From the NCBI RefSeq assembly GCF_009687865.1, contig NZ_BLAE01000079.1:1-54188 (forward strand): 54,188 nt of DNA, read 5' to 3'. A program made the position numbers and the translations under genes. Below, in pieces: positions 1 through 54,188 of the stretch; within the stretch, counting starts at the first letter, position 1, and each line of letters opens with the position of its first letter. A model generated the notes under the pieces. It was given only the letters and a program-made list of their open reading frames with translations. It was not told the DNA's origin and ran no database searches. The stretch is from Acrocarpospora macrocephala (lineage in GTDB: Bacteria; Actinomycetota; Actinomycetes; Streptosporangiales; Streptosporangiaceae).

Positions 1-257
1 GCCCAACCCCTTGTCTTCCCTCGGGCTCCGCCCGCCCCCGCCATCCCCGTGGTGGCCCGGAAGCGGGCGCTTTGCGCTCCCAGCCCAACGACCTCACGCC
101 CACGGGACCGCCAGCACCAGCGTGTAGGAACTACCGCCCTAAAGACTCTCAAGGGCCTAGACCAAACCCGGCAGGGCATGTTCGGCACGAAGCCGATGCC
201 TCGTCCGCTCGCGCCGGCCTCGCCCACCGGCAAGAGTCTGCAACAACCCGGTCAAAA

Positions 258-581
258 TCAGCTGGAGAAGCCCTCCTTTGGCATTTCCAGGTCGGGTTTG
301 GCGAGTTCTTCGACGTTGACGTCCTTGAAGGTGACTACTCGGACGTTCTTCACGAATCTTGCTGGGCGGTACATGTCCCAGACCCAGGCGTCCTGCATCT
401 TGACGTCGAAGAAGACGTCGCCGTTCTCGGCGGTTCGCACGTCGAGGTCTACCGAGTTGGTCAGGTAGAAGCGGCGTTCGGTCTCCACGACATACGTGAA
501 CAGGCCGACCACGTCGCGGTACTCGCGGTAGAGCTGCAGTTCCATTTCGGTCTCGTATTTTTCGAGATCCTCCGCGCTCAT
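258..581 (-). CDS. DUF2469 family protein
   Basis: Small acidic protein of 107 residues that matches the actinobacterial DUF2469 family from its first residues (MSAEDLEKYE) through the conserved centre rich in Y, F and D. The function is not known. I chose the ATG at 581 because it overlaps the rnhB stop as ATGA, so the two are translationally coupled. The rnhB-DUF2469 order is typical of actinobacteria and supports the call. No terminator is evident downstream. Confidence 0.9.
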   Translation of the reverse strand: MSAEDLEKYETEMELQLYREYRDVVGLFTYVVETERRFYLTNSVDLDVRTAENGDVFFDVKMQDAWVWDMYRPARFVKNVRVVTFKDVNVEELAKPDLEMPKEGFSS

Positions 582-1285
582 GCCGGTCCTCCTGTTCCAC
601 ACCCCGTCTGGGCCCCTGACCCATTCTCCCGCATGTCCATACCCAGCCTCGTCCGCGCCACTGTCACGAACGAGAACCGATGATGCGGGCTGGGTCCGTG
701 GGTCGCCAGGGCCCTGCGGTGCGATTGGGTCACATATCCCTTGTGCAAGGCGAATCCGTACTCCGGGTGGACGTCGTGGAGCTCGGTCATCATTTGGTCA
801 CGTGTCACTTTGGCCACGATGGAGGCGGCGGCCACGCAGGCGGCGACCTGGTCGCCCTTCCAGACCGCCAGGGAGGGGGCGGGGAGGCCGGGGACGGGGA
901 AACCGTCGGTGAGGATGTAGCCGGGCAGCAGGCCCAGGGCGGCGATCGCGCGGCGCATGCCGGCCACGTTGGACTTGTGCAGGCCGCGGGCGTCCAGCTC
1001 GTCCGGAGGGATGATCACCACGCTCACGGCGCGGGCGGTGGCCATGATCTTGTGGTGGAGTTCCTCGCGGCGGGCGGGGGTGAGCAGCTTGGAGTCCGCC
1101 AGGCCGTCGATGTCGCGGCCGAGGACGACCGCCGCGACGACCAGCGGGCCCGCGCACGCGCCGCGGCCCGCTTCGTCCACGCCGGCGACGGGGGCCAGGC
1201 CACGCCGGGCGAGGGCCCGTTCATATCCGTAGAGCCCCGAATCGCGACGTACGACGCTGGGACGGGGTCGATAGGCAACTGTCAT
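578..1285 (-). CDS. rnhB: Ribonuclease HII
   Basis: Endonuclease that cuts the RNA strand of RNA-DNA hybrids, removing misincorporated ribonucleotides and primer remnants in the cytoplasm. With the ATG at 1285 the protein has 235 residues. The motif GVDEAGRG (about residues 35-42) carries the catalytic Asp37 and Glu38, and a further acidic ligand lies in LTDGFP (Asp127). The C-terminal HKGYVTQSHRRAL block is typical of RNase HII. An in-frame ATG at 1390 would add 35 residues without family similarity, so I prefer the inner start. It is followed, overlapping by 4 bases, by the DUF2469 gene. Confidence 0.95.
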   Translation of the reverse strand: MTVAYRPRPSVVRRDSGLYGYERALARRGLAPVAGVDEAGRGACAGPLVVAAVVLGRDIDGLADSKLLTPARREELHHKIMATARAVSVVIIPPDELDARGLHKSNVAGMRRAIAALGLLPGYILTDGFPVPGLPAPSLAVWKGDQVAACVAAASIVAKVTRDQMMTELHDVHPEYGFALHKGYVTQSHRRALATHGPSPHHRFSFVTVARTRLGMDMRENGSGAQTGCGTGGPA

Positions 1286-1307
1286 GACAGAAGCAGCGTA
1301 CGCCCCA

Positions 1308-1901
1308 TCATGGGATCTTGGAGAACGTCTCCGGACGAGAGAAGAAAGCCAATCGGTCGAACGGCCAATACCGGGCAAAAGCCGTGCCAATCACGTCAGC
1401 TTCGGCGATGGTGCCGGTGAACTCGTCTTCCATGAAGGAGCGGGAGTCCATCGAGTTGGTCCGGTGGTCGCCCATCAGCCAGAGGCGGCCTTCCGGGACT
1501 TTGACCTCGAAGGTCTTGCCGGCGTAGTCGCCGGGATAGAGGTAGTTGTCCTCTTCCTGGATGGGGGTGCCGTTGACGGTGATGCGGCGCTGGGCGTCGC
1601 AGCACTTGACCGTGTCGCCGCCCTTGCCGATCACCCGTTTGATGGTGTCCTCGCCGTCCCAGCCCTTGAACACGACGATGTCGCCGCGGTCGATGCCGCC
1701 CAGTTTGAACACCACCACCCGGTCGTTGACCAGCAGCGTGTTCTCCATCGACTCGGACGGGATGTAGAACGACTGCATCACGAACAGGTGCACCAGCACG
1801 GCCACGACGATTCCGCCCACCGTGAACATGACGGTTTCGCGGAGGGTGGAGCGCTTCTTCTTTTTGGGCGCGGGGGGATCGGTCTCTTCAGCCACGGTCA
1901 C
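1308..1901 (-). CDS. lepB: Signal peptidase I (first of a pair, promoter-distal)
   Basis: Membrane protease that removes signal peptides from exported proteins at the outer face of the membrane. The protein has 197 residues: a basic KKKKR stretch, one N-terminal membrane segment (about 25-43), then the catalytic serine in PSESMENTL (Ser51) and the general-base lysine in TIKRVIG (Lys88). The box MGDHRTNSMDSR is family box E. The start is GTG. It lies 10 bases downstream of a second lepB, so both are probably one transcript. Streptomyces likewise has tandem sip genes at this site, so a pair is expected. Confidence 0.93.
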   Translation of the reverse strand: MTVAEETDPPAPKKKKRSTLRETVMFTVGGIVVAVLVHLFVMQSFYIPSESMENTLLVNDRVVVFKLGGIDRGDIVVFKGWDGEDTIKRVIGKGGDTVKCCDAQRRITVNGTPIQEEDNYLYPGDYAGKTFEVKVPEGRLWLMGDHRTNSMDSRSFMEDEFTGTIAEADVIGTAFARYWPFDRLAFFSRPETFSKIP

Positions 1902-1911
1902 CTGCGGTAGG

Positions 1912-2763
1912 TTACCGCCTCACCCGTATGCGGCGTCTAAGCGCCACAAGCGGGAAGGCCATTGTGAATCCGAGAAGGAGGGGGGCGGCGCCCGAGGCCG
2001 CCTGAGCCGCGTGCAGGGCGGGCTGGTCGAAGGTGTCGGGGATGGGCAGCACGGCGGCCCGGTCGAACGGCCAGACGATGACGAAGGCGCGGCCGATGAC
2101 CTGGCCGATCGGGATGGTGCCGCCGCCGGGGTCGCCGCCGTGGGAGCGGGAGTCGAGCGAGACCGCGCGGTGGTCGCCCATCACCCAGAGGCGGTCGGCG
2201 GGGACGACGATCTCGAAGTTGCCGATGGACGGGACGTCGCCGGGGTAGAGGTAGGACTCCTCGTTCAGGGGCACGCCGTTGACGGTGACGCGGCCCTTGG
2301 CGTCGCAGCACTTGACCGTGTCGCCGGGGACGCCGATGACCCGCTTGATGTAGTCCTTCTCGCCGGGGACCACGCCGAAGGCGGTGCCGACCCAGCGGAA
2401 GAAGGCCGCGACGGGGTTGCCGGGCTCCTCGTATTCGGCTTCGCCGCCCCAGGAGTCGACGCCGGAGAACACCACCACGTCGCCGCGCTCGATGTCGCGG
2501 ACCCGGTAGACGAGCTTGTTGACCAGCACCCGGTCGTTCTTGAGGAGGGTGTTCTCCATCGATTCCGACGGGATGTAGAACGCCTGGACCACGAAGGACT
2601 TGATGAGGAGCGCGAGCACCAGGGCGACGACCACCAGAACCGGCAGTTCACGCCAGAACGAGCCCTTCTTATCCTTGCCGCCCTTGGCATTCTGCTGGGT
2701 GTCTTCCGCGACCACGTCCACCCCGTCCTGGTCAGGGTCGATTGACCCCGCTTCGCTAGTCAC
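1912..2763 (-). CDS. lepB: Signal peptidase I (second of the pair, promoter-proximal)
   Basis: Longer paralogue of the adjacent signal peptidase (up to 283 residues). It has one N-terminal membrane segment (about 41-60), catalytic Ser68 in PSESMENTL and Lys140 in YIKRVIG. The longer insert between them (about residues 103-137) is usual for actinobacterial enzymes. A tail of about 45 residues after the last conserved block is hydrophobic and basic, perhaps a second membrane segment. The start is uncertain. GTG at 2763 lacks a ribosome binding site and sits just behind a hairpin. GTG at 2721, preceded by AGGA, is an alternative that shortens the protein to 269 residues. Confidence 0.9.
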   Translation of the reverse strand: MTSEAGSIDPDQDGVDVVAEDTQQNAKGGKDKKGSFWRELPVLVVVALVLALLIKSFVVQAFYIPSESMENTLLKNDRVLVNKLVYRVRDIERGDVVVFSGVDSWGGEAEYEEPGNPVAAFFRWVGTAFGVVPGEKDYIKRVIGVPGDTVKCCDAKGRVTVNGVPLNEESYLYPGDVPSIGNFEIVVPADRLWVMGDHRAVSLDSRSHGGDPGGGTIPIGQVIGRAFVIVWPFDRAAVLPIPDTFDQPALHAAQAASGAAPLLLGFTMAFPLVALRRRIRVRR

Positions 2764-2770
2764 AAAACAC

Positions 2771-2798
2771 GCGAGCCCGCGACATGCATCGGGCTCGC
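2771..2798 (-). terminator. Hairpin upstream of lepB
   Basis: Perfect 9-bp inverted repeat (GCGAGCCCG / CGGGCTCGC) followed on the minus strand by a T-rich stretch. It lies between the rplS terminator and the lepB start, so it may be a second terminator or a leader hairpin of lepB. Confidence 0.5.
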
Positions 2799-2904
2799 CT
2801 GCTCATGAGCCTAGATGATGCCCGCGTCGCCGAGCGTTGCCGACGCGGCATCGACTTGCCAAATGCGGTGCCGGTGAATGGGAAACGCCCCCAAAACGAT
2901 GAAA

Positions 2905-2929
2905 AGCCCGTACCGGCGCGGCACGGGCT
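2905..2929 (-). terminator. Intrinsic terminator after rplS
   Basis: Inverted repeat of 11 bp with one mismatch (AGCCCGT core) and a 3-base loop, followed on the minus strand by TTTT and a second TTTT. It sits 17 bases after the rplS stop. Confidence 0.75.
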
Positions 2930-2945
2930 CCTCATCTTCGCCGCC

Positions 2946-3311
2946 TTACTTCGCGGCGGGCAGCGCGTCGCGCTTCTCGCGGATGCGAGCCTTCTTGCCA
3001 CGCAGGTCACGCATGTAGTACAGCTTGGCGCGACGGACGTCACCGCGGGTGACGAGGGTGATCTTCTCGAGTACCGGGCTGTGCACCGGGAAGGTGCGCT
3101 CCACCCCGACGCCGTAGCTGATCTTGCGGACGGTGAAAGTCTCACGGTTGCCGCCGCCCTGGCGGCGCAGGACGAAGCCCTTGAACACCTGGATTCGGGA
3201 CCGGTTGCCTTCGACGACGCGGACGTGCACCTCAAGGGTGTCACCCGGGCGGAACGCCGGGATGTCCGTGCGGAGGGAAGCTTTCTCAAGCTCCTGGATC
3301 TTCGTGTGCAT
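2946..3311 (-). CDS. rplS: 50S ribosomal protein L19
   Basis: Structural protein of the large ribosomal subunit, at the interface with the small subunit. The 121 residues match L19 along their whole length: [26 protein letters not shown], and the basic C-terminal part [14 protein letters not shown]. The ATG at 3311 is preceded by GAGGAA. The gene follows trmD after a 200-base gap, the order rpsP-rimM-trmD-rplS being ancient and widely conserved. The gap holds a CACGGAGG/CCTCCGTG hairpin (3339-3368) just before the start. Confidence 0.97.
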
Positions 3312-3338
3312 GACGGCGGTTCCTCATCGAAGCGAGCA

Positions 3339-3368
3339 CACGGAGGTCCATCCGGCCTGTCCTCCGTG
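3339..3368 (-). promoter_or_regulatory. Leader hairpin before rplS
   Basis: 8-bp perfect inverted repeat (CACGGAGG / CCTCCGTG) within the 200-base trmD-rplS gap, ending about 28 bases before the rplS ATG. Ribosomal protein leaders often carry control hairpins; whether this one does is inference. Confidence 0.35.
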
Positions 3369-3511
3369 GGCAGGCGGCGTGAGGGACGCGCGTGCTGAGC
3401 TGAATAGTTCTGATCGGGCGCGATGCCCCGACCCTGCTGTGCCAACGTAGGCAACAGCAACTAAGTTTGCCACATCTTCAGGACTGAGGCGAAACGAGCC
3501 GCGTAATCGGC

Positions 3512-4414
3512 TCACCCGTCGGGGTTGAGGTCTGCTAGGGCCTGACGGTCCGCTTTGTCCAGATCTTGTACGGCCGGGAGCAGGTCAGGCCGTCTGATGT
3601 ACGTGCGCCGAAGGGCTTCGTCACGACGCCAGCGGGCGATCTTGCCGTGGTGACCGGAAAGGAGGATTTCGGGAACCTCGTGGCCTCGCCAGACCGGAGG
3701 TTTGGTGTAAACGGGACCTTCAAGAAGGTTCTGCATGGCACCAGGGGCGAAGGAATCGTCGGTGACCGAGTTGGCGTTGCCGAGGACGCCAGGAAGCAGG
3801 CGGGCCACGGCCTCCACCATGACCAGAACCGCGGCCTCCCCACCCGCCAGCACGTAGTCGCCGATGCTGACCTCGTCGACCCGCAGCCGGGAGGCGTACT
3901 CGACCATGACCCGGGAGTCGATGCCCTCATAGCGGGCAGGCGCGAACAGCAACCACGGCTCCGCGGCGTATTCCAGCGCCACCGACTGCGTGAACCGGCG
4001 CCCGCTGGGCGTAGGAACGATCAGGCGTGGGGTACGGCCGGCAACCGGCCCCCCGACGGCGGCAACCTCGCCCTCAAGCCCAGAAACCAAACTTTCGCCA
4101 GCGATTCCACCTGAAGAGCCTGCGACCACACCATCACCAGAAGTTCCTCCCGAAGCAATCGAAGCGCCAGGGAACTCACCCGCGGAACGCGCGATGACAG
4201 CATCGATGGCCTCGCCCCACACCTCAGGCTTCATCACCATGCCAGGCCCGCCCCCATAGGGCGTGTCGTCGACGGTGTGGTGGACGTCGTGGGCCCAGTC
4301 ACGGAGCTGGTGGAGGCGGATATCGAGGATGCCGCGTTCCCGGGCCTTCCCCATCAACGAGACGGAAAGCGGCGCGAAATACTCGGGAAAGATCGAGATG
4401 ATGTCGATACGCAT
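3512..4414 (-). CDS. trmD: tRNA (guanine-N1)-methyltransferase TrmD, with a low-complexity insertion
   Basis: SpoU-TrmD (knotted) methyltransferase that makes m1G37 in tRNAs, preventing frameshifting. Recognisable blocks are MRIDIISIFPEYF at the N-terminus, DDTPYGGGPGMVMKPEVW, RLIVPTPSGRRFTQ, PARYEGIDSRV and SIGDYVLAGGE (knot and SAM site), and VLLSGHHGKIARWRR. The ATG at 4414 follows the rimM stop by 2 bases; a TTG at 4420 is a weaker start. With 300 residues it is longer than usual. Residues of about 92-148 form a Gly/Ser/Ala/Val-rich insertion between PEVWGEAIDAVIA and RTPRLIVPTP that I do not recognise from the family. The reading frame stays open through it. Confidence 0.95.
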   Translation of the reverse strand: MRIDIISIFPEYFAPLSVSLMGKARERGILDIRLHQLRDWAHDVHHTVDDTPYGGGPGMVMKPEVWGEAIDAVIARSAGEFPGASIASGGTSGDGVVAGSSGGIAGESLVSGLEGEVAAVGGPVAGRTPRLIVPTPSGRRFTQSVALEYAAEPWLLFAPARYEGIDSRVMVEYASRLRVDEVSIGDYVLAGGEAAVLVMVEAVARLLPGVLGNANSVTDDSFAPGAMQNLLEGPVYTKPPVWRGHEVPEILLSGHHGKIARWRRDEALRRTYIRRPDLLPAVQDLDKADRQALADLNPDG

Positions 4415-4416
4415 GA

Positions 4417-4929
4417 TCAAGTGTCCAGGTCGAACAGACCAGGAGGCGCGGCGACGACCAGGAAGCCCCGGTCCAGGTCGATGTCGGGGACGAGCGCCTT
4501 GACGAACGGCACGTACGCGTCATCGCGACCTGCACGCCGTACCACCAGGAGATCCTGGCCGTGATGCAGGACGTCCGCGACCTCCCCGACGGCGGAACCG
4601 TCAGGGGTCTGGACGGCCAGACCGATCAGCTGGTGATCGTGGAACTCGTCGGGATCCTCGGAGGGCGGCAGGTCCGCGGAGTCGATGACCAGCAGCGTGT
4701 CCCTGAGGGCCTCGGCGGCCTCGCGGCCCTCGACGCCGGCCAGGCTGAGCATGAGGATGCCCTTGTGCCAGCGGGCGCCCTCGACCACCAGCGGCCCGCG
4801 CGCGGCGGGCTCGGTGGTCAGCGTGGTGCCGGGGGCGAAACGCTGATCGGGCGCGTCGGTGCGGACCTCCACGGTGACCTCGCCGCGAACGCCGTGCGGA
4901 CGCCCGATCCTGCCCACGACTAGCTGCAT
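4417..4929 (-). CDS. rimM: Ribosome maturation factor RimM
   Basis: Assembly factor for the head of the 30S subunit that works with ribosomal protein S19. The 170 residues contain the N-terminal RimM barrel (MQLVVGRIGRPHGVRGEVTV) and a C-terminal PRC-barrel (LIGLAVQTPDGSAVGEV, then the ending VPDIDLDRGFLVVAAPPGLF). The ATG at 4929 places the family-typical N-terminus exactly. The gene is directly followed by trmD. A strong hairpin separates it from khpA upstream. Confidence 0.96.
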   Translation of the reverse strand: MQLVVGRIGRPHGVRGEVTVEVRTDAPDQRFAPGTTLTTEPAARGPLVVEGARWHKGILMLSLAGVEGREAAEALRDTLLVIDSADLPPSEDPDEFHDHQLIGLAVQTPDGSAVGEVADVLHHGQDLLVVRRAGRDDAYVPFVKALVPDIDLDRGFLVVAAPPGLFDLDT

Positions 4930-4960
4930 GCGCTCTCCACAGTTACCCCCAGAAAACAAG

Positions 4961-4989
4961 CCAGGGGACCCCCGTGGGGGGTCCCCTGG
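4961..4989 (-). terminator. Hairpin between khpA and rimM
   Basis: Strong GC-rich inverted repeat (12 bp, CCAGGGGACCCC) 15 bases after the khpA stop and 32 bases before the rimM start. The minus strand continues with CTTGTTTTCTGG, a moderate T-tract. It probably acts as a partial terminator, giving rpsP-khpA more transcript than rimM-trmD. Confidence 0.65.
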
Positions 4990-5003
4990 TCTCGTGCGAT
5001 TGT

Positions 5004-5246
5004 TCAGCGGGCCTCGTTCAGGTCGACCAGGTCGACCCGCACGTACTTGCCGTCGGCGAGAGCGTTGACGACAGTGCGCAGCGCCTTCGCCGTGCGACCC
5101 CCACGGCCGATGACCTTACCGAGGTCCTCAGGATGAACCCGGACCTCTAGGACGCGCCCGGTACGGATCTTCCGAGCCCGGACCTGGACCTCGTCGGGAT
5201 GTTCGACGATGCCCTTAACCAGGTGTTCGAGGGCCTCTTCCAGCAC
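5004..5246 (-). CDS. khpA: KH-domain RNA-binding protein KhpA
   Basis: 80-residue single KH-domain protein. The signature GKVIGRGGRTAKALR (the GxxG loop is GRGG) binds RNA; the family partners with KhpB and influences cell envelope and translation genes in Gram-positives. The start is GTG at 5246, one base after the rpsP stop, so it is coupled to rpsP. The rpsP-khpA-rimM-trmD order is standard in actinobacteria. Confidence 0.94.
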   Translation of the reverse strand: MLEEALEHLVKGIVEHPDEVQVRARKIRTGRVLEVRVHPEDLGKVIGRGGRTAKALRTVVNALADGKYVRVDLVDLNEAR

Positions 5247-5247
5247 C

Positions 5248-5688
5248 TCAGGCCTGGGCTTCCGGCTCAGCCTCGGCGGCGGTCTCGGCCTTCGGCTCGG
5301 CCTTGCGGGCCTTGCGCGGCGTGGTGGCGGCGCCGGCGGAGTCGCCGGAGAGCGTCTCCTTGGCGGCGGCCTCGTAGAGCGCGTGCCGGTCCGGCTTGGG
5401 CTCGGCGACCAGGAGCGGCGGCGGCGCGGCCTCGCCCTTGAACTTCTGCCAGTCGCCGGTCAGCTTGAAGATCTTCAGGACCGGGTCGGTCGGCTGCGCG
5501 CCGACGCCCAGCCAGTACTGCGCCCGCTCGGAGTCGACCCGGATCAGCGACGGGTTCTCCTTCGGGTGGTACAGACCGATCTCCTCGATCGCCCGGCCGT
5601 CCCGCTTGGTGCGGCTGTCGGCGACGACGATGCGGTATTGCGGGTTGCGGATCATGCCGAGCCGCTTGAGCTTGATCTTGACTGCCAC
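5248..5688 (-). CDS. rpsP: 30S ribosomal protein S16
   Basis: Small-subunit protein S16. The first 80 residues ([48 protein letters not shown]) are canonical. A tail of about 60 residues, rich in Ala, Glu and Lys, follows; such tails are common in actinobacterial S16 and probably disordered. First gene of the rpsP-khpA-rimM-trmD group, with its promoter expected in the 158-base gap to ffh. Confidence 0.97.
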
Positions 5689-5846
5689 GGGTGTGGTCTC
5701 TCCTGCTTCAGCAAGTGGGTGAGCGGTGTCTCATCGAGTGGGGCACGACGTGTCGACCGCCCGAGGGACAGGCGCGACAGGCGGGGGTGAGAGGGCACCC
5801 ACCAGATCACGATGTTCCAACACCCCATTCTGCCAGATGTTCGTGC

Positions 5847-7361
5847 CTACTTCTGCCCAGGAAACTTGAACTTGGACGGATCGAAACCTGGCGGCAGCTG
5901 CTGGCCGAGGTTGCCGAGCGCGCCGGTCCCGGGTTTGGGCGTTTCCGCGACGGGCTTGGGCAGCCCGGCCTTGCGCGGGTCGCCGCTGACCCGGCGGCCC
6001 TTCTTGGGCTTGATCGCCTTCTGCTGGCGCCGCCCGCCGGGCATGCCGGGAATGCCCATGCCCTGGGACATGCGCTTCATCATCTTCTGCGCCTCGAAGA
6101 AGCGGATGACCAGGTTGTTGACCTCGGTCACGGTGACACCGGAACCACGCGCGATGCGCTCCCGCCGGGAGCCCTTGATGATCTTCGGTTCGGCCCGCTC
6201 GCCGGGCGTCATCGAGCGGATGATGGCGGCGATCCGGTCCAGGTCCTTGTCGTCGACCTGGTTGAGCTGGTCCCGCATCTGCCCCATGCCGGGCATCATG
6301 CCGAGCAGGTTCTTGATCGGCCCCATCTTGCGGACCATCATCATCTGGTCGAGAAAGTCGTCCAGCGTGAAGCCGTCGCCGGAGGCCATCTTGCTCGCCA
6401 TCTTGGCGGCCTCGGCCTCGTCGAAGGTCTTCTGGGCCTGCTCGATCAGGGTGAGGATGTCACCCATGTCGAGGATGCGGCCCGCCATCCGGTCCGGGTG
6501 GAAGGCGTCGAAGTCCTCGAGCTTCTCGCCGGTGGAGGCGAACATGATCGGGCGGCCGGTGACGTGCCGGACCGACAGGGCGGCGCCGCCGCGGGCGTCG
6601 CCGTCCAGCTTGGTGAGCACGACGCCGTCGAAGCCGACGCCCGTCATGAAGGCCTGCGCGGTGGTCACCGCGTCCTGGCCGATCATGGCGTCGACCACGA
6701 ACAGCACCTCGTCGGGGCTGACCGCGTCGCGGATGTCGGCGGCCTGCCGCATCAGCTCCTGGTCGATGCCGAGGCGGCCGGCGGTGTCGATGATGACCAC
6801 GTCGTGCTGCTGCCGCTTGGCGTGCTCGACCGAGCGGCGGGCCACCTCGACCGGGTCGCCGACGCCGTTGCCCGGCTCGGGCGCGAACACGGCCACCTCG
6901 GCCCGCTCGGCCATCACCGACAGCTGCTGGACCGCGTTGGGCCGCTGCAGGTCGCAGGCGACGAGCAGGGGCACGTGGCCCTGCTCGCGCAGCCAGCGGG
7001 CCAGCTTGCCGGCCAGGGTGGTCTTGCCCGAGCCCTGCAGACCGGCGAGCATCAGCACGGTCGGCGGGGTCTTGGCGTAGCGGAGCCGCCGGGTCTCGCC
7101 GCCGAGGATGTCGATCAGCTCGTCATTGACGATCTTGACGACCTGCTGGGCGGGGTTGAGGGCCTGGGACACCTCGACGCCGCGGGCCCGTTCCTTGACA
7201 TGGGCGACGAAGTCCTTGACCACCGGCAGCGCGACATCGGCTTCCAGCAGCGCGATGCGAATCTCGCGGCAGGTCGCGTCGATGTCCGCGTCGGACAGTC
7301 TGCCCTTGGCGCGAAGCGAGGAGAAGACCGAAGTCAGCCGGTCGGAAAGCGTCTCGAACAC
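5847..7361 (-). CDS. ffh: Signal recognition particle protein Ffh
   Basis: SRP54 GTPase that binds signal sequences at the ribosome and delivers membrane proteins to FtsY. The 504 residues show the N domain, the G domain with P-loop GLQGSGKTT (about 107-115), DTAGRLGID and TKLDGDARGGAAL, then the methionine-rich M domain (about 330-450; FLDQMMMVRKMGP, RMSQGMGIPGMPGG) and a basic C-terminal tail. The start is GTG with no clear ribosome binding site, so a leaderless mRNA is possible. In Streptomyces the next gene upstream would be glnD; here a conservon array intervenes. Confidence 0.97.
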   Translation of the reverse strand: MFETLSDRLTSVFSSLRAKGRLSDADIDATCREIRIALLEADVALPVVKDFVAHVKERARGVEVSQALNPAQQVVKIVNDELIDILGGETRRLRYAKTPPTVLMLAGLQGSGKTTLAGKLARWLREQGHVPLLVACDLQRPNAVQQLSVMAERAEVAVFAPEPGNGVGDPVEVARRSVEHAKRQQHDVVIIDTAGRLGIDQELMRQAADIRDAVSPDEVLFVVDAMIGQDAVTTAQAFMTGVGFDGVVLTKLDGDARGGAALSVRHVTGRPIMFASTGEKLEDFDAFHPDRMAGRILDMGDILTLIEQAQKTFDEAEAAKMASKMASGDGFTLDDFLDQMMMVRKMGPIKNLLGMMPGMGQMRDQLNQVDDKDLDRIAAIIRSMTPGERAEPKIIKGSRRERIARGSGVTVTEVNNLVIRFFEAQKMMKRMSQGMGIPGMPGGRRQQKAIKPKKGRRVSGDPRKAGLPKPVAETPKPGTGALGNLGQQLPPGFDPSKFKFPGQK

Positions 7362-7423
7362 GTGATTGGCCAGCCTAGAAGTCGTGGGTCAGGGGACTAC
7401 CCCAGGATCCCCAGCCTATCCGC

Positions 7424-8020
7424 TTACCAGCCGGGCGAGCCCACGCGCGTGGTGAGCGCGTGTTCCACCAGCGTGATGAGGGTGCTCTTCACCGACTCGC
7501 GGGTTCTGGCGTCGGTCTTGACCACGGGGATGTGCGGGGAGAGCGACAGGGCTTCCCTGATCTCCTCCTCGCCGTGGGCGTAGACGCCGTTGAACCCGTT
7601 GACGCCGACCACGAAGGGCAGCTTGGCTTCCTCGAAGTAGTCCACGGCGGGAAAACTGTCGGCCAACCGGCGGGTGTCCACCAGGACGACCGCGCCGATC
7701 GCGCCACGCACCAGGTCATCCCACATGAACCAGAAACGGTGCTGACCAGGCGTGCCGAACAGATACAGGATCAGATCCTGGTCCAGCGACACCCGGCCGA
7801 AGTCCATCGCCACCGTCGTGGTCGTCTTGTTGGGCGTCAATGCGACGTCGTCGATGTCCTTGGAGGCGTCGGTCATCACCGCCTCGGTCGTCAGCGGCAC
7901 GATCTCCGACACCGCTCCGACGAAAGTCGTCTTGCCAACTCCGAAGCCGCCGGCAACGACGATCTTCGTCGAGGTCAGGCCACGGCTGGCAGTGCCGTGG
8001 CTATAGACGTCGAAGTCCAC
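7424..8020 (-). CDS. Conservon 1 GTPase (CvnD-type)
   Basis: 198-residue cytoplasmic GTP-binding protein, last gene of conservon 1. It has the P-loop GGFGVGKTT (about 26-34), a Thr-rich switch (NKTTTTVAMDFG) and the G3 segment LFGTPGQHRFWF. The usual NKxD specificity motif is replaced by VGVNGFNG, as is normal for this family. In Streptomyces coelicolor, CvnA-B-C-D proteins associate at the membrane like a eukaryotic receptor-G protein set. It overlaps the DUF742 gene by 20 bases. A 90-base stretch (7691-7780) is identical to conservon 2 (16959-17048), indicating recent duplication or gene conversion. Confidence 0.93.
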   Translation of the reverse strand: MDFDVYSHGTASRGLTSTKIVVAGGFGVGKTTFVGAVSEIVPLTTEAVMTDASKDIDDVALTPNKTTTTVAMDFGRVSLDQDLILYLFGTPGQHRFWFMWDDLVRGAIGAVVLVDTRRLADSFPAVDYFEEAKLPFVVGVNGFNGVYAHGEEEIREALSLSPHIPVVKTDARTRESVKSTLITLVEHALTTRVGSPGW

Positions 8021-8384
8021 TGAGTACCCTTTCCAACAATCCCAAGTCCGGCTTCCCGGCGTCCAGCTGTGGCTGGTGCACGTGCACGAGCCCCTCCGCC
8101 GCCATGTCGGCGATCACCACGCGAGCCACGCCCAGGGGCATCCGCAGCAGCGCGGACACCTCGGCGACCGACCGCACCTGGCGGCAGAGCGAGCTGATGG
8201 CCCGCTGCTCGGGCGGCCGGTTGGACAGATCCTGGTGCATCGACGTCGCCGAGGAGACCAGGGCCTCCAGCGCGAGCTGCATGCGCGGCGCCGTCCTCCC
8301 GCCGGTGACCGCGTACGGCCGGACCGGCGAGGCGGGATCCCGCGGCGGGATCGGGGCACCATACGGCGGCCCCCACGAGTCCAT
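8001..8384 (-). CDS. Conservon 1 DUF742 protein (CvnC-type)
   Basis: 127-residue DUF742 protein. The N-terminus is Pro-rich and followed by VRPYAVTGGRT, the family hallmark. A winged-helix-like region follows (CRQVRSVAEVSALLRMPLGVARVVIADM) and a conserved ending (LLERVLSGLRRL). Its biochemical role is unknown; in the conservon it lies between the roadblock protein and the GTPase. The ending overlaps the GTPase start by 20 bases, a coupling seen in all three conservons here. Confidence 0.92.
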   Translation of the reverse strand: MDSWGPPYGAPIPPRDPASPVRPYAVTGGRTAPRMQLALEALVSSATSMHQDLSNRPPEQRAISSLCRQVRSVAEVSALLRMPLGVARVVIADMAAEGLVHVHQPQLDAGKPDLGLLERVLSGLRRL

Positions 8385-8386
8385 GA

Positions 8387-8812
8387 TTATCTCCTCGGGT
8401 GGGTGGCCTGGAGCTCAGCCCGCACCGCGGGAGTCAGAACCTGACCCGCACGTTCGACCAGGAGCGTCATCTGGTAGGCCACGAGGCCCATGTCGCAGTC
8501 GCTGGCGGCCAGCACGGCCAGGCAGGAACCGTCGCTGACCGACATGATCAGCAGCAGCCCGCGCTGCATCTCGACCATGGTCTGGGTGACCGGGCCGCCC
8601 TCGAACACCCGCGAGGCGCCCTGGGTGAGGCTGATCAGCCCGGCGGCGACGGCCGCGAGCTGGTCGGCCCGGTCCTTCGGGAAGCCGTCGGAGTACGCCA
8701 GCGGCAGCCCGTCGGCGGACACCACTACGGTGTGCGCCACGCCGGGCACCGAGCTGACGAAGTCGCTGATCAGCCAGTTGATGCCGCGCGCGGCATGGCT
8801 CATCTCTCGCAC
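8387..8812 (-). CDS. Conservon 1 roadblock/LC7 protein (CvnB-type)
   Basis: 141-residue roadblock/LC7-fold protein (NWLISDFVSSVPGVAHTVVVS, then DGLPLAYSDGFPKDRADQLAAVAAG). Such proteins act as scaffolds or GTPase-activating partners for MglA-like GTPases, which fits the GTPase encoded two genes downstream. It starts with GTG 37 bases after the kinase stop and ends 2 bases before the DUF742 gene. The N-terminal MREMS is also present in conservon 2, supporting this start. Confidence 0.93.
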   Translation of the reverse strand: MREMSHAARGINWLISDFVSSVPGVAHTVVVSADGLPLAYSDGFPKDRADQLAAVAAGLISLTQGASRVFEGGPVTQTMVEMQRGLLLIMSVSDGSCLAVLAASDCDMGLVAYQMTLLVERAGQVLTPAVRAELQATHPRR

Positions 8813-8849
8813 GGAACACCCCTGTACAGATAGGTAGATGTCGGCACGC

Positions 8850-11834
8850 TCACGGCTTTTCTCCTCTGCCGGCGCCCGGGTATCCCTCGTCTTCGCTGAT
8901 CTCGCCTCTGGCTACCGCGCGGCCTTGCCGTACCCCCTGCTGGAGGCTGGACAGGCGGCTGCGCGCGCGTTCCGGCGAGAGGGCGGGCATCGGCGCGATG
9001 GCCGGCTTGCCCGCGTCGGCGGAACCGGGCACCAGGTTGGCCTTGGGCACCCGCTTGGGCAGGCCCGAGGAGGTGCTGGCCTCCCAGGAGGGCTGCTGGG
9101 CGGCCGCCTCCCAGCCGTTGTCTGCGGGTGTCTGGTTCCAGCTCTTGTCCTCGGGGCTGCGCTGGAACCAGGCCGATTCCACCGCCGCGAAGATGGGCAG
9201 GAAGTCCTCCGGCCGTTCTTCTCGTACGGCGGGCAGCGGGCCGGTGCTGTCCACATCCATCCCCGACATCCCGGGCATTCCCGAGAACCCAGAGATACCG
9301 GACAGACCGGAATCCCCACGCCGCTTCGGCAGCGGCGGCCCGTTGGAGACCGGGCCTGGCGCGCCGGGCGGGGTGCGCGGGTCGAACGGGGAGCGCATGA
9401 CCTGCCCGGTGGCGGGTGCGTCGAACGGCGACCTGGCGGGCTGCTGGTCGAACGGGTTCTGCTGCCCCGGCGAGGTGCCGAACGCGCCCCGGCCGTCGAA
9501 CGGCGAGGGCGGCAGGGCGCCGGCCGGGCCGCCGCCCAGCGCGTTCCGGCCGTCCGCGGGACCCCGGCCGTCGAACGCGGACCGCTGGGGTCCCCCGTTG
9601 TCGCCGCCGAACATGGCCTGCGGCAGCCCCGGCGGCGGGAAGGACGGGTGCTGTCCGCCGGGACCCGGCGTGGCGAAGGGCCCGCCGGGACCGTTCGGCG
9701 CGGGCGCCGACAGGGCCAGCGGCGGGGCGCCCCAGGCCACGGGCTCGGAGGACTGGCCCTGCGGCGACCAGCTGGGCGCGAAGGTGCCCGCGTACTGCTG
9801 CTGGGAGTACGCCGGAGCGCCCATCAGCGACTCCGGCAGCAGCACCATCGCGGTCAGGCCGCCGCTGTCGTGCGAGCGCAGCTGGACCCGGATGCCGTTG
9901 CGGAGCGCGAGCCGGCCGACCACGAACAGGCCCATCCGGCGGGACACCGACACGTCCACGACCGGCGGGTTGGCCAGCCGCCAGTTGGTCGCGGCGATCT
10001 CCTCCTGGGTCATCCCGATGCCGCCGTCGGTGACCGAGACCATCACGCCGCCGCCGTCGATCCGGTTGCCCGAGACGACCACCCGGGTGTCCCTGGCGGA
10101 GAACGAAAGCGCGTTCTCGACCAGCTCGGCCAGCAGGTGGATGACGTCGTTGACGGCCTGCCCGGCCAGCGCCACGTCGGACGGGATGTTGATGGCGACC
10201 CGCTCGTAGCCCTCGACCTCCGACAGCGCGGCCCGGATGACGTCGGTGAGCTCCACCGGCTGGCTCCACCGGCGGGCGGGTTCCTGCCCGGCGAGGACCA
10301 GGAGGTTCTCACTGTTACGGCGCATGCGGGTGGCCAGGTGGTCCAGCTTGAACAGGTTGCCGAGCCGCTGCTCGTCCTGCTCGCCCTGCTCCAGGCCGTC
10401 GATCAGGGCGATCTGCCGTTCCACCAGGGTCTGGGTACGGCGCGACAGGTTGACGAACATGGCGCTGACGTTGCTGCGCAGCTTGGCCTCGTCACCCGCC
10501 AGCCGGACCGCCTCCTGGTGGACCTCGTCGAAGGCCCGGGCCACTTCCCCGATCTCGTCGGTGGAGGAGACGCCGATGGGCTGCGGTTTCACCTCGGGGG
10601 TGTTGCCGGTGCCGTCGGAGTCGCGCAGCCGCTGGACCAGCTCGGGGAGCTTGTGGCCGGCGATCTCCAGGGCTTCGGAGCGGAGCCGGCGCAGCGGCCG
10701 GACCAGCGATCGGGCCATCGCGGTGGTGATGACCAGCACCAGGCCGAGGATCAGCACGACCACGATGATGTTGGCGATGGCGCCGCGCTGGTCGGCGGCG
10801 GCGAAGCCGTTGCTGCGGTCGACGATGGAGGCGATCTGGAGCTTCTCCACCTCGTGCATCTTGTCGATGCCGGCGCTGCTGACCTGGAACCACTCGTCGC
10901 CGTCCGGGCCTGGGCGGTCGTCCAGGTTGTTGAGCAGGCGGCGAGTCCTGATCACTTCGAGCGCCGACAGCCGGAGGAACTCCGCCCTGTCGATCTCCGG
11001 ACCGGTCACGAGGTCGGCGTAACGCTGGCGTTCGACCGGGGTGGCCACCGTGCGGAACGCGTTCAGCTCGCTCTCCTGCCGCTTGCGGGCGGCGGTGAAC
11101 GCGTCCAGTTCGAGCGGGTCGAGGCGGCCGACGGTGGTGCCGAGGGAGAGCGTGGACCGGACGAGGGAAGCCTCGTTCTTGGCCCGGGCCAGCGAGCCGA
11201 GGGCGGTGGCGCTGGCGTCGAGTTCCTCGTCGACGCCGCCCTGGCCGTTCTCGTCGTACAGGCGGATCAGGTCCGCGATGAACGCGGAGTACTTGTCGAT
11301 CGCGAGCAGCGCGGGGAGCTGAGTTTCCACGGTCGTCTTGCGCAAGTTGGCCAGCTCGCCGAGGCGCCGGTCGAGCCGGGAGAGATTCTGCCGGCCGACT
11401 TCTCCGAAGGAGTCGGCGGCGGTCTCGACGCGGCCCCGGACCGCGTCGGCGAGCACATCTACCGAGCCGCGCTGGTTGCGGACCAGGCCCAGGGCGGGTT
11501 CGCCCGGCCGGCCGGTCTCGATGTAACGCGCCGTCAGATCGCGTTCCAGCTGGAGCTCGTGGATCAGGTCGCTCAGAATGCCGGTGAAGGCCGCCACGTC
11601 GCTGACCCTCTGATATTCGGCGGCGCTGTTGATCGATGTCACCACACGAAGCCCGCCCAGGAGCACCGCTCCGATGGTGGGGACCAGGATCAGGGCGACA
11701 AGGCGGCTGCGGACCCGCCAGTTCTTCAGCGCCATCCGGCTGCGCGTGTCTTCTTCGCCTTCGGGACCGGGAAGGGCCATCTGGGGCGTTTCGGACACGG
11801 TGCGGTGATCATTGTCGATCGTAGCCGTCCTCAC
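8850..11834 (-). CDS. Conservon 1 sensor histidine kinase-like protein (CvnA-type)
   Basis: Receptor-like protein of about 994 residues. An N-terminal membrane segment (LVALILVPTIGAVLLGG) is followed by an extracytoplasmic nitrate/nitrite-sensor-like helical domain, a second segment (IIVVVLILGLVLVITTAMA) and a HAMP linker. Next come a helical region with LDHLATRMRRNSENLL, likely the dimerisation helix, and an HATPase domain (N box ELVENALSFS, G box DGGIGM). The C-terminal third is Pro/Gly-rich with N/S-P-F-D/E motifs and ends in SRLSSLQQGVRQGRAV, also found in the two other kinases. GTG at 11834 lies 8 bases after GGAAGG; GTG at 11843 is possible but too close to it. Confidence 0.92.
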   Translation of the reverse strand: MRTATIDNDHRTVSETPQMALPGPEGEEDTRSRMALKNWRVRSRLVALILVPTIGAVLLGGLRVVTSINSAAEYQRVSDVAAFTGILSDLIHELQLERDLTARYIETGRPGEPALGLVRNQRGSVDVLADAVRGRVETAADSFGEVGRQNLSRLDRRLGELANLRKTTVETQLPALLAIDKYSAFIADLIRLYDENGQGGVDEELDASATALGSLARAKNEASLVRSTLSLGTTVGRLDPLELDAFTAARKRQESELNAFRTVATPVERQRYADLVTGPEIDRAEFLRLSALEVIRTRRLLNNLDDRPGPDGDEWFQVSSAGIDKMHEVEKLQIASIVDRSNGFAAADQRGAIANIIVVVLILGLVLVITTAMARSLVRPLRRLRSEALEIAGHKLPELVQRLRDSDGTGNTPEVKPQPIGVSSTDEIGEVARAFDEVHQEAVRLAGDEAKLRSNVSAMFVNLSRRTQTLVERQIALIDGLEQGEQDEQRLGNLFKLDHLATRMRRNSENLLVLAGQEPARRWSQPVELTDVIRAALSEVEGYERVAINIPSDVALAGQAVNDVIHLLAELVENALSFSARDTRVVVSGNRIDGGGVMVSVTDGGIGMTQEEIAATNWRLANPPVVDVSVSRRMGLFVVGRLALRNGIRVQLRSHDSGGLTAMVLLPESLMGAPAYSQQQYAGTFAPSWSPQGQSSEPVAWGAPPLALSAPAPNGPGGPFATPGPGGQHPSFPPPGLPQAMFGGDNGGPQRSAFDGRGPADGRNALGGGPAGALPPSPFDGRGAFGTSPGQQNPFDQQPARSPFDAPATGQVMRSPFDPRTPPGAPGPVSNGPPLPKRRGDSGLSGISGFSGMPGMSGMDVDSTGPLPAVREERPEDFLPIFAAVESAWFQRSPEDKSWNQTPADNGWEAAAQQPSWEASTSSGLPKRVPKANLVPGSADAGKPAIAPMPALSPERARSRLSSLQQGVRQGRAVARGEISEDEGYPGAGRGEKP

Positions 11835-12240
11835 AGGCCGCACCTTCCGCTAAAGAAAAATCAATTTATCCCGGGAAACCTCCCATAAGCCACGGGCAAT
11901 TGGAGCATAAGACCACGAGATAGACCAATAGCCGTGACCGGATTGCCACGATCCAACACGTTGCGCTCAGTAATGTCGAGAGGTCAGAGCGAACTTCCCT
12001 GGTTGAACCCCAACTACGAACCTTCCATGGGATCACGCGTTCGATGGACCGGTCCAACCCCCCGAAACGCCTCATTTTGCACAAAAGTCGCCAACAGCCG
12101 ACTTGTTTACAAGTTTGGTGACATAGTGCTCTCATTCCTGTTGAGGGGGTTTTTCCTCCGCTACGCTCGTCGCTCGTCGCCCGCCGTGTTCGAGATCATC
12201 TGACGATCCGCGGGCCATTCCCCCAGCTAAAGGAGACTCC
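11835..12240. promoter_or_regulatory. Divergent intergenic region between conservon 1 and the ABC importer operon
   Basis: About 400 bases with lower GC than the genes and no credible coding region. It must hold the promoters of conservon 1 (leftward) and the importer operon (rightward). The clearest element is a 14-base palindrome at 12101-12114, ACTTGT-TT-ACAAGT, about 130 bases before the importer start. AGGAG at about 12231-12235 is the importer ribosome binding site. Confidence 0.5.
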
Positions 12241-13230
12241 ATGAGACGCCTATTCCTGGGCCGACCGCTCGTGGTGAGCGTCCTGGCCGCATTGGCACTC
12301 ACGGCATGCGGCGGCGCCGATACGAATACGACGGCGGACACCTCGAATAACGGCTTGGAAAAAACCGCCCTTACGGTCGGTATCCTTCCTATACCCGACT
12401 CGGCGCCGATCCAGATCGCGATCGACAAGGGTTTCTTCACCGCCGAAGGGCTGACCGTACGGACCTCCATCGAGGTCGGTGGCGCCACCGCCACACCCAA
12501 GCTGGTCGCCGGCCAGCTGGACGCGATTCTCAACAACTACGTCTCCCTGTTCTCCGCGCAGGAGAAGGGCGTGGGCAAGTTCAAGGTGGTCGCGGACAGC
12601 TACCAGGCCGCGCCCGACAACTTCGTCCTGATGGCCAACGCGGACGACGCCAGCATCTCGAGCCCGGCTGACCTGGGCGGCAAGAAGATCGCGGTCAACA
12701 CGCTGAACAACATTGCCACCTTGGCCGTCACCGCCTCCGCCAAGGTGTCCGGCGTGACCATCGACCCCAAGCAGTTCGTGCCGATGCCGCTGCCGGACAT
12801 GGGCGGCGCGCTGAAGAACGGCACCGTGGACGCGATCTGGGTGGCCGAACCGTTCATTTCGGCCTACTCCCAGCAGGGCGCCAAGAAGGTCGCCGACACG
12901 ATGAGCGGCCCGATGGCTGACTTCCCCATCGCCGGCTGGGTGATGAACGACGAATTCGTCAGCAAGAACCCCAAGACGGTGGCCGCCTTCCAGCGCGCGC
13001 TGGCCAAGGCCCAGCAGCTGGCCGCCTCCGACCGCAAGTCGATCGAAGAGGTCCTGCCGAAATACACCAAGATCGACGCGGCCACCGCCTCCGTCATCGC
13101 GCTCGGGGTCTACTCCACCACCCTGAGCGAGGCGCGCCTGCAGCGGGTCGCCGACACGATGAAGGAGTACGGCTACCTGCAGGCCGGGTTCGATGTGAAG
13201 TCGGTGCTGCACGCGCCGACCGCGGGGTGA
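12241..13230 (+). CDS. ABC importer substrate-binding lipoprotein (NMT1/SsuA type)
   Basis: 329-residue exported lipoprotein with the lipobox LALTAC (Cys about 23). It has the NMT1/SsuA-like fold signs: TVGILPIPDSAPIQIAIDKGFF, PKLVAGQLDAILNNY, and VAEPFISAYSQQGAKKVADT. These proteins bind small sulfonates, nitrate/bicarbonate, thiamine precursors or aromatic compounds; the substrate here cannot be read from sequence. The start ATG follows AAAGGAG. It heads a five-gene operon with two permeases, an ATPase and an O-methyltransferase. Confidence 0.9.
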   Translation: MRRLFLGRPLVVSVLAALALTACGGADTNTTADTSNNGLEKTALTVGILPIPDSAPIQIAIDKGFFTAEGLTVRTSIEVGGATATPKLVAGQLDAILNNYVSLFSAQEKGVGKFKVVADSYQAAPDNFVLMANADDASISSPADLGGKKIAVNTLNNIATLAVTASAKVSGVTIDPKQFVPMPLPDMGGALKNGTVDAIWVAEPFISAYSQQGAKKVADTMSGPMADFPIAGWVMNDEFVSKNPKTVAAFQRALAKAQQLAASDRKSIEEVLPKYTKIDAATASVIALGVYSTTLSEARLQRVADTMKEYGYLQAGFDVKSVLHAPTAG

Positions 13231-13231
13231 C

Positions 13232-14014
13232 GTGTCCAGATTGATCAGCTCGACAGTGCTCCGTGGCGTCGTGGGCGCCACGGGGCTGCTTGTCGTTCTG
13301 GAGGCGGCGGGCAGGACCGGCCTCATCGACACCACATTCCTCCCGCTCACCTCCACCGTTCTGGGCAGGGCCGCCGAACTCGCCGTCGACGGGGAGTTCC
13401 TCGGCCACGCGCTCGCCAGCCTGGAGGCCTGGTTCTGGGCGCTCGCGCTGACCATCGCGATCGCGGTGCCGGCCGGTCTGCTGCTCGGGGTGGCCCGGCC
13501 CGCCGAAGTCGCGGCCCGGCCGCTGATCGAGTTCCTCCGGCCCATCCCGTCGGTGGCCCTCATCCCGCTGACTATCATGATCTTTCAGAATCCGGTGCAC
13601 ATGCGCATGTCGGTCGCGGTGTACGCGGCCACCTGGCCGGTGCTGATCAACACCATCTACGGCGTACGGGACGTCGACCCGCTGGCCAAGGAGACGCTGC
13701 GGAGCTTCGGTTTCGGTCCTGGCGCAACGGTGTTTCGGGTCGTGCTACCCAGCGCGGCTCCGTTCATCGCCACCGGGGTACGGCTGGCCGCCTCGGTCGC
13801 CATCATCCTGGTGGTCACCGCCGAGGTGGTGGCGGGCGGTATCGCCGGCATCGGCGTCTTCATCAGCACGGCGGGCAGCGGCAACCGGGTCGACCTGATG
13901 ATCGCCGCGACCGCCTGGGTGGGCCTGTTCGGCATCGCCGTCAACTCGCTGCTGGTGGCCGCGGAGAAACGACTCTTCCGCTGGCATCACAGCCGGATGG
14001 CGGGTGTGTCGTGA
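13232..14014 (+). CDS. ABC importer permease 1 (SsuC type)
   Basis: 260-residue inner-membrane permease of the BPD-transport-1/SsuC family with about six membrane segments. The EAA loop is recognisable around DPLAKETLRSFGFGPGATVFRVVLPSAAP. It starts with GTG one base after the binding-protein stop and overlaps permease 2 by a GTGA. Two different permeases suggest a heterodimeric channel, where SsuC-type systems often use one. Confidence 0.9.
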   Translation: MSRLISSTVLRGVVGATGLLVVLEAAGRTGLIDTTFLPLTSTVLGRAAELAVDGEFLGHALASLEAWFWALALTIAIAVPAGLLLGVARPAEVAARPLIEFLRPIPSVALIPLTIMIFQNPVHMRMSVAVYAATWPVLINTIYGVRDVDPLAKETLRSFGFGPGATVFRVVLPSAAPFIATGVRLAASVAIILVVTAEVVAGGIAGIGVFISTAGSGNRVDLMIAATAWVGLFGIAVNSLLVAAEKRLFRWHHSRMAGVS

Positions 14015-14823
14015 CCCGCGTACGCTCCAAACGGAAAAGCTTCGCGAGCAGGGTGGCCGGGCTCTGGATCGTGCCGGTGACGCTGGTGCTGTGGGAGCTG
14101 GCCACCCGGCTCGCCACCCAGCCCTACTTCCCCGCGCCGAGCACGATCGCGGTGCGCATCCAGGAGCTCTGGTTCTCCGGGCCGCTGACCCGGGGGCTGC
14201 TCACCGACGAGGCGATCGAGGCGTTCGCGCCGAGCCTCGGCCGGCTGTTCGCGGGCTGGATCCTGGCCAGCGCGGCCGGAATCCTGCTCGGGGTCGCCAT
14301 CGGGCGGTCGGCCAGGCTGGCCGACTACCTGGACCCGATGTTGCAGTTCGGCCGGGCGGTGCCGCCACCACTGCTGGTGCCGATCTTCTTCGCGCTGTTC
14401 CAGATCGGCATGGCCACCCAGCTGGCGATCATCGTCTTCGGCGTGATCTGGCCGGTGCTGCTGAACACCGCGGACGGCTGCAAGACCGTGGATCGCCAGT
14501 ATCTGGAGACGGCCCGGGTCTTCGGGTTCTCCCGCGCCGACGTGCTGTGGCGGGTGGTGATCCCGGCGGCCATGCCGAAGATCTTCGCAGGTCTGCGGCT
14601 CAGCCTGTCCCTGGCGCTGATCCTGATGGTGGTGTCCGAGCTGATCGGCAGCACCAGCGGGATCGGATACGGCCTGATCACCGCGCAGCAGAACTTCCTG
14701 TTCGCCGACGTATGGGCCTACATCGTCCTGCTCGGCGTGCTGGGATTCCTGCTCAACGCCTCGTTCCTCCTGCTGGAGGGCCGCATCCTGGCATGGCATC
14801 AGCGTGCCCGGCGGACGATCTAG
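14011..14823 (+). CDS. ABC importer permease 2 (SsuC type)
   Basis: 270-residue second permease of the same family. Signs are six or so membrane segments and the EAA loop near DRQYLETARVFGFSRADVLWRVVIPAAMP. Start GTG at 14011 overlaps the previous stop. It should pair with permease 1 and the ATPase that begins 28 bases downstream. Confidence 0.9.
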   Translation: MTRVRSKRKSFASRVAGLWIVPVTLVLWELATRLATQPYFPAPSTIAVRIQELWFSGPLTRGLLTDEAIEAFAPSLGRLFAGWILASAAGILLGVAIGRSARLADYLDPMLQFGRAVPPPLLVPIFFALFQIGMATQLAIIVFGVIWPVLLNTADGCKTVDRQYLETARVFGFSRADVLWRVVIPAAMPKIFAGLRLSLSLALILMVVSELIGSTSGIGYGLITAQQNFLFADVWAYIVLLGVLGFLLNASFLLLEGRILAWHQRARRTI

Positions 14824-14851
14824 AAGATCTCGGAAGATCTAGGAAGCTCCG

Positions 14852-15625
14852 GTGCTTGAGTTAGTCGATCTGACCCACAGTTACGGCGCATATCGCGCCA
14901 TCGACCGCATCAATCTGACCGTCAAGCAGGGCGAGGTGGTCTGCGTCGTCGGCCCCTCCGGCTGCGGCAAGTCCACCCTGCTGCGGTCCATCGCGGGGCT
15001 GATCAAGCCCAGCGGCGGCGCCGTCCTGCTGGAAGGCCGGCCGGTCGAGAGCACGCCGGACAACCTGGCCGTGGTCTTCCAGGACTACAGCCGATCCCTC
15101 TACCCGTGGCTGTCGGCGCTGGCCAACGTCGGCCTGCCGCTGCGCCGCCGCGGCCTGGACCGCAAGGCCAGGGACGAGGCGGCGATGGCCGCGCTCACCG
15201 AGGTGGGCCTGGGCGCCGCCGCCGCCAAGTTCCCCTGGGAGCTGTCCGGCGGCATGCAGCAGCGAGTGTCGATCGCCCGGGCGCTGGCCTACCGGCCGTC
15301 GCTGCTGCTCATGGACGAGCCGTTCGGCTCGGTGGACGCGCAGACCAGGGAAGAGCTGGAAGACCTGGTGCTCCGGGTCTGCGCGCATCACGGCATGACC
15401 ATCCTGCTGATCACCCACGACGTGGACGAGAGCGTCTACGTGGGGGACCGCGTGGTCGTGCTCAGCAAGGCGCCGGGAACCGTGGTGGGCGACCTCACCG
15501 TCGACCTGCCGGGACCCCGCGATCAGATCCGCACCCGCGAACTCGACGCCTTCGTCAAGCTCCGCGCCGACGTCGGCCGGATGGTTCGCGGCATAACCAC
15601 CAATCATGAGATGGAGACCAGGTGA
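14852..15625 (+). CDS. ABC importer ATP-binding protein (SsuB type)
   Basis: 257-residue ATPase that powers the importer. Walker A is GPSGCGKST (about 34-42), the Q-loop sits in VVFQDYSRSLYPWL, the signature is ELSGGMQQRVSIARAL, Walker B is LLLMDEPFGSVD and the switch His is in ITHDVDE. The start is GTG at 14852 and the end overlaps the O-methyltransferase start (GTGA). That coupling ties the methyltransferase to the transporter. Confidence 0.93.
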   Translation: MLELVDLTHSYGAYRAIDRINLTVKQGEVVCVVGPSGCGKSTLLRSIAGLIKPSGGAVLLEGRPVESTPDNLAVVFQDYSRSLYPWLSALANVGLPLRRRGLDRKARDEAAMAALTEVGLGAAAAKFPWELSGGMQQRVSIARALAYRPSLLLMDEPFGSVDAQTREELEDLVLRVCAHHGMTILLITHDVDESVYVGDRVVVLSKAPGTVVGDLTVDLPGPRDQIRTRELDAFVKLRADVGRMVRGITTNHEMETR

Positions 15626-16629
15626 CCGCTAACCCCGCCGACGCCGTCTGGGACGCGATTCACGGCATTTCACGCTTCGCCGCGCTGTCCACGATGGCCG
15701 AACTCGACTTCGCCGCCCATCTGCGGGACGGGCCGCTCAGCGCCGACCAGTTGGCCGCGCGCTGCGACGCCCACCCCCAGTCGGTCCGGCGGGTCCTCCG
15801 CGAGCTGGCGGGCATGGGGTTCGTCCGCAGCGTGCCGGAGGGCTATGAGGTCACCGAGGCAGGGCTGCTCCTGGCGGACGACTCGCCAGGCTCGTTGCGG
15901 TCGGGCATCCGGCTGGTAGGCGAGGAGGCGTACTGGAACGGCATGGGCAGGCTTCCCAAGACGGTCAAGTCCGGCGTCTCGGCCTTCCGCGAGCTGCACG
16001 GAGGGGTCTACGGCTATCTGGGCGCACACCCGGAGACCGCGGTCATCTTCGACGACTACATGTCCCGCCGGGCGATCCCGTTCGCCAGCGGCCTGGCCGA
16101 CCACTACGACTTCGCCGGCGTCGAGCGGGTGGTGGACGTGGGCGGCGGGCGCGGGCATATCCTGTCCGCCGTGCTGGCCGCCCACCCGCGGACCCGCGGT
16201 GTGCTGTTCGACCTGGACCGGGTGATCCCGTCCGGGCGGGAGGCGATCGCGGCGGCCGGTCTGGCCGATCGATGCGAGTGCGTGGTGGGCGACTTCTTCG
16301 TCCAGGACGACATCCCGGTCGGGGACGTGTACATCCTCGCCAATGTCATCCACAACTGGGGCGACGACGACTCGGTCCGGATCCTGAGCAACATCCGGGC
16401 CGCGATGCCCTCCACGGGCAAGATCCTGGTAGTGGAGATCGTCCTCCCCGACGACGATTCTCCGCATGTCGGCTTGGACGCCGACATGCGGATGCTGGGC
16501 CTGATCGGGGAGGGGATGGAGCGGACCCGGGCGGAATATCAGACGCTGCTGGAGAAGAGCGGCCTGACCTTGTCCGAGATCGTCGAGCTGCCCGCCTGGG
16601 CGAGCGCGATTGTGGCGACTCCGATCTAA
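15622..16629 (+). CDS. SAM-dependent O-methyltransferase (family 2)
   Basis: 335-residue class-I methyltransferase of the O-methyltransferase family 2 type, which methylates hydroxyl groups of aromatic or polyketide small molecules. An N-terminal winged-helix dimerisation domain (about 1-95) precedes the SAM motif DVGGGRGHILSAVL (about 172-185). Further marks are GDFF and VIHNWGDDD, whose His is the usual catalytic base. Last gene of the importer operon, coupled by GTGA overlap. Its substrate may be what the importer brings in, which would suggest detoxification or tailoring of an imported aromatic; this is inference. Confidence 0.88.
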   Translation: MTANPADAVWDAIHGISRFAALSTMAELDFAAHLRDGPLSADQLAARCDAHPQSVRRVLRELAGMGFVRSVPEGYEVTEAGLLLADDSPGSLRSGIRLVGEEAYWNGMGRLPKTVKSGVSAFRELHGGVYGYLGAHPETAVIFDDYMSRRAIPFASGLADHYDFAGVERVVDVGGGRGHILSAVLAAHPRTRGVLFDLDRVIPSGREAIAAAGLADRCECVVGDFFVQDDIPVGDVYILANVIHNWGDDDSVRILSNIRAAMPSTGKILVVEIVLPDDDSPHVGLDADMRMLGLIGEGMERTRAEYQTLLEKSGLTLSEIVELPAWASAIVATPI

Positions 16630-16674
16630 CGGAGATCTAGCGGATTCCGCGGCTCAACCGGAATGACCGAAACC

Positions 16675-16709
16675 GCCGTCCCCGGCTAGCGCTGCCAGCC
16701 GGGGACGGC
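16675..16709. terminator. Bidirectional terminator between the methyltransferase and conservon 2
   Basis: Perfect 12-bp stem (GCCGTCCCCGGC and its complement) with an 11-base loop, between convergent genes. It includes the stop and last codons of the conservon 2 GTPase gene. There is no strong T-tract on either side. Confidence 0.6.
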
Positions 16710-17300
16710 CACCCGCATGGTGAGCGCGTGCTCGACCAGCGTGATGAGCGTGCTCTTCACCGAGTCCCTGGCCCGCGCGTCGGTGCGGACCACGGGGATG
16801 TGCGGAGACAGCGTGAGCGCCTCCCTGATCTCGTTCTCCCCGTGCGGGTAGGTCCCGTCGAAGCCGTTGACGCCGACCACGAAGGGCAGCTGGGCCTCCT
16901 CGAAATAGTCCACGGCGGGAAAACTGTCGGCCAACCGGCGCGTGTCCACCAGGACCACCGCGCCGATCGCGCCACGCACCAGGTCATCCCACATGAACCA
17001 GAAACGGTGCTGACCAGGCGTGCCGAACAGATACAGGATCAGATCCTGATCCAGCGACACCCGGCCGAAGTCCATCGCCACCGTGGTCGTCGTCTTGTGC
17101 GGGGTCAGCCCGACGTCGTCGATTCCGGCCGAGGCGTCGGTCATCACCGCCTCCGTGGTCAGCGGCACGATCTCCGACACCGCTCCCACGAAAGTCGTCT
17201 TCCCGACCCCGAAGCCGCCCGCAACGACGATCTTCGTTGAGGTGAGGCCCCGGCCGGCGCCCGCGGCGCCTGCCCCGGGGTTATAGCCGTCGAAGTCCAC
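16686..17300 (-). CDS. Conservon 2 GTPase (CvnD-type)
   Basis: 204-residue paralogue of the conservon 1 GTPase with the same P-loop GGFGVGKTT, Thr-rich switch (HKTTTTVAMDFG) and FGTPGQHRFWF. It differs mainly in the N-terminal ten residues (an Ala/Gly-rich stretch) and the end. It overlaps the DUF742 gene by 20 bases, and its last codons form half of the terminator hairpin. Confidence 0.93.
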   Translation of the reverse strand: MDFDGYNPGAGAAGAGRGLTSTKIVVAGGFGVGKTTFVGAVSEIVPLTTEAVMTDASAGIDDVGLTPHKTTTTVAMDFGRVSLDQDLILYLFGTPGQHRFWFMWDDLVRGAIGAVVLVDTRRLADSFPAVDYFEEAQLPFVVGVNGFDGTYPHGENEIREALTLSPHIPVVRTDARARDSVKSTLITLVEHALTMRVAVPGWQR

Positions 17301-17652
17301 TGAGCACCCTTTCCAACAAGCCCAAGTCCGGCTTACCCGCGTCCAGCTGCGGCTGGTGCACGTGCACCAACCCCTCGGCCGCCATGTCGGCGATCACCAC
17401 CCGGGCCACCCCGAGCGGCATCCGCAGCAGCGCCGAGATCTCCGCCACCGAGCGCACCTGCCGACACAACGAACTGATCGCCTGGCGCTCCGGGGTCAAC
17501 GTCGAGAGATCGACGTGCCCGGCGGTCGCCGAGGAGACCAGGGCCTCCATAGCGAGCTGCATCCGCGGCGACGTCCGGCCACCGGTTACCGCGTACGGCC
17601 GTACCAGCGAGCTGGTTTCCGCCGGGGGCTCGCCTGTCCAGCCGCCTGCCAC
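17281..17652 (-). CDS. Conservon 2 DUF742 protein (CvnC-type)
   Basis: 123-residue DUF742 protein. It shares VRPYAVTGGRT, CRQVRSVAEISALLRMPLG and the C-terminal half, nearly unchanged, with conservon 1. The N-terminus is shorter and different. It lies 19 bases downstream of the roadblock gene. Confidence 0.92.
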   Translation of the reverse strand: MAGGWTGEPPAETSSLVRPYAVTGGRTSPRMQLAMEALVSSATAGHVDLSTLTPERQAISSLCRQVRSVAEISALLRMPLGVARVVIADMAAEGLVHVHQPQLDAGKPDLGLLERVLSGLRRL

Positions 17653-17671
17653 CGCGTCCTCCTAGTGTCGA

Positions 17672-18094
17672 TCAACGGGGATGCGAGGATTGGAGCTCGG
17701 CCCGCACCGCTGGCGTGAGAACCTGACCCGCGCGCTCGACGAGGAGCGTCATCTGGTAGGCCACCAAGCCCATGTCACAATCGGCCGCCGCCAGCACGGC
17801 CAGACACGAACCATCGCTGATCGACATGATCAGGAGCAGCCCGCGCTGCATCTCGACCACCGTCTGCGTGACCGGGCCACCCTCGAACACCCGGGACGCG
17901 CCCTGCGTCAGGCTGATCAGACCGGCGGCCACCGCCGCCAGCTGGTCGGCCCGATCCTTGGGGAACCCCTCGGAGTACGCCAGGGGCAATCCGTCGGCGG
18001 AGACCACCACGGTGTGGGCCACGCCTGGGACGTTGTTCACAAAATCAGTGATCAGCCAATTGACGCCGCGAGCGGCCTGGCTCATTTCCCTCAT
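17672..18094 (-). CDS. Conservon 2 roadblock/LC7 protein (CvnB-type)
   Basis: 140-residue roadblock protein, nearly identical to that of conservon 1 ([40 protein letters not shown]). The ATG at 18094 overlaps the kinase stop as ATGA, so translation is coupled to the kinase; conservon 1 has a 37-base gap instead. Confidence 0.93.
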   Translation of the reverse strand: MREMSQAARGVNWLITDFVNNVPGVAHTVVVSADGLPLAYSEGFPKDRADQLAAVAAGLISLTQGASRVFEGGPVTQTVVEMQRGLLLIMSISDGSCLAVLAAADCDMGLVAYQMTLLVERAGQVLTPAVRAELQSSHPR

Positions 18095-21000
18095 GCCTCA
18101 TCCTTATCGCTCTCAGGACCGCTGTGGACGGCCCCAGGCCATCCTTGCTCCTCGCTGATGTCACCCCTGGCCACCGCACGGCCTTGCCGTACGCCCTGCT
18201 GGAAGCTCGACAGGCGGCTGCGCACCCGCTCGGGGGAGACCCCGGGCATCGGGCCGGGCGGTGCGGCGGGAACGGCGGCGGGCGCAACGGCGGCCGCCGC
18301 GACCGCCGAGGACGGCTTGGAGTCCGCGGAACCGGGGACCAAGTTGGCCTTGGGCACCCGCTTCGGCAGACCGGAAGAGGTTACCCCGCCCAGGGCGGGC
18401 TCGGCTGCGGCCTTGGCGGCCTGCCAGCCCGCGTCAGCCGGGGACGACCAGGCCTTGCGCTCGGCCGGACCGCCTTCCGCGTCCCCGTCGGGCTCTTCCG
18501 AGCTGGGCGCGGACCGGCGGAACCAGTCGGACTCGACCGCCGCGAAGATCGGGAGGAACTCGTCGATCTCCTCCAGCGGTGAGCTGCGGACCACCGGCAG
18601 CGGGCCGGTGTTGTCCACGTCCGGCTCGAACGGGCCGCGTAACGGCCGCCCCGGCCAGCCGTTGCCCCGCTCTCCTGGAGCGCCCTGCGGCCCGCCAGGC
18701 CAGCTGGGGCTGCCGGGCGTGGGCGGCTGCCCGGGCCAGGACGTCTCGGGCGGGGCGCCGTTGTCGAAGGGTCGGGGGGAGGCGTAGGAACCGGAGGAGA
18801 AGGCGCCGGAGTCGAACGGGTTCGGCCCGGTCGTGTTGCCGGCCCCGAATCCACCGGAGGTGCTGGGATCGAACGGATTGGGACCGGTCGTGTTGAATCC
18901 GCCGGAGGTGCTCGGGTCGAACGGGTTGGGACCGGTCGCGTTCCCGGCGCCGAAGGCACCGGATTCGAACGGGCTGCGCCCGCCCGGGTCGAACGGATTG
19001 CGGTTGGGCCCGGTGTCGAACGGGTTGCTCCCGGCAGCCGGTTCGAACGGGTTGCGCGTGCCGAACGGGTTGGTGGTGGACCCGGTGTCGAACGGGCCGC
19101 GCTCCTGGCCACGCTCCAGGGCGGGCGGCGTACGGTCGAAGCCGCCCTGCTGGTTGCGCTGCTCGAAGTTCTCGAACCGGCCACGCCGCCACGGCTCGGG
19201 CGCGCCCATGCCAGGGGCGTCCGCGCCGAAGACCGGCGGGCGGGCCATCGTCTCGAACGAGGTGGGGCTGGCCAGCGCGGGCTGCCCGAACGCCGGAGCG
19301 GGCGGCAGGCCGTACTGCTGGGGGCCGCCGGGCAGCGCGGCGGGCTGCTGCGGCATGCCGGGGAACGCGGCGGGCTGGGAGAGCAGCGACTCGGGCAGCA
19401 GCACCATGGCGGTCAGGCCGCCCATGTCCTGCTGGCGCAGCTGCACCCGGATGCCGTGCCGCAGGGCCAGCCGGCCGACCACGAACAGGCCCATCCGGCG
19501 GGACACCGACACGTCCACGACGGGCGGGTTGGCCAGCCGCCAGTTGGCGGCGGCGAGCTCCTCGCCGGTCATGCCGATGCCGACGTCGCTGACGGAGATC
19601 ATCAGTCCGCCGCCGTCGATCCGGTTGCTGGAGACGGCGACCTTGGTCTCCCGGGGGGAGAAGGAGATCGCGTTCTCGACCAGCTCGGCGACCAGGTGCA
19701 CGACGTCGTTGACCGACTGGCCGACGACGGCGACGCCCGGCTGGATCTGGATGTTGACCCGCTCGTAGTTCTCCACCTCCGACAGCGAGGCGCGGACCAC
19801 GTCCACCACGGGGACCGGCTGGCCCCACCGGCGCGCGGGCTCCTGCCCGGCGAGGACCAGGAGGTTCTCACTGTTACGGCGCATGCGGGTGGCCAGGTGG
19901 TCCAGCTTGAACAGGTTGCCGAGCCGCTGGTCGTCCTGCTCGCCCTGCTCCAGGCCCTCGATGAGGGACAGCTGGCGTTCCACCAGCGTCTGGGTGCGGC
20001 GGGACAGGTTGACGAACATCGAGTTGACGTTGCTGCGCAGCTTGGCCTCGTCGCCCGCCAGCCGGACCGCCTCGCGGTGGACCTCGTCGAAGGCCCGGGC
20101 CACTTCCCCGATCTCGTCGCTGGTGGTGACCCCGATCGGGAACACGTCGGGGGCCTCGGCGGACTCGCCGGACTCGCGCAGCCGCTGGACCGTGTCCGGC
20201 AGCCGGGATCCGGCGATCTCCAGGGCCTCCCGGCGCAGCCGGCGCAGCGGGCGGGTGAGCGAGCTCGCCACCAGGGCGGTGATGGCCAGCACGACGGCCA
20301 GCAGGACCAGGATCAGGACGCCGGAGATGATGGCGCTGCGCTGCTCGCTGTCCTGCAGCGACTGGCTGTGCGTGACCACCTCGGCGCCGAGGTCCTTCTC
20401 CACTTCGCGCATCAGGTCGATGGTGGAGGAGGCCGCGTTGTACCAGCTGGAGGCGTCGTTGCTGCGGAGCAGGTCGAGGTTGCCGATGAAGGTGCCCGCG
20501 CGGACCTGGGCGAGCGCGAGCGCGCGCATCGAGTGCGTGCGCTCGACCTCGGGACCCTGCACCGTGCTCTTGTAGAGGGCGGCGATCGCGGGCGACGCCT
20601 CCTTCTGGAAGGTCACCAGGTCCGCGTCGTGGTTGCGGACGGCCGTGAGGAAGTCGGAGAGGTCGTCGTAGTCCAGCTTGCCCTTGGCGATGATCGCGAC
20701 GGTCAGGATGCCGCGGCTCCTGGACAGGTTCTCCTTGGCCCGGCTGAGCGCGGTCAGCGCCAGGCTGTCGCCGAACAGCTGCTGGTCGGCGCCGCTGCGG
20801 CCGAGGTCCTCGTGGAGCACGCTGATGTCGGCGATCATGCGCGTGTACATGCCGATGGCGCCTCGGGCGGGCACCTGGCTGTTGATGAGGCCCTTGCGGT
20901 GCCCCTCCAGGCCCTGGAGCCAGCCGGTGATGCGCTTGGCCTGGTTGAGCACGCGGGTGGGCTGCGACTCGTCCAGCGTCTGGAGCGACTCGATCACCCG

Positions 21001-21381
21001 GCCCCGGATGCCGTCCACCTTGTTCTGCTGGTTGAGTACCTGGTTCTTCCGGGAGTTGCGGAAGCCCTCGGCGCTGTACATGGCCATCAGGTCGCGTTCT
21101 CTGGCCAGCTCGTGGTTGATCTCGTCCAGCTGGACCACGAGTTCGGCGACCTGGGTGAGCCGGCGGTACTCGGCCGACGTGCTGATCGCCGCGGTGAGCT
21201 GAACACCGGCGAACAGCACGCCGACGACCGTCGGCAGGAGGATCAGCGCGACCAGGCGGGAGCGCACCCGCCAGTTGCCCAGCCGCATAAACGCAGCGCG
21301 GGAGCCGGAGGAAGCCGCCGAAGCCGTGGGCTCCGGCCCGTTCCCTATCGCTCGGCCACCTCGCGGGTCGTGCGTTGTCAC
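18091..21381 (-). CDS. Conservon 2 sensor histidine kinase-like protein (CvnA-type) with NPF repeats
   Basis: 1096-residue receptor-like protein with the same plan as conservon 1: membrane segment (LVALILLPTVVGVLFAGV), extracytoplasmic helical sensor domain, second membrane segment (ISGVLILVLLAVVLAITALVA), HAMP, LDHLATRMRRNSENLL helix, and HATPase domain (ELVENAISFS, DVGIGMT). The long low-complexity tail (from about residue 670) contains at least eight N/S-P-F-D/E/G motifs, densest at 18800-19080. It ends in SRLSSFQQGVRQGRAVARG like the other kinases. The start is GTG at 21381. Confidence 0.92.
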   Translation of the reverse strand: MTTHDPRGGRAIGNGPEPTASAASSGSRAAFMRLGNWRVRSRLVALILLPTVVGVLFAGVQLTAAISTSAEYRRLTQVAELVVQLDEINHELARERDLMAMYSAEGFRNSRKNQVLNQQNKVDGIRGRVIESLQTLDESQPTRVLNQAKRITGWLQGLEGHRKGLINSQVPARGAIGMYTRMIADISVLHEDLGRSGADQQLFGDSLALTALSRAKENLSRSRGILTVAIIAKGKLDYDDLSDFLTAVRNHDADLVTFQKEASPAIAALYKSTVQGPEVERTHSMRALALAQVRAGTFIGNLDLLRSNDASSWYNAASSTIDLMREVEKDLGAEVVTHSQSLQDSEQRSAIISGVLILVLLAVVLAITALVASSLTRPLRRLRREALEIAGSRLPDTVQRLRESGESAEAPDVFPIGVTTSDEIGEVARAFDEVHREAVRLAGDEAKLRSNVNSMFVNLSRRTQTLVERQLSLIEGLEQGEQDDQRLGNLFKLDHLATRMRRNSENLLVLAGQEPARRWGQPVPVVDVVRASLSEVENYERVNIQIQPGVAVVGQSVNDVVHLVAELVENAISFSPRETKVAVSSNRIDGGGLMISVSDVGIGMTGEELAAANWRLANPPVVDVSVSRRMGLFVVGRLALRHGIRVQLRQQDMGGLTAMVLLPESLLSQPAAFPGMPQQPAALPGGPQQYGLPPAPAFGQPALASPTSFETMARPPVFGADAPGMGAPEPWRRGRFENFEQRNQQGGFDRTPPALERGQERGPFDTGSTTNPFGTRNPFEPAAGSNPFDTGPNRNPFDPGGRSPFESGAFGAGNATGPNPFDPSTSGGFNTTGPNPFDPSTSGGFGAGNTTGPNPFDSGAFSSGSYASPRPFDNGAPPETSWPGQPPTPGSPSWPGGPQGAPGERGNGWPGRPLRGPFEPDVDNTGPLPVVRSSPLEEIDEFLPIFAAVESDWFRRSAPSSEEPDGDAEGGPAERKAWSSPADAGWQAAKAAAEPALGGVTSSGLPKRVPKANLVPGSADSKPSSAVAAAAVAPAAVPAAPPGPMPGVSPERVRSRLSSFQQGVRQGRAVARGDISEEQGWPGAVHSGPESDKDEA

Positions 21382-21500
21382 TGGCTTCTAAACCTCTCGC
21401 CTGTCACGCGTGTGCCTTCTGTGGCATCAGAAATTGGAACACACCATTACCAGATCGGCGAATCACACATCATGCACGAATCCGGACGTATGGCATGTTA

Positions 21501-22781
21501 TTACTTGGCAGCGACCTTCTCGATGACATCTGCGGCAACCCGCAACCCGTCCCGGCGGCGGATCTCCGCGCCGGCGACGGCCAGGCGTTCGCGCAGCTCG
21601 GTGTCGCCGAGCAGGCGGTCGAGCGCCGCGTAGAGCTCTTCGTCGGTGAACGTGTAGGTGTTCAGGCGGACGCCGTAACCGGTCTCGTGGACCCGCTGGG
21701 CGTTGTCGTACTGGTCCCAGAACAGCGGCAGCACGATCATCGGCTTGCCGAAGTGCAGCGCCTCGGTGGTGGTGTTGTTGCCGCCGTGGGTGATGACGAG
21801 GTCGACCAGCGGAATGATCTTAGTCTGCGGCACGAACTCCGCACCCCACATATTGGGCGCGAGCTCGATTTCCGCATGCAGCGGGCCCTTGGAGACGATG
21901 TATTTGTGCGGTGTACGGCCCAGCGCGTCGATCACCCGCCGCATCAGCTCCACATCGGCCGAACCGAGCGAGCCGAGCGAGAAGTAGATCAACGCCTCAT
22001 CGCCGCGCTCGAACGGAAGCGTGAAAGACTCATCGGTCTCGCGGACCGAGGAGTCCAGCCGGGTCCACGACGGATCCAGCGGGCGCTCTGCGGTGTAGTC
22101 GATGATCTCGGGGTAGACGTAGAGGTTGGCGTCGCCCTCGTGGATGAAGTCCAGGTCCGGCAGCGGCGGGGCGCCCTGCTCGACCACCCAGGCATTGAAC
22201 GCGGTCCAGATCTCCCGGTGGGTGCGGTCGTACTCGGCCCGGAACTCCGCCCAGCCGGTGCCGTCGGCGGGCAGGCCGGAGAAGACCGGGGCCACGCCGT
22301 CGCCGCGCACCTCCAGCGGGTTGCACGACATGATCCGGACGAACGGCACGCCCGCGGTCAGCAGCGCCGGGAAGGTGATGACGTTGTCCTCGACGATCAC
22401 ATCCGGCTTGACCCGGGCGATGATGTCCTTCAGCTGCGGCTCGCAGTACTTCGCGCCGTCGATCAGCGCGTCCCAGATCGGCTTGGTGACCGTCTCCAGC
22501 TGCACCTGGGTGGACTTGCGGTATTCCGGCGCGGTGTCGCGGATGAAGTCCTTCCAGAACTGGCCGGCGTCCTGCTCCCCCGCGTCCTCGGCGGGCTCGG
22601 CCAGGTCGACCAGGTCCTCCTCGAACCCGAGGGCGGTCAGCTTGCCCTTCCAGGACGCCTCCGCGGCGAAGACCACCCGGTGCCCGCGGCGGCGCAGCAC
22701 GTCGCCGATGCCGATGCAGTTGTTGGTGGGCCCGTAGGCGCTCTCCGGCATGAAGAGCACCGTCAGCGGCTGCTCAACCAT
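21501..22781 (-). CDS. UGT-type glycosyltransferase (MGT/GT1 family)
   Basis: 426-residue GT1-fold glycosyltransferase that should move a sugar from a nucleotide donor to a lipophilic small molecule or macrolide. The N-terminal acceptor domain begins PLTVLFMPESAYGPTNNC and includes GHRVVFAAEASW. The C-terminal donor site is clear: YFSLGSLG and THGGNNTTTEALHFGKP then LPLFWDQYDNAQR, the bacterial form of the plant PSPG motif. The ATG at 22781 gives the family-typical start. It lies downstream of an extracytoplasmic binding lipoprotein, with a strong hairpin between them. The acceptor is unknown. Confidence 0.9.
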   Translation of the reverse strand: MVEQPLTVLFMPESAYGPTNNCIGIGDVLRRRGHRVVFAAEASWKGKLTALGFEEDLVDLAEPAEDAGEQDAGQFWKDFIRDTAPEYRKSTQVQLETVTKPIWDALIDGAKYCEPQLKDIIARVKPDVIVEDNVITFPALLTAGVPFVRIMSCNPLEVRGDGVAPVFSGLPADGTGWAEFRAEYDRTHREIWTAFNAWVVEQGAPPLPDLDFIHEGDANLYVYPEIIDYTAERPLDPSWTRLDSSVRETDESFTLPFERGDEALIYFSLGSLGSADVELMRRVIDALGRTPHKYIVSKGPLHAEIELAPNMWGAEFVPQTKIIPLVDLVITHGGNNTTTEALHFGKPMIVLPLFWDQYDNAQRVHETGYGVRLNTYTFTDEELYAALDRLLGDTELRERLAVAGAEIRRRDGLRVAADVIEKVAAK

Positions 22782-22825
22782 TCGTCTGTCTCCCGATCGC
22801 AATCAATGTCCGGTGGGGACGGCAG

Positions 22826-22854
22826 GGCGGCGGGCGCCACAAGCGCCCGCCGCC
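22826..22854 (-). terminator. Intercistronic hairpin between binding lipoprotein and glycosyltransferase
   Basis: Perfect 12-bp GC stem (GGCGGCGGGCGC and complement) with a 5-base loop, 12 bases past the lipoprotein stop and 45 bases before the glycosyltransferase start. There is no T-tract. It probably protects or partly terminates the lipoprotein message. Confidence 0.55.
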
Positions 22855-22866
22855 ACACCAACGGCC

Positions 22867-24000
22867 TTACTGAGCTGCCTGGACCTCGGTCGACAGGCGG
22901 GTGTACTTCACCGAGTCCTGGCCGAGGTCGATGATCGACTCACCCTCCAGCAACTTCGCGGGCGTCATCGCGAGCGGCGGGTAGGACGCGTAGAGCGCGG
23001 GGTCCACGCTGTCCATCGCGGCCTTGTTGGGGACCTTGTAGAGGATGTTCGCGGCCACCCACCCGTGCACCTTCGGGTCCAGGATGTAGTTGATGAAGGC
23101 GTGCGCCGCCTCCTTGTTCTTGGAGGACTTCAGGATCACCATCGTGTCCGCCCAGAGGTCGCTGCCCTCGGTCGGGATGACGAACTTGACCTTCGGCTTG
23201 TCCGTCGGGCACCAGCCGTCCCAGGCCACGGCCATGGCCGCCTGGCCCTCGGCCACCTTCGTGCCGAAGGTGGTGTCGTCGAAGGCGAGCATCGTCGACT
23301 TGGCCTTGAGCAGCAGATCCTTGGCCGCGGCCAGGTCGGCGTCGGAGGTGGTGTTGATCGACTTCTTGAGGGCCTTCAGCGCGGGCAGCGCGAGCCAGCG
23401 CTCGGTGGTCATCATGAGGACCTTGCCGACGGCCTTGCCCTTCGGGACGAGGATGTCGTTCCAGCTGGTCGGCGGCGCGTCCACCAGGTCGGTGCGGTAG
23501 CAGATGCCGGTGGTGCCCCAGGTGTAGGGCACGGAGAAGACGTTGCCCTTGTCGTAGGACAGGTTGGCGGCCTCGGGGTAGAGGTTGGCCAGGTTCGGGA
23601 TCAGCTCGGGGTGCAGGGGCTCGAGCAGACCGGCCTCGTTGAGCGCCTGCGCGTACTGACCGGAGACGAACACCAGGTCGAAGCTGGTGTCCTGGCCGGT
23701 GGTCAGCTTGCCCATGATTTCTTCGTTGGTGGCATGCGGAGCGATCTTCAGATCGAACTTCAGATCCTTCTTGATCCGCTCGGGGAGGTCCGGCGGGCTG
23801 TACCCCTCCCAGATCGACATGGAGAGGCTCTGCTTGCTGAGATCAGCGTTGGGGTCGAGCTGAACCGTCGTGGCGCTAGGCGCCGCCGCCGCGGTGGAGT
23901 CCGGCGAGGTGCTTGATCCACCACACGCGGCCAGCGCGAGGACAAGTCCGGCGGCAGTGAAAGCAGCCGGCAGTTGACGGGTGTACCGGATACGGGACAC
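22867..24000 (-). CDS. Orphan extracellular solute-binding lipoprotein (PotD/PotF type)
   Basis: 377-residue exported lipoprotein with lipobox LALAAC and the plan of spermidine/putrescine-binding proteins: SMSIWEGYSPPDLPERI, DLVFVSGQYAQALNEAGLLEPL, and YTWGTTGICYRTDLV. The start is GTG at 24000, placed 8 bases after AAGGAG. An in-frame ATG at 24075 is less likely because it has no binding site and would precede the signal peptide by 25 residues. No permease or ATPase gene lies nearby, so it either feeds a transporter encoded elsewhere or has a sensing role. A palindrome at 24128-24141 may control it. Confidence 0.88.
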   Translation of the reverse strand: MSRIRYTRQLPAAFTAAGLVLALAACGGSSTSPDSTAAAAPSATTVQLDPNADLSKQSLSMSIWEGYSPPDLPERIKKDLKFDLKIAPHATNEEIMGKLTTGQDTSFDLVFVSGQYAQALNEAGLLEPLHPELIPNLANLYPEAANLSYDKGNVFSVPYTWGTTGICYRTDLVDAPPTSWNDILVPKGKAVGKVLMMTTERWLALPALKALKKSINTTSDADLAAAKDLLLKAKSTMLAFDDTTFGTKVAEGQAAMAVAWDGWCPTDKPKVKFVIPTEGSDLWADTMVILKSSKNKEAAHAFINYILDPKVHGWVAANILYKVPNKAAMDSVDPALYASYPPLAMTPAKLLEGESIIDLGQDSVKYTRLSTEVQAAQ

Positions 24001-24127
24001 GACCGCTACTCCTTCATAGGTGCCTTGATGCCTGCGAGCAGCAGACCAAAGAGGGAGTGTTGCAGTCCATATCAAGATAGATCAAGACTTTTCGGGACAT
24101 TGTTAGCTGGACGTTCACGGTCCGATT

Positions 24128-24141
24128 TGAATCCGGATTCA
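24128..24141. promoter_or_regulatory. Palindrome upstream of the orphan binding lipoprotein
   Basis: 14-base perfect palindrome TGAATCCGGATTCA with a central CG, about 130 bases before the GTG. It has the form of a repressor or activator operator; the factor is unknown. Confidence 0.4.
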
Positions 24142-24220
24142 GCTCACGTCCCGGTCCACTTTGCAAACCCGGACAAATCACCATAAATCACCATTTAATG
24201 ATCTTTATCTGGGCAAAGCT

Positions 24221-24254
24221 AAGGGCCATGTGCCGGTTCCAGCGCATGGCCCTT
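24221..24254 (-). terminator. Terminator after conservon 3
   Basis: 10-bp perfect stem (AAGGGCCATG / CATGGCCCTT) with a 14-base loop, 17 bases past the GTPase stop. T-richness after it is modest. Confidence 0.6.
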
Positions 24255-24270
24255 ATTGCCTATTTTCTGG

Positions 24271-24855
24271 CTAGTACGGTCTCCCGTACGCCGACCGCAC
24301 CGTCAGCACATATTCCACCAAGGTGATCAAAGTCGACTTGACCGCCTCCCGGGAACGCGCGTCCGTACGGATGACCGGAATGGTGGCGGCCAGCGACAGC
24401 GCCTCCCGCACCTCCTCCTCGGCGTGCAGGAACTGCCCGTCCCAGCCGTTCATCGCCACCACGAAGGGCAGCTGGGCCTCTTCGAAGTAGTCGATGGCCG
24501 GGAAGCTGTCGGCCAACCGGCGGCTGTCCACCAGCACGACCGCGCCGATCGCGCCCCGCACCAGGTCATCCCACATGAACCAGAAACGGTGCTGCCCGGG
24601 CGTGCCGAACAGGTACAGGATCAGGTCCTGGTCGAGGGAGAGCCGGCCGAAGTCCATGGCCACCGTGGTGGTGGTCTTGTTCGGCGTCAGCCCGAGGTCG
24701 TCGATGCCGGTGCTGGCATCGGTCATCACCGCTTCGGTCGTCAGCGGAAGGATCTCCGAGACGGCACCGACGAAGGTCGTCTTGCCCACGCCGAACCCGC
24801 CCGCCACGACGATCTTCGTCGAGGTCAGGCCGCGACTAGAGCCTGCGAAGTCCAC
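24271..24855 (-). CDS. Conservon 3 GTPase (CvnD-type)
   Basis: 194-residue member of the same GTPase family (P-loop GGFGVGKTT; FGTPGQHRFWF). It is more diverged from the other two: the last 60 residues differ (FVVAMNGWDGQFLHAEEE), and the N-terminus is short. It overlaps the DUF742 gene by 20 bases. A terminator hairpin follows. Confidence 0.92.
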   Translation of the reverse strand: MDFAGSSRGLTSTKIVVAGGFGVGKTTFVGAVSEILPLTTEAVMTDASTGIDDLGLTPNKTTTTVAMDFGRLSLDQDLILYLFGTPGQHRFWFMWDDLVRGAIGAVVLVDSRRLADSFPAIDYFEEAQLPFVVAMNGWDGQFLHAEEEVREALSLAATIPVIRTDARSREAVKSTLITLVEYVLTVRSAYGRPY

Positions 24856-25198
24856 TGAGCACCCTTTCGAGCAAATTGTGGTCTGGTTGTCCCTGGTTGA
24901 GCTGCGGCATGTGCAGGCGGACCAGACCCTCGTCGGCCAGGTCGGCGATCAGCACCCGCGCCACGCCGAGGGGGACCCGGAGCAGCGCGGAGATCTCCGC
25001 GACCGAACGCACGGAACGGCAGAGCGTCATGATCGCTTCCTGCTCGGGCTCGAGCATCGAGTAGTCATCGCTCATGAACGTCACCGTGGAGACCAACGTC
25101 TCCATCGCCAGATGGTAACGCGGTTCCGCACGTCCTCCGGTGACGGCGTACGGACGGAAGAGCGGCTCGTCCTCCGTACCCTCAGGTCCACGCATCAC
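24836..25198 (-). CDS. Conservon 3 DUF742 protein (CvnC-type)
   Basis: 120-residue DUF742 protein (FRPYAVTGGRA, CRSVRSVAEISALLRVPLG, ending LLERVLSGLRRL). Compared with the first two it has a more acidic centre. It follows the roadblock gene by 6 bases. Confidence 0.9.
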   Translation of the reverse strand: MMRGPEGTEDEPLFRPYAVTGGRAEPRYHLAMETLVSTVTFMSDDYSMLEPEQEAIMTLCRSVRSVAEISALLRVPLGVARVLIADLADEGLVRLHMPQLNQGQPDHNLLERVLSGLRRL

Positions 25199-25204
25199 CG
25201 AACA

Positions 25205-25624
25205 TCACCGGCGACTGGTCTGCAGTTCGGCCCGCAACGCCGGCGTGAGCGTCTGACCTGCGCGCTCGACCAGCAGCGTCATCTGGTAGGCCACCAGACC
25301 CATGTCGCAGTCCGGCGCCGCCAGCACGGTCAGGCAGGAGCCGTCGCTGATGGCCATCACGAGCACCAGGCCGCGCTGCATCTCCACCACGGTCTGGGTC
25401 ACCTCGCCGCCGTCGAACACCCGGGAGGCGCCCGCCGTGAGGCTGAGCAGCCCGGCGGCCACCGCCGCCAGCTGGTCGGCCCGGTCCGGGGGAAAGCCGT
25501 CGGAGTTCGCCAGCCGCAGGCCGTCGGCGGAGACCACCACGGCGTGCGCGACGCCGGGGGTGCCGCTCACGAACTCGGTGATCAGCCAGTCGAACCTGCG
25601 CGCCTCGACGCTCAGCTCGTTCAC
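25205..25624 (-). CDS. Conservon 3 roadblock/LC7 protein (CvnB-type)
   Basis: 139-residue roadblock protein (FDWLITEFVSGTPGVAHAVVVS, then [19 protein letters not shown]). The GTG at 25624 overlaps the kinase stop as GTGA, giving translational coupling. It is less like conservons 1 and 2 than these are like each other. Confidence 0.92.
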   Translation of the reverse strand: MNELSVEARRFDWLITEFVSGTPGVAHAVVVSADGLRLANSDGFPPDRADQLAAVAAGLLSLTAGASRVFDGGEVTQTVVEMQRGLVLVMAISDGSCLTVLAAPDCDMGLVAYQMTLLVERAGQTLTPALRAELQTSRR

Positions 25625-28392
25625 GAGCCCTCCCTCTCATTCGCCGATCCGTCGGCCGATTCGCCGGCCGCTTCCGCGCGGCCCCGCCGTACACCCTGCT
25701 GGAAGCTGGAGAACCGATCCCGCACCGCTTCTGGCGAGACCGGCGGGGCCGTGGCGGGCGGGGAGCTCGCCGCGTTCACCGATCCTGGCACCAGATTCGC
25801 CCGGGGCGTGCGGCGGGGCAGCCCCGCCGGCGTCACCCCGCCCGCGGCCGGCTCGTTGGCCGCCGCCGCCGCGCGGTAGCCGGTGTCCGCGCTGGACCGC
25901 CAGGCACTCTGCGGCGGTACGGCCTGCGGCGGCACGCCCGGCATGGGCACGCCCTGCGGCGGCGTGCTCTGCGGCGGCACGACCGGGGGCTTCTGGTCCG
26001 GACGGCGGAACCAGGCCGACTCCACCGAGGCGAAGATCGGCAGGTACTCGTCGCCGCGTTCCAGCGACTCCGCCCGCGGCTCGTACGACGGCGCGCCCAG
26101 CACCGGGAACGCTCCCGAATGCTCGGTGAAGGCCGGGAACGCGGCGGTGATCTCCCCCGCCTGCTCCGGCCGGCCCGGCGGCCGGGGCGGCGCGCCGAAC
26201 GCGGACCACCCGTTGGACGAGGCCGGCTCCCTGGGCATCTCCCGCGGCGCGTGCCGGGGCGGTTCCTGCGGCGGGACCGGCCTGCGCACCGGCAGGCCGC
26301 TGGTGGTCGTGGGCATGTGGAACGCGCCGGTGGGCTCGATGGCCGCGGGCGTCGGCCAGGCCGGCACCTCGCCGTATCCGGTGGCCACCGGCTTGGCGTC
26401 CGGGTTGGCGATCAGCTCAGCCGGGAACAGCACCATCGCGATCAGCCCGGTCACGTCGCCCGGCCGCAGCTGCACCCGGATCCCGTGCCGCTGCGCCAGC
26501 CGGCCGACCACGAACAGACCCATCCGCCGGGAGACCGACACGTCCACGGTGGGCGGCTCGGCCAGCCGCCGGTTGATCTCCATGATCTCCTCGGGGGACA
26601 GCCCGATGCCGGTGTCGCTGACCGCGAGCAGGACCGCGCCGCCCTCGATCGGGCTGCTGGAGACGATCACCTTGGTGTCCCGCGAGGAGAACGCGACCGC
26701 GTTCTCGACCAGCTCCGCGACCAGGTGCACCACGTCGTTCGCCGCGTGCCCGGCCACGGCCGCGGAACGGTGCACCCGCACGGTGACCCGCTCGTAGCCC
26801 TCGACCTCCGACAGCGACGCCCGGACCACGTCCACCAGGCGGGCGGGCTGGCTGCGCTTGCGCGCGGGCTCGTGCCCGGCCAGGACCAGCAGGTTCTCGC
26901 TGTTGCGGCGCATGCGGGTGGCCAGGTGGTCCAGCTTGAACAGGTCGGCGAGGCGGGTGCCGTCCTGCTCGCCGCGTTCCAGGCCGTCGATGAGCGAGAT
27001 CTGCCGCTCCACCAGGGTCTGGGTCCGGCGGGACAGGTTGACGAACATCGCGTTGACGTTGTTGCGCAGCTGCGACTCCTCGGCGGCCAGCCGGACCGCC
27101 TGCTGGTGCACCTCGTCGAAGGCCTGCGCCACCTCGCCGATCTCGTCGGCGCTGTCCACGGTGACCGAGTGGTCGTCGGCGGGCTGCTGGGGCTCACCGG
27201 CCTCGCGCATCCGCCGCACCACCTCGGGCAGGCGGATCCCGGCGATCTCCAGGGCCTCGGCCCGCAGCCGGCGCAGCGGGCGCACCATCGACCGGGCGAT
27301 GAGCACGGTGGTGGCCAGCACCAGCAGGATCAGCGCGAGGATGAGGCCGCCCGCGATGAGGGCGCTGCGCTGCTCGGCGGACTGCAGCGCGGAGGCCCGG
27401 CCCAGCACCTGGTCGGCCACCTGCTGCTCCACGCCGGTGAGCGCCTCCAGGGCGGCCGTGTTGTCCTTGAACCACTCCTGCGCGGTGATCACCCGGCCGG
27501 GGATCGGGCGCAGCGCGTGGTTGCGGGAGCCGAGCGCGACCGCCCACGCCTTGGTCATCTCCACGTCCCTGGCGGCCGGCACGCTGCGGGCCTTGTAGAA
27601 GGCCGTGAACGCGGCCGTGTCGGCCTCGGCGTTGAACGCGGTGGTATAGCCGGCCTGCCGGGACCAGGAGCCGAGGAAGCGCTGCAGGTCGTCGGGGGTG
27701 AAGGCCTGGCGCGGCTCCAGCAGCTCCGTGGTCAGCACGGCGCGCTGCTGGGAGGCCTCGTCCTTGGCGTGGGCCAGCGCGGACAGGGCCCGGGAGGCGG
27801 CGACCACCTGCGGGTCGTCGCTGATCTCGCCGAGCTCGTCGTGCAGGCGCAGGATGGTGGCGATGGCCTGGCCGTAGTCGAAGAAGACCGAGGTCGCCGC
27901 GTCCTTGTCGCGTTCCGCGGCGTGGCTGTCGGCGATGACCTCCAGCCGGCTGAGCGTCTGCCTGGCCTCCTCGGCGGCGCGCTCGCCGTAGGACTCGTCG
28001 ATCTGCTTGACGTCGTCGATGGAGGCGGCCAGCAGGCGGTCGACGGTGGCCTTCTGCTGGTTGAGGTCGTATTCCTGCTGCTGGATGACGCGGCCGGGAT
28101 CGCGGAGCGAGGCACGCACCCCGATCAGGCCGTCCACCCAGGCCGTGCGGTCGCGTTCCGTCGCGAGCTGCTGGCTCAGGTCGCGCAGCCGGGCCGCGTA
28201 CTCGGCGGCGGCCAGGGTGCGTTCGTTGGCGGCGATGCTGTCGACTGATTCGGTGACCCGGATGCCCGCCAGGATGACGGCGATCAGGGTCGGCGCGAGG
28301 ATCAGGGCGGTCAGCCGGGTTGGCACGCGCCAGTTCCGCAGCGCGAAGCGTTTGGCCCGTTCCCGTTCTCCGGTCTTTTGTTCCGTGCTCAC
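25621..28392 (-). CDS. Conservon 3 sensor histidine kinase-like protein (CvnA-type)
   Basis: 923-residue receptor-like protein: membrane segment (LTALILAPTLIAVILAGI), extracytoplasmic helical sensor domain, second segment (IAGGLILALILLVLATTVLIA), HAMP, LDHLATRMRRNSENLL helix, HATPase domain (ELVENAVAFS, DTGIGLS). The tail is Pro-rich (repeated P-P-Q) without NPF motifs and ends in RFSSFQQGVRRGRAEA. It starts at GTG 28392. Two related inverted repeats upstream (28461-28510) may be operators. Confidence 0.92.
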   Translation of the reverse strand: MSTEQKTGERERAKRFALRNWRVPTRLTALILAPTLIAVILAGIRVTESVDSIAANERTLAAAEYAARLRDLSQQLATERDRTAWVDGLIGVRASLRDPGRVIQQQEYDLNQQKATVDRLLAASIDDVKQIDESYGERAAEEARQTLSRLEVIADSHAAERDKDAATSVFFDYGQAIATILRLHDELGEISDDPQVVAASRALSALAHAKDEASQQRAVLTTELLEPRQAFTPDDLQRFLGSWSRQAGYTTAFNAEADTAAFTAFYKARSVPAARDVEMTKAWAVALGSRNHALRPIPGRVITAQEWFKDNTAALEALTGVEQQVADQVLGRASALQSAEQRSALIAGGLILALILLVLATTVLIARSMVRPLRRLRAEALEIAGIRLPEVVRRMREAGEPQQPADDHSVTVDSADEIGEVAQAFDEVHQQAVRLAAEESQLRNNVNAMFVNLSRRTQTLVERQISLIDGLERGEQDGTRLADLFKLDHLATRMRRNSENLLVLAGHEPARKRSQPARLVDVVRASLSEVEGYERVTVRVHRSAAVAGHAANDVVHLVAELVENAVAFSSRDTKVIVSSSPIEGGAVLLAVSDTGIGLSPEEIMEINRRLAEPPTVDVSVSRRMGLFVVGRLAQRHGIRVQLRPGDVTGLIAMVLFPAELIANPDAKPVATGYGEVPAWPTPAAIEPTGAFHMPTTTSGLPVRRPVPPQEPPRHAPREMPREPASSNGWSAFGAPPRPPGRPEQAGEITAAFPAFTEHSGAFPVLGAPSYEPRAESLERGDEYLPIFASVESAWFRRPDQKPPVVPPQSTPPQGVPMPGVPPQAVPPQSAWRSSADTGYRAAAAANEPAAGGVTPAGLPRRTPRANLVPGSVNAASSPPATAPPVSPEAVRDRFSSFQQGVRRGRAEAAGESADGSANEREGS

Positions 28393-28460
28393 CGGCCCCC
28401 GCTAAAACGTCAAGTGCCATTGCTAGACAAGCGCGGACAATTCGACCACAAGGTCACGAT

Positions 28461-28510
28461 GGTAAGAGGCCTTACCGATACAAGGGACGCAATCGTTACC
28501 AACTGGTAAG
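28461..28510. promoter_or_regulatory. Paired inverted repeats upstream of conservon 3
   Basis: GGTAAG-AGGC-CTTACC at 28461-28476 and GTTACC-AACT-GGTAAG at 28495-28510, both 6-4-6 with related half-sites, 70 to 118 bases before the kinase start. They look like two binding sites for one dimeric regulator. They also lie downstream of glnD, so a role in termination cannot be excluded. Confidence 0.45.
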
Positions 28511-28544
28511 AGGAATGATCCCAAGGCACAGGCCGGACAGAAGA

Positions 28545-30833
28545 TCATCTAAGTGCGATAAGCACCTGTTCCCGTACTTGGGTCCGCTGCTGCTCGTCCA
28601 GGATGGGCCGGCCGGCCCGGTCCACCACGTAGAAGACGTCGACCGCCTCCGCACCCAGAGTCTCCACCCGCGCCGCGCGTACGTCCAGGCCACAGTCCCC
28701 GAACGCCCTGCCGATCTTCCACAGCAGGCCGGGGCGATCGTGCGCGCGCACCTCGACCACGGTGGCCGTGCTGGACGCGTCGTCCACCAGCGTCACCCGC
28801 GGCGGCGCCACCGGCACCCGGGGCGGGCGCAGCGATCGGGTCCTGCGGGCCAGCCGCTGCTCGATGTCCAGCCGCCCGGCCAGCACCAGGCGCAGATCCG
28901 CCTCCAGGGTCGCCGGGTCGGGGGGTGAGCCGTACTCGGGGACCACCGCGAACTCGATCACGGCCGTGGACCCGGCCGAGGCGGCGGAGGCCGAGCGCAC
29001 CACCATCCGGTGCGCGGCCAGCACCCCGGCCGCGCGCCACAGCAGCCCGGGCCGATCCGGGGCGACCACGGTGACCGCGCCGCCGTTGACCCGGATCGCG
29101 CCGCCGCCGTGCCGGGCCAGCGACGCCTGCTCGGGCGACAGGCTCGGCGCGGGCGCGGGCGGCGTGCCGTTCAGCGCCGACCTGACCCGGCGCACCAGGT
29201 CGGAGACCAGGGAGGCCTTCCAGCTGTTCCAGGCGGCCGGACCGGTGGCCTGGCCGTCGGCGACCGCCAGCGCGGCCAGCAGGTCGAGCACCTCGCGGGT
29301 GCCGACCGCGCCGGCCACCCGGGAGATCGTCATCGGGTCGTCCAGGTCGCGGCGGGTCGCGGTCTCCGGCAGCAGCAGGTGGTGGCGGACCATGGTGGCC
29401 AGCACGTCCACGTCGGCGGCGGGCAGCCCCATCCGGGTGGCGATGTCGCGGACCACCACCTCGCCGGTGCTGGAGTGGTCGCCCGGCCAGCCCTTGCCGA
29501 TGTCGTGCAGCAGGGCGCCGATCAGCAGCAGGTCGGGGCGGGACACCTCGCGGGTGAACGCGGCGGCTCCGGCGGCCGTCTCGATCAGGTGCCGGTCCAC
29601 GGTGAAGGTGTGGATCGGGTTGCGTTGCGGGCGGTGCCGTACCCGCTCCCAGTCGGGGATCAGCCGGACCAGCACGCCCGCCTGGTCGAGTTCCTCCCAC
29701 ACCGGCACCGCCGCGCGGCCCGCGCCGAGCAGGCCGACCAGGGCGTCCCTGGCCTCGTCCGGCCAGGGCACCGGCAGCGGCGGAGACTGGGCGGCCAGCA
29801 TGCTCACGGTGGCCGGGGCCAGCGGCAGCCCGGCCTCGGCGGCGGCCGCGGCGGCGCGCAGCACCAGGACGGGGTCGTTGCGGGGGCTGACGCCGCGCGC
29901 CAGCACCACCTCGCCGCCGTGCTCCACCACGCCGTCGGCGAGCGGGCGGCGGCCCCGCGGGGCGGGCCCGGACAGCAGCCGGTCCACCGTCCGCCAGGTG
30001 GCGTCGAAGGCGTGCGCGATCGTGCGCCCGGCCTCGGCCAGGCGGCGCATCAGCGCCTCGGCGTCCAGCAGGCCGAGCGTGCCGGCCACCGCGTCCTGCT
30101 CCTGCAGCACCAGCCGGTCGGTGCCGCGCGCGGTGACCAGGTGCAGCCCGTGCCGGATGTCCAGCAGCAGCTCGTACGCCTCCCGCACCCGGGGCCCGGG
30201 GGCGGAGGCGACCCAGGCGGCGGCCACGGCCTGCATCGCCTGCACGTCGCGGATGCCGCCGCGCGCGTCCTTCAGATCGGGCTCGAGCAGGAAGGCCAGC
30301 TCCCCGCTGGAGTCGGCCCGGTTGTCCGCGGCCTCCCGCAGCTCGCCCAGGCGCCGCCGCGAATCGGCCCGCCACTCCACCAGGACGGCTTCGCGCGCGG
30401 CCCGGGTGAGCTCGGGATCGCCGCTGATGTGCCGGGCCTGGATGAGGCCGAGCACGGCCTTCAGATCCTCCCGGGCCACCTTGGCGGCCTCGTCGACAGT
30501 GCGGACGGAGTGGTCCAAGCCGATCCCGGAGTCCCAGATCGGATACCAGATGCGGTCGGCGATCTGGGCGACGTCGTCGCGGCCGTTGTGCAGCAGGACC
30601 AGGTCCAGGTCGCTGCCGGGGGCCAGCTCCCCCCGGCCCAGGCTGCCGACCGCGACGAGCGCGACCCCGCTTCCCGCGGTGGCGCGCTCGCCGCCTCTCT
30701 CGATTTCGGGGAGCCCGCTCTTCCCGTTCCGCTGGCTGATCGCCGTGCGGAACAGATCGGTGAGCCAGCGGTCGATATCCGCGGCCCGCTCCTTGCGGGC
30801 CGCGGCGAACGAGCGAGCTTCCCCTCTCATCAT
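28545..30833 (-). CDS. glnD: PII nucleotidyltransferase / uridylyl-removing enzyme GlnD
   Basis: Bifunctional enzyme that modifies the PII protein in answer to glutamine; in actinomycetes it works as an adenylyltransferase on GlnK. The 762 residues hold the nucleotidyltransferase motif GSLGRGELAPGSDLDLVLL (about 85-103), a GlnE-like linker region, an HD domain (ALLHDIGKGWPGDHS) and two C-terminal ACT domains (VVAPDRPGLLWRAAGVL; VRAHDRPGLLWKIGRAF) that sense glutamine. It follows glnB by 4 bases in the amtB-glnB-glnD operon, the standard actinobacterial order. Confidence 0.96.
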   Translation of the reverse strand: MMRGEARSFAAARKERAADIDRWLTDLFRTAISQRNGKSGLPEIERGGERATAGSGVALVAVGSLGRGELAPGSDLDLVLLHNGRDDVAQIADRIWYPIWDSGIGLDHSVRTVDEAAKVAREDLKAVLGLIQARHISGDPELTRAAREAVLVEWRADSRRRLGELREAADNRADSSGELAFLLEPDLKDARGGIRDVQAMQAVAAAWVASAPGPRVREAYELLLDIRHGLHLVTARGTDRLVLQEQDAVAGTLGLLDAEALMRRLAEAGRTIAHAFDATWRTVDRLLSGPAPRGRRPLADGVVEHGGEVVLARGVSPRNDPVLVLRAAAAAAEAGLPLAPATVSMLAAQSPPLPVPWPDEARDALVGLLGAGRAAVPVWEELDQAGVLVRLIPDWERVRHRPQRNPIHTFTVDRHLIETAAGAAAFTREVSRPDLLLIGALLHDIGKGWPGDHSSTGEVVVRDIATRMGLPAADVDVLATMVRHHLLLPETATRRDLDDPMTISRVAGAVGTREVLDLLAALAVADGQATGPAAWNSWKASLVSDLVRRVRSALNGTPPAPAPSLSPEQASLARHGGGAIRVNGGAVTVVAPDRPGLLWRAAGVLAAHRMVVRSASAASAGSTAVIEFAVVPEYGSPPDPATLEADLRLVLAGRLDIEQRLARRTRSLRPPRVPVAPPRVTLVDDASSTATVVEVRAHDRPGLLWKIGRAFGDCGLDVRAARVETLGAEAVDVFYVVDRAGRPILDEQQRTQVREQVLIALR

Positions 30834-30837
30834 TCGG

Positions 30838-32492
<1,655 letters not shown>

Positions 32493-32797
32493 CGACGCGG
32501 CCCTCCTTCCCATTGGCGTGTGGCCGGTTATCACGTGCGCAGTGGGCTTCACCCAGGCTTCATTGACCGGCTGGCACACTGACGTTTTTCGGATGAGAGC
32601 GCCTCCGCCACCGGCTCACACCGACCGCTCGGGTCCTCTTCCGTGGGCGCCAGCGTCTTCTTCTGCCGTTTCAGGTCACGACGTGGCGTGTTTCACATCT
32701 GTGAAACTCGTTTGTGGCATGTTTCGGGAAGGTTTCGGATCGTGTGGAAACGCAAAAACGCGCACCCCCAAAGGGGTGCGCGTTGGTAAAACCCTGG
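32493..32797 (-). promoter_or_regulatory. amtB promoter region with GlnR-like site
   Basis: 305 bases without a gene. On the minus strand 32705-32668 reads TTCAC-N6-GAAAC-N6-CGTCG-N6-GAAAC. This fits the actinomycete GlnR consensus (GTnAC-N6-GAAAC repeated) in both GAAAC boxes and in the 22-base spacing, with the third box degenerate. The first half lies in an 18-base palindrome, GTTTCACA-TC-TGTGAAAC (32690-32707). GlnR activation of amtB under nitrogen limitation is known in Streptomyces; here it is inferred. Confidence 0.6.
32753..32783 (-). terminator. Intrinsic terminator after the sigma factor gene
   Basis: Perfect 11-bp stem (ACGCGCACCCC and complement) with a 4-base loop CAAA, followed on the minus strand by TTTTGCGTTTCC. 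Lies 15 bases after the sigma factor stop. Confidence 0.85.
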
Positions 32798-33763
32798 TCA
32801 AGCCGCCGCGTGGGCCATCTTCCGCAGCCGGGCCAGCGCGTCCCGCTCCACCCGGCGGGCCCGGTCCCTGCCGATGCCATACCGCTCGCCGACCTCGGTG
32901 AGGGTGTGCTCGCGGCCGTCCACCAGGCCGTAACGCCAGCGCAGCATCTCCCTGGCCTGCCCCTCCAGGCCGGTCAGCCACTGCTCCAGGCGCTCCTTCT
33001 CCAGGGTGGCCATGGCCTGCTGCTCGGGGTCCGCCCAGGTGTCGTCGGCGATCATGTCGCCGAGCTCGGTCTCGTCCTCGTCGCCCACGCCCAGTTGCAG
33101 CGAGACCGGATCGGAGGCCCAGCGGCGCAGTTCCCTGACCCGCTCGATCGGCAGGTCCAGCACCTCGGCCAGATCCACGTCGGTGGGTTCGGTGTCGAAT
33201 TCGGCGAGCATGTCCCGGCGCACCCGCATCAGCCGGGTCATCTGCTCACCGGCGTGCGTCGGCAGCCGCACCGGCCTGGCCTGCTCGTGGATGGCGCGCC
33301 CCACCGACTGCCGGATCCACCATGTCGCATATGTCGAGAATTTGTAGCCACGCCGATAGTCGAATTTCTCCACCGCGCGCACCAGGCCCAGATTCCCCTC
33401 CTGCACCAGGTCGATCAGCGGCATGCCACGCCCCGAGTATTTCCGCGCCACCGCCACCACCAGCCGCAGGTTGGCCTGGATGAACTCGTCCTTGGCCCGG
33501 TGCCCGGAGACCGCGATGCGTTCCAGCTCCTCGTCCAGCGCGTCGCCCACCTTGGGTTCCGCGTCGCCGGCGTCGAGCAGCTGTTCCGCGAAGAGGCCGG
33601 CCTCGATGCGCTTGGCGAGCTCCACCTCCTCCTCCGCGGTCAACAGCGGCACACGCCCGATCTCCGCCAGATAGGTTCCCAGCAGATCGCGATCCGCTAC
33701 CTCTCCGGTGCGATTCCCCGTCGCCATTTCGATGGCACCTCGTTCCGCCGCGGCATCATTCAT
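32798..33763 (-). CDS. RNA polymerase sigma factor, sigma-70 group 2 (HrdB/SigB-like)
   Basis: 321-residue sigma factor without region 1.1. Region 1.2 is DLLGTYLAEIGRVPLL; region 2 is well conserved (LVVAVARKYSGRGMPLIDLV; GYKFSTYATWWIRQSVGRAI), so -10 recognition should be usual. Region 3 is recognisable. Region 4.2 departs from the norm: TLTEVGERYGIGRDRARRVE in place of the common TxERIRQIE recognition helix. The ATG at 33763 is taken; an ATG at 33727 with GAGGTG in front would give 309 residues. Function unknown; such factors serve stress or stationary-phase programmes. Confidence 0.9.
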   Translation of the reverse strand: MNDAAAERGAIEMATGNRTGEVADRDLLGTYLAEIGRVPLLTAEEEVELAKRIEAGLFAEQLLDAGDAEPKVGDALDEELERIAVSGHRAKDEFIQANLRLVVAVARKYSGRGMPLIDLVQEGNLGLVRAVEKFDYRRGYKFSTYATWWIRQSVGRAIHEQARPVRLPTHAGEQMTRLMRVRRDMLAEFDTEPTDVDLAEVLDLPIERVRELRRWASDPVSLQLGVGDEDETELGDMIADDTWADPEQQAMATLEKERLEQWLTGLEGQAREMLRWRYGLVDGREHTLTEVGERYGIGRDRARRVERDALARLRKMAHAAA

Positions 33764-33846
33764 CAACAGCTTCGTCCTGCAACGACCAACGGATCGATCA
33801 GGGCAAAGATTCCCTTAACAAATACGACCCGGGAACGGTTTTGGTT

Positions 33847-33862
33847 TCCTCCTACAGGAGGA
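33847..33862. repeat. Palindrome between hutI and the sigma factor
   Basis: TCCTCCT-AC-AGGAGGA, perfect 7-2-7. It sits 84 bases upstream of the sigma factor ATG and 43 bases past the hutI stop. It could be an operator for the sigma gene or part of hut termination; no T-tract is seen. Confidence 0.35.
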
Positions 33863-33904
33863 TGCGCACCCGGAATTCGGGGCGTCTGCCCCGGGAAACG
33901 GGAA

Positions 33905-35050
33905 TCAAACGACGCGCCGCCCCGCCTGCCACACCTGCGCCACCAGCGGAACTCCCGGCCGGTAGGCCAGATGCACGTACGAGGGCGCGTCCAGGATGAC
34001 GAGATCCGCGCGGGCGCCCGGCCGCAGCGTCCCGACGTCGGCGCGCCGCAGCGCCGCCGCCCCGCCCCGGGTCGCCGCGCGCACCGCCTCCAACGGCGTC
34101 ATGCCCATCTCCCGTACGGCCAGCGCCACGCAGAACGGCATCGACGAGGTGAACGAGGACCCCGGATTGCAGTCCGTCGCCAGCGCCACCGTCACTCCGG
34201 CGTCGAGCAGCCGCCGCGCGTCCGGATACGGCGAGCGGGTCGAGAACTCCGCCCCCGGCAGCAGGGTGGCCACCACCCCGCTGGCGGCCAGCAGGTCCAC
34301 GTCCTGGTCGCTCAGATGGGTGCAGTGGTCGGCCGAGGCCGCCCCCAGCTCGCAGGCCACCCGCACCCCCGGCCCCTCCCCCAGCTGGCCGGCGTGCACC
34401 CGGGCCTGCAGCCCGGCCTTCAGCCCGGCGGCCAGGATCTCCCTGGTCTGGTCCTCGTCGAACGCGCCGCGCTCGCAGAACACGTCCACCCACTTGGCGT
34501 ACGGCGCGCAGGCGTCCAGCATCGGGCCCGCCGCCAGCCGCACGTAGCGGTCGGGGTCGCCGTCCGGGACGACGTGGGCGCCCAGGTAGGTGGTCTCGGG
34601 GGTGAACGCGGAGGCGATCTCCAGGGATCTGCGCTCGTCCTCGACGGTCAGGCCGTACCCGCTCTTGATCTCCATGGTGGTGGTGCCCTGGGCGATCATC
34701 TCCGAGACCAGCGCGGCCGTGTTGGCGGCCAGCGCCGGGGTGGTGGCCGCGCGGGTGGCGGCCACGGTGGTGCGGATGCCGCCCGCCGAGTACGGCCGGC
34801 CCGCCATCCTGGCCGCGAACTCGGCGCTGCGGTCCCCGGCGAAGACCAGGTGGGCGTGGCTGTCCACGAAACCCGGCAGGATCGCGCGGCCGCCCACGTC
34901 CACGTTGCGGTCGGCCAGCGGGGCGGCGGCGGCTTCTCCCACCCAGACCACGGCCCCGCTCTCGACGACCAGCGCGGCGTCCGCGATCTCCTCCCGCTCC
35001 GGATCGCCGGTATAGAGGTGCCCGATCCCATGGAACAGCGTTGCCGTCAT
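33905..35050 (-). CDS. hutI: Imidazolonepropionase
   Basis: Third enzyme of histidine degradation: hydrolyses imidazolone-5-propionate to N-formimino-L-glutamate. The 381 residues show the amidohydrolase metal site [12 protein letters not shown] (His65, His67), [17 protein letters not shown] and [11 protein letters not shown]. The start is ATG at 35050, 23 bases after the hutF stop; the longer upstream frame overlaps hutF and is not used. Last gene of an operon with hutF and an M20 hydrolase. Confidence 0.95.
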
Positions 35051-35073
35051 CTTCCCCACCCTGAATTCCGGCG

Positions 35074-36414
35074 TCAGCCGCGGACCGCGTCGATGGCGGT
35101 CCGCAGCAGCGCGCCGACCTCGCCCAGCGTGTGCCTGCCGTCCTCGACGATCCGCCGCCCGCCCGACACCACCGAGCTGACATCCGCCCCGATCGCCGCG
35201 AACATCACCGATTCCACCGCCGAACCGGCGGTCGCGCCAGCCGTACGGACCGAGTCGAGCCGGACCGTGACCAGATCGGCGTGCGCGCCCGGGAGCAGGA
35301 ATCCGGCGTCGGGGAACCCGAGCGAGGCGTGCCCCGCGGCGGTGGCGGCGTTCAGCAGTTCGGCGGCCTGCCAGTGGCCGCGTTCCTGGGTGGCCAGGCG
35401 CTCGTCCAGCTCGACCGCGCGGGCCTCCTCGAACAGGTCCACGATCGCGTGGCTGTCGGAGCCGAGGGTGATCGGGCAGCCTGATTCCCGCAGGTGGCGG
35501 GCCGGGCCGATGCCGTCGGCCAGGTCGCGTTCGGTGGTCGGGCACATGCAGACGTGCGTGCCGGAACCGGACAGCAGCGCGATGTCCTCCTCCGACAGGT
35601 GGGTGGCGTGCACGGCCGTGGAACGCGGGCCGAGCGCGCCGTGCTCGTGCAGCACCCTGACTGGCGAGGCGGCGTAGGCGGCCACGCAGGCGTCGTTCTC
35701 GGCGCGCTGCTCGGAGACGTGCGCGTGCAGCGGGCCCGCCTGCCGGTGCGCGAACTCCACCACCGTGGGCATCTGCTCGGGCGGGACCGCGCGCACGGAG
35801 TGAATGGCGGCGCCGATCTCCACGTCCTCCTCGCCGTGATAGGCGGCGGCCAGCTCTTCAGCGCGTTCGGCCCAGCGGTGCGCGTTCCCATCACCGAACC
35901 GCACCTGCGGCCCTTGCAGCGCGGCCCCGAATCCGCCGTTCAGGTAGCAGGTGTCCAGCATCGCGACGCGCAGCCCCGCCTCGCGGGCGGCCTGGATCAG
36001 CGCGTGCCCCATCTCGTTCCCGTCCTTGTACGGCGTGCCGTCGGGACCGTGGTGGACGTAGTGGAACTCGCCGACGGAGGTGATTCCGGCCAGCGCCATC
36101 TCGGCGTACACGGCCTTGGCCAGGGCGTAGTAGTTGTCGGGGTCTAGGCGGGCGGCCACCGCGTACATCTGCTCGCGCCAGGTCCAGAACGAGCCGCGCT
36201 CGGTCTGGGTGTGGCCGCGCAGCGCCCGGTGGAAGGCGTGCGAGTGGGCGTTGGCCAGGCCTGGGATGGTGAAGCCGGGCAGCCGCACCGCGCCGGGCGG
36301 GGGGTCGGCGTGGCGGGTGACGTCGAGGATCCAGCGGCCCTCGATCGTGATCAGGACGCCGGAGATGACCTCGCCCGGGGGAAGCCAGGCCAGCTCGCAC
36401 CAGTAGCGGGTCAT
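35074..36414 (-). CDS. hutF: Formimidoylglutamate deiminase
   Basis: Amidohydrolase that removes ammonia from N-formimino-L-glutamate to give N-formyl-L-glutamate, the branch used by many actinobacteria and pseudomonads. The 446 residues carry the metal site [11 protein letters not shown] (His57, His59), [20 protein letters not shown] and LGSDSHA. The ATG at 36414 overlaps the upstream hydrolase stop as ATGA. Its presence rules out the direct HutG/formiminoglutamase route for this organism and predicts a separate formylglutamate hydrolase. Confidence 0.94.
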
Positions 36415-37568
36415 GTCGCCTCCCCGCACAGGTCGGCCAGGACGGCCGCGAGAGCGGTGACCCCGGCCGCGCAGTCGCCGGGCTCGGCGAACTCGGCGGG
36501 CGAGTGGGAGACACCGGTGGGGTTGCGGACGAACAACATCGCGGCGGGGATCCCGGCGGAGGCGAGGATCCCGGCGTCGTGGCCGGCTCCCGTCGGCAGG
36601 ATCGGGGCGGGGTGCCCGGCGATGGCGGCCACGCGGTCGCGCAGCGCGGCCGGGAAGGTGACCTCCGGGGTCCAGGATTCGCAGACGACCTCCTGGCCCT
36701 CGGAGAGTTCGGCCACCAGGCGGCGCACCGCGTCCTCGTCGGCGCCGCGGGCGTCCAGCCAGGCCGAGACCAGGGACGGGATCGCGTTGGCGTTGTTCGG
36801 CTGGATCATGACCTTGCCGAAGGTGGCGACCACGCCCAGTTTCTCGGCGACGCCGCGGGCGGCCAGCACCGCCTGCGCGTACTTGAGCGTGGGGTCGTCC
36901 CGGTCGGCCAGGGCCGTCGTGCCGGCGTGGTCGGCGGTGCCGTGGAAGTCGAAGCGCCAGCGGCCGTGCGGCCAGATCGCGGCGGCCACCCCGACCGGCG
37001 CGGTCAGCGCCCGGCCCTGCTCGATGTGCAACTCCACGAACACGCCCACCCGGGCGAGGGTCTCCCGGTCCCGGCCGAGCGCGGCGGGGTCGCGGCCCTG
37101 GGCGCGCATGACCTCGGCCAGCGTGACCCCGTCGTCCCCGGTCAGGCCGCGCGCCCGCTCGGGCGGCAGGATGCCGGTGAGCAGCCGGGATCCGACGCAG
37201 GGCACGCCGAACCTGGCGCCCTCCTCGTCGCTGAAGCTGACGATCCCGAGCGGCCGGTTCGGCGTGAACCCGCGCGCCCGGAGCACGTCCACGGCGCGGA
37301 AGGCCGACACCACGCCCAGCGGCCCGTCGAAGGCGCCGCCCTCGCGGACGGAGTCCAGATGGCTGCCGGTGACGACGCCCGGTTTCCTGTCCGGGTCTCC
37401 CCACCAGGCCCAGAGGTTCCCGTTGCGGTCCTCGTGCCGGTCCATGCCGCGCGCGTCGGCCTCCTGCCGGAACCACTCACGAAGCTCCAGCTCAGGCGGC
37501 GACCACGCGTCCCGCCGGTAACCACCGGTCCGCCCGTTCCTCCCGATCCCCGCTAGAACTTCGAGCAT
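36411..37568 (-). CDS. M20-family amidohydrolase (allantoate/N-carbamoyl amino acid hydrolase type) of the hut operon
   Basis: 385-residue metallo-hydrolase of the Zn-dependent M20 family. The ligands are in GSHLDSV, GGAFDGPLGV, SDEEGARFG and VELHIEQG, and the dimerisation domain is in the middle. Homologues sit beside hutI/hutF/hutU in Streptomyces and are named allantoate amidohydrolases. In this operon the missing step is N-formylglutamate hydrolysis, so it may do that; this is inference from context. The ATG at 37568 is preferred. An ATG at 37595 would lie inside the hut operator. Confidence 0.85.
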   Translation of the reverse strand: MLEVLAGIGRNGRTGGYRRDAWSPPELELREWFRQEADARGMDRHEDRNGNLWAWWGDPDRKPGVVTGSHLDSVREGGAFDGPLGVVSAFRAVDVLRARGFTPNRPLGIVSFSDEEGARFGVPCVGSRLLTGILPPERARGLTGDDGVTLAEVMRAQGRDPAALGRDRETLARVGVFVELHIEQGRALTAPVGVAAAIWPHGRWRFDFHGTADHAGTTALADRDDPTLKYAQAVLAARGVAEKLGVVATFGKVMIQPNNANAIPSLVSAWLDARGADEDAVRRLVAELSEGQEVVCESWTPEVTFPAALRDRVAAIAGHPAPILPTGAGHDAGILASAGIPAAMLFVRNPTGVSHSPAEFAEPGDCAAGVTALAAVLADLCGEAT

Positions 37569-37582
37569 GTTCACCACCTTAG

Positions 37583-37598
37583 TGAATGAAACCATTCA
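37583..37598. promoter_or_regulatory. Hut operator 1
   Basis: TGAATG-AAAC-CATTCA, a 6-4-6 inverted repeat whose centre is 22-23 bases before the ATG of the M20-hutF-hutI operon. The same half-sites and spacing occur before hutU (44036-44051), at the same place relative to the start. RpiR-family regulators recognise such TGAA/TTCA repeats, and an rpiR gene lies between the two sites. Confidence 0.75.
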
Positions 37599-37607
37599 GT
37601 GACATGG

Positions 37608-37786
37608 CCGATCCTCCGGATCGGCGGGCTTGGCCGCCTTCAGCCTGTGTCTTCCCTCGTCACTCCGGGTCGCTTCGCTCCCCTGCGTTCCTCAGTCCAG
37701 ACACAGGCGCGGCCAAGCCGCTTGATTGCCCTGGATAGGAGTGATGGCCGGGTTAAGAAGGTGCGATTGTCCAGACACAGGCGCGG
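37608..37786. repeat. Inverted-repeat region downstream of the SDR gene
   Basis: A 7-3-7 palindrome (CCGATCC-TCC-GGATCGG, 37608-37624) is followed by a long imperfect hairpin. Its left arm (about 37624-37652) pairs with its right arm (about 37697-37722) through a GCGGCTTGGCCGC-like part and an AGACACAGGC part. The right-arm sequence GTCCAGACACAGGCGCGG recurs at about 37769-37786. It probably ends the SDR transcript; the structure also resembles a small palindromic element. Confidence 0.5.
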
Positions 37787-37795
37787 GACATACGA

Positions 37796-38488
37796 CTAAT
37801 GGTGCGGGGGTTGCACGGAGGGGCGGATGGTTATTTCGGTGAGGTGGGCGTCTGGGGAGGTGGTGACCGCGGCCAGGACTGCGCGGGCGACTGAATCCGG
37901 AGTCAGGTAGCGATCCGGCTGGAACTCGCCGCCTTCATGTTCGCGCACCTCGCGTTGCATGTCGGTGGCGATCCGGCCGGGGTAGATCGTGGTGACGCGG
38001 ATGCCGTGAGGTTCCTCTTCCTGGCGGAGCACGTCGGCGAAGGCGCGGAGGGCGAACTTGCTGGCGGCGTAGGAGACCCAGCCCGGGTGGGCCCGCAGCC
38101 CGGAGCCGGAGTTGATGATCACGACATGGCCCCGGGTGGCGCGCAGTTCCGGCAGCAGGAGCCGGGTGAGTTCGGCGACCGCGATGACGTTCAGCTCGTA
38201 GGTGTCGCGCCAGACCTCGGCCGGGGTGTCCGCGACGCTGCCCAGCTTGACCATGCCCGCGCTGTGCACCAGCAGGTCCACCTGGCCGACCCCGGCCACG
38301 TCGAACGGGCTGAGCGCGGTCAGATCCACCGGCAGCGGGCGGGCGCCGAGCTCCGCGCACATCAGGTCGAGGCCCGATCCCCCGCGCCCGCCGAGAACGA
38401 GGTCGTAATCCGGGGCCAGGGCGCGGGCGATCGCCGCCCCGAGACCGCGCGAGGCACCGGTGACCAGGGCTGTTGGACGTTCGCTCAT
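37796..38488 (-). CDS. Short-chain dehydrogenase/reductase
   Basis: 230-residue NAD(P)-dependent oxidoreductase of the SDR family. The cofactor motif is TGASRGLGAAIA (about 10-21), catalytic Ser in INSGSG and YAASK with the Tyr/Lys pair. The substrate is unknown. It is divergent from the padR gene, and both share a 55-base promoter region with an AT-rich palindrome, so PadR may control it as well. Confidence 0.88.
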   Translation of the reverse strand: MSERPTALVTGASRGLGAAIARALAPDYDLVLGGRGGSGLDLMCAELGARPLPVDLTALSPFDVAGVGQVDLLVHSAGMVKLGSVADTPAEVWRDTYELNVIAVAELTRLLLPELRATRGHVVIINSGSGLRAHPGWVSYAASKFALRAFADVLRQEEEPHGIRVTTIYPGRIATDMQREVREHEGGEFQPDRYLTPDSVARAVLAAVTTSPDAHLTEITIRPSVQPPHH

Positions 38489-38506
38489 GCCGGCCAGTTT
38501 ATCCCG

Positions 38507-38540
38507 TTGACGTGATCATTCAAATTTGTATATAAATTTG
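38507..38540 (+). promoter_or_regulatory. padR promoter with overlapping palindromic operator
   Basis: TTGACG (38507-38512), an 18-base spacer, then TATAAA (38531-38536). The expected start of transcription falls on or next to the A of the padR ATG (38544), and there is no ribosome binding site, so the mRNA is probably leaderless. The palindrome CAAATTT-N6-AAATTTG (38521-38540) covers the -10 box, a fitting place for PadR autorepression. Confidence 0.7.
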
Positions 38541-38543
38541 AGC

Positions 38544-39074
38544 ATGTCGTCTACCCGGATCCTCATCCTCGGCACTCTCCTTGACGGCCCGCTGCACGGC
38601 TACGAGGTGCGCCGCCGCCTCGAACTGTGGGGCGCGAGCCAGTGGGCCAACGTGGCCTTCGGGTCGATCTACCACGGCCTGGCCAAGATGGCGGAGGAGG
38701 GCCTGCTCACGGTGGTCGAGCAGGGCAAGGGCGGGAAGACCGTCTACGAGCTGACCGCGGACGGCCGGCTGGAGTTCCAGCGGCGGCTGCTCACCTCCTG
38801 GTGGGAGGTCCAGCCCATCGTGGACCCGTTCCAGGTCGCGCTCACCTTCATGAACCGGCTCGCGCCCGCGGATCTGGTGGTCGCCATGGAGGCCAGGGCC
38901 GAGCAGTTGCGGGCGGCCATCTCGATGACCGAGCGGGCGATAGGCGGCAAGCAGGCCTTCGGCGCGCCCCGGCACGTGGACGAGTGCCTGCGGCTCAACG
39001 CCGCCCAGCTCACCGCCCAGCTCGCCTGGGTGAGCGAGGCGATCGGGCGGGTGAAGGACGGGGAGCTTCCCTAG
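38544..39074 (+). CDS. PadR-family transcriptional regulator
   Basis: 176-residue PadR regulator. The N-terminal winged helix (RILILGTLLDGPLHGYEVRRRL; WANVAFGSIYHGLAKMAEEGLL) binds DNA and a helical C-terminal region dimerises. It lies upstream of a DrrAB-type efflux pair, the usual arrangement in which PadR represses the exporter until its drug binds. Start ATG at 38544 sits 7 bases past the -10 box. It likely also controls the divergent SDR gene. Confidence 0.9.
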   Translation: MSSTRILILGTLLDGPLHGYEVRRRLELWGASQWANVAFGSIYHGLAKMAEEGLLTVVEQGKGGKTVYELTADGRLEFQRRLLTSWWEVQPIVDPFQVALTFMNRLAPADLVVAMEARAEQLRAAISMTERAIGGKQAFGAPRHVDECLRLNAAQLTAQLAWVSEAIGRVKDGELP

Positions 39075-39145
39075 CAGCGGAACTTCGCGGAATTGTCGGT
39101 GGTGACGGGCAGGATGGGGGGCATGCCGGCGGCCGGGAAAACCCC

Positions 39146-39198
39146 TTGACCCTCACGCCGGGTCACCCCTCATGCTGGCTATCCCCCTGAATACGGAG
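39146..39198 (+). promoter_or_regulatory. Promoter and ribosome binding site of the DrrAB-like pair
   Basis: TTGACC (39146-39151), a 19-base spacer and the weak -10 candidate CATGCT. GGAG sits 6 bases before the ATG at 39204. The promoter call is tentative; the ribosome binding site is clear. Confidence 0.4.
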
Positions 39199-39203
39199 TA
39201 AAT

Positions 39204-40163
39204 ATGATCATCGAAGCGAATGATCTTCGTAAGACCTTCATCGCCAAACGTGGCCGTGGCAAGACCGAGGAAGTCCAAGCCGTGCAGGGCATCGACCTGG
39301 GCGTCGAGGAGGGTGAGATCTTCGCGGCGCTGGGTCCCAACGGCGCCGGGAAGACCACGACGGTCCGGATGCTGGCCACCTTCACCGCCCCCACCTCCGG
39401 CACGGCCAGAGTGGCCGGGTTCGACGTGGTGAAGGAGGCGGCCAAGGTCCGGGAGAACATCGGTTACGTCAGCCAGGCGGGCGGGGTCGACGACAACGCG
39501 CCGGGTCTGGAGAGCCTGATGCTGGCGGCCAGGCTCAGCGGCATGTCGCGTAAACAGGCCAGGATCAGAGCCGACGAGCTGTTGCAGGCGTTCAGTCTGT
39601 CCGAGATCGCCAACCGCCCGGCCAAGACCCTGTCCGGCGGGCAGAAGCGCCGGTTCGCGCTGGCCATCGGCCTGGTCACCAAGCCGCCGCTGGTCTTCCT
39701 CGACGAGCCGACCACCGGTCTCGACCCGCAGAACCGGGCGAACCTGTGGGACGAGGTGCGTGACCTGCGCGCCCAGGGCACCAGCGTGCTGCTGACCACC
39801 CACTACCTGGACGAGGCCGACGCGCTCTGCGACCGGCTGGTCATCATCGACCACGGCAAGATCGTCGCCGAGGGCACGCCCACCGAGCTCAAGAAGGAAG
39901 TGGCGGGCGACGTGGTCACCCTGAGGCTCAAGGGCATCGACGAGGCGCGCGAGCTGCTGGCCGCTCAGGACTACATCAAGGAGGTCCGCGCGGAGGATGA
40001 CGTGCTGCGCGCCTACCTGGACGACGGGGAGCACGGGCTGCCGCATCTGCTGCGGGCGCTTGAGGAGCGCAACCTCACCCTCGACTCGATCTCGCTGGAT
40101 CGGGCCACGCTCGACGACGTCTTCCTCCGCCACACCGGCCGCTCGCTCCGCGACGCCGCCTGA
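39204..40163 (+). CDS. Daunorubicin-resistance-type ABC transporter ATP-binding protein (DrrA-like)
   Basis: 319-residue ATPase of an ABC-2 drug exporter. Walker A GPNGAGKTT, Q-loop in NIGYVSQAGG, signature LSGGQKRRFALAIGL, Walker B LVFLDEPTTGLDP, switch His in TTHYLDEA; a DUF4162-like C-terminal region follows, as in DrrA. The gene is 21 bases upstream of the membrane partner. The preceding padR gene suggests drug-inducible expression. The substrate is not shown. Confidence 0.93.
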   Translation: MIIEANDLRKTFIAKRGRGKTEEVQAVQGIDLGVEEGEIFAALGPNGAGKTTTVRMLATFTAPTSGTARVAGFDVVKEAAKVRENIGYVSQAGGVDDNAPGLESLMLAARLSGMSRKQARIRADELLQAFSLSEIANRPAKTLSGGQKRRFALAIGLVTKPPLVFLDEPTTGLDPQNRANLWDEVRDLRAQGTSVLLTTHYLDEADALCDRLVIIDHGKIVAEGTPTELKKEVAGDVVTLRLKGIDEARELLAAQDYIKEVRAEDDVLRAYLDDGEHGLPHLLRALEERNLTLDSISLDRATLDDVFLRHTGRSLRDAA

Positions 40164-40184
40164 ACCTCGAAGGATTTTCCCCCC

Positions 40185-40934
40185 ATGCTTCGCCATACGT
40201 CCCTTTTCCTGGGCTACGAGCTCAGGTTCCTGCTCCGCAATCCGGTCTGGCCGGTGTTCGGCATCGTGCAGCCGGTCATGTATCTGATCTTCTTCGCGCC
40301 GCTGCTGGGCAGCACGACCCCGAGCGGGTCGATGCCCGAGGTGCTGGCCATGTTCACGCCCGGCTCGATGATGATGATCGCCCTGTTCGGGTCGCTGTTC
40401 GCCGGGTTCGGGCTGATCAACGAGACCCGCAACGGCGTGCTCGAGCGGCTCGCGGTCAGTCCGGCCTGGCCTCCGGCGATCATCCTCGGCCGGGTGGCCA
40501 AGGACATGATCACCCTGGTGCTCCAGGCCATCCTGGTGATGGGCGTGGCCATGCTGATGGGCCTGCGGATCGGACTGCTGGCCTTCCTGATCATGCTCGC
40601 CCTGATGGCCACGACCGGTCTGTTCGCCGCCAGCCTCTCCTACGGCCTGGCGCTGGCGCTCCGCGACGAGAACGGCATGTCGCAGATCGTGCAGTTCTTC
40701 GCCATGCCGCTGACCCTGATCGCGGGCCTGTTCCTGCCGATCTCGCTCGGGCCCGACTGGCTGCAGACCGCCGCCAAGTTCAACCCGCTCTACTACGGCG
40801 TCGAAGCCGGTCGCGCGCTCTTCCGGGATGATCTGTCCGACAGCACCATCCCCACCGCTTTCGGCCTGCTCGCCGTCCTCGCCGTGATCACCCTGATCTG
40901 GTCGATGCGCTCTCTCCGCAAGATGGCGGGGTGA
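40185..40934 (+). CDS. ABC-2 type transporter permease (DrrB-like)
   Basis: 249-residue membrane protein with about six helices and the ABC-2 pattern (GFGLINETRNGVLERLAVSPAW; QFFAMPLTLIAGLFLPI; NPLYYGVEAGRALF). It pairs with the upstream ATPase. Its 3' end overlaps the convergent rpiR gene by 47 bases, so no terminator fits between them. Confidence 0.92.
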   Translation: MLRHTSLFLGYELRFLLRNPVWPVFGIVQPVMYLIFFAPLLGSTTPSGSMPEVLAMFTPGSMMMIALFGSLFAGFGLINETRNGVLERLAVSPAWPPAIILGRVAKDMITLVLQAILVMGVAMLMGLRIGLLAFLIMLALMATTGLFAASLSYGLALALRDENGMSQIVQFFAMPLTLIAGLFLPISLGPDWLQTAAKFNPLYYGVEAGRALFRDDLSDSTIPTAFGLLAVLAVITLIWSMRSLRKMAG

Positions 40935-41817
40935 CGAAGACCCCTCGTTGCTCGGTCATCCGCTCGTACTCTTCCAGGCGAGCCTGAGTTCGCAGCGGCG
41001 CCGCGTCGGCCATGGCCTCCACCAGCACCATGGCCAGGGCCAGCGGCGCCGCGTGCGAATCGAACACCAGCCGCTCCCCCACCGGCGCGTCCAGGATCAC
41101 GTCGGCGGCGAACGGCACATCGGCCCTATCCGTGATCACCGCCACCCGCAACCCCAGCTCCCGCGCCAGCTCCAGCGCCGCCACGGCCTCCACCGGATAC
41201 CTCGGCAACACCACCGCCAGCACCCAGGCCGCCCCCGCCCGCCGCGCACCGTGCAACCCATCCGCCAGCTCCGACCCCCCGTGGGTCAGCAACCGCACAT
41301 CCGGATGAATCCGCCGCGCGAAGTACGCGAACGTCGTCGCCAGCCCACTCGACACCCGCACCCCCACCACCGGCAAAGGCTCCGACCCCGCCAACGCCAC
41401 CCCAAGCTCCGCGATCACCCCCATGAGCCCATCAGCAGCCGAACTGGCCGAGCCCGCCACTGACCTAGCCTCCGGCGACTGCCCGCTGATGCGATTACGA
41501 AGAGCGGTGAGGTTGCGAATCTCGATATCCAAGGCATCCCGGACCAGCGCCCGCTCCCCCAAAAGATCGGCATGCCCGCCCCCGGCCCCACCGAGAACCA
41601 GCGGCCGAAGCGCCTGCCGAAGCTCCGGATAACCCGCGAACCCCAGAGCCGCCGCAAACCGCGTCACCGAAGGCTGACTAACCCCCACCCGCTCCGCCAA
41701 CTCAACACTCGACAAAAAAATCGCCTCATGCAGATGCTCCCCCAAATAATGAGCAATCCTCCGCTGCACCGGCGAAAGCCGCCTCCCCTCCACCAACCAC
41801 CCAAGCCCCTCGCTCAC
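40888..41817 (-). CDS. RpiR/MurR-family transcriptional regulator, candidate hut regulator
   Basis: 309-residue regulator: an N-terminal RpiR helix-turn-helix (about 1-75; LSSVELAERVGVSQPSVTRFAAALGF) and a C-terminal SIS domain (about 115-260) that binds phosphosugars or other small ligands. The GTG at 41817 follows GAAGGAG at good spacing; an ATG at 41841 lacks one. It lies between the two hut units, and both carry a TGAATG-N4-CATTCA operator, a form used by this family. I infer that it controls histidine use; no such operator is seen before its own gene. Confidence 0.85.
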   Translation of the reverse strand: MSEGLGWLVEGRRLSPVQRRIAHYLGEHLHEAIFLSSVELAERVGVSQPSVTRFAAALGFAGYPELRQALRPLVLGGAGGGHADLLGERALVRDALDIEIRNLTALRNRISGQSPEARSVAGSASSAADGLMGVIAELGVALAGSEPLPVVGVRVSSGLATTFAYFARRIHPDVRLLTHGGSELADGLHGARRAGAAWVLAVVLPRYPVEAVAALELARELGLRVAVITDRADVPFAADVILDAPVGERLVFDSHAAPLALAMVLVEAMADAAPLRTQARLEEYERMTEQRGVFVTPPSCGESASTRSG

Positions 41818-41880
41818 ACCCACTCCTTCAGCCCTTCTCATGAAGCACCCAACAGAATGAGCAGGTCACCGGGTTACCCG

Positions 41881-42190
41881 CCGTTATCCGGCGCCGTTAA
41901 CGCGGGCGGTGGTTCTCACCGCACCGGCGCCAAGCGGCAGCGGCACTCTGCTAGGCGTTTTGGACCACCACACCAGATGGCCATGTCACTCACCGTTATC
42001 CGGCACCGTTAACGCGGGCGGTGGTTCTCACCGCACCGGCGCCAAGCGGCAGCGGCACTCTGCTAGTTGTTTAGGCCACCCACACCAGATCGCCAAGTTG
42101 CTCACCGGCATCTGACACCGTTAACGCTGGCGATGGTGCTCACCGACTCGACGCCAAGAGCGGCAGCGGCATTTGGGTGTTCTTGGAAAG
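41881..42190. repeat. Triple tandem repeat, 112-bp period
   Basis: Copy 1 is 41881-41992, copy 2 is 41993-42104 (first 74 bases differ at one position), and copy 3 starts at 42105, matching about 85 bases with more changes. Copies 1 and 2 share a hairpin, GCGGTG-GTTCT-CACCGC, and a GTTAAC motif 112 bases apart. There is no coding frame of note. The region lies in the 560-base gap between hutU and rpiR. Function unknown. Confidence 0.85.
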
Positions 42191-42376
42191 CGGACCGATG
42201 ACGGCAGGCCCCCCTTTGGCGCCGGGTCGGCGAGGACTGGTGCGGAGGGGAACGGCGCCGGATGACGGCGAGCAACTTGGGGCCCCTGGGGGCCGCAGAG
42301 CAATAACTCATAGATCCTCAAGCCACTGACCTCGGCGAACCCTTGGTGAGCACGCATGTTAATTCTCTGCGGGCCC

Positions 42377-44023
42377 TTAGTTTTCGTGCATTGGGATGCG
42401 GACGCCTTGGGTCGTGGCGACTTCGGTGGCTGAGGTGTAGCCGGCGTCGGCGTGGCGGATGACGCCCATGCCGGGGTCGTTGGTGAGGACGCGGTTGAGT
42501 TTTTCGGCGGCGAGGGGGGTGCCGTCGGCGACGGTGACCTGGCCGGCGTGGATGGAGCGGCCGATGCCGACGCCGCCGCCGTGGTGGAGGGAGACCCAGG
42601 AAGCGCCGGAGGCGACGTTGACCATGGCGTTGAGCAGGGGCCAGTCGGCGATGGCGTCGGAGCCGTCGGCCATGCCCTCGGTTTCGCGGTAGGGGGATGC
42701 GACGCTGCCGCAGTCGAGGTGGTCGCGGCCGATGACCACGGGGGCACTGATGGTCCCGTCGGCGACCATGGCGTTGAAACGCTCCCCGGCGCGGTCGCGC
42801 TCGCCGTACCCGAGCCAGCAGATGCGGGCGGGCAGGCCCTGGAATCGCACGCGTTCTCCGGCCAGCCTGATCCAGCGGGCGAGCGGCTCGTTGTCGGGGA
42901 ACAGGTCGAGGATGGCCTGGTCAGTGGCGTGGATGTCGCGCGGGTCGCCGCTGAGCGCGGCCCACCGGAACGGGCCCTTGCCCTCGCAGAACAGCGGCCG
43001 GATGTAGGCGGGCACGAAGCCGGGGAACGCGAACGCGCGCGCGTATCCGGCCAGCTGGGCTTCGCCGCGGATGGAGTTGCCGTAGTCGAAGACCTCGGCG
43101 CCCGCGTCCTGGAAGCCGACCATCGCCGCCACGTGGGCGGCCATCGACTCCCGCGCCCGGGTGGTGAACCCGGCCGGGTCCTTCTCCCGGGCCGCCGTCA
43201 TCTCCTCGAACGCGACCCCGACCGGCAGGTACATCAGCGGATCGTGCGCGGAGGTCTGGTCGGTGACCACGTCGATCTCCGCGCCCCGGCGCAGCAGCTC
43301 CGGCACGACCTCGGCGGCGTTGCCCTCCACCCCGATGCTGAGGGGGCGCCGCGCGTCCCGCGCCTCGTAGGCCAGCCGCAGCGCCTCGTCCAGGTCGGCG
43401 GCCCGCACATCCAGATACCGATGCTCGATGCGCCGCGAGATGCTCCGCGGATCGCAGTCGACGCAGATCGCCACCCCGCCGTTCATGGTGACCGCGAGCG
43501 GCTGCGCCCCGCCCATGCCGCCGAGCCCGGCGGTAAGCGTGATCGTCCCGGCCAGCGAGCCGCCGAACCGCTTGGCGGCCACGGCGGCGAACGTCTCGTA
43601 CGTCCCCTGCAGGATCCCCTGCGTCCCGATATAGATCCACGAACCCGCGGTCATCTGGCCGTACATGGTGAGCCCGGCCGCCTCAAGCCGCCGGAACTCC
43701 TCCCAGTTCGCCCAGTCCGGCACCAGATTGGAGTTGGCGATCAGCACCCGGGGCGCCCACTCGTGCGTCCGCATCACCCCGACCGGGCGGCCGGACTGCA
43801 CCAGCAGCGTCTCGTCGCCGGCGAGCGTGGTCAGCGTGCGCACGATCGCCTGGAAGGACGGCCAGTCCCGGGCGGCCTTGCCGGAACCGCCGTACACGAC
43901 GAGCTGCTCAGGATGTTCGGCCACCTCGGGGTCGAGGTTGTTCTGGAGCATCCGGAGGGCGGCCTCCTGCGGCCAGCCCTGCGCGGTGAGCGCGGTGCCG
44001 CGCGGCGCACGAACGGTAGGCAT
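42377..44023 (-). CDS. hutU: Urocanate hydratase
   Basis: Second enzyme of histidine degradation: converts urocanate to imidazolone propionate with tightly bound NAD. The 548 residues carry [19 protein letters not shown], the NAD-binding [15 protein letters not shown], and [13 protein letters not shown]. The ATG at 44023 has AGGAGG before it. The hut operator 44036-44051 lies directly upstream. It is monocistronic and separated by 4.8 kb from the M20-hutF-hutI operon. hutH is not in the window. Confidence 0.96.
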
Positions 44024-44035
44024 CGGCCGTCCTCC

Positions 44036-44051
44036 TGAATGAAAGCATTCA
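44036..44051. promoter_or_regulatory. Hut operator 2
   Basis: TGAATG-AAAG-CATTCA just upstream of the hutU ribosome binding site. Half-sites and spacing are identical to the site at 37583-37598. The centre is about 20 bases before the ATG, inside the expected leader, so a bound repressor would block elongation or initiation. Confidence 0.75.
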
Positions 44052-44089
44052 CGTTGGTCACTCGAAGGATACGGCGCGGGCGCCACTCG

Positions 44090-44123
44090 GGGCACCCCGG
44101 TGTCCTGTGATCCCGGGGTGCCC
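44090..44123 (-). terminator. Terminator after the ABC exporter gene
   Basis: 11-bp perfect stem (GGGCACCCCGG and complement) with a 12-base loop, about 130 bases past the exporter stop. No T-tract; it could also lie in the hutU leader. Confidence 0.45.
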
Positions 44124-44254
44124 GTACCCGAGATCCCGGCGCGTACCGCACGTACGCGTAGCCCGGGAGCGGGCTGTGGCGAAGGAGAGGCTCCGCACTG
44201 ACGGAGGTGCCCCCCATTCCGGCGGCAGATCGTCAGCGTGCGGCAAATCTTCGA

Positions 44255-46081
44255 TCACGGTGTCGCGGTGGCCAGGAACTGGGTGGTGGCGAGCTCGCGG
44301 TAGAGGTCGTCATCGGCGAGGAGTTCGGCGTGGGTGCCGGTGGCGCGGACCCGGCCTGACTCCATCACGATGATGCGGTCGGCTCCGGTCACCGTGGACA
44401 GCCGGTGCGCGATCACCAGGACCGTGGTGTCCGTGGCCACCTCCGCGATGACCTCGCGCAGCCGCAGCTCGTTGACCGCGTCCAGCTGCGAGGTGGCCTC
44501 GTCCAGCAGGAGCAGCCGGGGCCGCCGCAGCAGCGCCCTGGCGATGGCGACCCGCTGCCGCTCCCCGCCGGACAGCAGCACCCCGCGATGCCCGACCTGC
44601 GTCTCCAGGCCTTCGGGCAGGCGCGCGACCAGATCGTCCAGTTTGGTACGGGCGAGCGAGTGCCGTACCTCCGCCTCGGTGGCGTCCGGGGCGGCGAAGG
44701 TGAGGTTCTCCCGGAGGGTGCCGTCCAGGACGGGAGCGTCCTGTTCCACGTAGCCGACGGCGGCCCGCAGTTCGGCGAGATCCCAGTCCCGGATATCCCG
44801 CCCCGACATCGTGATATTTCCGGATAGGGGGGAGTAGAAGCGCTCCAGCAGCGCGAACACCGTGGACTTGCCCGCGCCGGACGGCCCGACCAAAGCCGAC
44901 AACCCGCCCGCGCGGACCTCGAAGCTCACCCCGTCGTGCACGATCGGCCGATCATCCCCGTAGCGGAACACGACGTCATCGAACGTGACCCCGATCGGCG
45001 GTCCGTCGGCGCGCAGCGCGGCGACGGTCGGCTCGCCGGGCAGCTCCTCGATCTCCCGGATCCGGGTGATGGCGGCCAGCCCGTTCTGCAGCTGGGTGAA
45101 GCTCTGCACCAGCTGCCCGATCGGCGCCACCAGGTAGAACAGGTACAGCAGAAACGCGATCAGCGACGCGACCGCCATCGACCCGTCGGCCACCCGGGCC
45201 CCGCCCACGCCGAGCACGGCCAGGAACGCCAGCTGCACCGACATCCAGGCGCTCACCCCGGCGGCCGACTGCCAGGCCGACGCCGTCACGCCACGGTCCC
45301 TGGCCTGCCGCGCCGCCGCCGACACGACCTCGATCTCGCGATGTTCCGCGCCGCTCGCCTTCACCGTACGGAATGCCTGCAGCGCCCGGTCCAGCGCGGA
45401 ACCCATCTCCCCCAGCGCCACCTGCGCCAGCGTGGACGCCTTCCGGATCCGCGGCAGGATCAGCGCGTTCACCAGGCCGACGCTGGCCACCACGCCCAGC
45501 GTGATCAGCAGCAGCACCACGTCCATGACCGCCATCAGCACCGCGGCTCCGGCGAACATGAACACCGAGCCGACGGCGGTGACCAGGGCGTCCGTACAGA
45601 CCGCGCGGAGCAGCGTGGTGTCGGCCGTGACCCGGGAGAGCAGGTCGCCGGGCTTGAGCCGGTCCACCTCGGCCACCCGCAGCCGCAGGATCCGATCCAC
45701 CAGCCGGGTCCTGGCCCCGAACACGATGCCCTCGCCCATGCGCTCCAGCACGAACCGCCCGACGGCCGAGATGATCGAACCGGCCAGCACCGCCCCGCAC
45801 AGCAGAAGCAGCGGGCCGAGCAGGGTCTGGCCGGTGCCGAACGCCTCGATCACGCTCTTGGCCAGCAGCGGCATGGCCAGCCCGGCCGCGCTCCCGATCA
45901 GGGCGAGCACCGCGCCGAGCACCAGCGTGCCCCGATGCGGGCGCAGGTAATCGAGTAACAGCCGCCACGACGCCCGCTCGCCCAGCGCGTTCAGCCGTCC
46001 TTCCGGAACAGCCGCCCCCCGCCGAACTTCTTGTGCACGGCCTGCTTGCTGACCCCCAGGGCCACTGCTATCTGCACCCAT
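44255..46081 (-). CDS. ABC exporter, fused membrane and ATPase domains
   Basis: Type IV ABC exporter of up to 608 residues. Six membrane helices (from about residue 40 to 330) precede a nucleotide-binding domain: Walker A GPSGAGKST, Q-loop VGYVEQDAPVL, signature LLSGGERQRVAIARALL, Walker B LLLLDEATSQLD, switch His in IAHRLST. The start is unsettled. ATG at 46081 makes a 91-base overlap with the HTH gene in another frame; no ATG or GTG follows before the conserved region. A CTG at 45994, behind GGAAGG and overlapping the HTH stop, is an alternative. Substrate unknown, probably a drug or lipid. Confidence 0.88.
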   Translation of the reverse strand: MGADSSGPGGQQAGRAQEVRRGAAVPEGRLNALGERASWRLLLDYLRPHRGTLVLGAVLALIGSAAGLAMPLLAKSVIEAFGTGQTLLGPLLLLCGAVLAGSIISAVGRFVLERMGEGIVFGARTRLVDRILRLRVAEVDRLKPGDLLSRVTADTTLLRAVCTDALVTAVGSVFMFAGAAVLMAVMDVVLLLITLGVVASVGLVNALILPRIRKASTLAQVALGEMGSALDRALQAFRTVKASGAEHREIEVVSAAARQARDRGVTASAWQSAAGVSAWMSVQLAFLAVLGVGGARVADGSMAVASLIAFLLYLFYLVAPIGQLVQSFTQLQNGLAAITRIREIEELPGEPTVAALRADGPPIGVTFDDVVFRYGDDRPIVHDGVSFEVRAGGLSALVGPSGAGKSTVFALLERFYSPLSGNITMSGRDIRDWDLAELRAAVGYVEQDAPVLDGTLRENLTFAAPDATEAEVRHSLARTKLDDLVARLPEGLETQVGHRGVLLSGGERQRVAIARALLRRPRLLLLDEATSQLDAVNELRLREVIAEVATDTTVLVIAHRLSTVTGADRIIVMESGRVRATGTHAELLADDDLYRELATTQFLATATP

Positions 46082-46224
46082 GAAATCCCCTGTACGCGTG
46101 CCCGCCGCACCTGCACCGCCGCCAGCCGGTCGGCCTGTCGCCGCAGCTCGGCCGCCGCGACGAGCCCGCGCAGGGGATCGTCCCCTTCGGCTGTGGTCAC
46201 GAGAGCCACGAGTTCTCCGTTCAT
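45991..46224 (-). CDS. Small helix-turn-helix regulator
   Basis: 77-residue basic DNA-binding protein. A helical N-terminal part with a charged amphipathic stretch (LRRQADRLAAVQVRR) precedes the helix-turn-helix GISWVQIAVALGVSKQAVHKKF. Proteins of this form are common one-domain regulators in actinobacteria. The ATG at 46224 lies 8 bases after a -10-like TAGGTT and has no ribosome binding site, so a leaderless mRNA is likely. Three GGTCAA-N6-TTGACC operators cover the promoter, implying that it regulates its own transcript and the exporter. It is coupled to the exporter gene. Confidence 0.83.
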   Translation of the reverse strand: MNGELVALVTTAEGDDPLRGLVAAAELRRQADRLAAVQVRRARVQGISWVQIAVALGVSKQAVHKKFGGGRLFRKDG

Positions 46225-46227
46225 AAG

Positions 46228-46300
46228 GGTCAACCTATGTTGACCACCCGGCTTGGTCAATCTAGGTTGACCCGCATCCCCGGGTCAACCCGGGTTGACC
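46228..46300 (-). promoter_or_regulatory. Three regularly spaced operators with embedded promoters
   Basis: GGTCAA-N6-TTGACC occurs at 46228-46245, 46255-46272 and 46283-46300 (spacers CCTATG, TCTAGG, CCCGGG), 27 and 28 bases apart. The half-site TTGACC is also a -35 box. On the minus strand TTGACC of operator 2 is followed after 17 bases by TAGGTT in operator 1. TTGACC of operator 3 is followed after 18 bases by TAGATT in operator 2. Binding would therefore shut both promoters. Confidence 0.82.
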
Positions 46301-46567
46301 CGATTCCGCTCTGCGCGTACGGCGACGGAGGTGAATCTTTCATCGGATTCCAGGGCGACATTTCCCATATCCCGCCGTGGATGTCCGCCACCGGGACGGT
46401 CAGCTCCCCGCAACATCCTGTACACACCCGCGAAATCCCCCGAGTCTGGGAGCGCGCCGGGCCGTCCCAAGAAGACCGGTTCACCAGCCCAACCGACCCT
46501 GCGGTCAATCCGCCGGGGCACACTTCTCCGGCCATTTGCTTAACCGGTTAATGCAGAAAGGCAGATC
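46301..46567. promoter_or_regulatory. Upstream region of the mannanase gene with LacI-type operator
   Basis: No credible gene. At 46540-46551 lies the perfect palindrome TTAACCGGTTAA with central CG, typical of LacI-family repressor sites, 16 bases before the mannanase ATG. AAAGG (46556-46560) is the ribosome binding site. Repression relieved by mannan-derived sugar is the usual logic for such genes; no LacI gene is in the window. Confidence 0.6.
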
Positions 46568-48481
46568 ATGAGAAAATGGATCGCACTCTCCGGTGCGACG
46601 GTCCTCGCCCTGCTCGTGTCCCTGTTCGTCACCGCGCTCCCCGCCGACGCCGCGGTCGGCCTGCGGATCAGCGGCCGGAACATCGTCGAGGCCAACGGCA
46701 ACAACTTCATCATCCGCGGCACCAGCCACGCGCACACCTGGTTCCCGACCCAGACGAGCTCGATCGCGAACATCAAGGCCAAGGGCGCCAACGCGGTCCG
46801 CATCGTGCTCAGCGGCGGCCGGTGGCAGCCCGCCAACAACGCCGCCGACGTGGCCAACATCATCTCGCTGTGCAAGGCCAGCCGGCTGGTCTGCATCCTG
46901 GAAAATCATGACACGACCGGGTTCGGCGAGCAGGGCGGGTCGATCAGCCTGGACGCGGCGGTCAACTACTGGATCAGCATCCAGAGCGCGCTGACCGGCC
47001 AGGAGAACACGGTCATCATCAACATCGGCAACGAGCCGGTCGGCAACAACGCGGTCACCCCGAACTGGACCCAGGCCACCAGCGCGGCCATCACCCGGAT
47101 GCGCAACGCCGGCTTCCAGCACCTGCTGATGGTGGACGCCCCCAACTGGGGCCAGGACTGGCAGTTCGCCATGCGCGACACGGCCGCGTCCGTGAAGGCC
47201 GCCGACCCGACGGGCAACACCGTCTTCTCGATCCACATGTACGGCGTGTTCGACACCGCGGCGGAGATCAACGCGTACCTGAACGCCTTCCAGACCGCCA
47301 ACCTGCCCCTGGTGATCGGCGAGTTCGGCCACAACCACTCGGACGGCAACCCCGACGAGGACACGATCATGGCCCAGGCGCAGGCCCGTGGCCTCGGTTA
47401 CCTCGGCTGGTCCTGGAGCGGCAACGGCGGCGGCGTGGAGTACCTGGACCAGGTCACCAACTTCGACCCCAACCAGCTGACCTCGTGGGGCACCCGCCTG
47501 TTCAACGGCCCCAACGGCATCGCCTCCACCGCCCAGGAGTGCTCGCTCTGCGGCGGCACCACCCCCACCGACACGACCCCGCCGACCACACCGGGCGCCC
47601 CGACCGCGTCCAGCGTGACCTCGACCGGGGCGACCATCTCCTGGGGCGCCTCCACCGACAGCGGCGGCTCCGGCCTGGCGGGCTACAACGTCTACCGCGA
47701 GCAGGGCACCACCGACCCCCTGCTCGGCCAGTCCACCAGCAACTCCCTCGCCCTCACCGGCCTGACGGCCAACACCCAGTACCAGGTGTACGTCCGAGCA
47801 CGTGACGGCGCGGGCAACCTGTCCGGCAACTCGACCTTGGTCACCTTCACCACCACCGGCGGTACCACCGACACCACGCCGCCGACCACACCGGGCACCC
47901 CGACCGCGTCCGGCGTGACCTCCTCCGGCGCGACCCTCACCTGGACCGCCTCCACCGACTCGGGCGGTTCCGGCCTGGCCGGCTACAACGTCTACCGCGA
48001 GCAGGGCACGACCGACCCGCTGCTCGGCTCGCCGACGACCAACTCGATCACCCTGACCGGCCTGACCGCCAACACCCAGTACCAGGTCTACGTCCGGGCC
48101 CGGGACGGCGCCGGGAACCTGTCCGGGAACTCGTCCCTGGTCACCTTCACCACCACCGGCGGCGGCACCGGCGGCGGCTGCACCGTGGTCGCCACCACCC
48201 AGAACACCTGGAACAACGGGTACGTGATCCAACCGGTCACCGTCACGGCCGGAAGCTCGCCAATCACTTCGTGGACGGTCACCTTCACCCTCCCGGCCGG
48301 CCACACCGTCTCCGGGTCCTGGAACGCCACCTTCACGCAAAGCGGCCAGACCGTGACCGCCAAGAGCGTGAGCCACAACGGCAACCTCCCGGCGGGAGGC
48401 AGCGGCAACTTCGGCTTCCAGGGCAGCCGCCCCAACGGCAACACCGCCGTGCCGACCGGCTACACCTGCACCACTCCATAA
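46568..48481 (+). CDS. Secreted GH5 endo-beta-mannanase with two FnIII domains and CBM2
   Basis: 637-residue secreted glycoside hydrolase. Signal peptide about 1-29 (ends PADAA). GH5 domain about 30-325, resembling actinomycete mannanases (family GH5_8) through RGTSHAHTWFPTQT and VCILENHDTTGFGE. The acid/base is Glu156 in INIGNEP and the nucleophile Glu252 in VIGEFG. Two fibronectin III domains (about 337-430 and 437-530) repeat almost identically with a 300-bp period. A CBM2 (about 537-637) binds crystalline polysaccharide. Cellulase activity is the main alternative. A palindromic operator lies upstream and a terminator follows. Confidence 0.93.
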   Translation: MRKWIALSGATVLALLVSLFVTALPADAAVGLRISGRNIVEANGNNFIIRGTSHAHTWFPTQTSSIANIKAKGANAVRIVLSGGRWQPANNAADVANIISLCKASRLVCILENHDTTGFGEQGGSISLDAAVNYWISIQSALTGQENTVIINIGNEPVGNNAVTPNWTQATSAAITRMRNAGFQHLLMVDAPNWGQDWQFAMRDTAASVKAADPTGNTVFSIHMYGVFDTAAEINAYLNAFQTANLPLVIGEFGHNHSDGNPDEDTIMAQAQARGLGYLGWSWSGNGGGVEYLDQVTNFDPNQLTSWGTRLFNGPNGIASTAQECSLCGGTTPTDTTPPTTPGAPTASSVTSTGATISWGASTDSGGSGLAGYNVYREQGTTDPLLGQSTSNSLALTGLTANTQYQVYVRARDGAGNLSGNSTLVTFTTTGGTTDTTPPTTPGTPTASGVTSSGATLTWTASTDSGGSGLAGYNVYREQGTTDPLLGSPTTNSITLTGLTANTQYQVYVRARDGAGNLSGNSSLVTFTTTGGGTGGGCTVVATTQNTWNNGYVIQPVTVTAGSSPITSWTVTFTLPAGHTVSGSWNATFTQSGQTVTAKSVSHNGNLPAGGSGNFGFQGSRPNGNTAVPTGYTCTTP

Positions 48482-48497
48482 TCCTGACCAGCGGAAA

Positions 48498-48530
48498 TGT
48501 GGCCCCGGGACCCCTGGGGCCACACTTTTT
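48498..48530 (+). terminator. Intrinsic terminator after the mannanase gene
   Basis: 9-bp perfect stem (TGTGGCCCC / GGGGCCACA) and a TTTTT tract, 17 bases past the stop. Confidence 0.88.
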
Positions 48531-48640
48531 GAAAAAGAACCAATCCGCGAGCGTCCATGGGGCGAATAGGCGGTCGAGGAGTCCGGCCGGACACCTCATC
48601 TGACCCAAACCTCCCTACCGTCCCGAGAGGACCGTTTGAC

Positions 48641-50038
48641 ATGGAGCTCCGGATTAACCGGCGATCCCTGATCGCCGTTGGGGTCGCGGGGGCGCTGGCC
48701 GCCTCCTCGATCCTGCTTCTTCGCCCGGCCGCCCCGAGCGCCTCCTCGCACCGCGAGGCTCCGCTCATCTCCGGCGACCCGCGCAACGACAACACCGACG
48801 TGTACGCCTTCGTCAGCCCCGACAAGACCGACACGGTCACCCTGATCGCCAACTGGATCCCGTTCGAGGAGCCCAACGGAGGCCCGAACTTCTACTTCTT
48901 CGACACCAACTCCCGCTACAACATCAAGATCGACAACGATGGCGACGCCAAGCCCGACGTCACCTACCAGTGGACCTTCAAGAACATCGACAAGCGCGGC
49001 AACGGCAGCGGCACGTTCCTCTACAACAACGGCCCCGTGACGTCGCTGAAGGACGAGAACCTGCTGTTCAAGCAGAAGTACACGCTCAAGCGCATCACCG
49101 AGAAGGGCACCACCACGATCGGCACCGGCACCGTCGCGCCGAGCAACACCGGCCCCGCGTCGTTCCCCGACTACGCCAAGGTGCGCAGTGAGGCCGTAGA
49201 CGGCATCAAGGGCGGCGGCAAGCAGTTCGCCGGCCAGTCCGACGAGGCCTTCTTCCTCGACCTGCGCGTGTTCGACCTGCTCTACGGCGGCAACCTGTCC
49301 GAGGTCGGCCAGGACACCACCCGCGGCTACAACGTGCACACGCTGGCCGTCCAGGTGCCCAAGAAGGAAGTCGCGCTCAAGGGCGACGTGACGCGCAACC
49401 CGGTCGTCGGCATCTGGTCGACCACCGACAAGTGGAGCCCGAGGGGCTACGTCCAGGTCTCGCGCCTGGGCCAGCCGCTGGTCAACGAGGTCGTGGTCCC
49501 GGCCCCGCTGAAGGACGCCTTCAACTCGCTCAGCCCCGACAAGGACGCGGACATCCCGGCCGTGGTGAAGAAGGTCACCAACCCCGAGGTGCCGATGTTG
49601 CTGGAGGGCATCTACGGCCTGAAGGCCCCGAAGACCCCGCGTAACGACCTGGTCGAGATCTTCCTGACCGGCATCGCGAAGAAGAACGGCCCGATCAAGG
49701 CCGACCTGAACTCGCAGATCCTGAACAAGGACGCCGGCAAGCTGCGCCCGTCGGAGATGCTGCGGCTCAACCTCACCATCCCGGTGACCGCCAGCCCGAA
49801 CCGGCTCGGCGTGCTCGCGGGTGACCTGCAGGGCTTCCCGAACGGCCGCCGCCTCGGCGACGACGTGGTGGACATCGCCCTCCAGGCGATGGCGGGCGCC
49901 GCCCAGACCGGCCAGCTGGTCCCGGCCCTGGCGGCGGGCGACAAGGTCGACCGGAACGACGTGCCGTTCCTGACGACCTTCCCGTACATCCCCGGGCCCA
50001 GCAACCAGGCCGTGAACCAGACCTTCAACGGTTCCTGA
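48641..50038 (+). CDS. Secreted DUF4331 family protein
   Basis: 465-residue exported protein. A signal peptide (about 1-35, RRSLIAVGVAGALAAS) is followed by SHREAPLISGDPRNDNTDVYAFVSPD, the hallmark of DUF4331. Aspartate-rich DNDGDAKPD (about 98-106) resembles a calcium-binding loop. The family has no settled function. The ATG at 48641 follows GAGAGGACC. It heads a cassette with a TPR protein and a NicO-type permease, separated from them by a GC hairpin. Confidence 0.87.
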   Translation: MELRINRRSLIAVGVAGALAASSILLLRPAAPSASSHREAPLISGDPRNDNTDVYAFVSPDKTDTVTLIANWIPFEEPNGGPNFYFFDTNSRYNIKIDNDGDAKPDVTYQWTFKNIDKRGNGSGTFLYNNGPVTSLKDENLLFKQKYTLKRITEKGTTTIGTGTVAPSNTGPASFPDYAKVRSEAVDGIKGGGKQFAGQSDEAFFLDLRVFDLLYGGNLSEVGQDTTRGYNVHTLAVQVPKKEVALKGDVTRNPVVGIWSTTDKWSPRGYVQVSRLGQPLVNEVVVPAPLKDAFNSLSPDKDADIPAVVKKVTNPEVPMLLEGIYGLKAPKTPRNDLVEIFLTGIAKKNGPIKADLNSQILNKDAGKLRPSEMLRLNLTIPVTASPNRLGVLAGDLQGFPNGRRLGDDVVDIALQAMAGAAQTGQLVPALAAGDKVDRNDVPFLTTFPYIPGPSNQAVNQTFNGS

Positions 50039-50050
50039 CCCATCCAGACC

Positions 50051-50082
50051 CCGCCGCCGCGGCTGAGCTGTCGCGGCGGCGG
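50051..50082 (+). terminator. Hairpin between DUF4331 and TPR genes
   Basis: 11-bp perfect stem (CCGCCGCCGCG and complement), no T-tract. It probably lowers expression of the downstream pair relative to the DUF4331 gene. Confidence 0.55.
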
Positions 50083-50110
50083 CCATTCCCATGCCGAGGA
50101 GGTCCTCAAA

Positions 50111-51394
50111 ATGCTGGAAGTACCCACTAAAAAGCGCACGGTGGGCGTCATCGCGGGGGCCTTCCTCGCGGCGGTCGTCCTCACGGCGGGCGCCACCCTG
50201 ATCCCCGGATCCGAAGCTCCCGCCCCCGCGGCTCCCGCCGTGGCGGTCGGCGCGAACGGCTCCGCGCCAGGCTCGATCCCCGCGCTCCAGGTCCGCTTGA
50301 AACGGCTGCCGAAAGACGACAGCGCATGGGCCGCCCTCGGGGCCGCCTACGTTCAGCAGGCCAGAATCACTGGGGATCCCTCGTTCTACCCCAAAGCCGA
50401 ACAGGCCGTCGCCCGGTCGCTGGAGCTGAAGCCGGGCAACTTCGCCGGACTCACCGGCCAGGCCGCGCTCGCGGCGGGCCGCCACGACTTCGCCGCCGCC
50501 GTACGTCTCGCCGACCAAGCCGTCGCCGCCAACCCTTACGGGCCCGTCGCGTACGGCGTGCTGGCCGACGCGCACACCCAACTCGGCGCGTACGACCAGG
50601 CCACGAAGGCGATCACCAGGATGATGGAGCTCGCTCCGGGCGTCTCCTCCTTCACCCGGGCTTCCTACGACGCCGAGCTACACGGGGACCAGGTGACCGC
50701 GCGCCGCATGCTCGAATACGCGCTCCGCGACGCCTACCTCCCCGGCGATGTCGCCTTCTGCCAGCACTACCTGGGCGAGCTGGCCGTACACTCGGGCGAT
50801 TTCGACCGGGCCCGCGAGCACTACCGGCTGGCGCTCTCCGCCGACCCGCAGTTCGTGCCCGCGCAGGCGGGTCTGGCCCGCGTCGCCGCGCTCACCGGAA
50901 ACCTGACCGAAGCCGCTGACCAGTACGCGAGCGTCACCGGACGCCTCCCCCTCACCCAATACCTGGTCGAATACGGCGAAGTCCTCGAAAAGCTGGGCCG
51001 CGACGCCTCCGGCCAGTGGCGGCTGCTCACCGCACAGCGCGGGCTGATGCGCGCCAACGGCGTCTACGACGACGTCACCTGGGCCGAGTACGAGGCCGAC
51101 CACGGCGACCCCGCGACCGCCGTCGAATACGCCAGGGCCGAATACGACCGCAACCCCAGTGTGATCGCCGCCGACGCGCTCGCCTGGGCCCTGCACCGGA
51201 ACGGCGACGCCCGCCAAGCCCTGCCGTACGCGAAGGAGGCGACCGCCACCGGCTGGCGCAACGCCCTGTTCGCCCACCACCGGGCCGAGATCGAGCGAGC
51301 GCTCGATCTCCCGGCAGCCAAGTCCGAGGCCCTGGTCAAGACCTACAACCCGCGCTTCGACCCGGAGCTCCCAGCCCTGCAGAGGTTCTCATGA
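50111..51394 (+). CDS. Membrane-anchored TPR protein
   Basis: 427-residue protein with one N-terminal membrane segment (VGVIAGAFLAAVVLTAGATL) and an extracytoplasmic Pro/Ala linker. An array of tetratricopeptide-like helices follows (about 55-400; AWAALGAAYVQQARI, AEQAVARSLELKPGNF, AREHYRLALSADPQFVPAQAGLA). It should scaffold protein contacts outside the cell membrane. The start follows GAGGAGG and the end overlaps the permease start by ATGA, so the two are coupled. Confidence 0.83.
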   Translation: MLEVPTKKRTVGVIAGAFLAAVVLTAGATLIPGSEAPAPAAPAVAVGANGSAPGSIPALQVRLKRLPKDDSAWAALGAAYVQQARITGDPSFYPKAEQAVARSLELKPGNFAGLTGQAALAAGRHDFAAAVRLADQAVAANPYGPVAYGVLADAHTQLGAYDQATKAITRMMELAPGVSSFTRASYDAELHGDQVTARRMLEYALRDAYLPGDVAFCQHYLGELAVHSGDFDRAREHYRLALSADPQFVPAQAGLARVAALTGNLTEAADQYASVTGRLPLTQYLVEYGEVLEKLGRDASGQWRLLTAQRGLMRANGVYDDVTWAEYEADHGDPATAVEYARAEYDRNPSVIAADALAWALHRNGDARQALPYAKEATATGWRNALFAHHRAEIERALDLPAAKSEALVKTYNPRFDPELPALQRFS

Positions 51395-53154
51395 CCACCG
51401 CCCTCGACCACCTGGCCGACCTGCGCGGCGCCGACGGCGCCCGGCGGCCATCCCGGCTCGGCCGCGGCTTCCGGCTGGCCCTCACCGCGGCTCTGACCGG
51501 CCTCGTCGTGGCCGTCGCGTCGCTGGCCGTGCTGATGGCCATCCCCGCGGTCGCGCAGGCACACCCGCTCGGCAACTTCACCGTCAATCACTACAACGGC
51601 CTGCGCCTCTACGCCGACCACGTCGAGAACACCGCCGTCGTGGACTCCGCCGAACTCCCCACTCTGCAGTCGGAACCGGCCATCGACACCGACGCCTCCG
51701 GCTCGGTCTCGGCCGCCGAGTCCCAGGCCCACGCCACCTCCCAGTGCGCCGCCCTGATCGCCGCGCAGCGCCTCACCGTGGGCGGCTCCCCCATCCCCTG
51801 GCAGGTCGACACCGCTTCCTTCGCCTACCACCCAGGCCAGGGCGGCCTCAAGACCAGCCGCCTGACCTGCGCCCTCACCGCCGCCGCCACCCCCACCGGC
51901 ACGATCGCCTTCACCGATGACTTCCTCGCCGACCGCCTCGGCTGGCGCGAGATCACCCTCGCCTCGGATTCGGTACGGCTCGCGCCCACCGGCCTCCCCG
52001 TCACGAGCGTCACCAACGAACTCCGCGCCTACCCGGAGGACCTGCTCGCCTCCCCCCTCGACCAGCGCGCCACCACCGTGACCGTCGACCCCAACGGCAC
52101 GATCCCCGGCCTGCCCGAGACGGCTTCCGCCCAGAGGATCTCGACCCCCGGCATCTCCGCTCCCGGCCCGATCGGCGCCTGGCTGGCCGGTCTCGACCGC
52201 ACCTTCACCGACCTGGTCGGCTCCACCTCGCTCACTGTCCCCGTGGGCTTGCTGGCCGTCCTCCTCGCCGCCGTCCTCGGCGCGGGCCACGCCCTCATCC
52301 CCGGCCACGGCAAGACCATCATGGCCGCCTACCTGGCCGGCCGCCGCGGCCGCCCCCGCGACGCGCTCGTCGTCGGCATGACGGTCACCGTCACCCACAC
52401 CGTCGGCGTCCTGGTCGTCGGTCTCCTCCTGAGCGCCTTCTCCGCCCTGGCCGGCGACTCCGTCCTCGCCTGGCTAGGCCTGGCCAGCGGCCTACTCATC
52501 ACCGCCATCGGCGCCCGCCTCCTCTGGACATCCATCAAAGGCAACCCCAACGGCACTGCCTACGGCCACGGACATGGGCACGGCCATGGGCACGGACACG
52601 GCCATGGGCATGGGCATGGGCATGAGCACGCCGACGAACACAGCCACGCACACGATCACGCGGAAGAACACGGACATGGCCACGGGCACGGACATGGCCA
52701 TGGGCACGGTCACGCGCTTGAAACCGAGAGAGTCGGTAGTGTCACGACGCTTGAGCGGAGCGACGTCGAGGTTCTCGCAGATCTCGAATCTCCTGAACCG
52801 GAGCACCCCAAGCAGCCTGCACGCAGTGGGCGGCGAATCGGCCTGGTCGGCATGGGCATCGCCGGTGGCCTCGTGCCCAGCCCATCCGCCCTGATCGTGC
52901 TCCTCGGCGCAATCGCCCTCGGCCGCACCTGGTTCGGCATCGGCCTGGTCGCCGCCTACGGCATCGGAATGGCCGCCACCCTAACCGCCACCGGCCTACT
53001 CCTCGTCAAACTAGCAAGCCGCCTCGACCGCCTAACCACCACAGGCACAGGCCTCCTCTCCAGAATCTCCACCCTCGCCCCAATCGGCACCGCCTTGATC
53101 GTCATCACCCTCGGCCTAGGCCTGGCCATCCGCTCCCTCACCGGAAGCCTCTAA
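51391..53154 (+). CDS. NicO-type nickel/cobalt (or other metal) permease with His-rich loop
   Basis: 587-residue membrane protein. A signal or anchor segment is followed by an extracytoplasmic domain beginning AHPLGNFTVNHYNGL. Residues 99-110 fit a perfect EF-hand loop, with ligands at Asp99, Asp101, Ser103, Ser105 and Glu110. About six membrane helices follow with the family motif GAGHALIPGHGKT (about 300). A loop at 52567-52713 holds 23 His in 49 residues, then SPSALIVLLGAIALG. Members move Ni2+ or Co2+ or export metal. The ATG overlaps the TPR stop. Confidence 0.85.
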   Translation: MTTALDHLADLRGADGARRPSRLGRGFRLALTAALTGLVVAVASLAVLMAIPAVAQAHPLGNFTVNHYNGLRLYADHVENTAVVDSAELPTLQSEPAIDTDASGSVSAAESQAHATSQCAALIAAQRLTVGGSPIPWQVDTASFAYHPGQGGLKTSRLTCALTAAATPTGTIAFTDDFLADRLGWREITLASDSVRLAPTGLPVTSVTNELRAYPEDLLASPLDQRATTVTVDPNGTIPGLPETASAQRISTPGISAPGPIGAWLAGLDRTFTDLVGSTSLTVPVGLLAVLLAAVLGAGHALIPGHGKTIMAAYLAGRRGRPRDALVVGMTVTVTHTVGVLVVGLLLSAFSALAGDSVLAWLGLASGLLITAIGARLLWTSIKGNPNGTAYGHGHGHGHGHGHGHGHGHGHEHADEHSHAHDHAEEHGHGHGHGHGHGHGHALETERVGSVTTLERSDVEVLADLESPEPEHPKQPARSGRRIGLVGMGIAGGLVPSPSALIVLLGAIALGRTWFGIGLVAAYGIGMAATLTATGLLLVKLASRLDRLTTTGTGLLSRISTLAPIGTALIVITLGLGLAIRSLTGSL

Positions 53155-53529
53155 GAACACCTAACTGGCCGGGCCAAGTCCCAGTTCGAGATAGCCATCG
53201 ATCGAATCCTGATGACCGAGGACCCGGCCATGGTGTTCAGCCAGTTCGCCGCCGATCTCCAGAACTATGTGCACCTGATCAACACCCTGGTGCAGCAGCT
53301 CGCGTCAATCTCACGGATCCCGTTCCACTATTTCCTCCTCAACGGCGGGCAGGCCCAGCCCGATGCGGCGATCACCTCAGCGGAGGCGGGCCTGGCCAAC
53401 AAGCCCCGCGAACGGATGATCCACTTCGGTGAGGCCTGGGAACAGGCGATGAGGTGGCTGTGCGCGGTGCCGCGCTGGGTCTTGCCGTCCACGATCAAGA
53501 GGATCAGCCCGTCGGGGGTCTTCATATAG
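53155..53529 (+). pseudogene. Remnant of a phage portal protein (SPP1 Gp6-like)
   Basis: In-frame translation starting at the NicO stop reads AKSQFEIAIDRIL, then MTEDPAMVFSQFAADLQNYV and SRIPFHYFLLNGG. This matches the C-terminal half of SPP1-type portal proteins. The ATG at 53212 begins inside the homologous part, and the 5' half is missing because the NicO gene ends directly before. After about 53455 the match stops. It is a decayed phage fragment. Confidence 0.7.
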
Positions 53530-53837
53530 ATCGGCGAGCTGGGCGGCCCGGTGAGCGGCGCACGCGGCGTCGAGGTGTACTGCGTTGCCTGCGCGACCGT
53601 GTCACACACGGGGTCGCTGTCTCAAGATCGGAGAACTCCCTCAACCCAGCGATGGCGGTGGGTAGGTAGATCTTTTCACCAGCATCGTGACCTGCGGTTT
53701 TACCGCGGATCAAGGCCAGGTTTTGAGTTCCTAACGGAAGTCAAGCCGATCAAGCTTTGAAGGATCAGGGTAGGCGGGGTCGACGCCGGGACTGGGTGTC
53801 ACGGCGTTGCGCGTCGGTTGGGGGTGGTGAGGGCCGG
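53530..53837. other. Region without recognisable gene, mobile-element debris
   Basis: No coding region can be supported. A minus-strand frame (53328-53609) reads KTPDGLILLIVDGKTQ, which I could not assign. Base use is less GC-biased than in the genes to the left. Confidence 0.4.
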
Positions 53838-54188
53838 TCAGGCCGTCGTGTGGCGGGTAGCCTTGCTGCTGGACGGGCCGGCTGCCGGAGCGTCGTGTGG
53901 CGACTCCTGACCGCGTCGGCTCGTCCCCTGTTTCGTGCCCTGTTTCGTGTCCTGTTTCGTGTCCTGTTTGGTGCCCTGTTTCAGCCGTGTGCTGGCGCGT
54001 TTGGGCCGGTTCTTGGCGCGGTCGGCGTCGCTGACCGCGTATCGCTCGGCGCAGATCGCCTTGGCCTCCTCCACGGTGAGGGGGCGGCCGTCGAGATCGC
54101 GGAGTTGGTAGGGGGTGCGGCTGCGCCAGCAGGCGGCCAGCCGGGTGACCAGGACGGCGGCCAGGGTGCAGACGGCGGAGTTGTGGTG
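53838..54188 (-). CDS. C-terminal part of a probable transposase, cut by the window end
   Basis: 117 residues, open at the window edge. The part read in from the edge (AVCTLAAVLVTRLAACWRS, QLRDLDGRPLTVEEAKAICAERY) resembles the end of transposases common in actinobacteria, perhaps IS110 type; that family call is tentative. A Lys-Gln-Gly/Asp-Thr repeat (five units) and a Ser/Pro-rich tail follow. An internal ATG-like start would give 78 residues, but the frame clearly continues upstream. Confidence 0.5.
   Translation of the reverse strand, partial: HHNSAVCTLAAVLVTRLAACWRSRTPYQLRDLDGRPLTVEEAKAICAERYAVSDADRAKNRPKRASTRLKQGTKQDTKQDTKQGTKQGTSRRGQESPHDAPAAGPSSSKATRHTTA
53922..53981. repeat. 12-bp tandem repeat, five units
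   Basis: Units of the form CGTGCCCTGTTT with few changes, in frame within the putative transposase end, coding for KQGT/KQDT. Confidence 0.85.

Follow-up and report, generated by a model that had tools for sequence, protein, structure and literature searches.

The closest described systems are the NIT-type conservons of Streptomyces coelicolor (cvn1 to cvn6), which the locus analyzed here matches in gene content, order, strand, domains and C/D overlap; it differs in that the conservon is present three times in tandem at the glnD-ffh junction, the sensors having diverged and binding-lipoprotein genes lying in between. According to PMC13343842 (2026), the accessory proteins CvnE and CvnF accompany receptors without NIT, and conservons control neighboring genes, e.g., cvn8 represses the adjoining lanthipeptide cluster; the paper considers it likely, and still to be tested, that the NIT domains of CvnA proteins sense other ligands, and some NIT domains are cited as not binding nitrate. 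NasR joins its NIT domain (PDB entry 4akk) to an RNA-binding ANTAR domain, whereas the NIT domains in question are extracytoplasmic receptors on a kinase-like core; the likeness lies in the fold and most pocket arginines. In the GlnH-GlnX-PknG system of mycobacteria and corynebacteria (PMC6069109), an extracytoplasmic binding lipoprotein and a four-helix periplasmic receptor are similarly tied to an inner switch. Its output, however, is a Ser/Thr kinase, and GlnX has two 4HB domains, whereas in the locus the NIT receptor has a kinase-like core of its own and is combined with a GTPase module; Pfam searches detect no Ser/Thr kinase among the block genes, hence no counterpart of PknG, and the similarity would be one of operation only. 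A trio of SIS, glucosamine (GlcN) kinase and GT1 genes occurs in actinobacterial clusters (PMC6520443). No paper linking conservons with ABC transporters or substrate- or solute-binding proteins was found among the open-access papers searched, most subscription papers lying outside this scope.

The window (the whole stretch of 54,188 nucleotides from Acrocarpospora macrocephala contig NZ_BLAE01000079.1) contains three minus-strand conservons (28392-24271, 21381-16686 and 11843-7424; Table 1). In all three, Pfam identifies the domains NIT-HAMP-HATPase, Robl_LC7, DUF742 and ATP_bind_1 in this order, that is, a histidine-kinase-like CvnA with sensor, HAMP and HATPase domains, followed on one strand by the roadblock protein CvnB, the DUF742 protein CvnC and the small GTPase CvnD. 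These results bear out the original prediction of three complete conservons in the same order and on the same strand, with a DUF742/GTPase overlap of exactly 20 bases in each. As a hallmark of the array the overlap was rejected; an in-frame start that yields it is present in every one of the 41 array rows and in 64 of 79 rows from other loci (four of the 79, L001, L003, L004 and L088, being copies of window or array conservons), so that it is a general conservon trait. No Pfam match to P450 (CvnE) or GAF (CvnF) was found among the block genes, and all three sensors have NIT, in agreement with the rule that CvnE and CvnF are confined to conservons lacking the sensor domain. Of the 10 DUF742 matches in the 12.1 Mb genome, 3 fall within about 17 kb, a clustering beyond chance. 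The companion statement, that conservons in Streptomyces are usually scattered, should be qualified: CvnA2 and CvnA1 of S. coelicolor are SCO5540 and SCO5544, i.e., locus-tag neighbors (PMC9739842). The block occupies the whole interval from ffh to glnD-glnB-amtB, a point absent from the original prediction. The predicted cargo is present in both gaps, namely an NMT1-type binding protein, two permeases, an ATPase and an O-methyltransferase in gap 2 (plus strand, 12241-16629), and a GT1-type glycosyltransferase with a PotD-like binding lipoprotein, SBP8, in gap 1 (minus strand, 21501-24075). Both binding proteins have the lipobox cysteine and are encoded together with receptors.

Table 1. Genes and anchors of the conservon array in the window.
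Feature	Position	Strand	Evidence
CvnA1, histidine-kinase-like receptor, NIT ectodomain, position 1, adjoins glnD	25621..28392	-	Pfam NIT E 4.5e-23, HATPase_c, HAMP
CvnB1, roadblock/LC7	25205..25624	-	Pfam Robl_LC7 E 1.9e-24
CvnC1, DUF742	24836..25198	-	Pfam E 2.2e-35
CvnD1, Ras-like GTPase (ATP_bind_1)	24271..24855	-	Pfam E 3.8e-32; 20-bp overlap with CvnC1
SBP8, PotD-like solute-binding lipoprotein, lipobox LAAC-G	22867..24075	-	Pfam SBP_bac_8 E 4.5e-25; PDB PotD-type E 7.6e-37
GT1-type glycosyltransferase	21501..22802	-	Pfam UDPGT, EryCIII-like_C; NCBIfam MGT 142 bits, below cut-off 260
CvnA2, NIT-HAMP-HATPase receptor, position 2	18091..21381	-	Pfam NIT E 8.1e-38
CvnB2, roadblock/LC7	17672..18094	-	Pfam
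CvnC2, DUF742	17281..17652	-	Pfam
CvnD2, GTPase	16686..17300	-	Pfam
O-methyltransferase (Methyltransf_2), last in importer operon	15622..16629	+	Pfam E 3.3e-38; 4-bp overlap with ATPase gene
ABC importer ATPase	14852..15625	+	Pfam ABC_tran
ABC importer permease B	14011..14823	+	Pfam BPD_transp_1
ABC importer permease A	13232..14014	+	Pfam BPD_transp_1
NMT1/SsuA-type solute-binding lipoprotein, lipobox LTAC-G, head-to-head with CvnA3	12241..13230	+	Pfam NMT1 E 9e-22
Divergent intergenic region, 397 bp, CvnA3 versus importer operon	11844..12240	.	Head-to-head layout recurs in relatives
CvnA3, NIT-HAMP-HATPase receptor, position 3	8850..11843	-	Pfam NIT E 3.5e-42
CvnB3, roadblock/LC7	8387..8812	-	Pfam
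CvnC3, DUF742	8001..8384	-	Pfam
CvnD3, GTPase	7424..8020	-	Pfam
Upstream-side anchor: glnD, glnB, amtB	28545..32579	-	Pfam GlnD_UR_UTase, P-II, Ammonium_transp
Downstream-side anchor: ffh, rpsP, rimM, trmD	3512..7361	-	Pfam SRP54, Ribosomal_S16, RimM, tRNA_m1G_MT

The array is not peculiar to one strain: a conservon array lies between glnD and ffh in 16 of the 37 Streptosporangiaceae genomes searched, representing 12 of 33 genera and including the genome of the window; in nine of the 37, glnD and ffh share a contig but no such array is present. For G060 to G075, arrays were deduced from DUF742 spacing, in four cases also from loci L253 to L256. Six of the seven genomes without an array NMT1 solute-binding protein (SBP) have only two clustered DUF742 genes, as judged by coordinates, the contig ends and the glnD-ffh site having been inspected in one of these six; G067, with four nearby DUF742 genes, lacks an NMT1 SBP at E<=1e-40. 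Shrinkage of the Microbispora arrays to two conservons was considered and rejected, as several are broken by contig ends, with the NMT1 SBP and a third DUF742 gene on another contig.

For comparison, 80 conservon loci were chosen among the DUF742 matches listed, which were ranked by E-value, mostly skipping short contigs, and 79 conservons were recognized in 74 of them; seven loci fetched for their SBP (L055, L058, L061, L063, L067, L070 and L079) were added to the tallies. After removal of 7 of the 138 detected conservons (L001, L002, L005, L008 and L009, short or duplicate; L074 and L088, cut), 81 of the remaining 131 entered the tree. All 45 array conservons in the tree belong to one clade (SH-aLRT 100), within which the 15 position-1 orthologs form a clade of their own (SH-aLRT 100). 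The tree indicates an old tandem duplication of one ancestral conservon and shows the three window conservons to be tandem duplicates. In G057, a pair of tandem NIT conservons some 50 kb from glnD branches beside the array clade and probably corresponds to cvn1/cvn2. The window paralogs are 24-32% identical in NIT, compared with 69-80% in HAMP-HATPase, 77-92% in CvnB, 63-85% in CvnC and 82-89% in CvnD. With ectodomains that drifted apart after duplication and switches that remained similar, the copies most likely respond to different signals and address similar or shared targets.

The NMT1 SBP has its own permeases alongside, and its lipobox cysteine is conserved in 14 of 14 aligned rows. Its model (pLDDT 87.5) is nearest in fold to TauA, SsuA and CmpA; the cut-offs of the sulfonate and taurine importer models are not reached (SsuA_fam, 95.4 of 163.5 bits; TauA, 45 of 304.25). 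Outside arrays, 9 of 39 matches to this protein (8 of 37 fetched loci, several of which end early at contig ends) adjoin a CvnA gene and are transcribed away from it; at L067, the importer is interposed, L068 is cut by a contig end, and at L065, the NIT CvnA is present and CvnB, CvnC and CvnD were not found. A divergent SBP or permease gene lies within three genes upstream of CvnA for 12 of 45 array conservons, 8 of 20 near-clade conservons (six of these eight loci were fetched for their SBP, the same conservons also being rows of the DUF742 listing), 1 of 41 other NIT conservons and 0 of 25 non-NIT conservons. Single conservons related to the array often face a binding protein of this kind head-to-head. 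A general pairing of NIT conservons with binding proteins was rejected: most of those outside the array clade have no SBP alongside, and they have recurrent upstream neighbors of their own, i.e., argininosuccinate lyase, short-chain dehydrogenase, squalene-hopene-cyclase-like and VanY-like carboxypeptidase genes (Pfam, one example for each of four groups). CvnA is head-to-head with a betaine-type importer in G008 and with an ABC ATPase in G007, the G007 array has an NMT1 SBP without permeases between CvnD and CvnA, and in G013, G016 and G031 the NMT1 importer is inside the array and not head-to-head.

The gap-1 cargo is what remains of a glucosamine-kinase-like/importer cluster. Among other genera, Nonomuraea and Streptosporangium have in this gap SIS, GlcN-kinase homolog and GT1 genes, the same trio as in the published clusters, from which it differs by an added Pot-type importer and TetR gene and by its position inside a conservon array (the G034 kinase scores 269 bits, below the 550 cut-off). 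The window array retains only SBP8, a single-copy gene in the genome at E<=1e-40, and GT1; it lacks the permeases and the GlcN-kinase and SIS genes, with PotB/PotC and homologs of the latter two at G000:C31. The GlcN-kinase homolog adjoins PotB on another contig in all five g1 genomes and in G036. Locus L252 of the window genome, read directly, is a GlcN-kinase/importer cluster without SBP8 and GT1. An ORF search of the L252 flanks gave many matches from reverse frames; the one match used lies just downstream of GT1 (about 75% over about 460 residues) and is identified by Pfam as an FAD-dependent oxidoreductase. Acrocarpospora and a relative have the importer elsewhere and keep its only close binding-protein gene in the array. 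In Microtetraspora (4 of 4), the order is CvnD1-SBP8-CvnA2, with each intergenic stretch shorter than about 0.4 kb; SBP8 is absent from its importer cluster, and GT1 is outside the array. Microbispora, Sphaerimonospora and a Planotetraspora carry SBP8 elsewhere than in the array, and its retention may represent one or two events (28 of 78 SBP8 and 29 of 81 GT1 sequences, sampled across genera, were used for trees). Among the best 80 of 466 GT1 relatives, with close kin over-represented and up to 10 kb fetched on each side (less at contig ends), 62 loci have conservon genes in the fetched DNA, so that this cargo is not found mostly away from conservons, and 18 have none. GT1 is therefore separable from conservons, and its candidacy as a conservon partner is weakened by its location in Microtetraspora. 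The proposal that the cargo supplies or modifies the ligands survives as a tie between transport cargo and receptors, which the cross-genus array, the head-to-head NMT1 importers and SBP8 retention support; supply or modification as such would be a further step, and the Microtetraspora array, where the binding protein alone of the gap-1 cargo is kept, points to ligand binding, not modification.

These observations are best compatible with the reading, somewhat probable in our estimate, that NIT conservons work with dedicated solute-binding lipoproteins, which would serve either as their co-receptors or in an uptake unit under conservon regulation. Functional coupling of the two is likely; direct contact of an SBP with NIT is possible and considerably less certain. 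It appears unlikely that the conservons regulate the adjoining importer genes, with the SBPs serving transport only and the head-to-head gap acting as a shared regulatory region with no docking on the receptor. This would suit the 397-bp divergent region between CvnA3 and the importer, the recurrence of the layout with NMT1 and betaine-type importers and the precedent of cvn8, but leaves unexplained why Microtetraspora keeps SBP8 alone with the importer elsewhere and why the NMT1 SBP of the G007 array lacks permeases.

The NIT profile finds the nitrate-sensing NasR (4akk) with an E-value of 3.6e-27, and a model of the CvnA3 ectodomain (pLDDT 88.5) has the same protein as its best fold match (TM 0.79). 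In 28 aligned domains (24 from arrays and 4 related), Arg48 is present in 28, Arg176 in 26 and a third arginine in 19, Arg48 and the third arginine being positions that we take to belong to the NasR nitrate pocket. R176 is named as a NasR pocket residue in PMC7496416. Since the pockets keep most NasR-type arginines, direct sensing of nitrate, nitrite or another small anion without an SBP is conceivable, the array then being a nitrogen-status sensor beside amtB-glnB-glnD and the transporters incidental or separate nitrogen scavengers. This is rather improbable, however, given that the third arginine is lysine in 5 of 5 position-1 receptors of the aligned set and lost in 4 others, that the low NIT identity among paralogs is unlike several sensors of one anion, and that the CvnA literature quoted above leans toward other ligands. 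Similarly improbable is a merely tolerant glnD-ffh site in which a conservon underwent duplication and genes arrived by chance, the linkage being historical and not functional: the gap holds other genes in array-less relatives (10.6 kb in G037 and 4.9 kb in G006, with no conservon match in either), cargo differs between genera and the 18 GT1 loci lack conservon genes, but the order is preserved across many genera, SBP pairing occurs also at related single conservons away from this junction, and, by coordinates, six of the seven genomes without the array NMT1 SBP have only two clustered DUF742 genes.

In the favored explanation, the block is a vertically inherited NIT-conservon array at the glnD-ffh junction of Streptosporangiaceae, which arose by tandem duplication from an ancestral conservon whose lineage is often paired with a solute-binding-protein importer. 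The data show the anatomy, the synteny, the common descent, the divergence of sensors and switches, the recurring pairing with importers and the presence of SBP8 in arrays whose importer lies elsewhere; functional coupling and contact between SBP and NIT are inferred. In each unit, an outward-facing, four-helix NIT receptor (CvnA) would act on a more conserved inner switch (CvnB, CvnC and the GTPase CvnD). Two binding lipoproteins are encoded among these units: that of NMT1 type faces CvnA3 head-to-head, and SBP8 is flanked by CvnD1 and, beyond GT1, by CvnA2. The ligand-loaded lipoprotein would signal extracellular, probably nitrogen-containing, nutrients to the adjacent NIT receptor, which would set the GTPase and so adjust uptake and metabolism. 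We tentatively propose that solute-binding lipoproteins are outside co-receptors for a branch of NIT-type conservons, in which array positions pair, or once paired, a private SBP with a private NIT ectodomain, all feeding similar CvnB-C-D switches.

The array supplies named candidate SBP-receptor pairs and candidate ligand classes; a binding protein found apart from its importer and not from its conservon hints at what the receptors may sense. If the co-receptor proposal is correct, a bacterial Ras-like GTPase would underlie a nutrient sensor with several channels, and the lipoproteins would be the NIT counterpart of CvnE and CvnF.

Pfam searches bear out the original prediction of three complete conservons and place them all on the minus strand of the Acrocarpospora macrocephala contig, with receptor (CvnA), roadblock (CvnB), DUF742 (CvnC) and GTPase (CvnD) genes in the order and at the positions claimed (see the table), and detect a NIT domain in each of the three CvnA proteins. 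The array, which includes three of the 10 DUF742 matches in this genome, occupies the whole interval from ffh-rpsP-rimM-trmD to glnD-glnB-amtB, and its genes are tightly packed, the longest gap being the 397 bp between the divergent genes for CvnA3 and an NMT1/SsuA-type binding lipoprotein (NMT1-SBP). The predicted 20-base CvnC/CvnD overlap is present but is a family trait rather than a peculiarity of the array: a GTPase start that gives exactly this overlap is possible in all 41 array rows and in 64 of the 79 rows from other loci, four of the 79 being copies of window or array conservons. The same genome contains a second conservon cluster (L171) of two units about 8 kb apart; its conservons are distant in sequence from the array copies, and the first unit yields no roadblock or GTPase match to the window proteins.

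The array occurs in more than one strain. Conservons are located at the glnD-ffh junction in 16 of the 37 Streptosporangiaceae genomes (own included), representing 12 genera, with contig breaks in three of the 16 (G003, G007 and G029). In nine of the 37, glnD and ffh lie on one contig with no conservons between them, less than 0.5 kb apart in eight genomes and 4.9 kb apart in G006; contig ends cut the junction in two (G005 and G024), and in 10 no glnD was found at E<=1e-40. The genes glnD and ffh are adjacent in G020 and G030, and also in G057, a probable Streptomyces that does not belong to the family.

Array and related loci with their positions
Feature	Genome and contig	Positions	Strand
Three-conservon array	G000, NZ_BLAE01000079.1	7424-28392	minus
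Second conservon cluster (L171)	G000, C84	3000-18000	
NIT CvnA head-to-head with NMT1-SBP (L065)	G017, C406	6537-10064	
Tandem NIT conservon pair (L091)	G057	6084000-6103900	

In a quick tree of 81 conservons, built from concatenated CvnA-B-C-D with SH-aLRT support and without bootstrap, all 45 array conservons form one clade (support 100). A branch with support 99 joins them to seven single conservons paired with an SBP or importer (L055, L058, L061, L063, L067, L162 and L166), L165 and seven other single conservons; just outside it are the SBP-paired L070 and the tandem pair from G057. The 15 position-1 conservons, those nearest glnD, are also monophyletic (support 100), so that at least the first duplication is older than these genera. 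Among the three window copies, identity is 24-32% for the NIT domain, 69-80% for the kinase core, 77-92% for CvnB, 63-85% for CvnC and 82-89% for CvnD; judged by these values, the three window conservons are predicted to be private sensors attached to similar switches. The G057 pair, beside the array clade in the tree, lies about 50 kb from glnD, and conservons may have been linked to the glnD region before the array arose. Array remnants were observed in G013 (L025/L026, a conservon without CvnA) and G019 (L023, with an additional lone CvnC-like gene).

Gap 1, between CvnD1 and CvnA2, contains in most of the fetched loci from Nonomuraea, Streptosporangium, Sphaerisporangium, Planobispora, Planomonospora and Sinosporangium genes for a SIS protein, a glucosamine kinase homolog, a PotD-like binding lipoprotein (SBP8), PotB (unrecognised in a few loci), PotC, an ATPase, a TetR regulator and a GT1-type glycosyltransferase. 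The kinase homolog of G034 matches glucosamine kinase 6hwj (E 1.1e-59) and scores under the NCBIfam cut-off; a kinase-SIS-GT1 trio is described in an excerpt of PMC6520443. Among the best 80 GT1 loci (of 466 relatives), the fetched DNA includes conservon genes at 62 and none at 18, the latter mainly from Microbispora, Planotetraspora, Microtetraspora and Sphaerimonospora. A search of 60 genomes found GT1 off the array in the array-bearing G013 and G026 and in several array-free genomes.

SBP8 can be split from its importer. The window's genome encodes SIS-kinase-PotB-PotC-ATPase-TetR on contig C31 (L252), a cluster that lacks GT1 and has no SBP8 gene separating PotB from the kinase; kinase and PotB are likewise adjacent on another contig in all five Acrocarpospora genomes and G036, each of which has a single SBP8 at E<=1e-40, located in the array. 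In all four Microtetraspora genomes, SBP8 stands alone between CvnD1 and CvnA2 (L253 to L256), and the importer cluster is elsewhere, with GT1 and without SBP8 (L188, L189, L190 and L192). Thus, SBP8 is the gap-1 gene most often left with the conservons once the rest is elsewhere; the number of independent retention events is one or two. In Microbispora, Sphaerimonospora and one Planotetraspora, SBP8 belongs to the cluster away from the array, and the four such copies in a tree of 28 of the 78 SBP8 sequences form one clade. A close SBP8 is absent from four of the 16 genomes searched for it, and the 16 also encode weaker PotD-like paralogs (28-35% identity).

The NMT1-SBP of gap 2, between conservons 2 and 3, belongs to the TauA/SsuA/NrtA/CmpA fold group and reaches none of the curated score cut-offs. 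Its gene or importer is divergent from CvnA in 12 of the 45 array conservons; in G013, G016 and G031, the importer is inside the array, not head-to-head. Outside arrays, where several loci are cut by contig ends, nine of 39 NMT1-SBP hits (eight of 37 loci) lie beside CvnA and are transcribed away from it. These eight loci (one, L068, cut by a contig end) come from genera with either no array or an unread junction, and two of them (G037 and G047) represent other families. A divergent SBP or permease is found no more than three genes upstream of CvnA in eight of 20 conservons close to the array clade in the tree (six of these eight loci having been fetched for their SBP), in one of 41 other NIT conservons and in none of 25 non-NIT ones. 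The conservons from other loci in this tally came from 80 loci chosen among the best-scoring matches listed, with short contigs mostly passed over, and from seven loci fetched for their SBP. The exception, L163 from G058, lies outside the clade and has a weak NMT1-like SBP match and two permeases divergent upstream, a pairing that is possibly independent. At L065, models detected no CvnB, CvnC or CvnD beside the NIT CvnA; this locus is either a receptor-SBP pair without a switch or a rearranged copy. Among seven genomes without an array NMT1-SBP, of which the junction was read in G026 only, coordinates place two clustered DUF742 genes in G026, G060, G064, G065, G066 and G068, and four in G067.

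Other uptake genes also adjoin the receptors. In G008 (Sinosporangium), the gene for a betaine-type binding protein is divergent from CvnA together with permease and ATPase genes. In G007 (Nonomuraea deserti), the gene head-to-head with one CvnA encodes an ABC ATPase, and genes for a betaine-type SBP and a GMC oxidoreductase are close by. On two further G007 contigs, taken to belong to its array, an NMT1 SBP gene with no accompanying permeases sits between CvnD and CvnA, and genes for a nitrilase-like hydrolase and an amidohydrolase are also present. Several conservons lie on contigs C77, C45 and C119 of G007 (L035, L036, L050, L088 and L089), as do uptake genes of the betaine and NMT1 types, GT1 and SBP8; the N. 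deserti array seems much larger, and the three contigs may join. Much of the G008 and G007 cargo, beside amtB-glnB-glnD, would suit nitrogen-containing nutrients.

The NIT structural model matches NasR (TM 0.79). Among 28 aligned NIT domains, one of three arginines placed in the NasR pocket is present throughout and another in 26; at the third position, 19 domains have Arg and five have Lys, and four have lost the residue. One of the three, R176, is named in an excerpt of PMC7496416. Because these arginines are mostly kept, direct anion sensing is possible. The five Lys-bearing domains are the five position-1 receptors of the aligned set, a substitution that might reflect a change in specificity. 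In the most likely scheme, a ligand-loaded lipoprotein, a small anion or both would act on the NIT domain, the HAMP domain and kinase-like core of CvnA would then change, and CvnB and CvnC would set the GTP state of CvnD. A binding lipoprotein has the same sort of role in the actinobacterial GlnH-GlnX-PknG system, as outlined in part of PMC6069109. Effects of CvnA1 on antibiotics and on aerial growth in Streptomyces coelicolor are described in an excerpt of PMC9739842, and by analogy these are possible outputs of the array.
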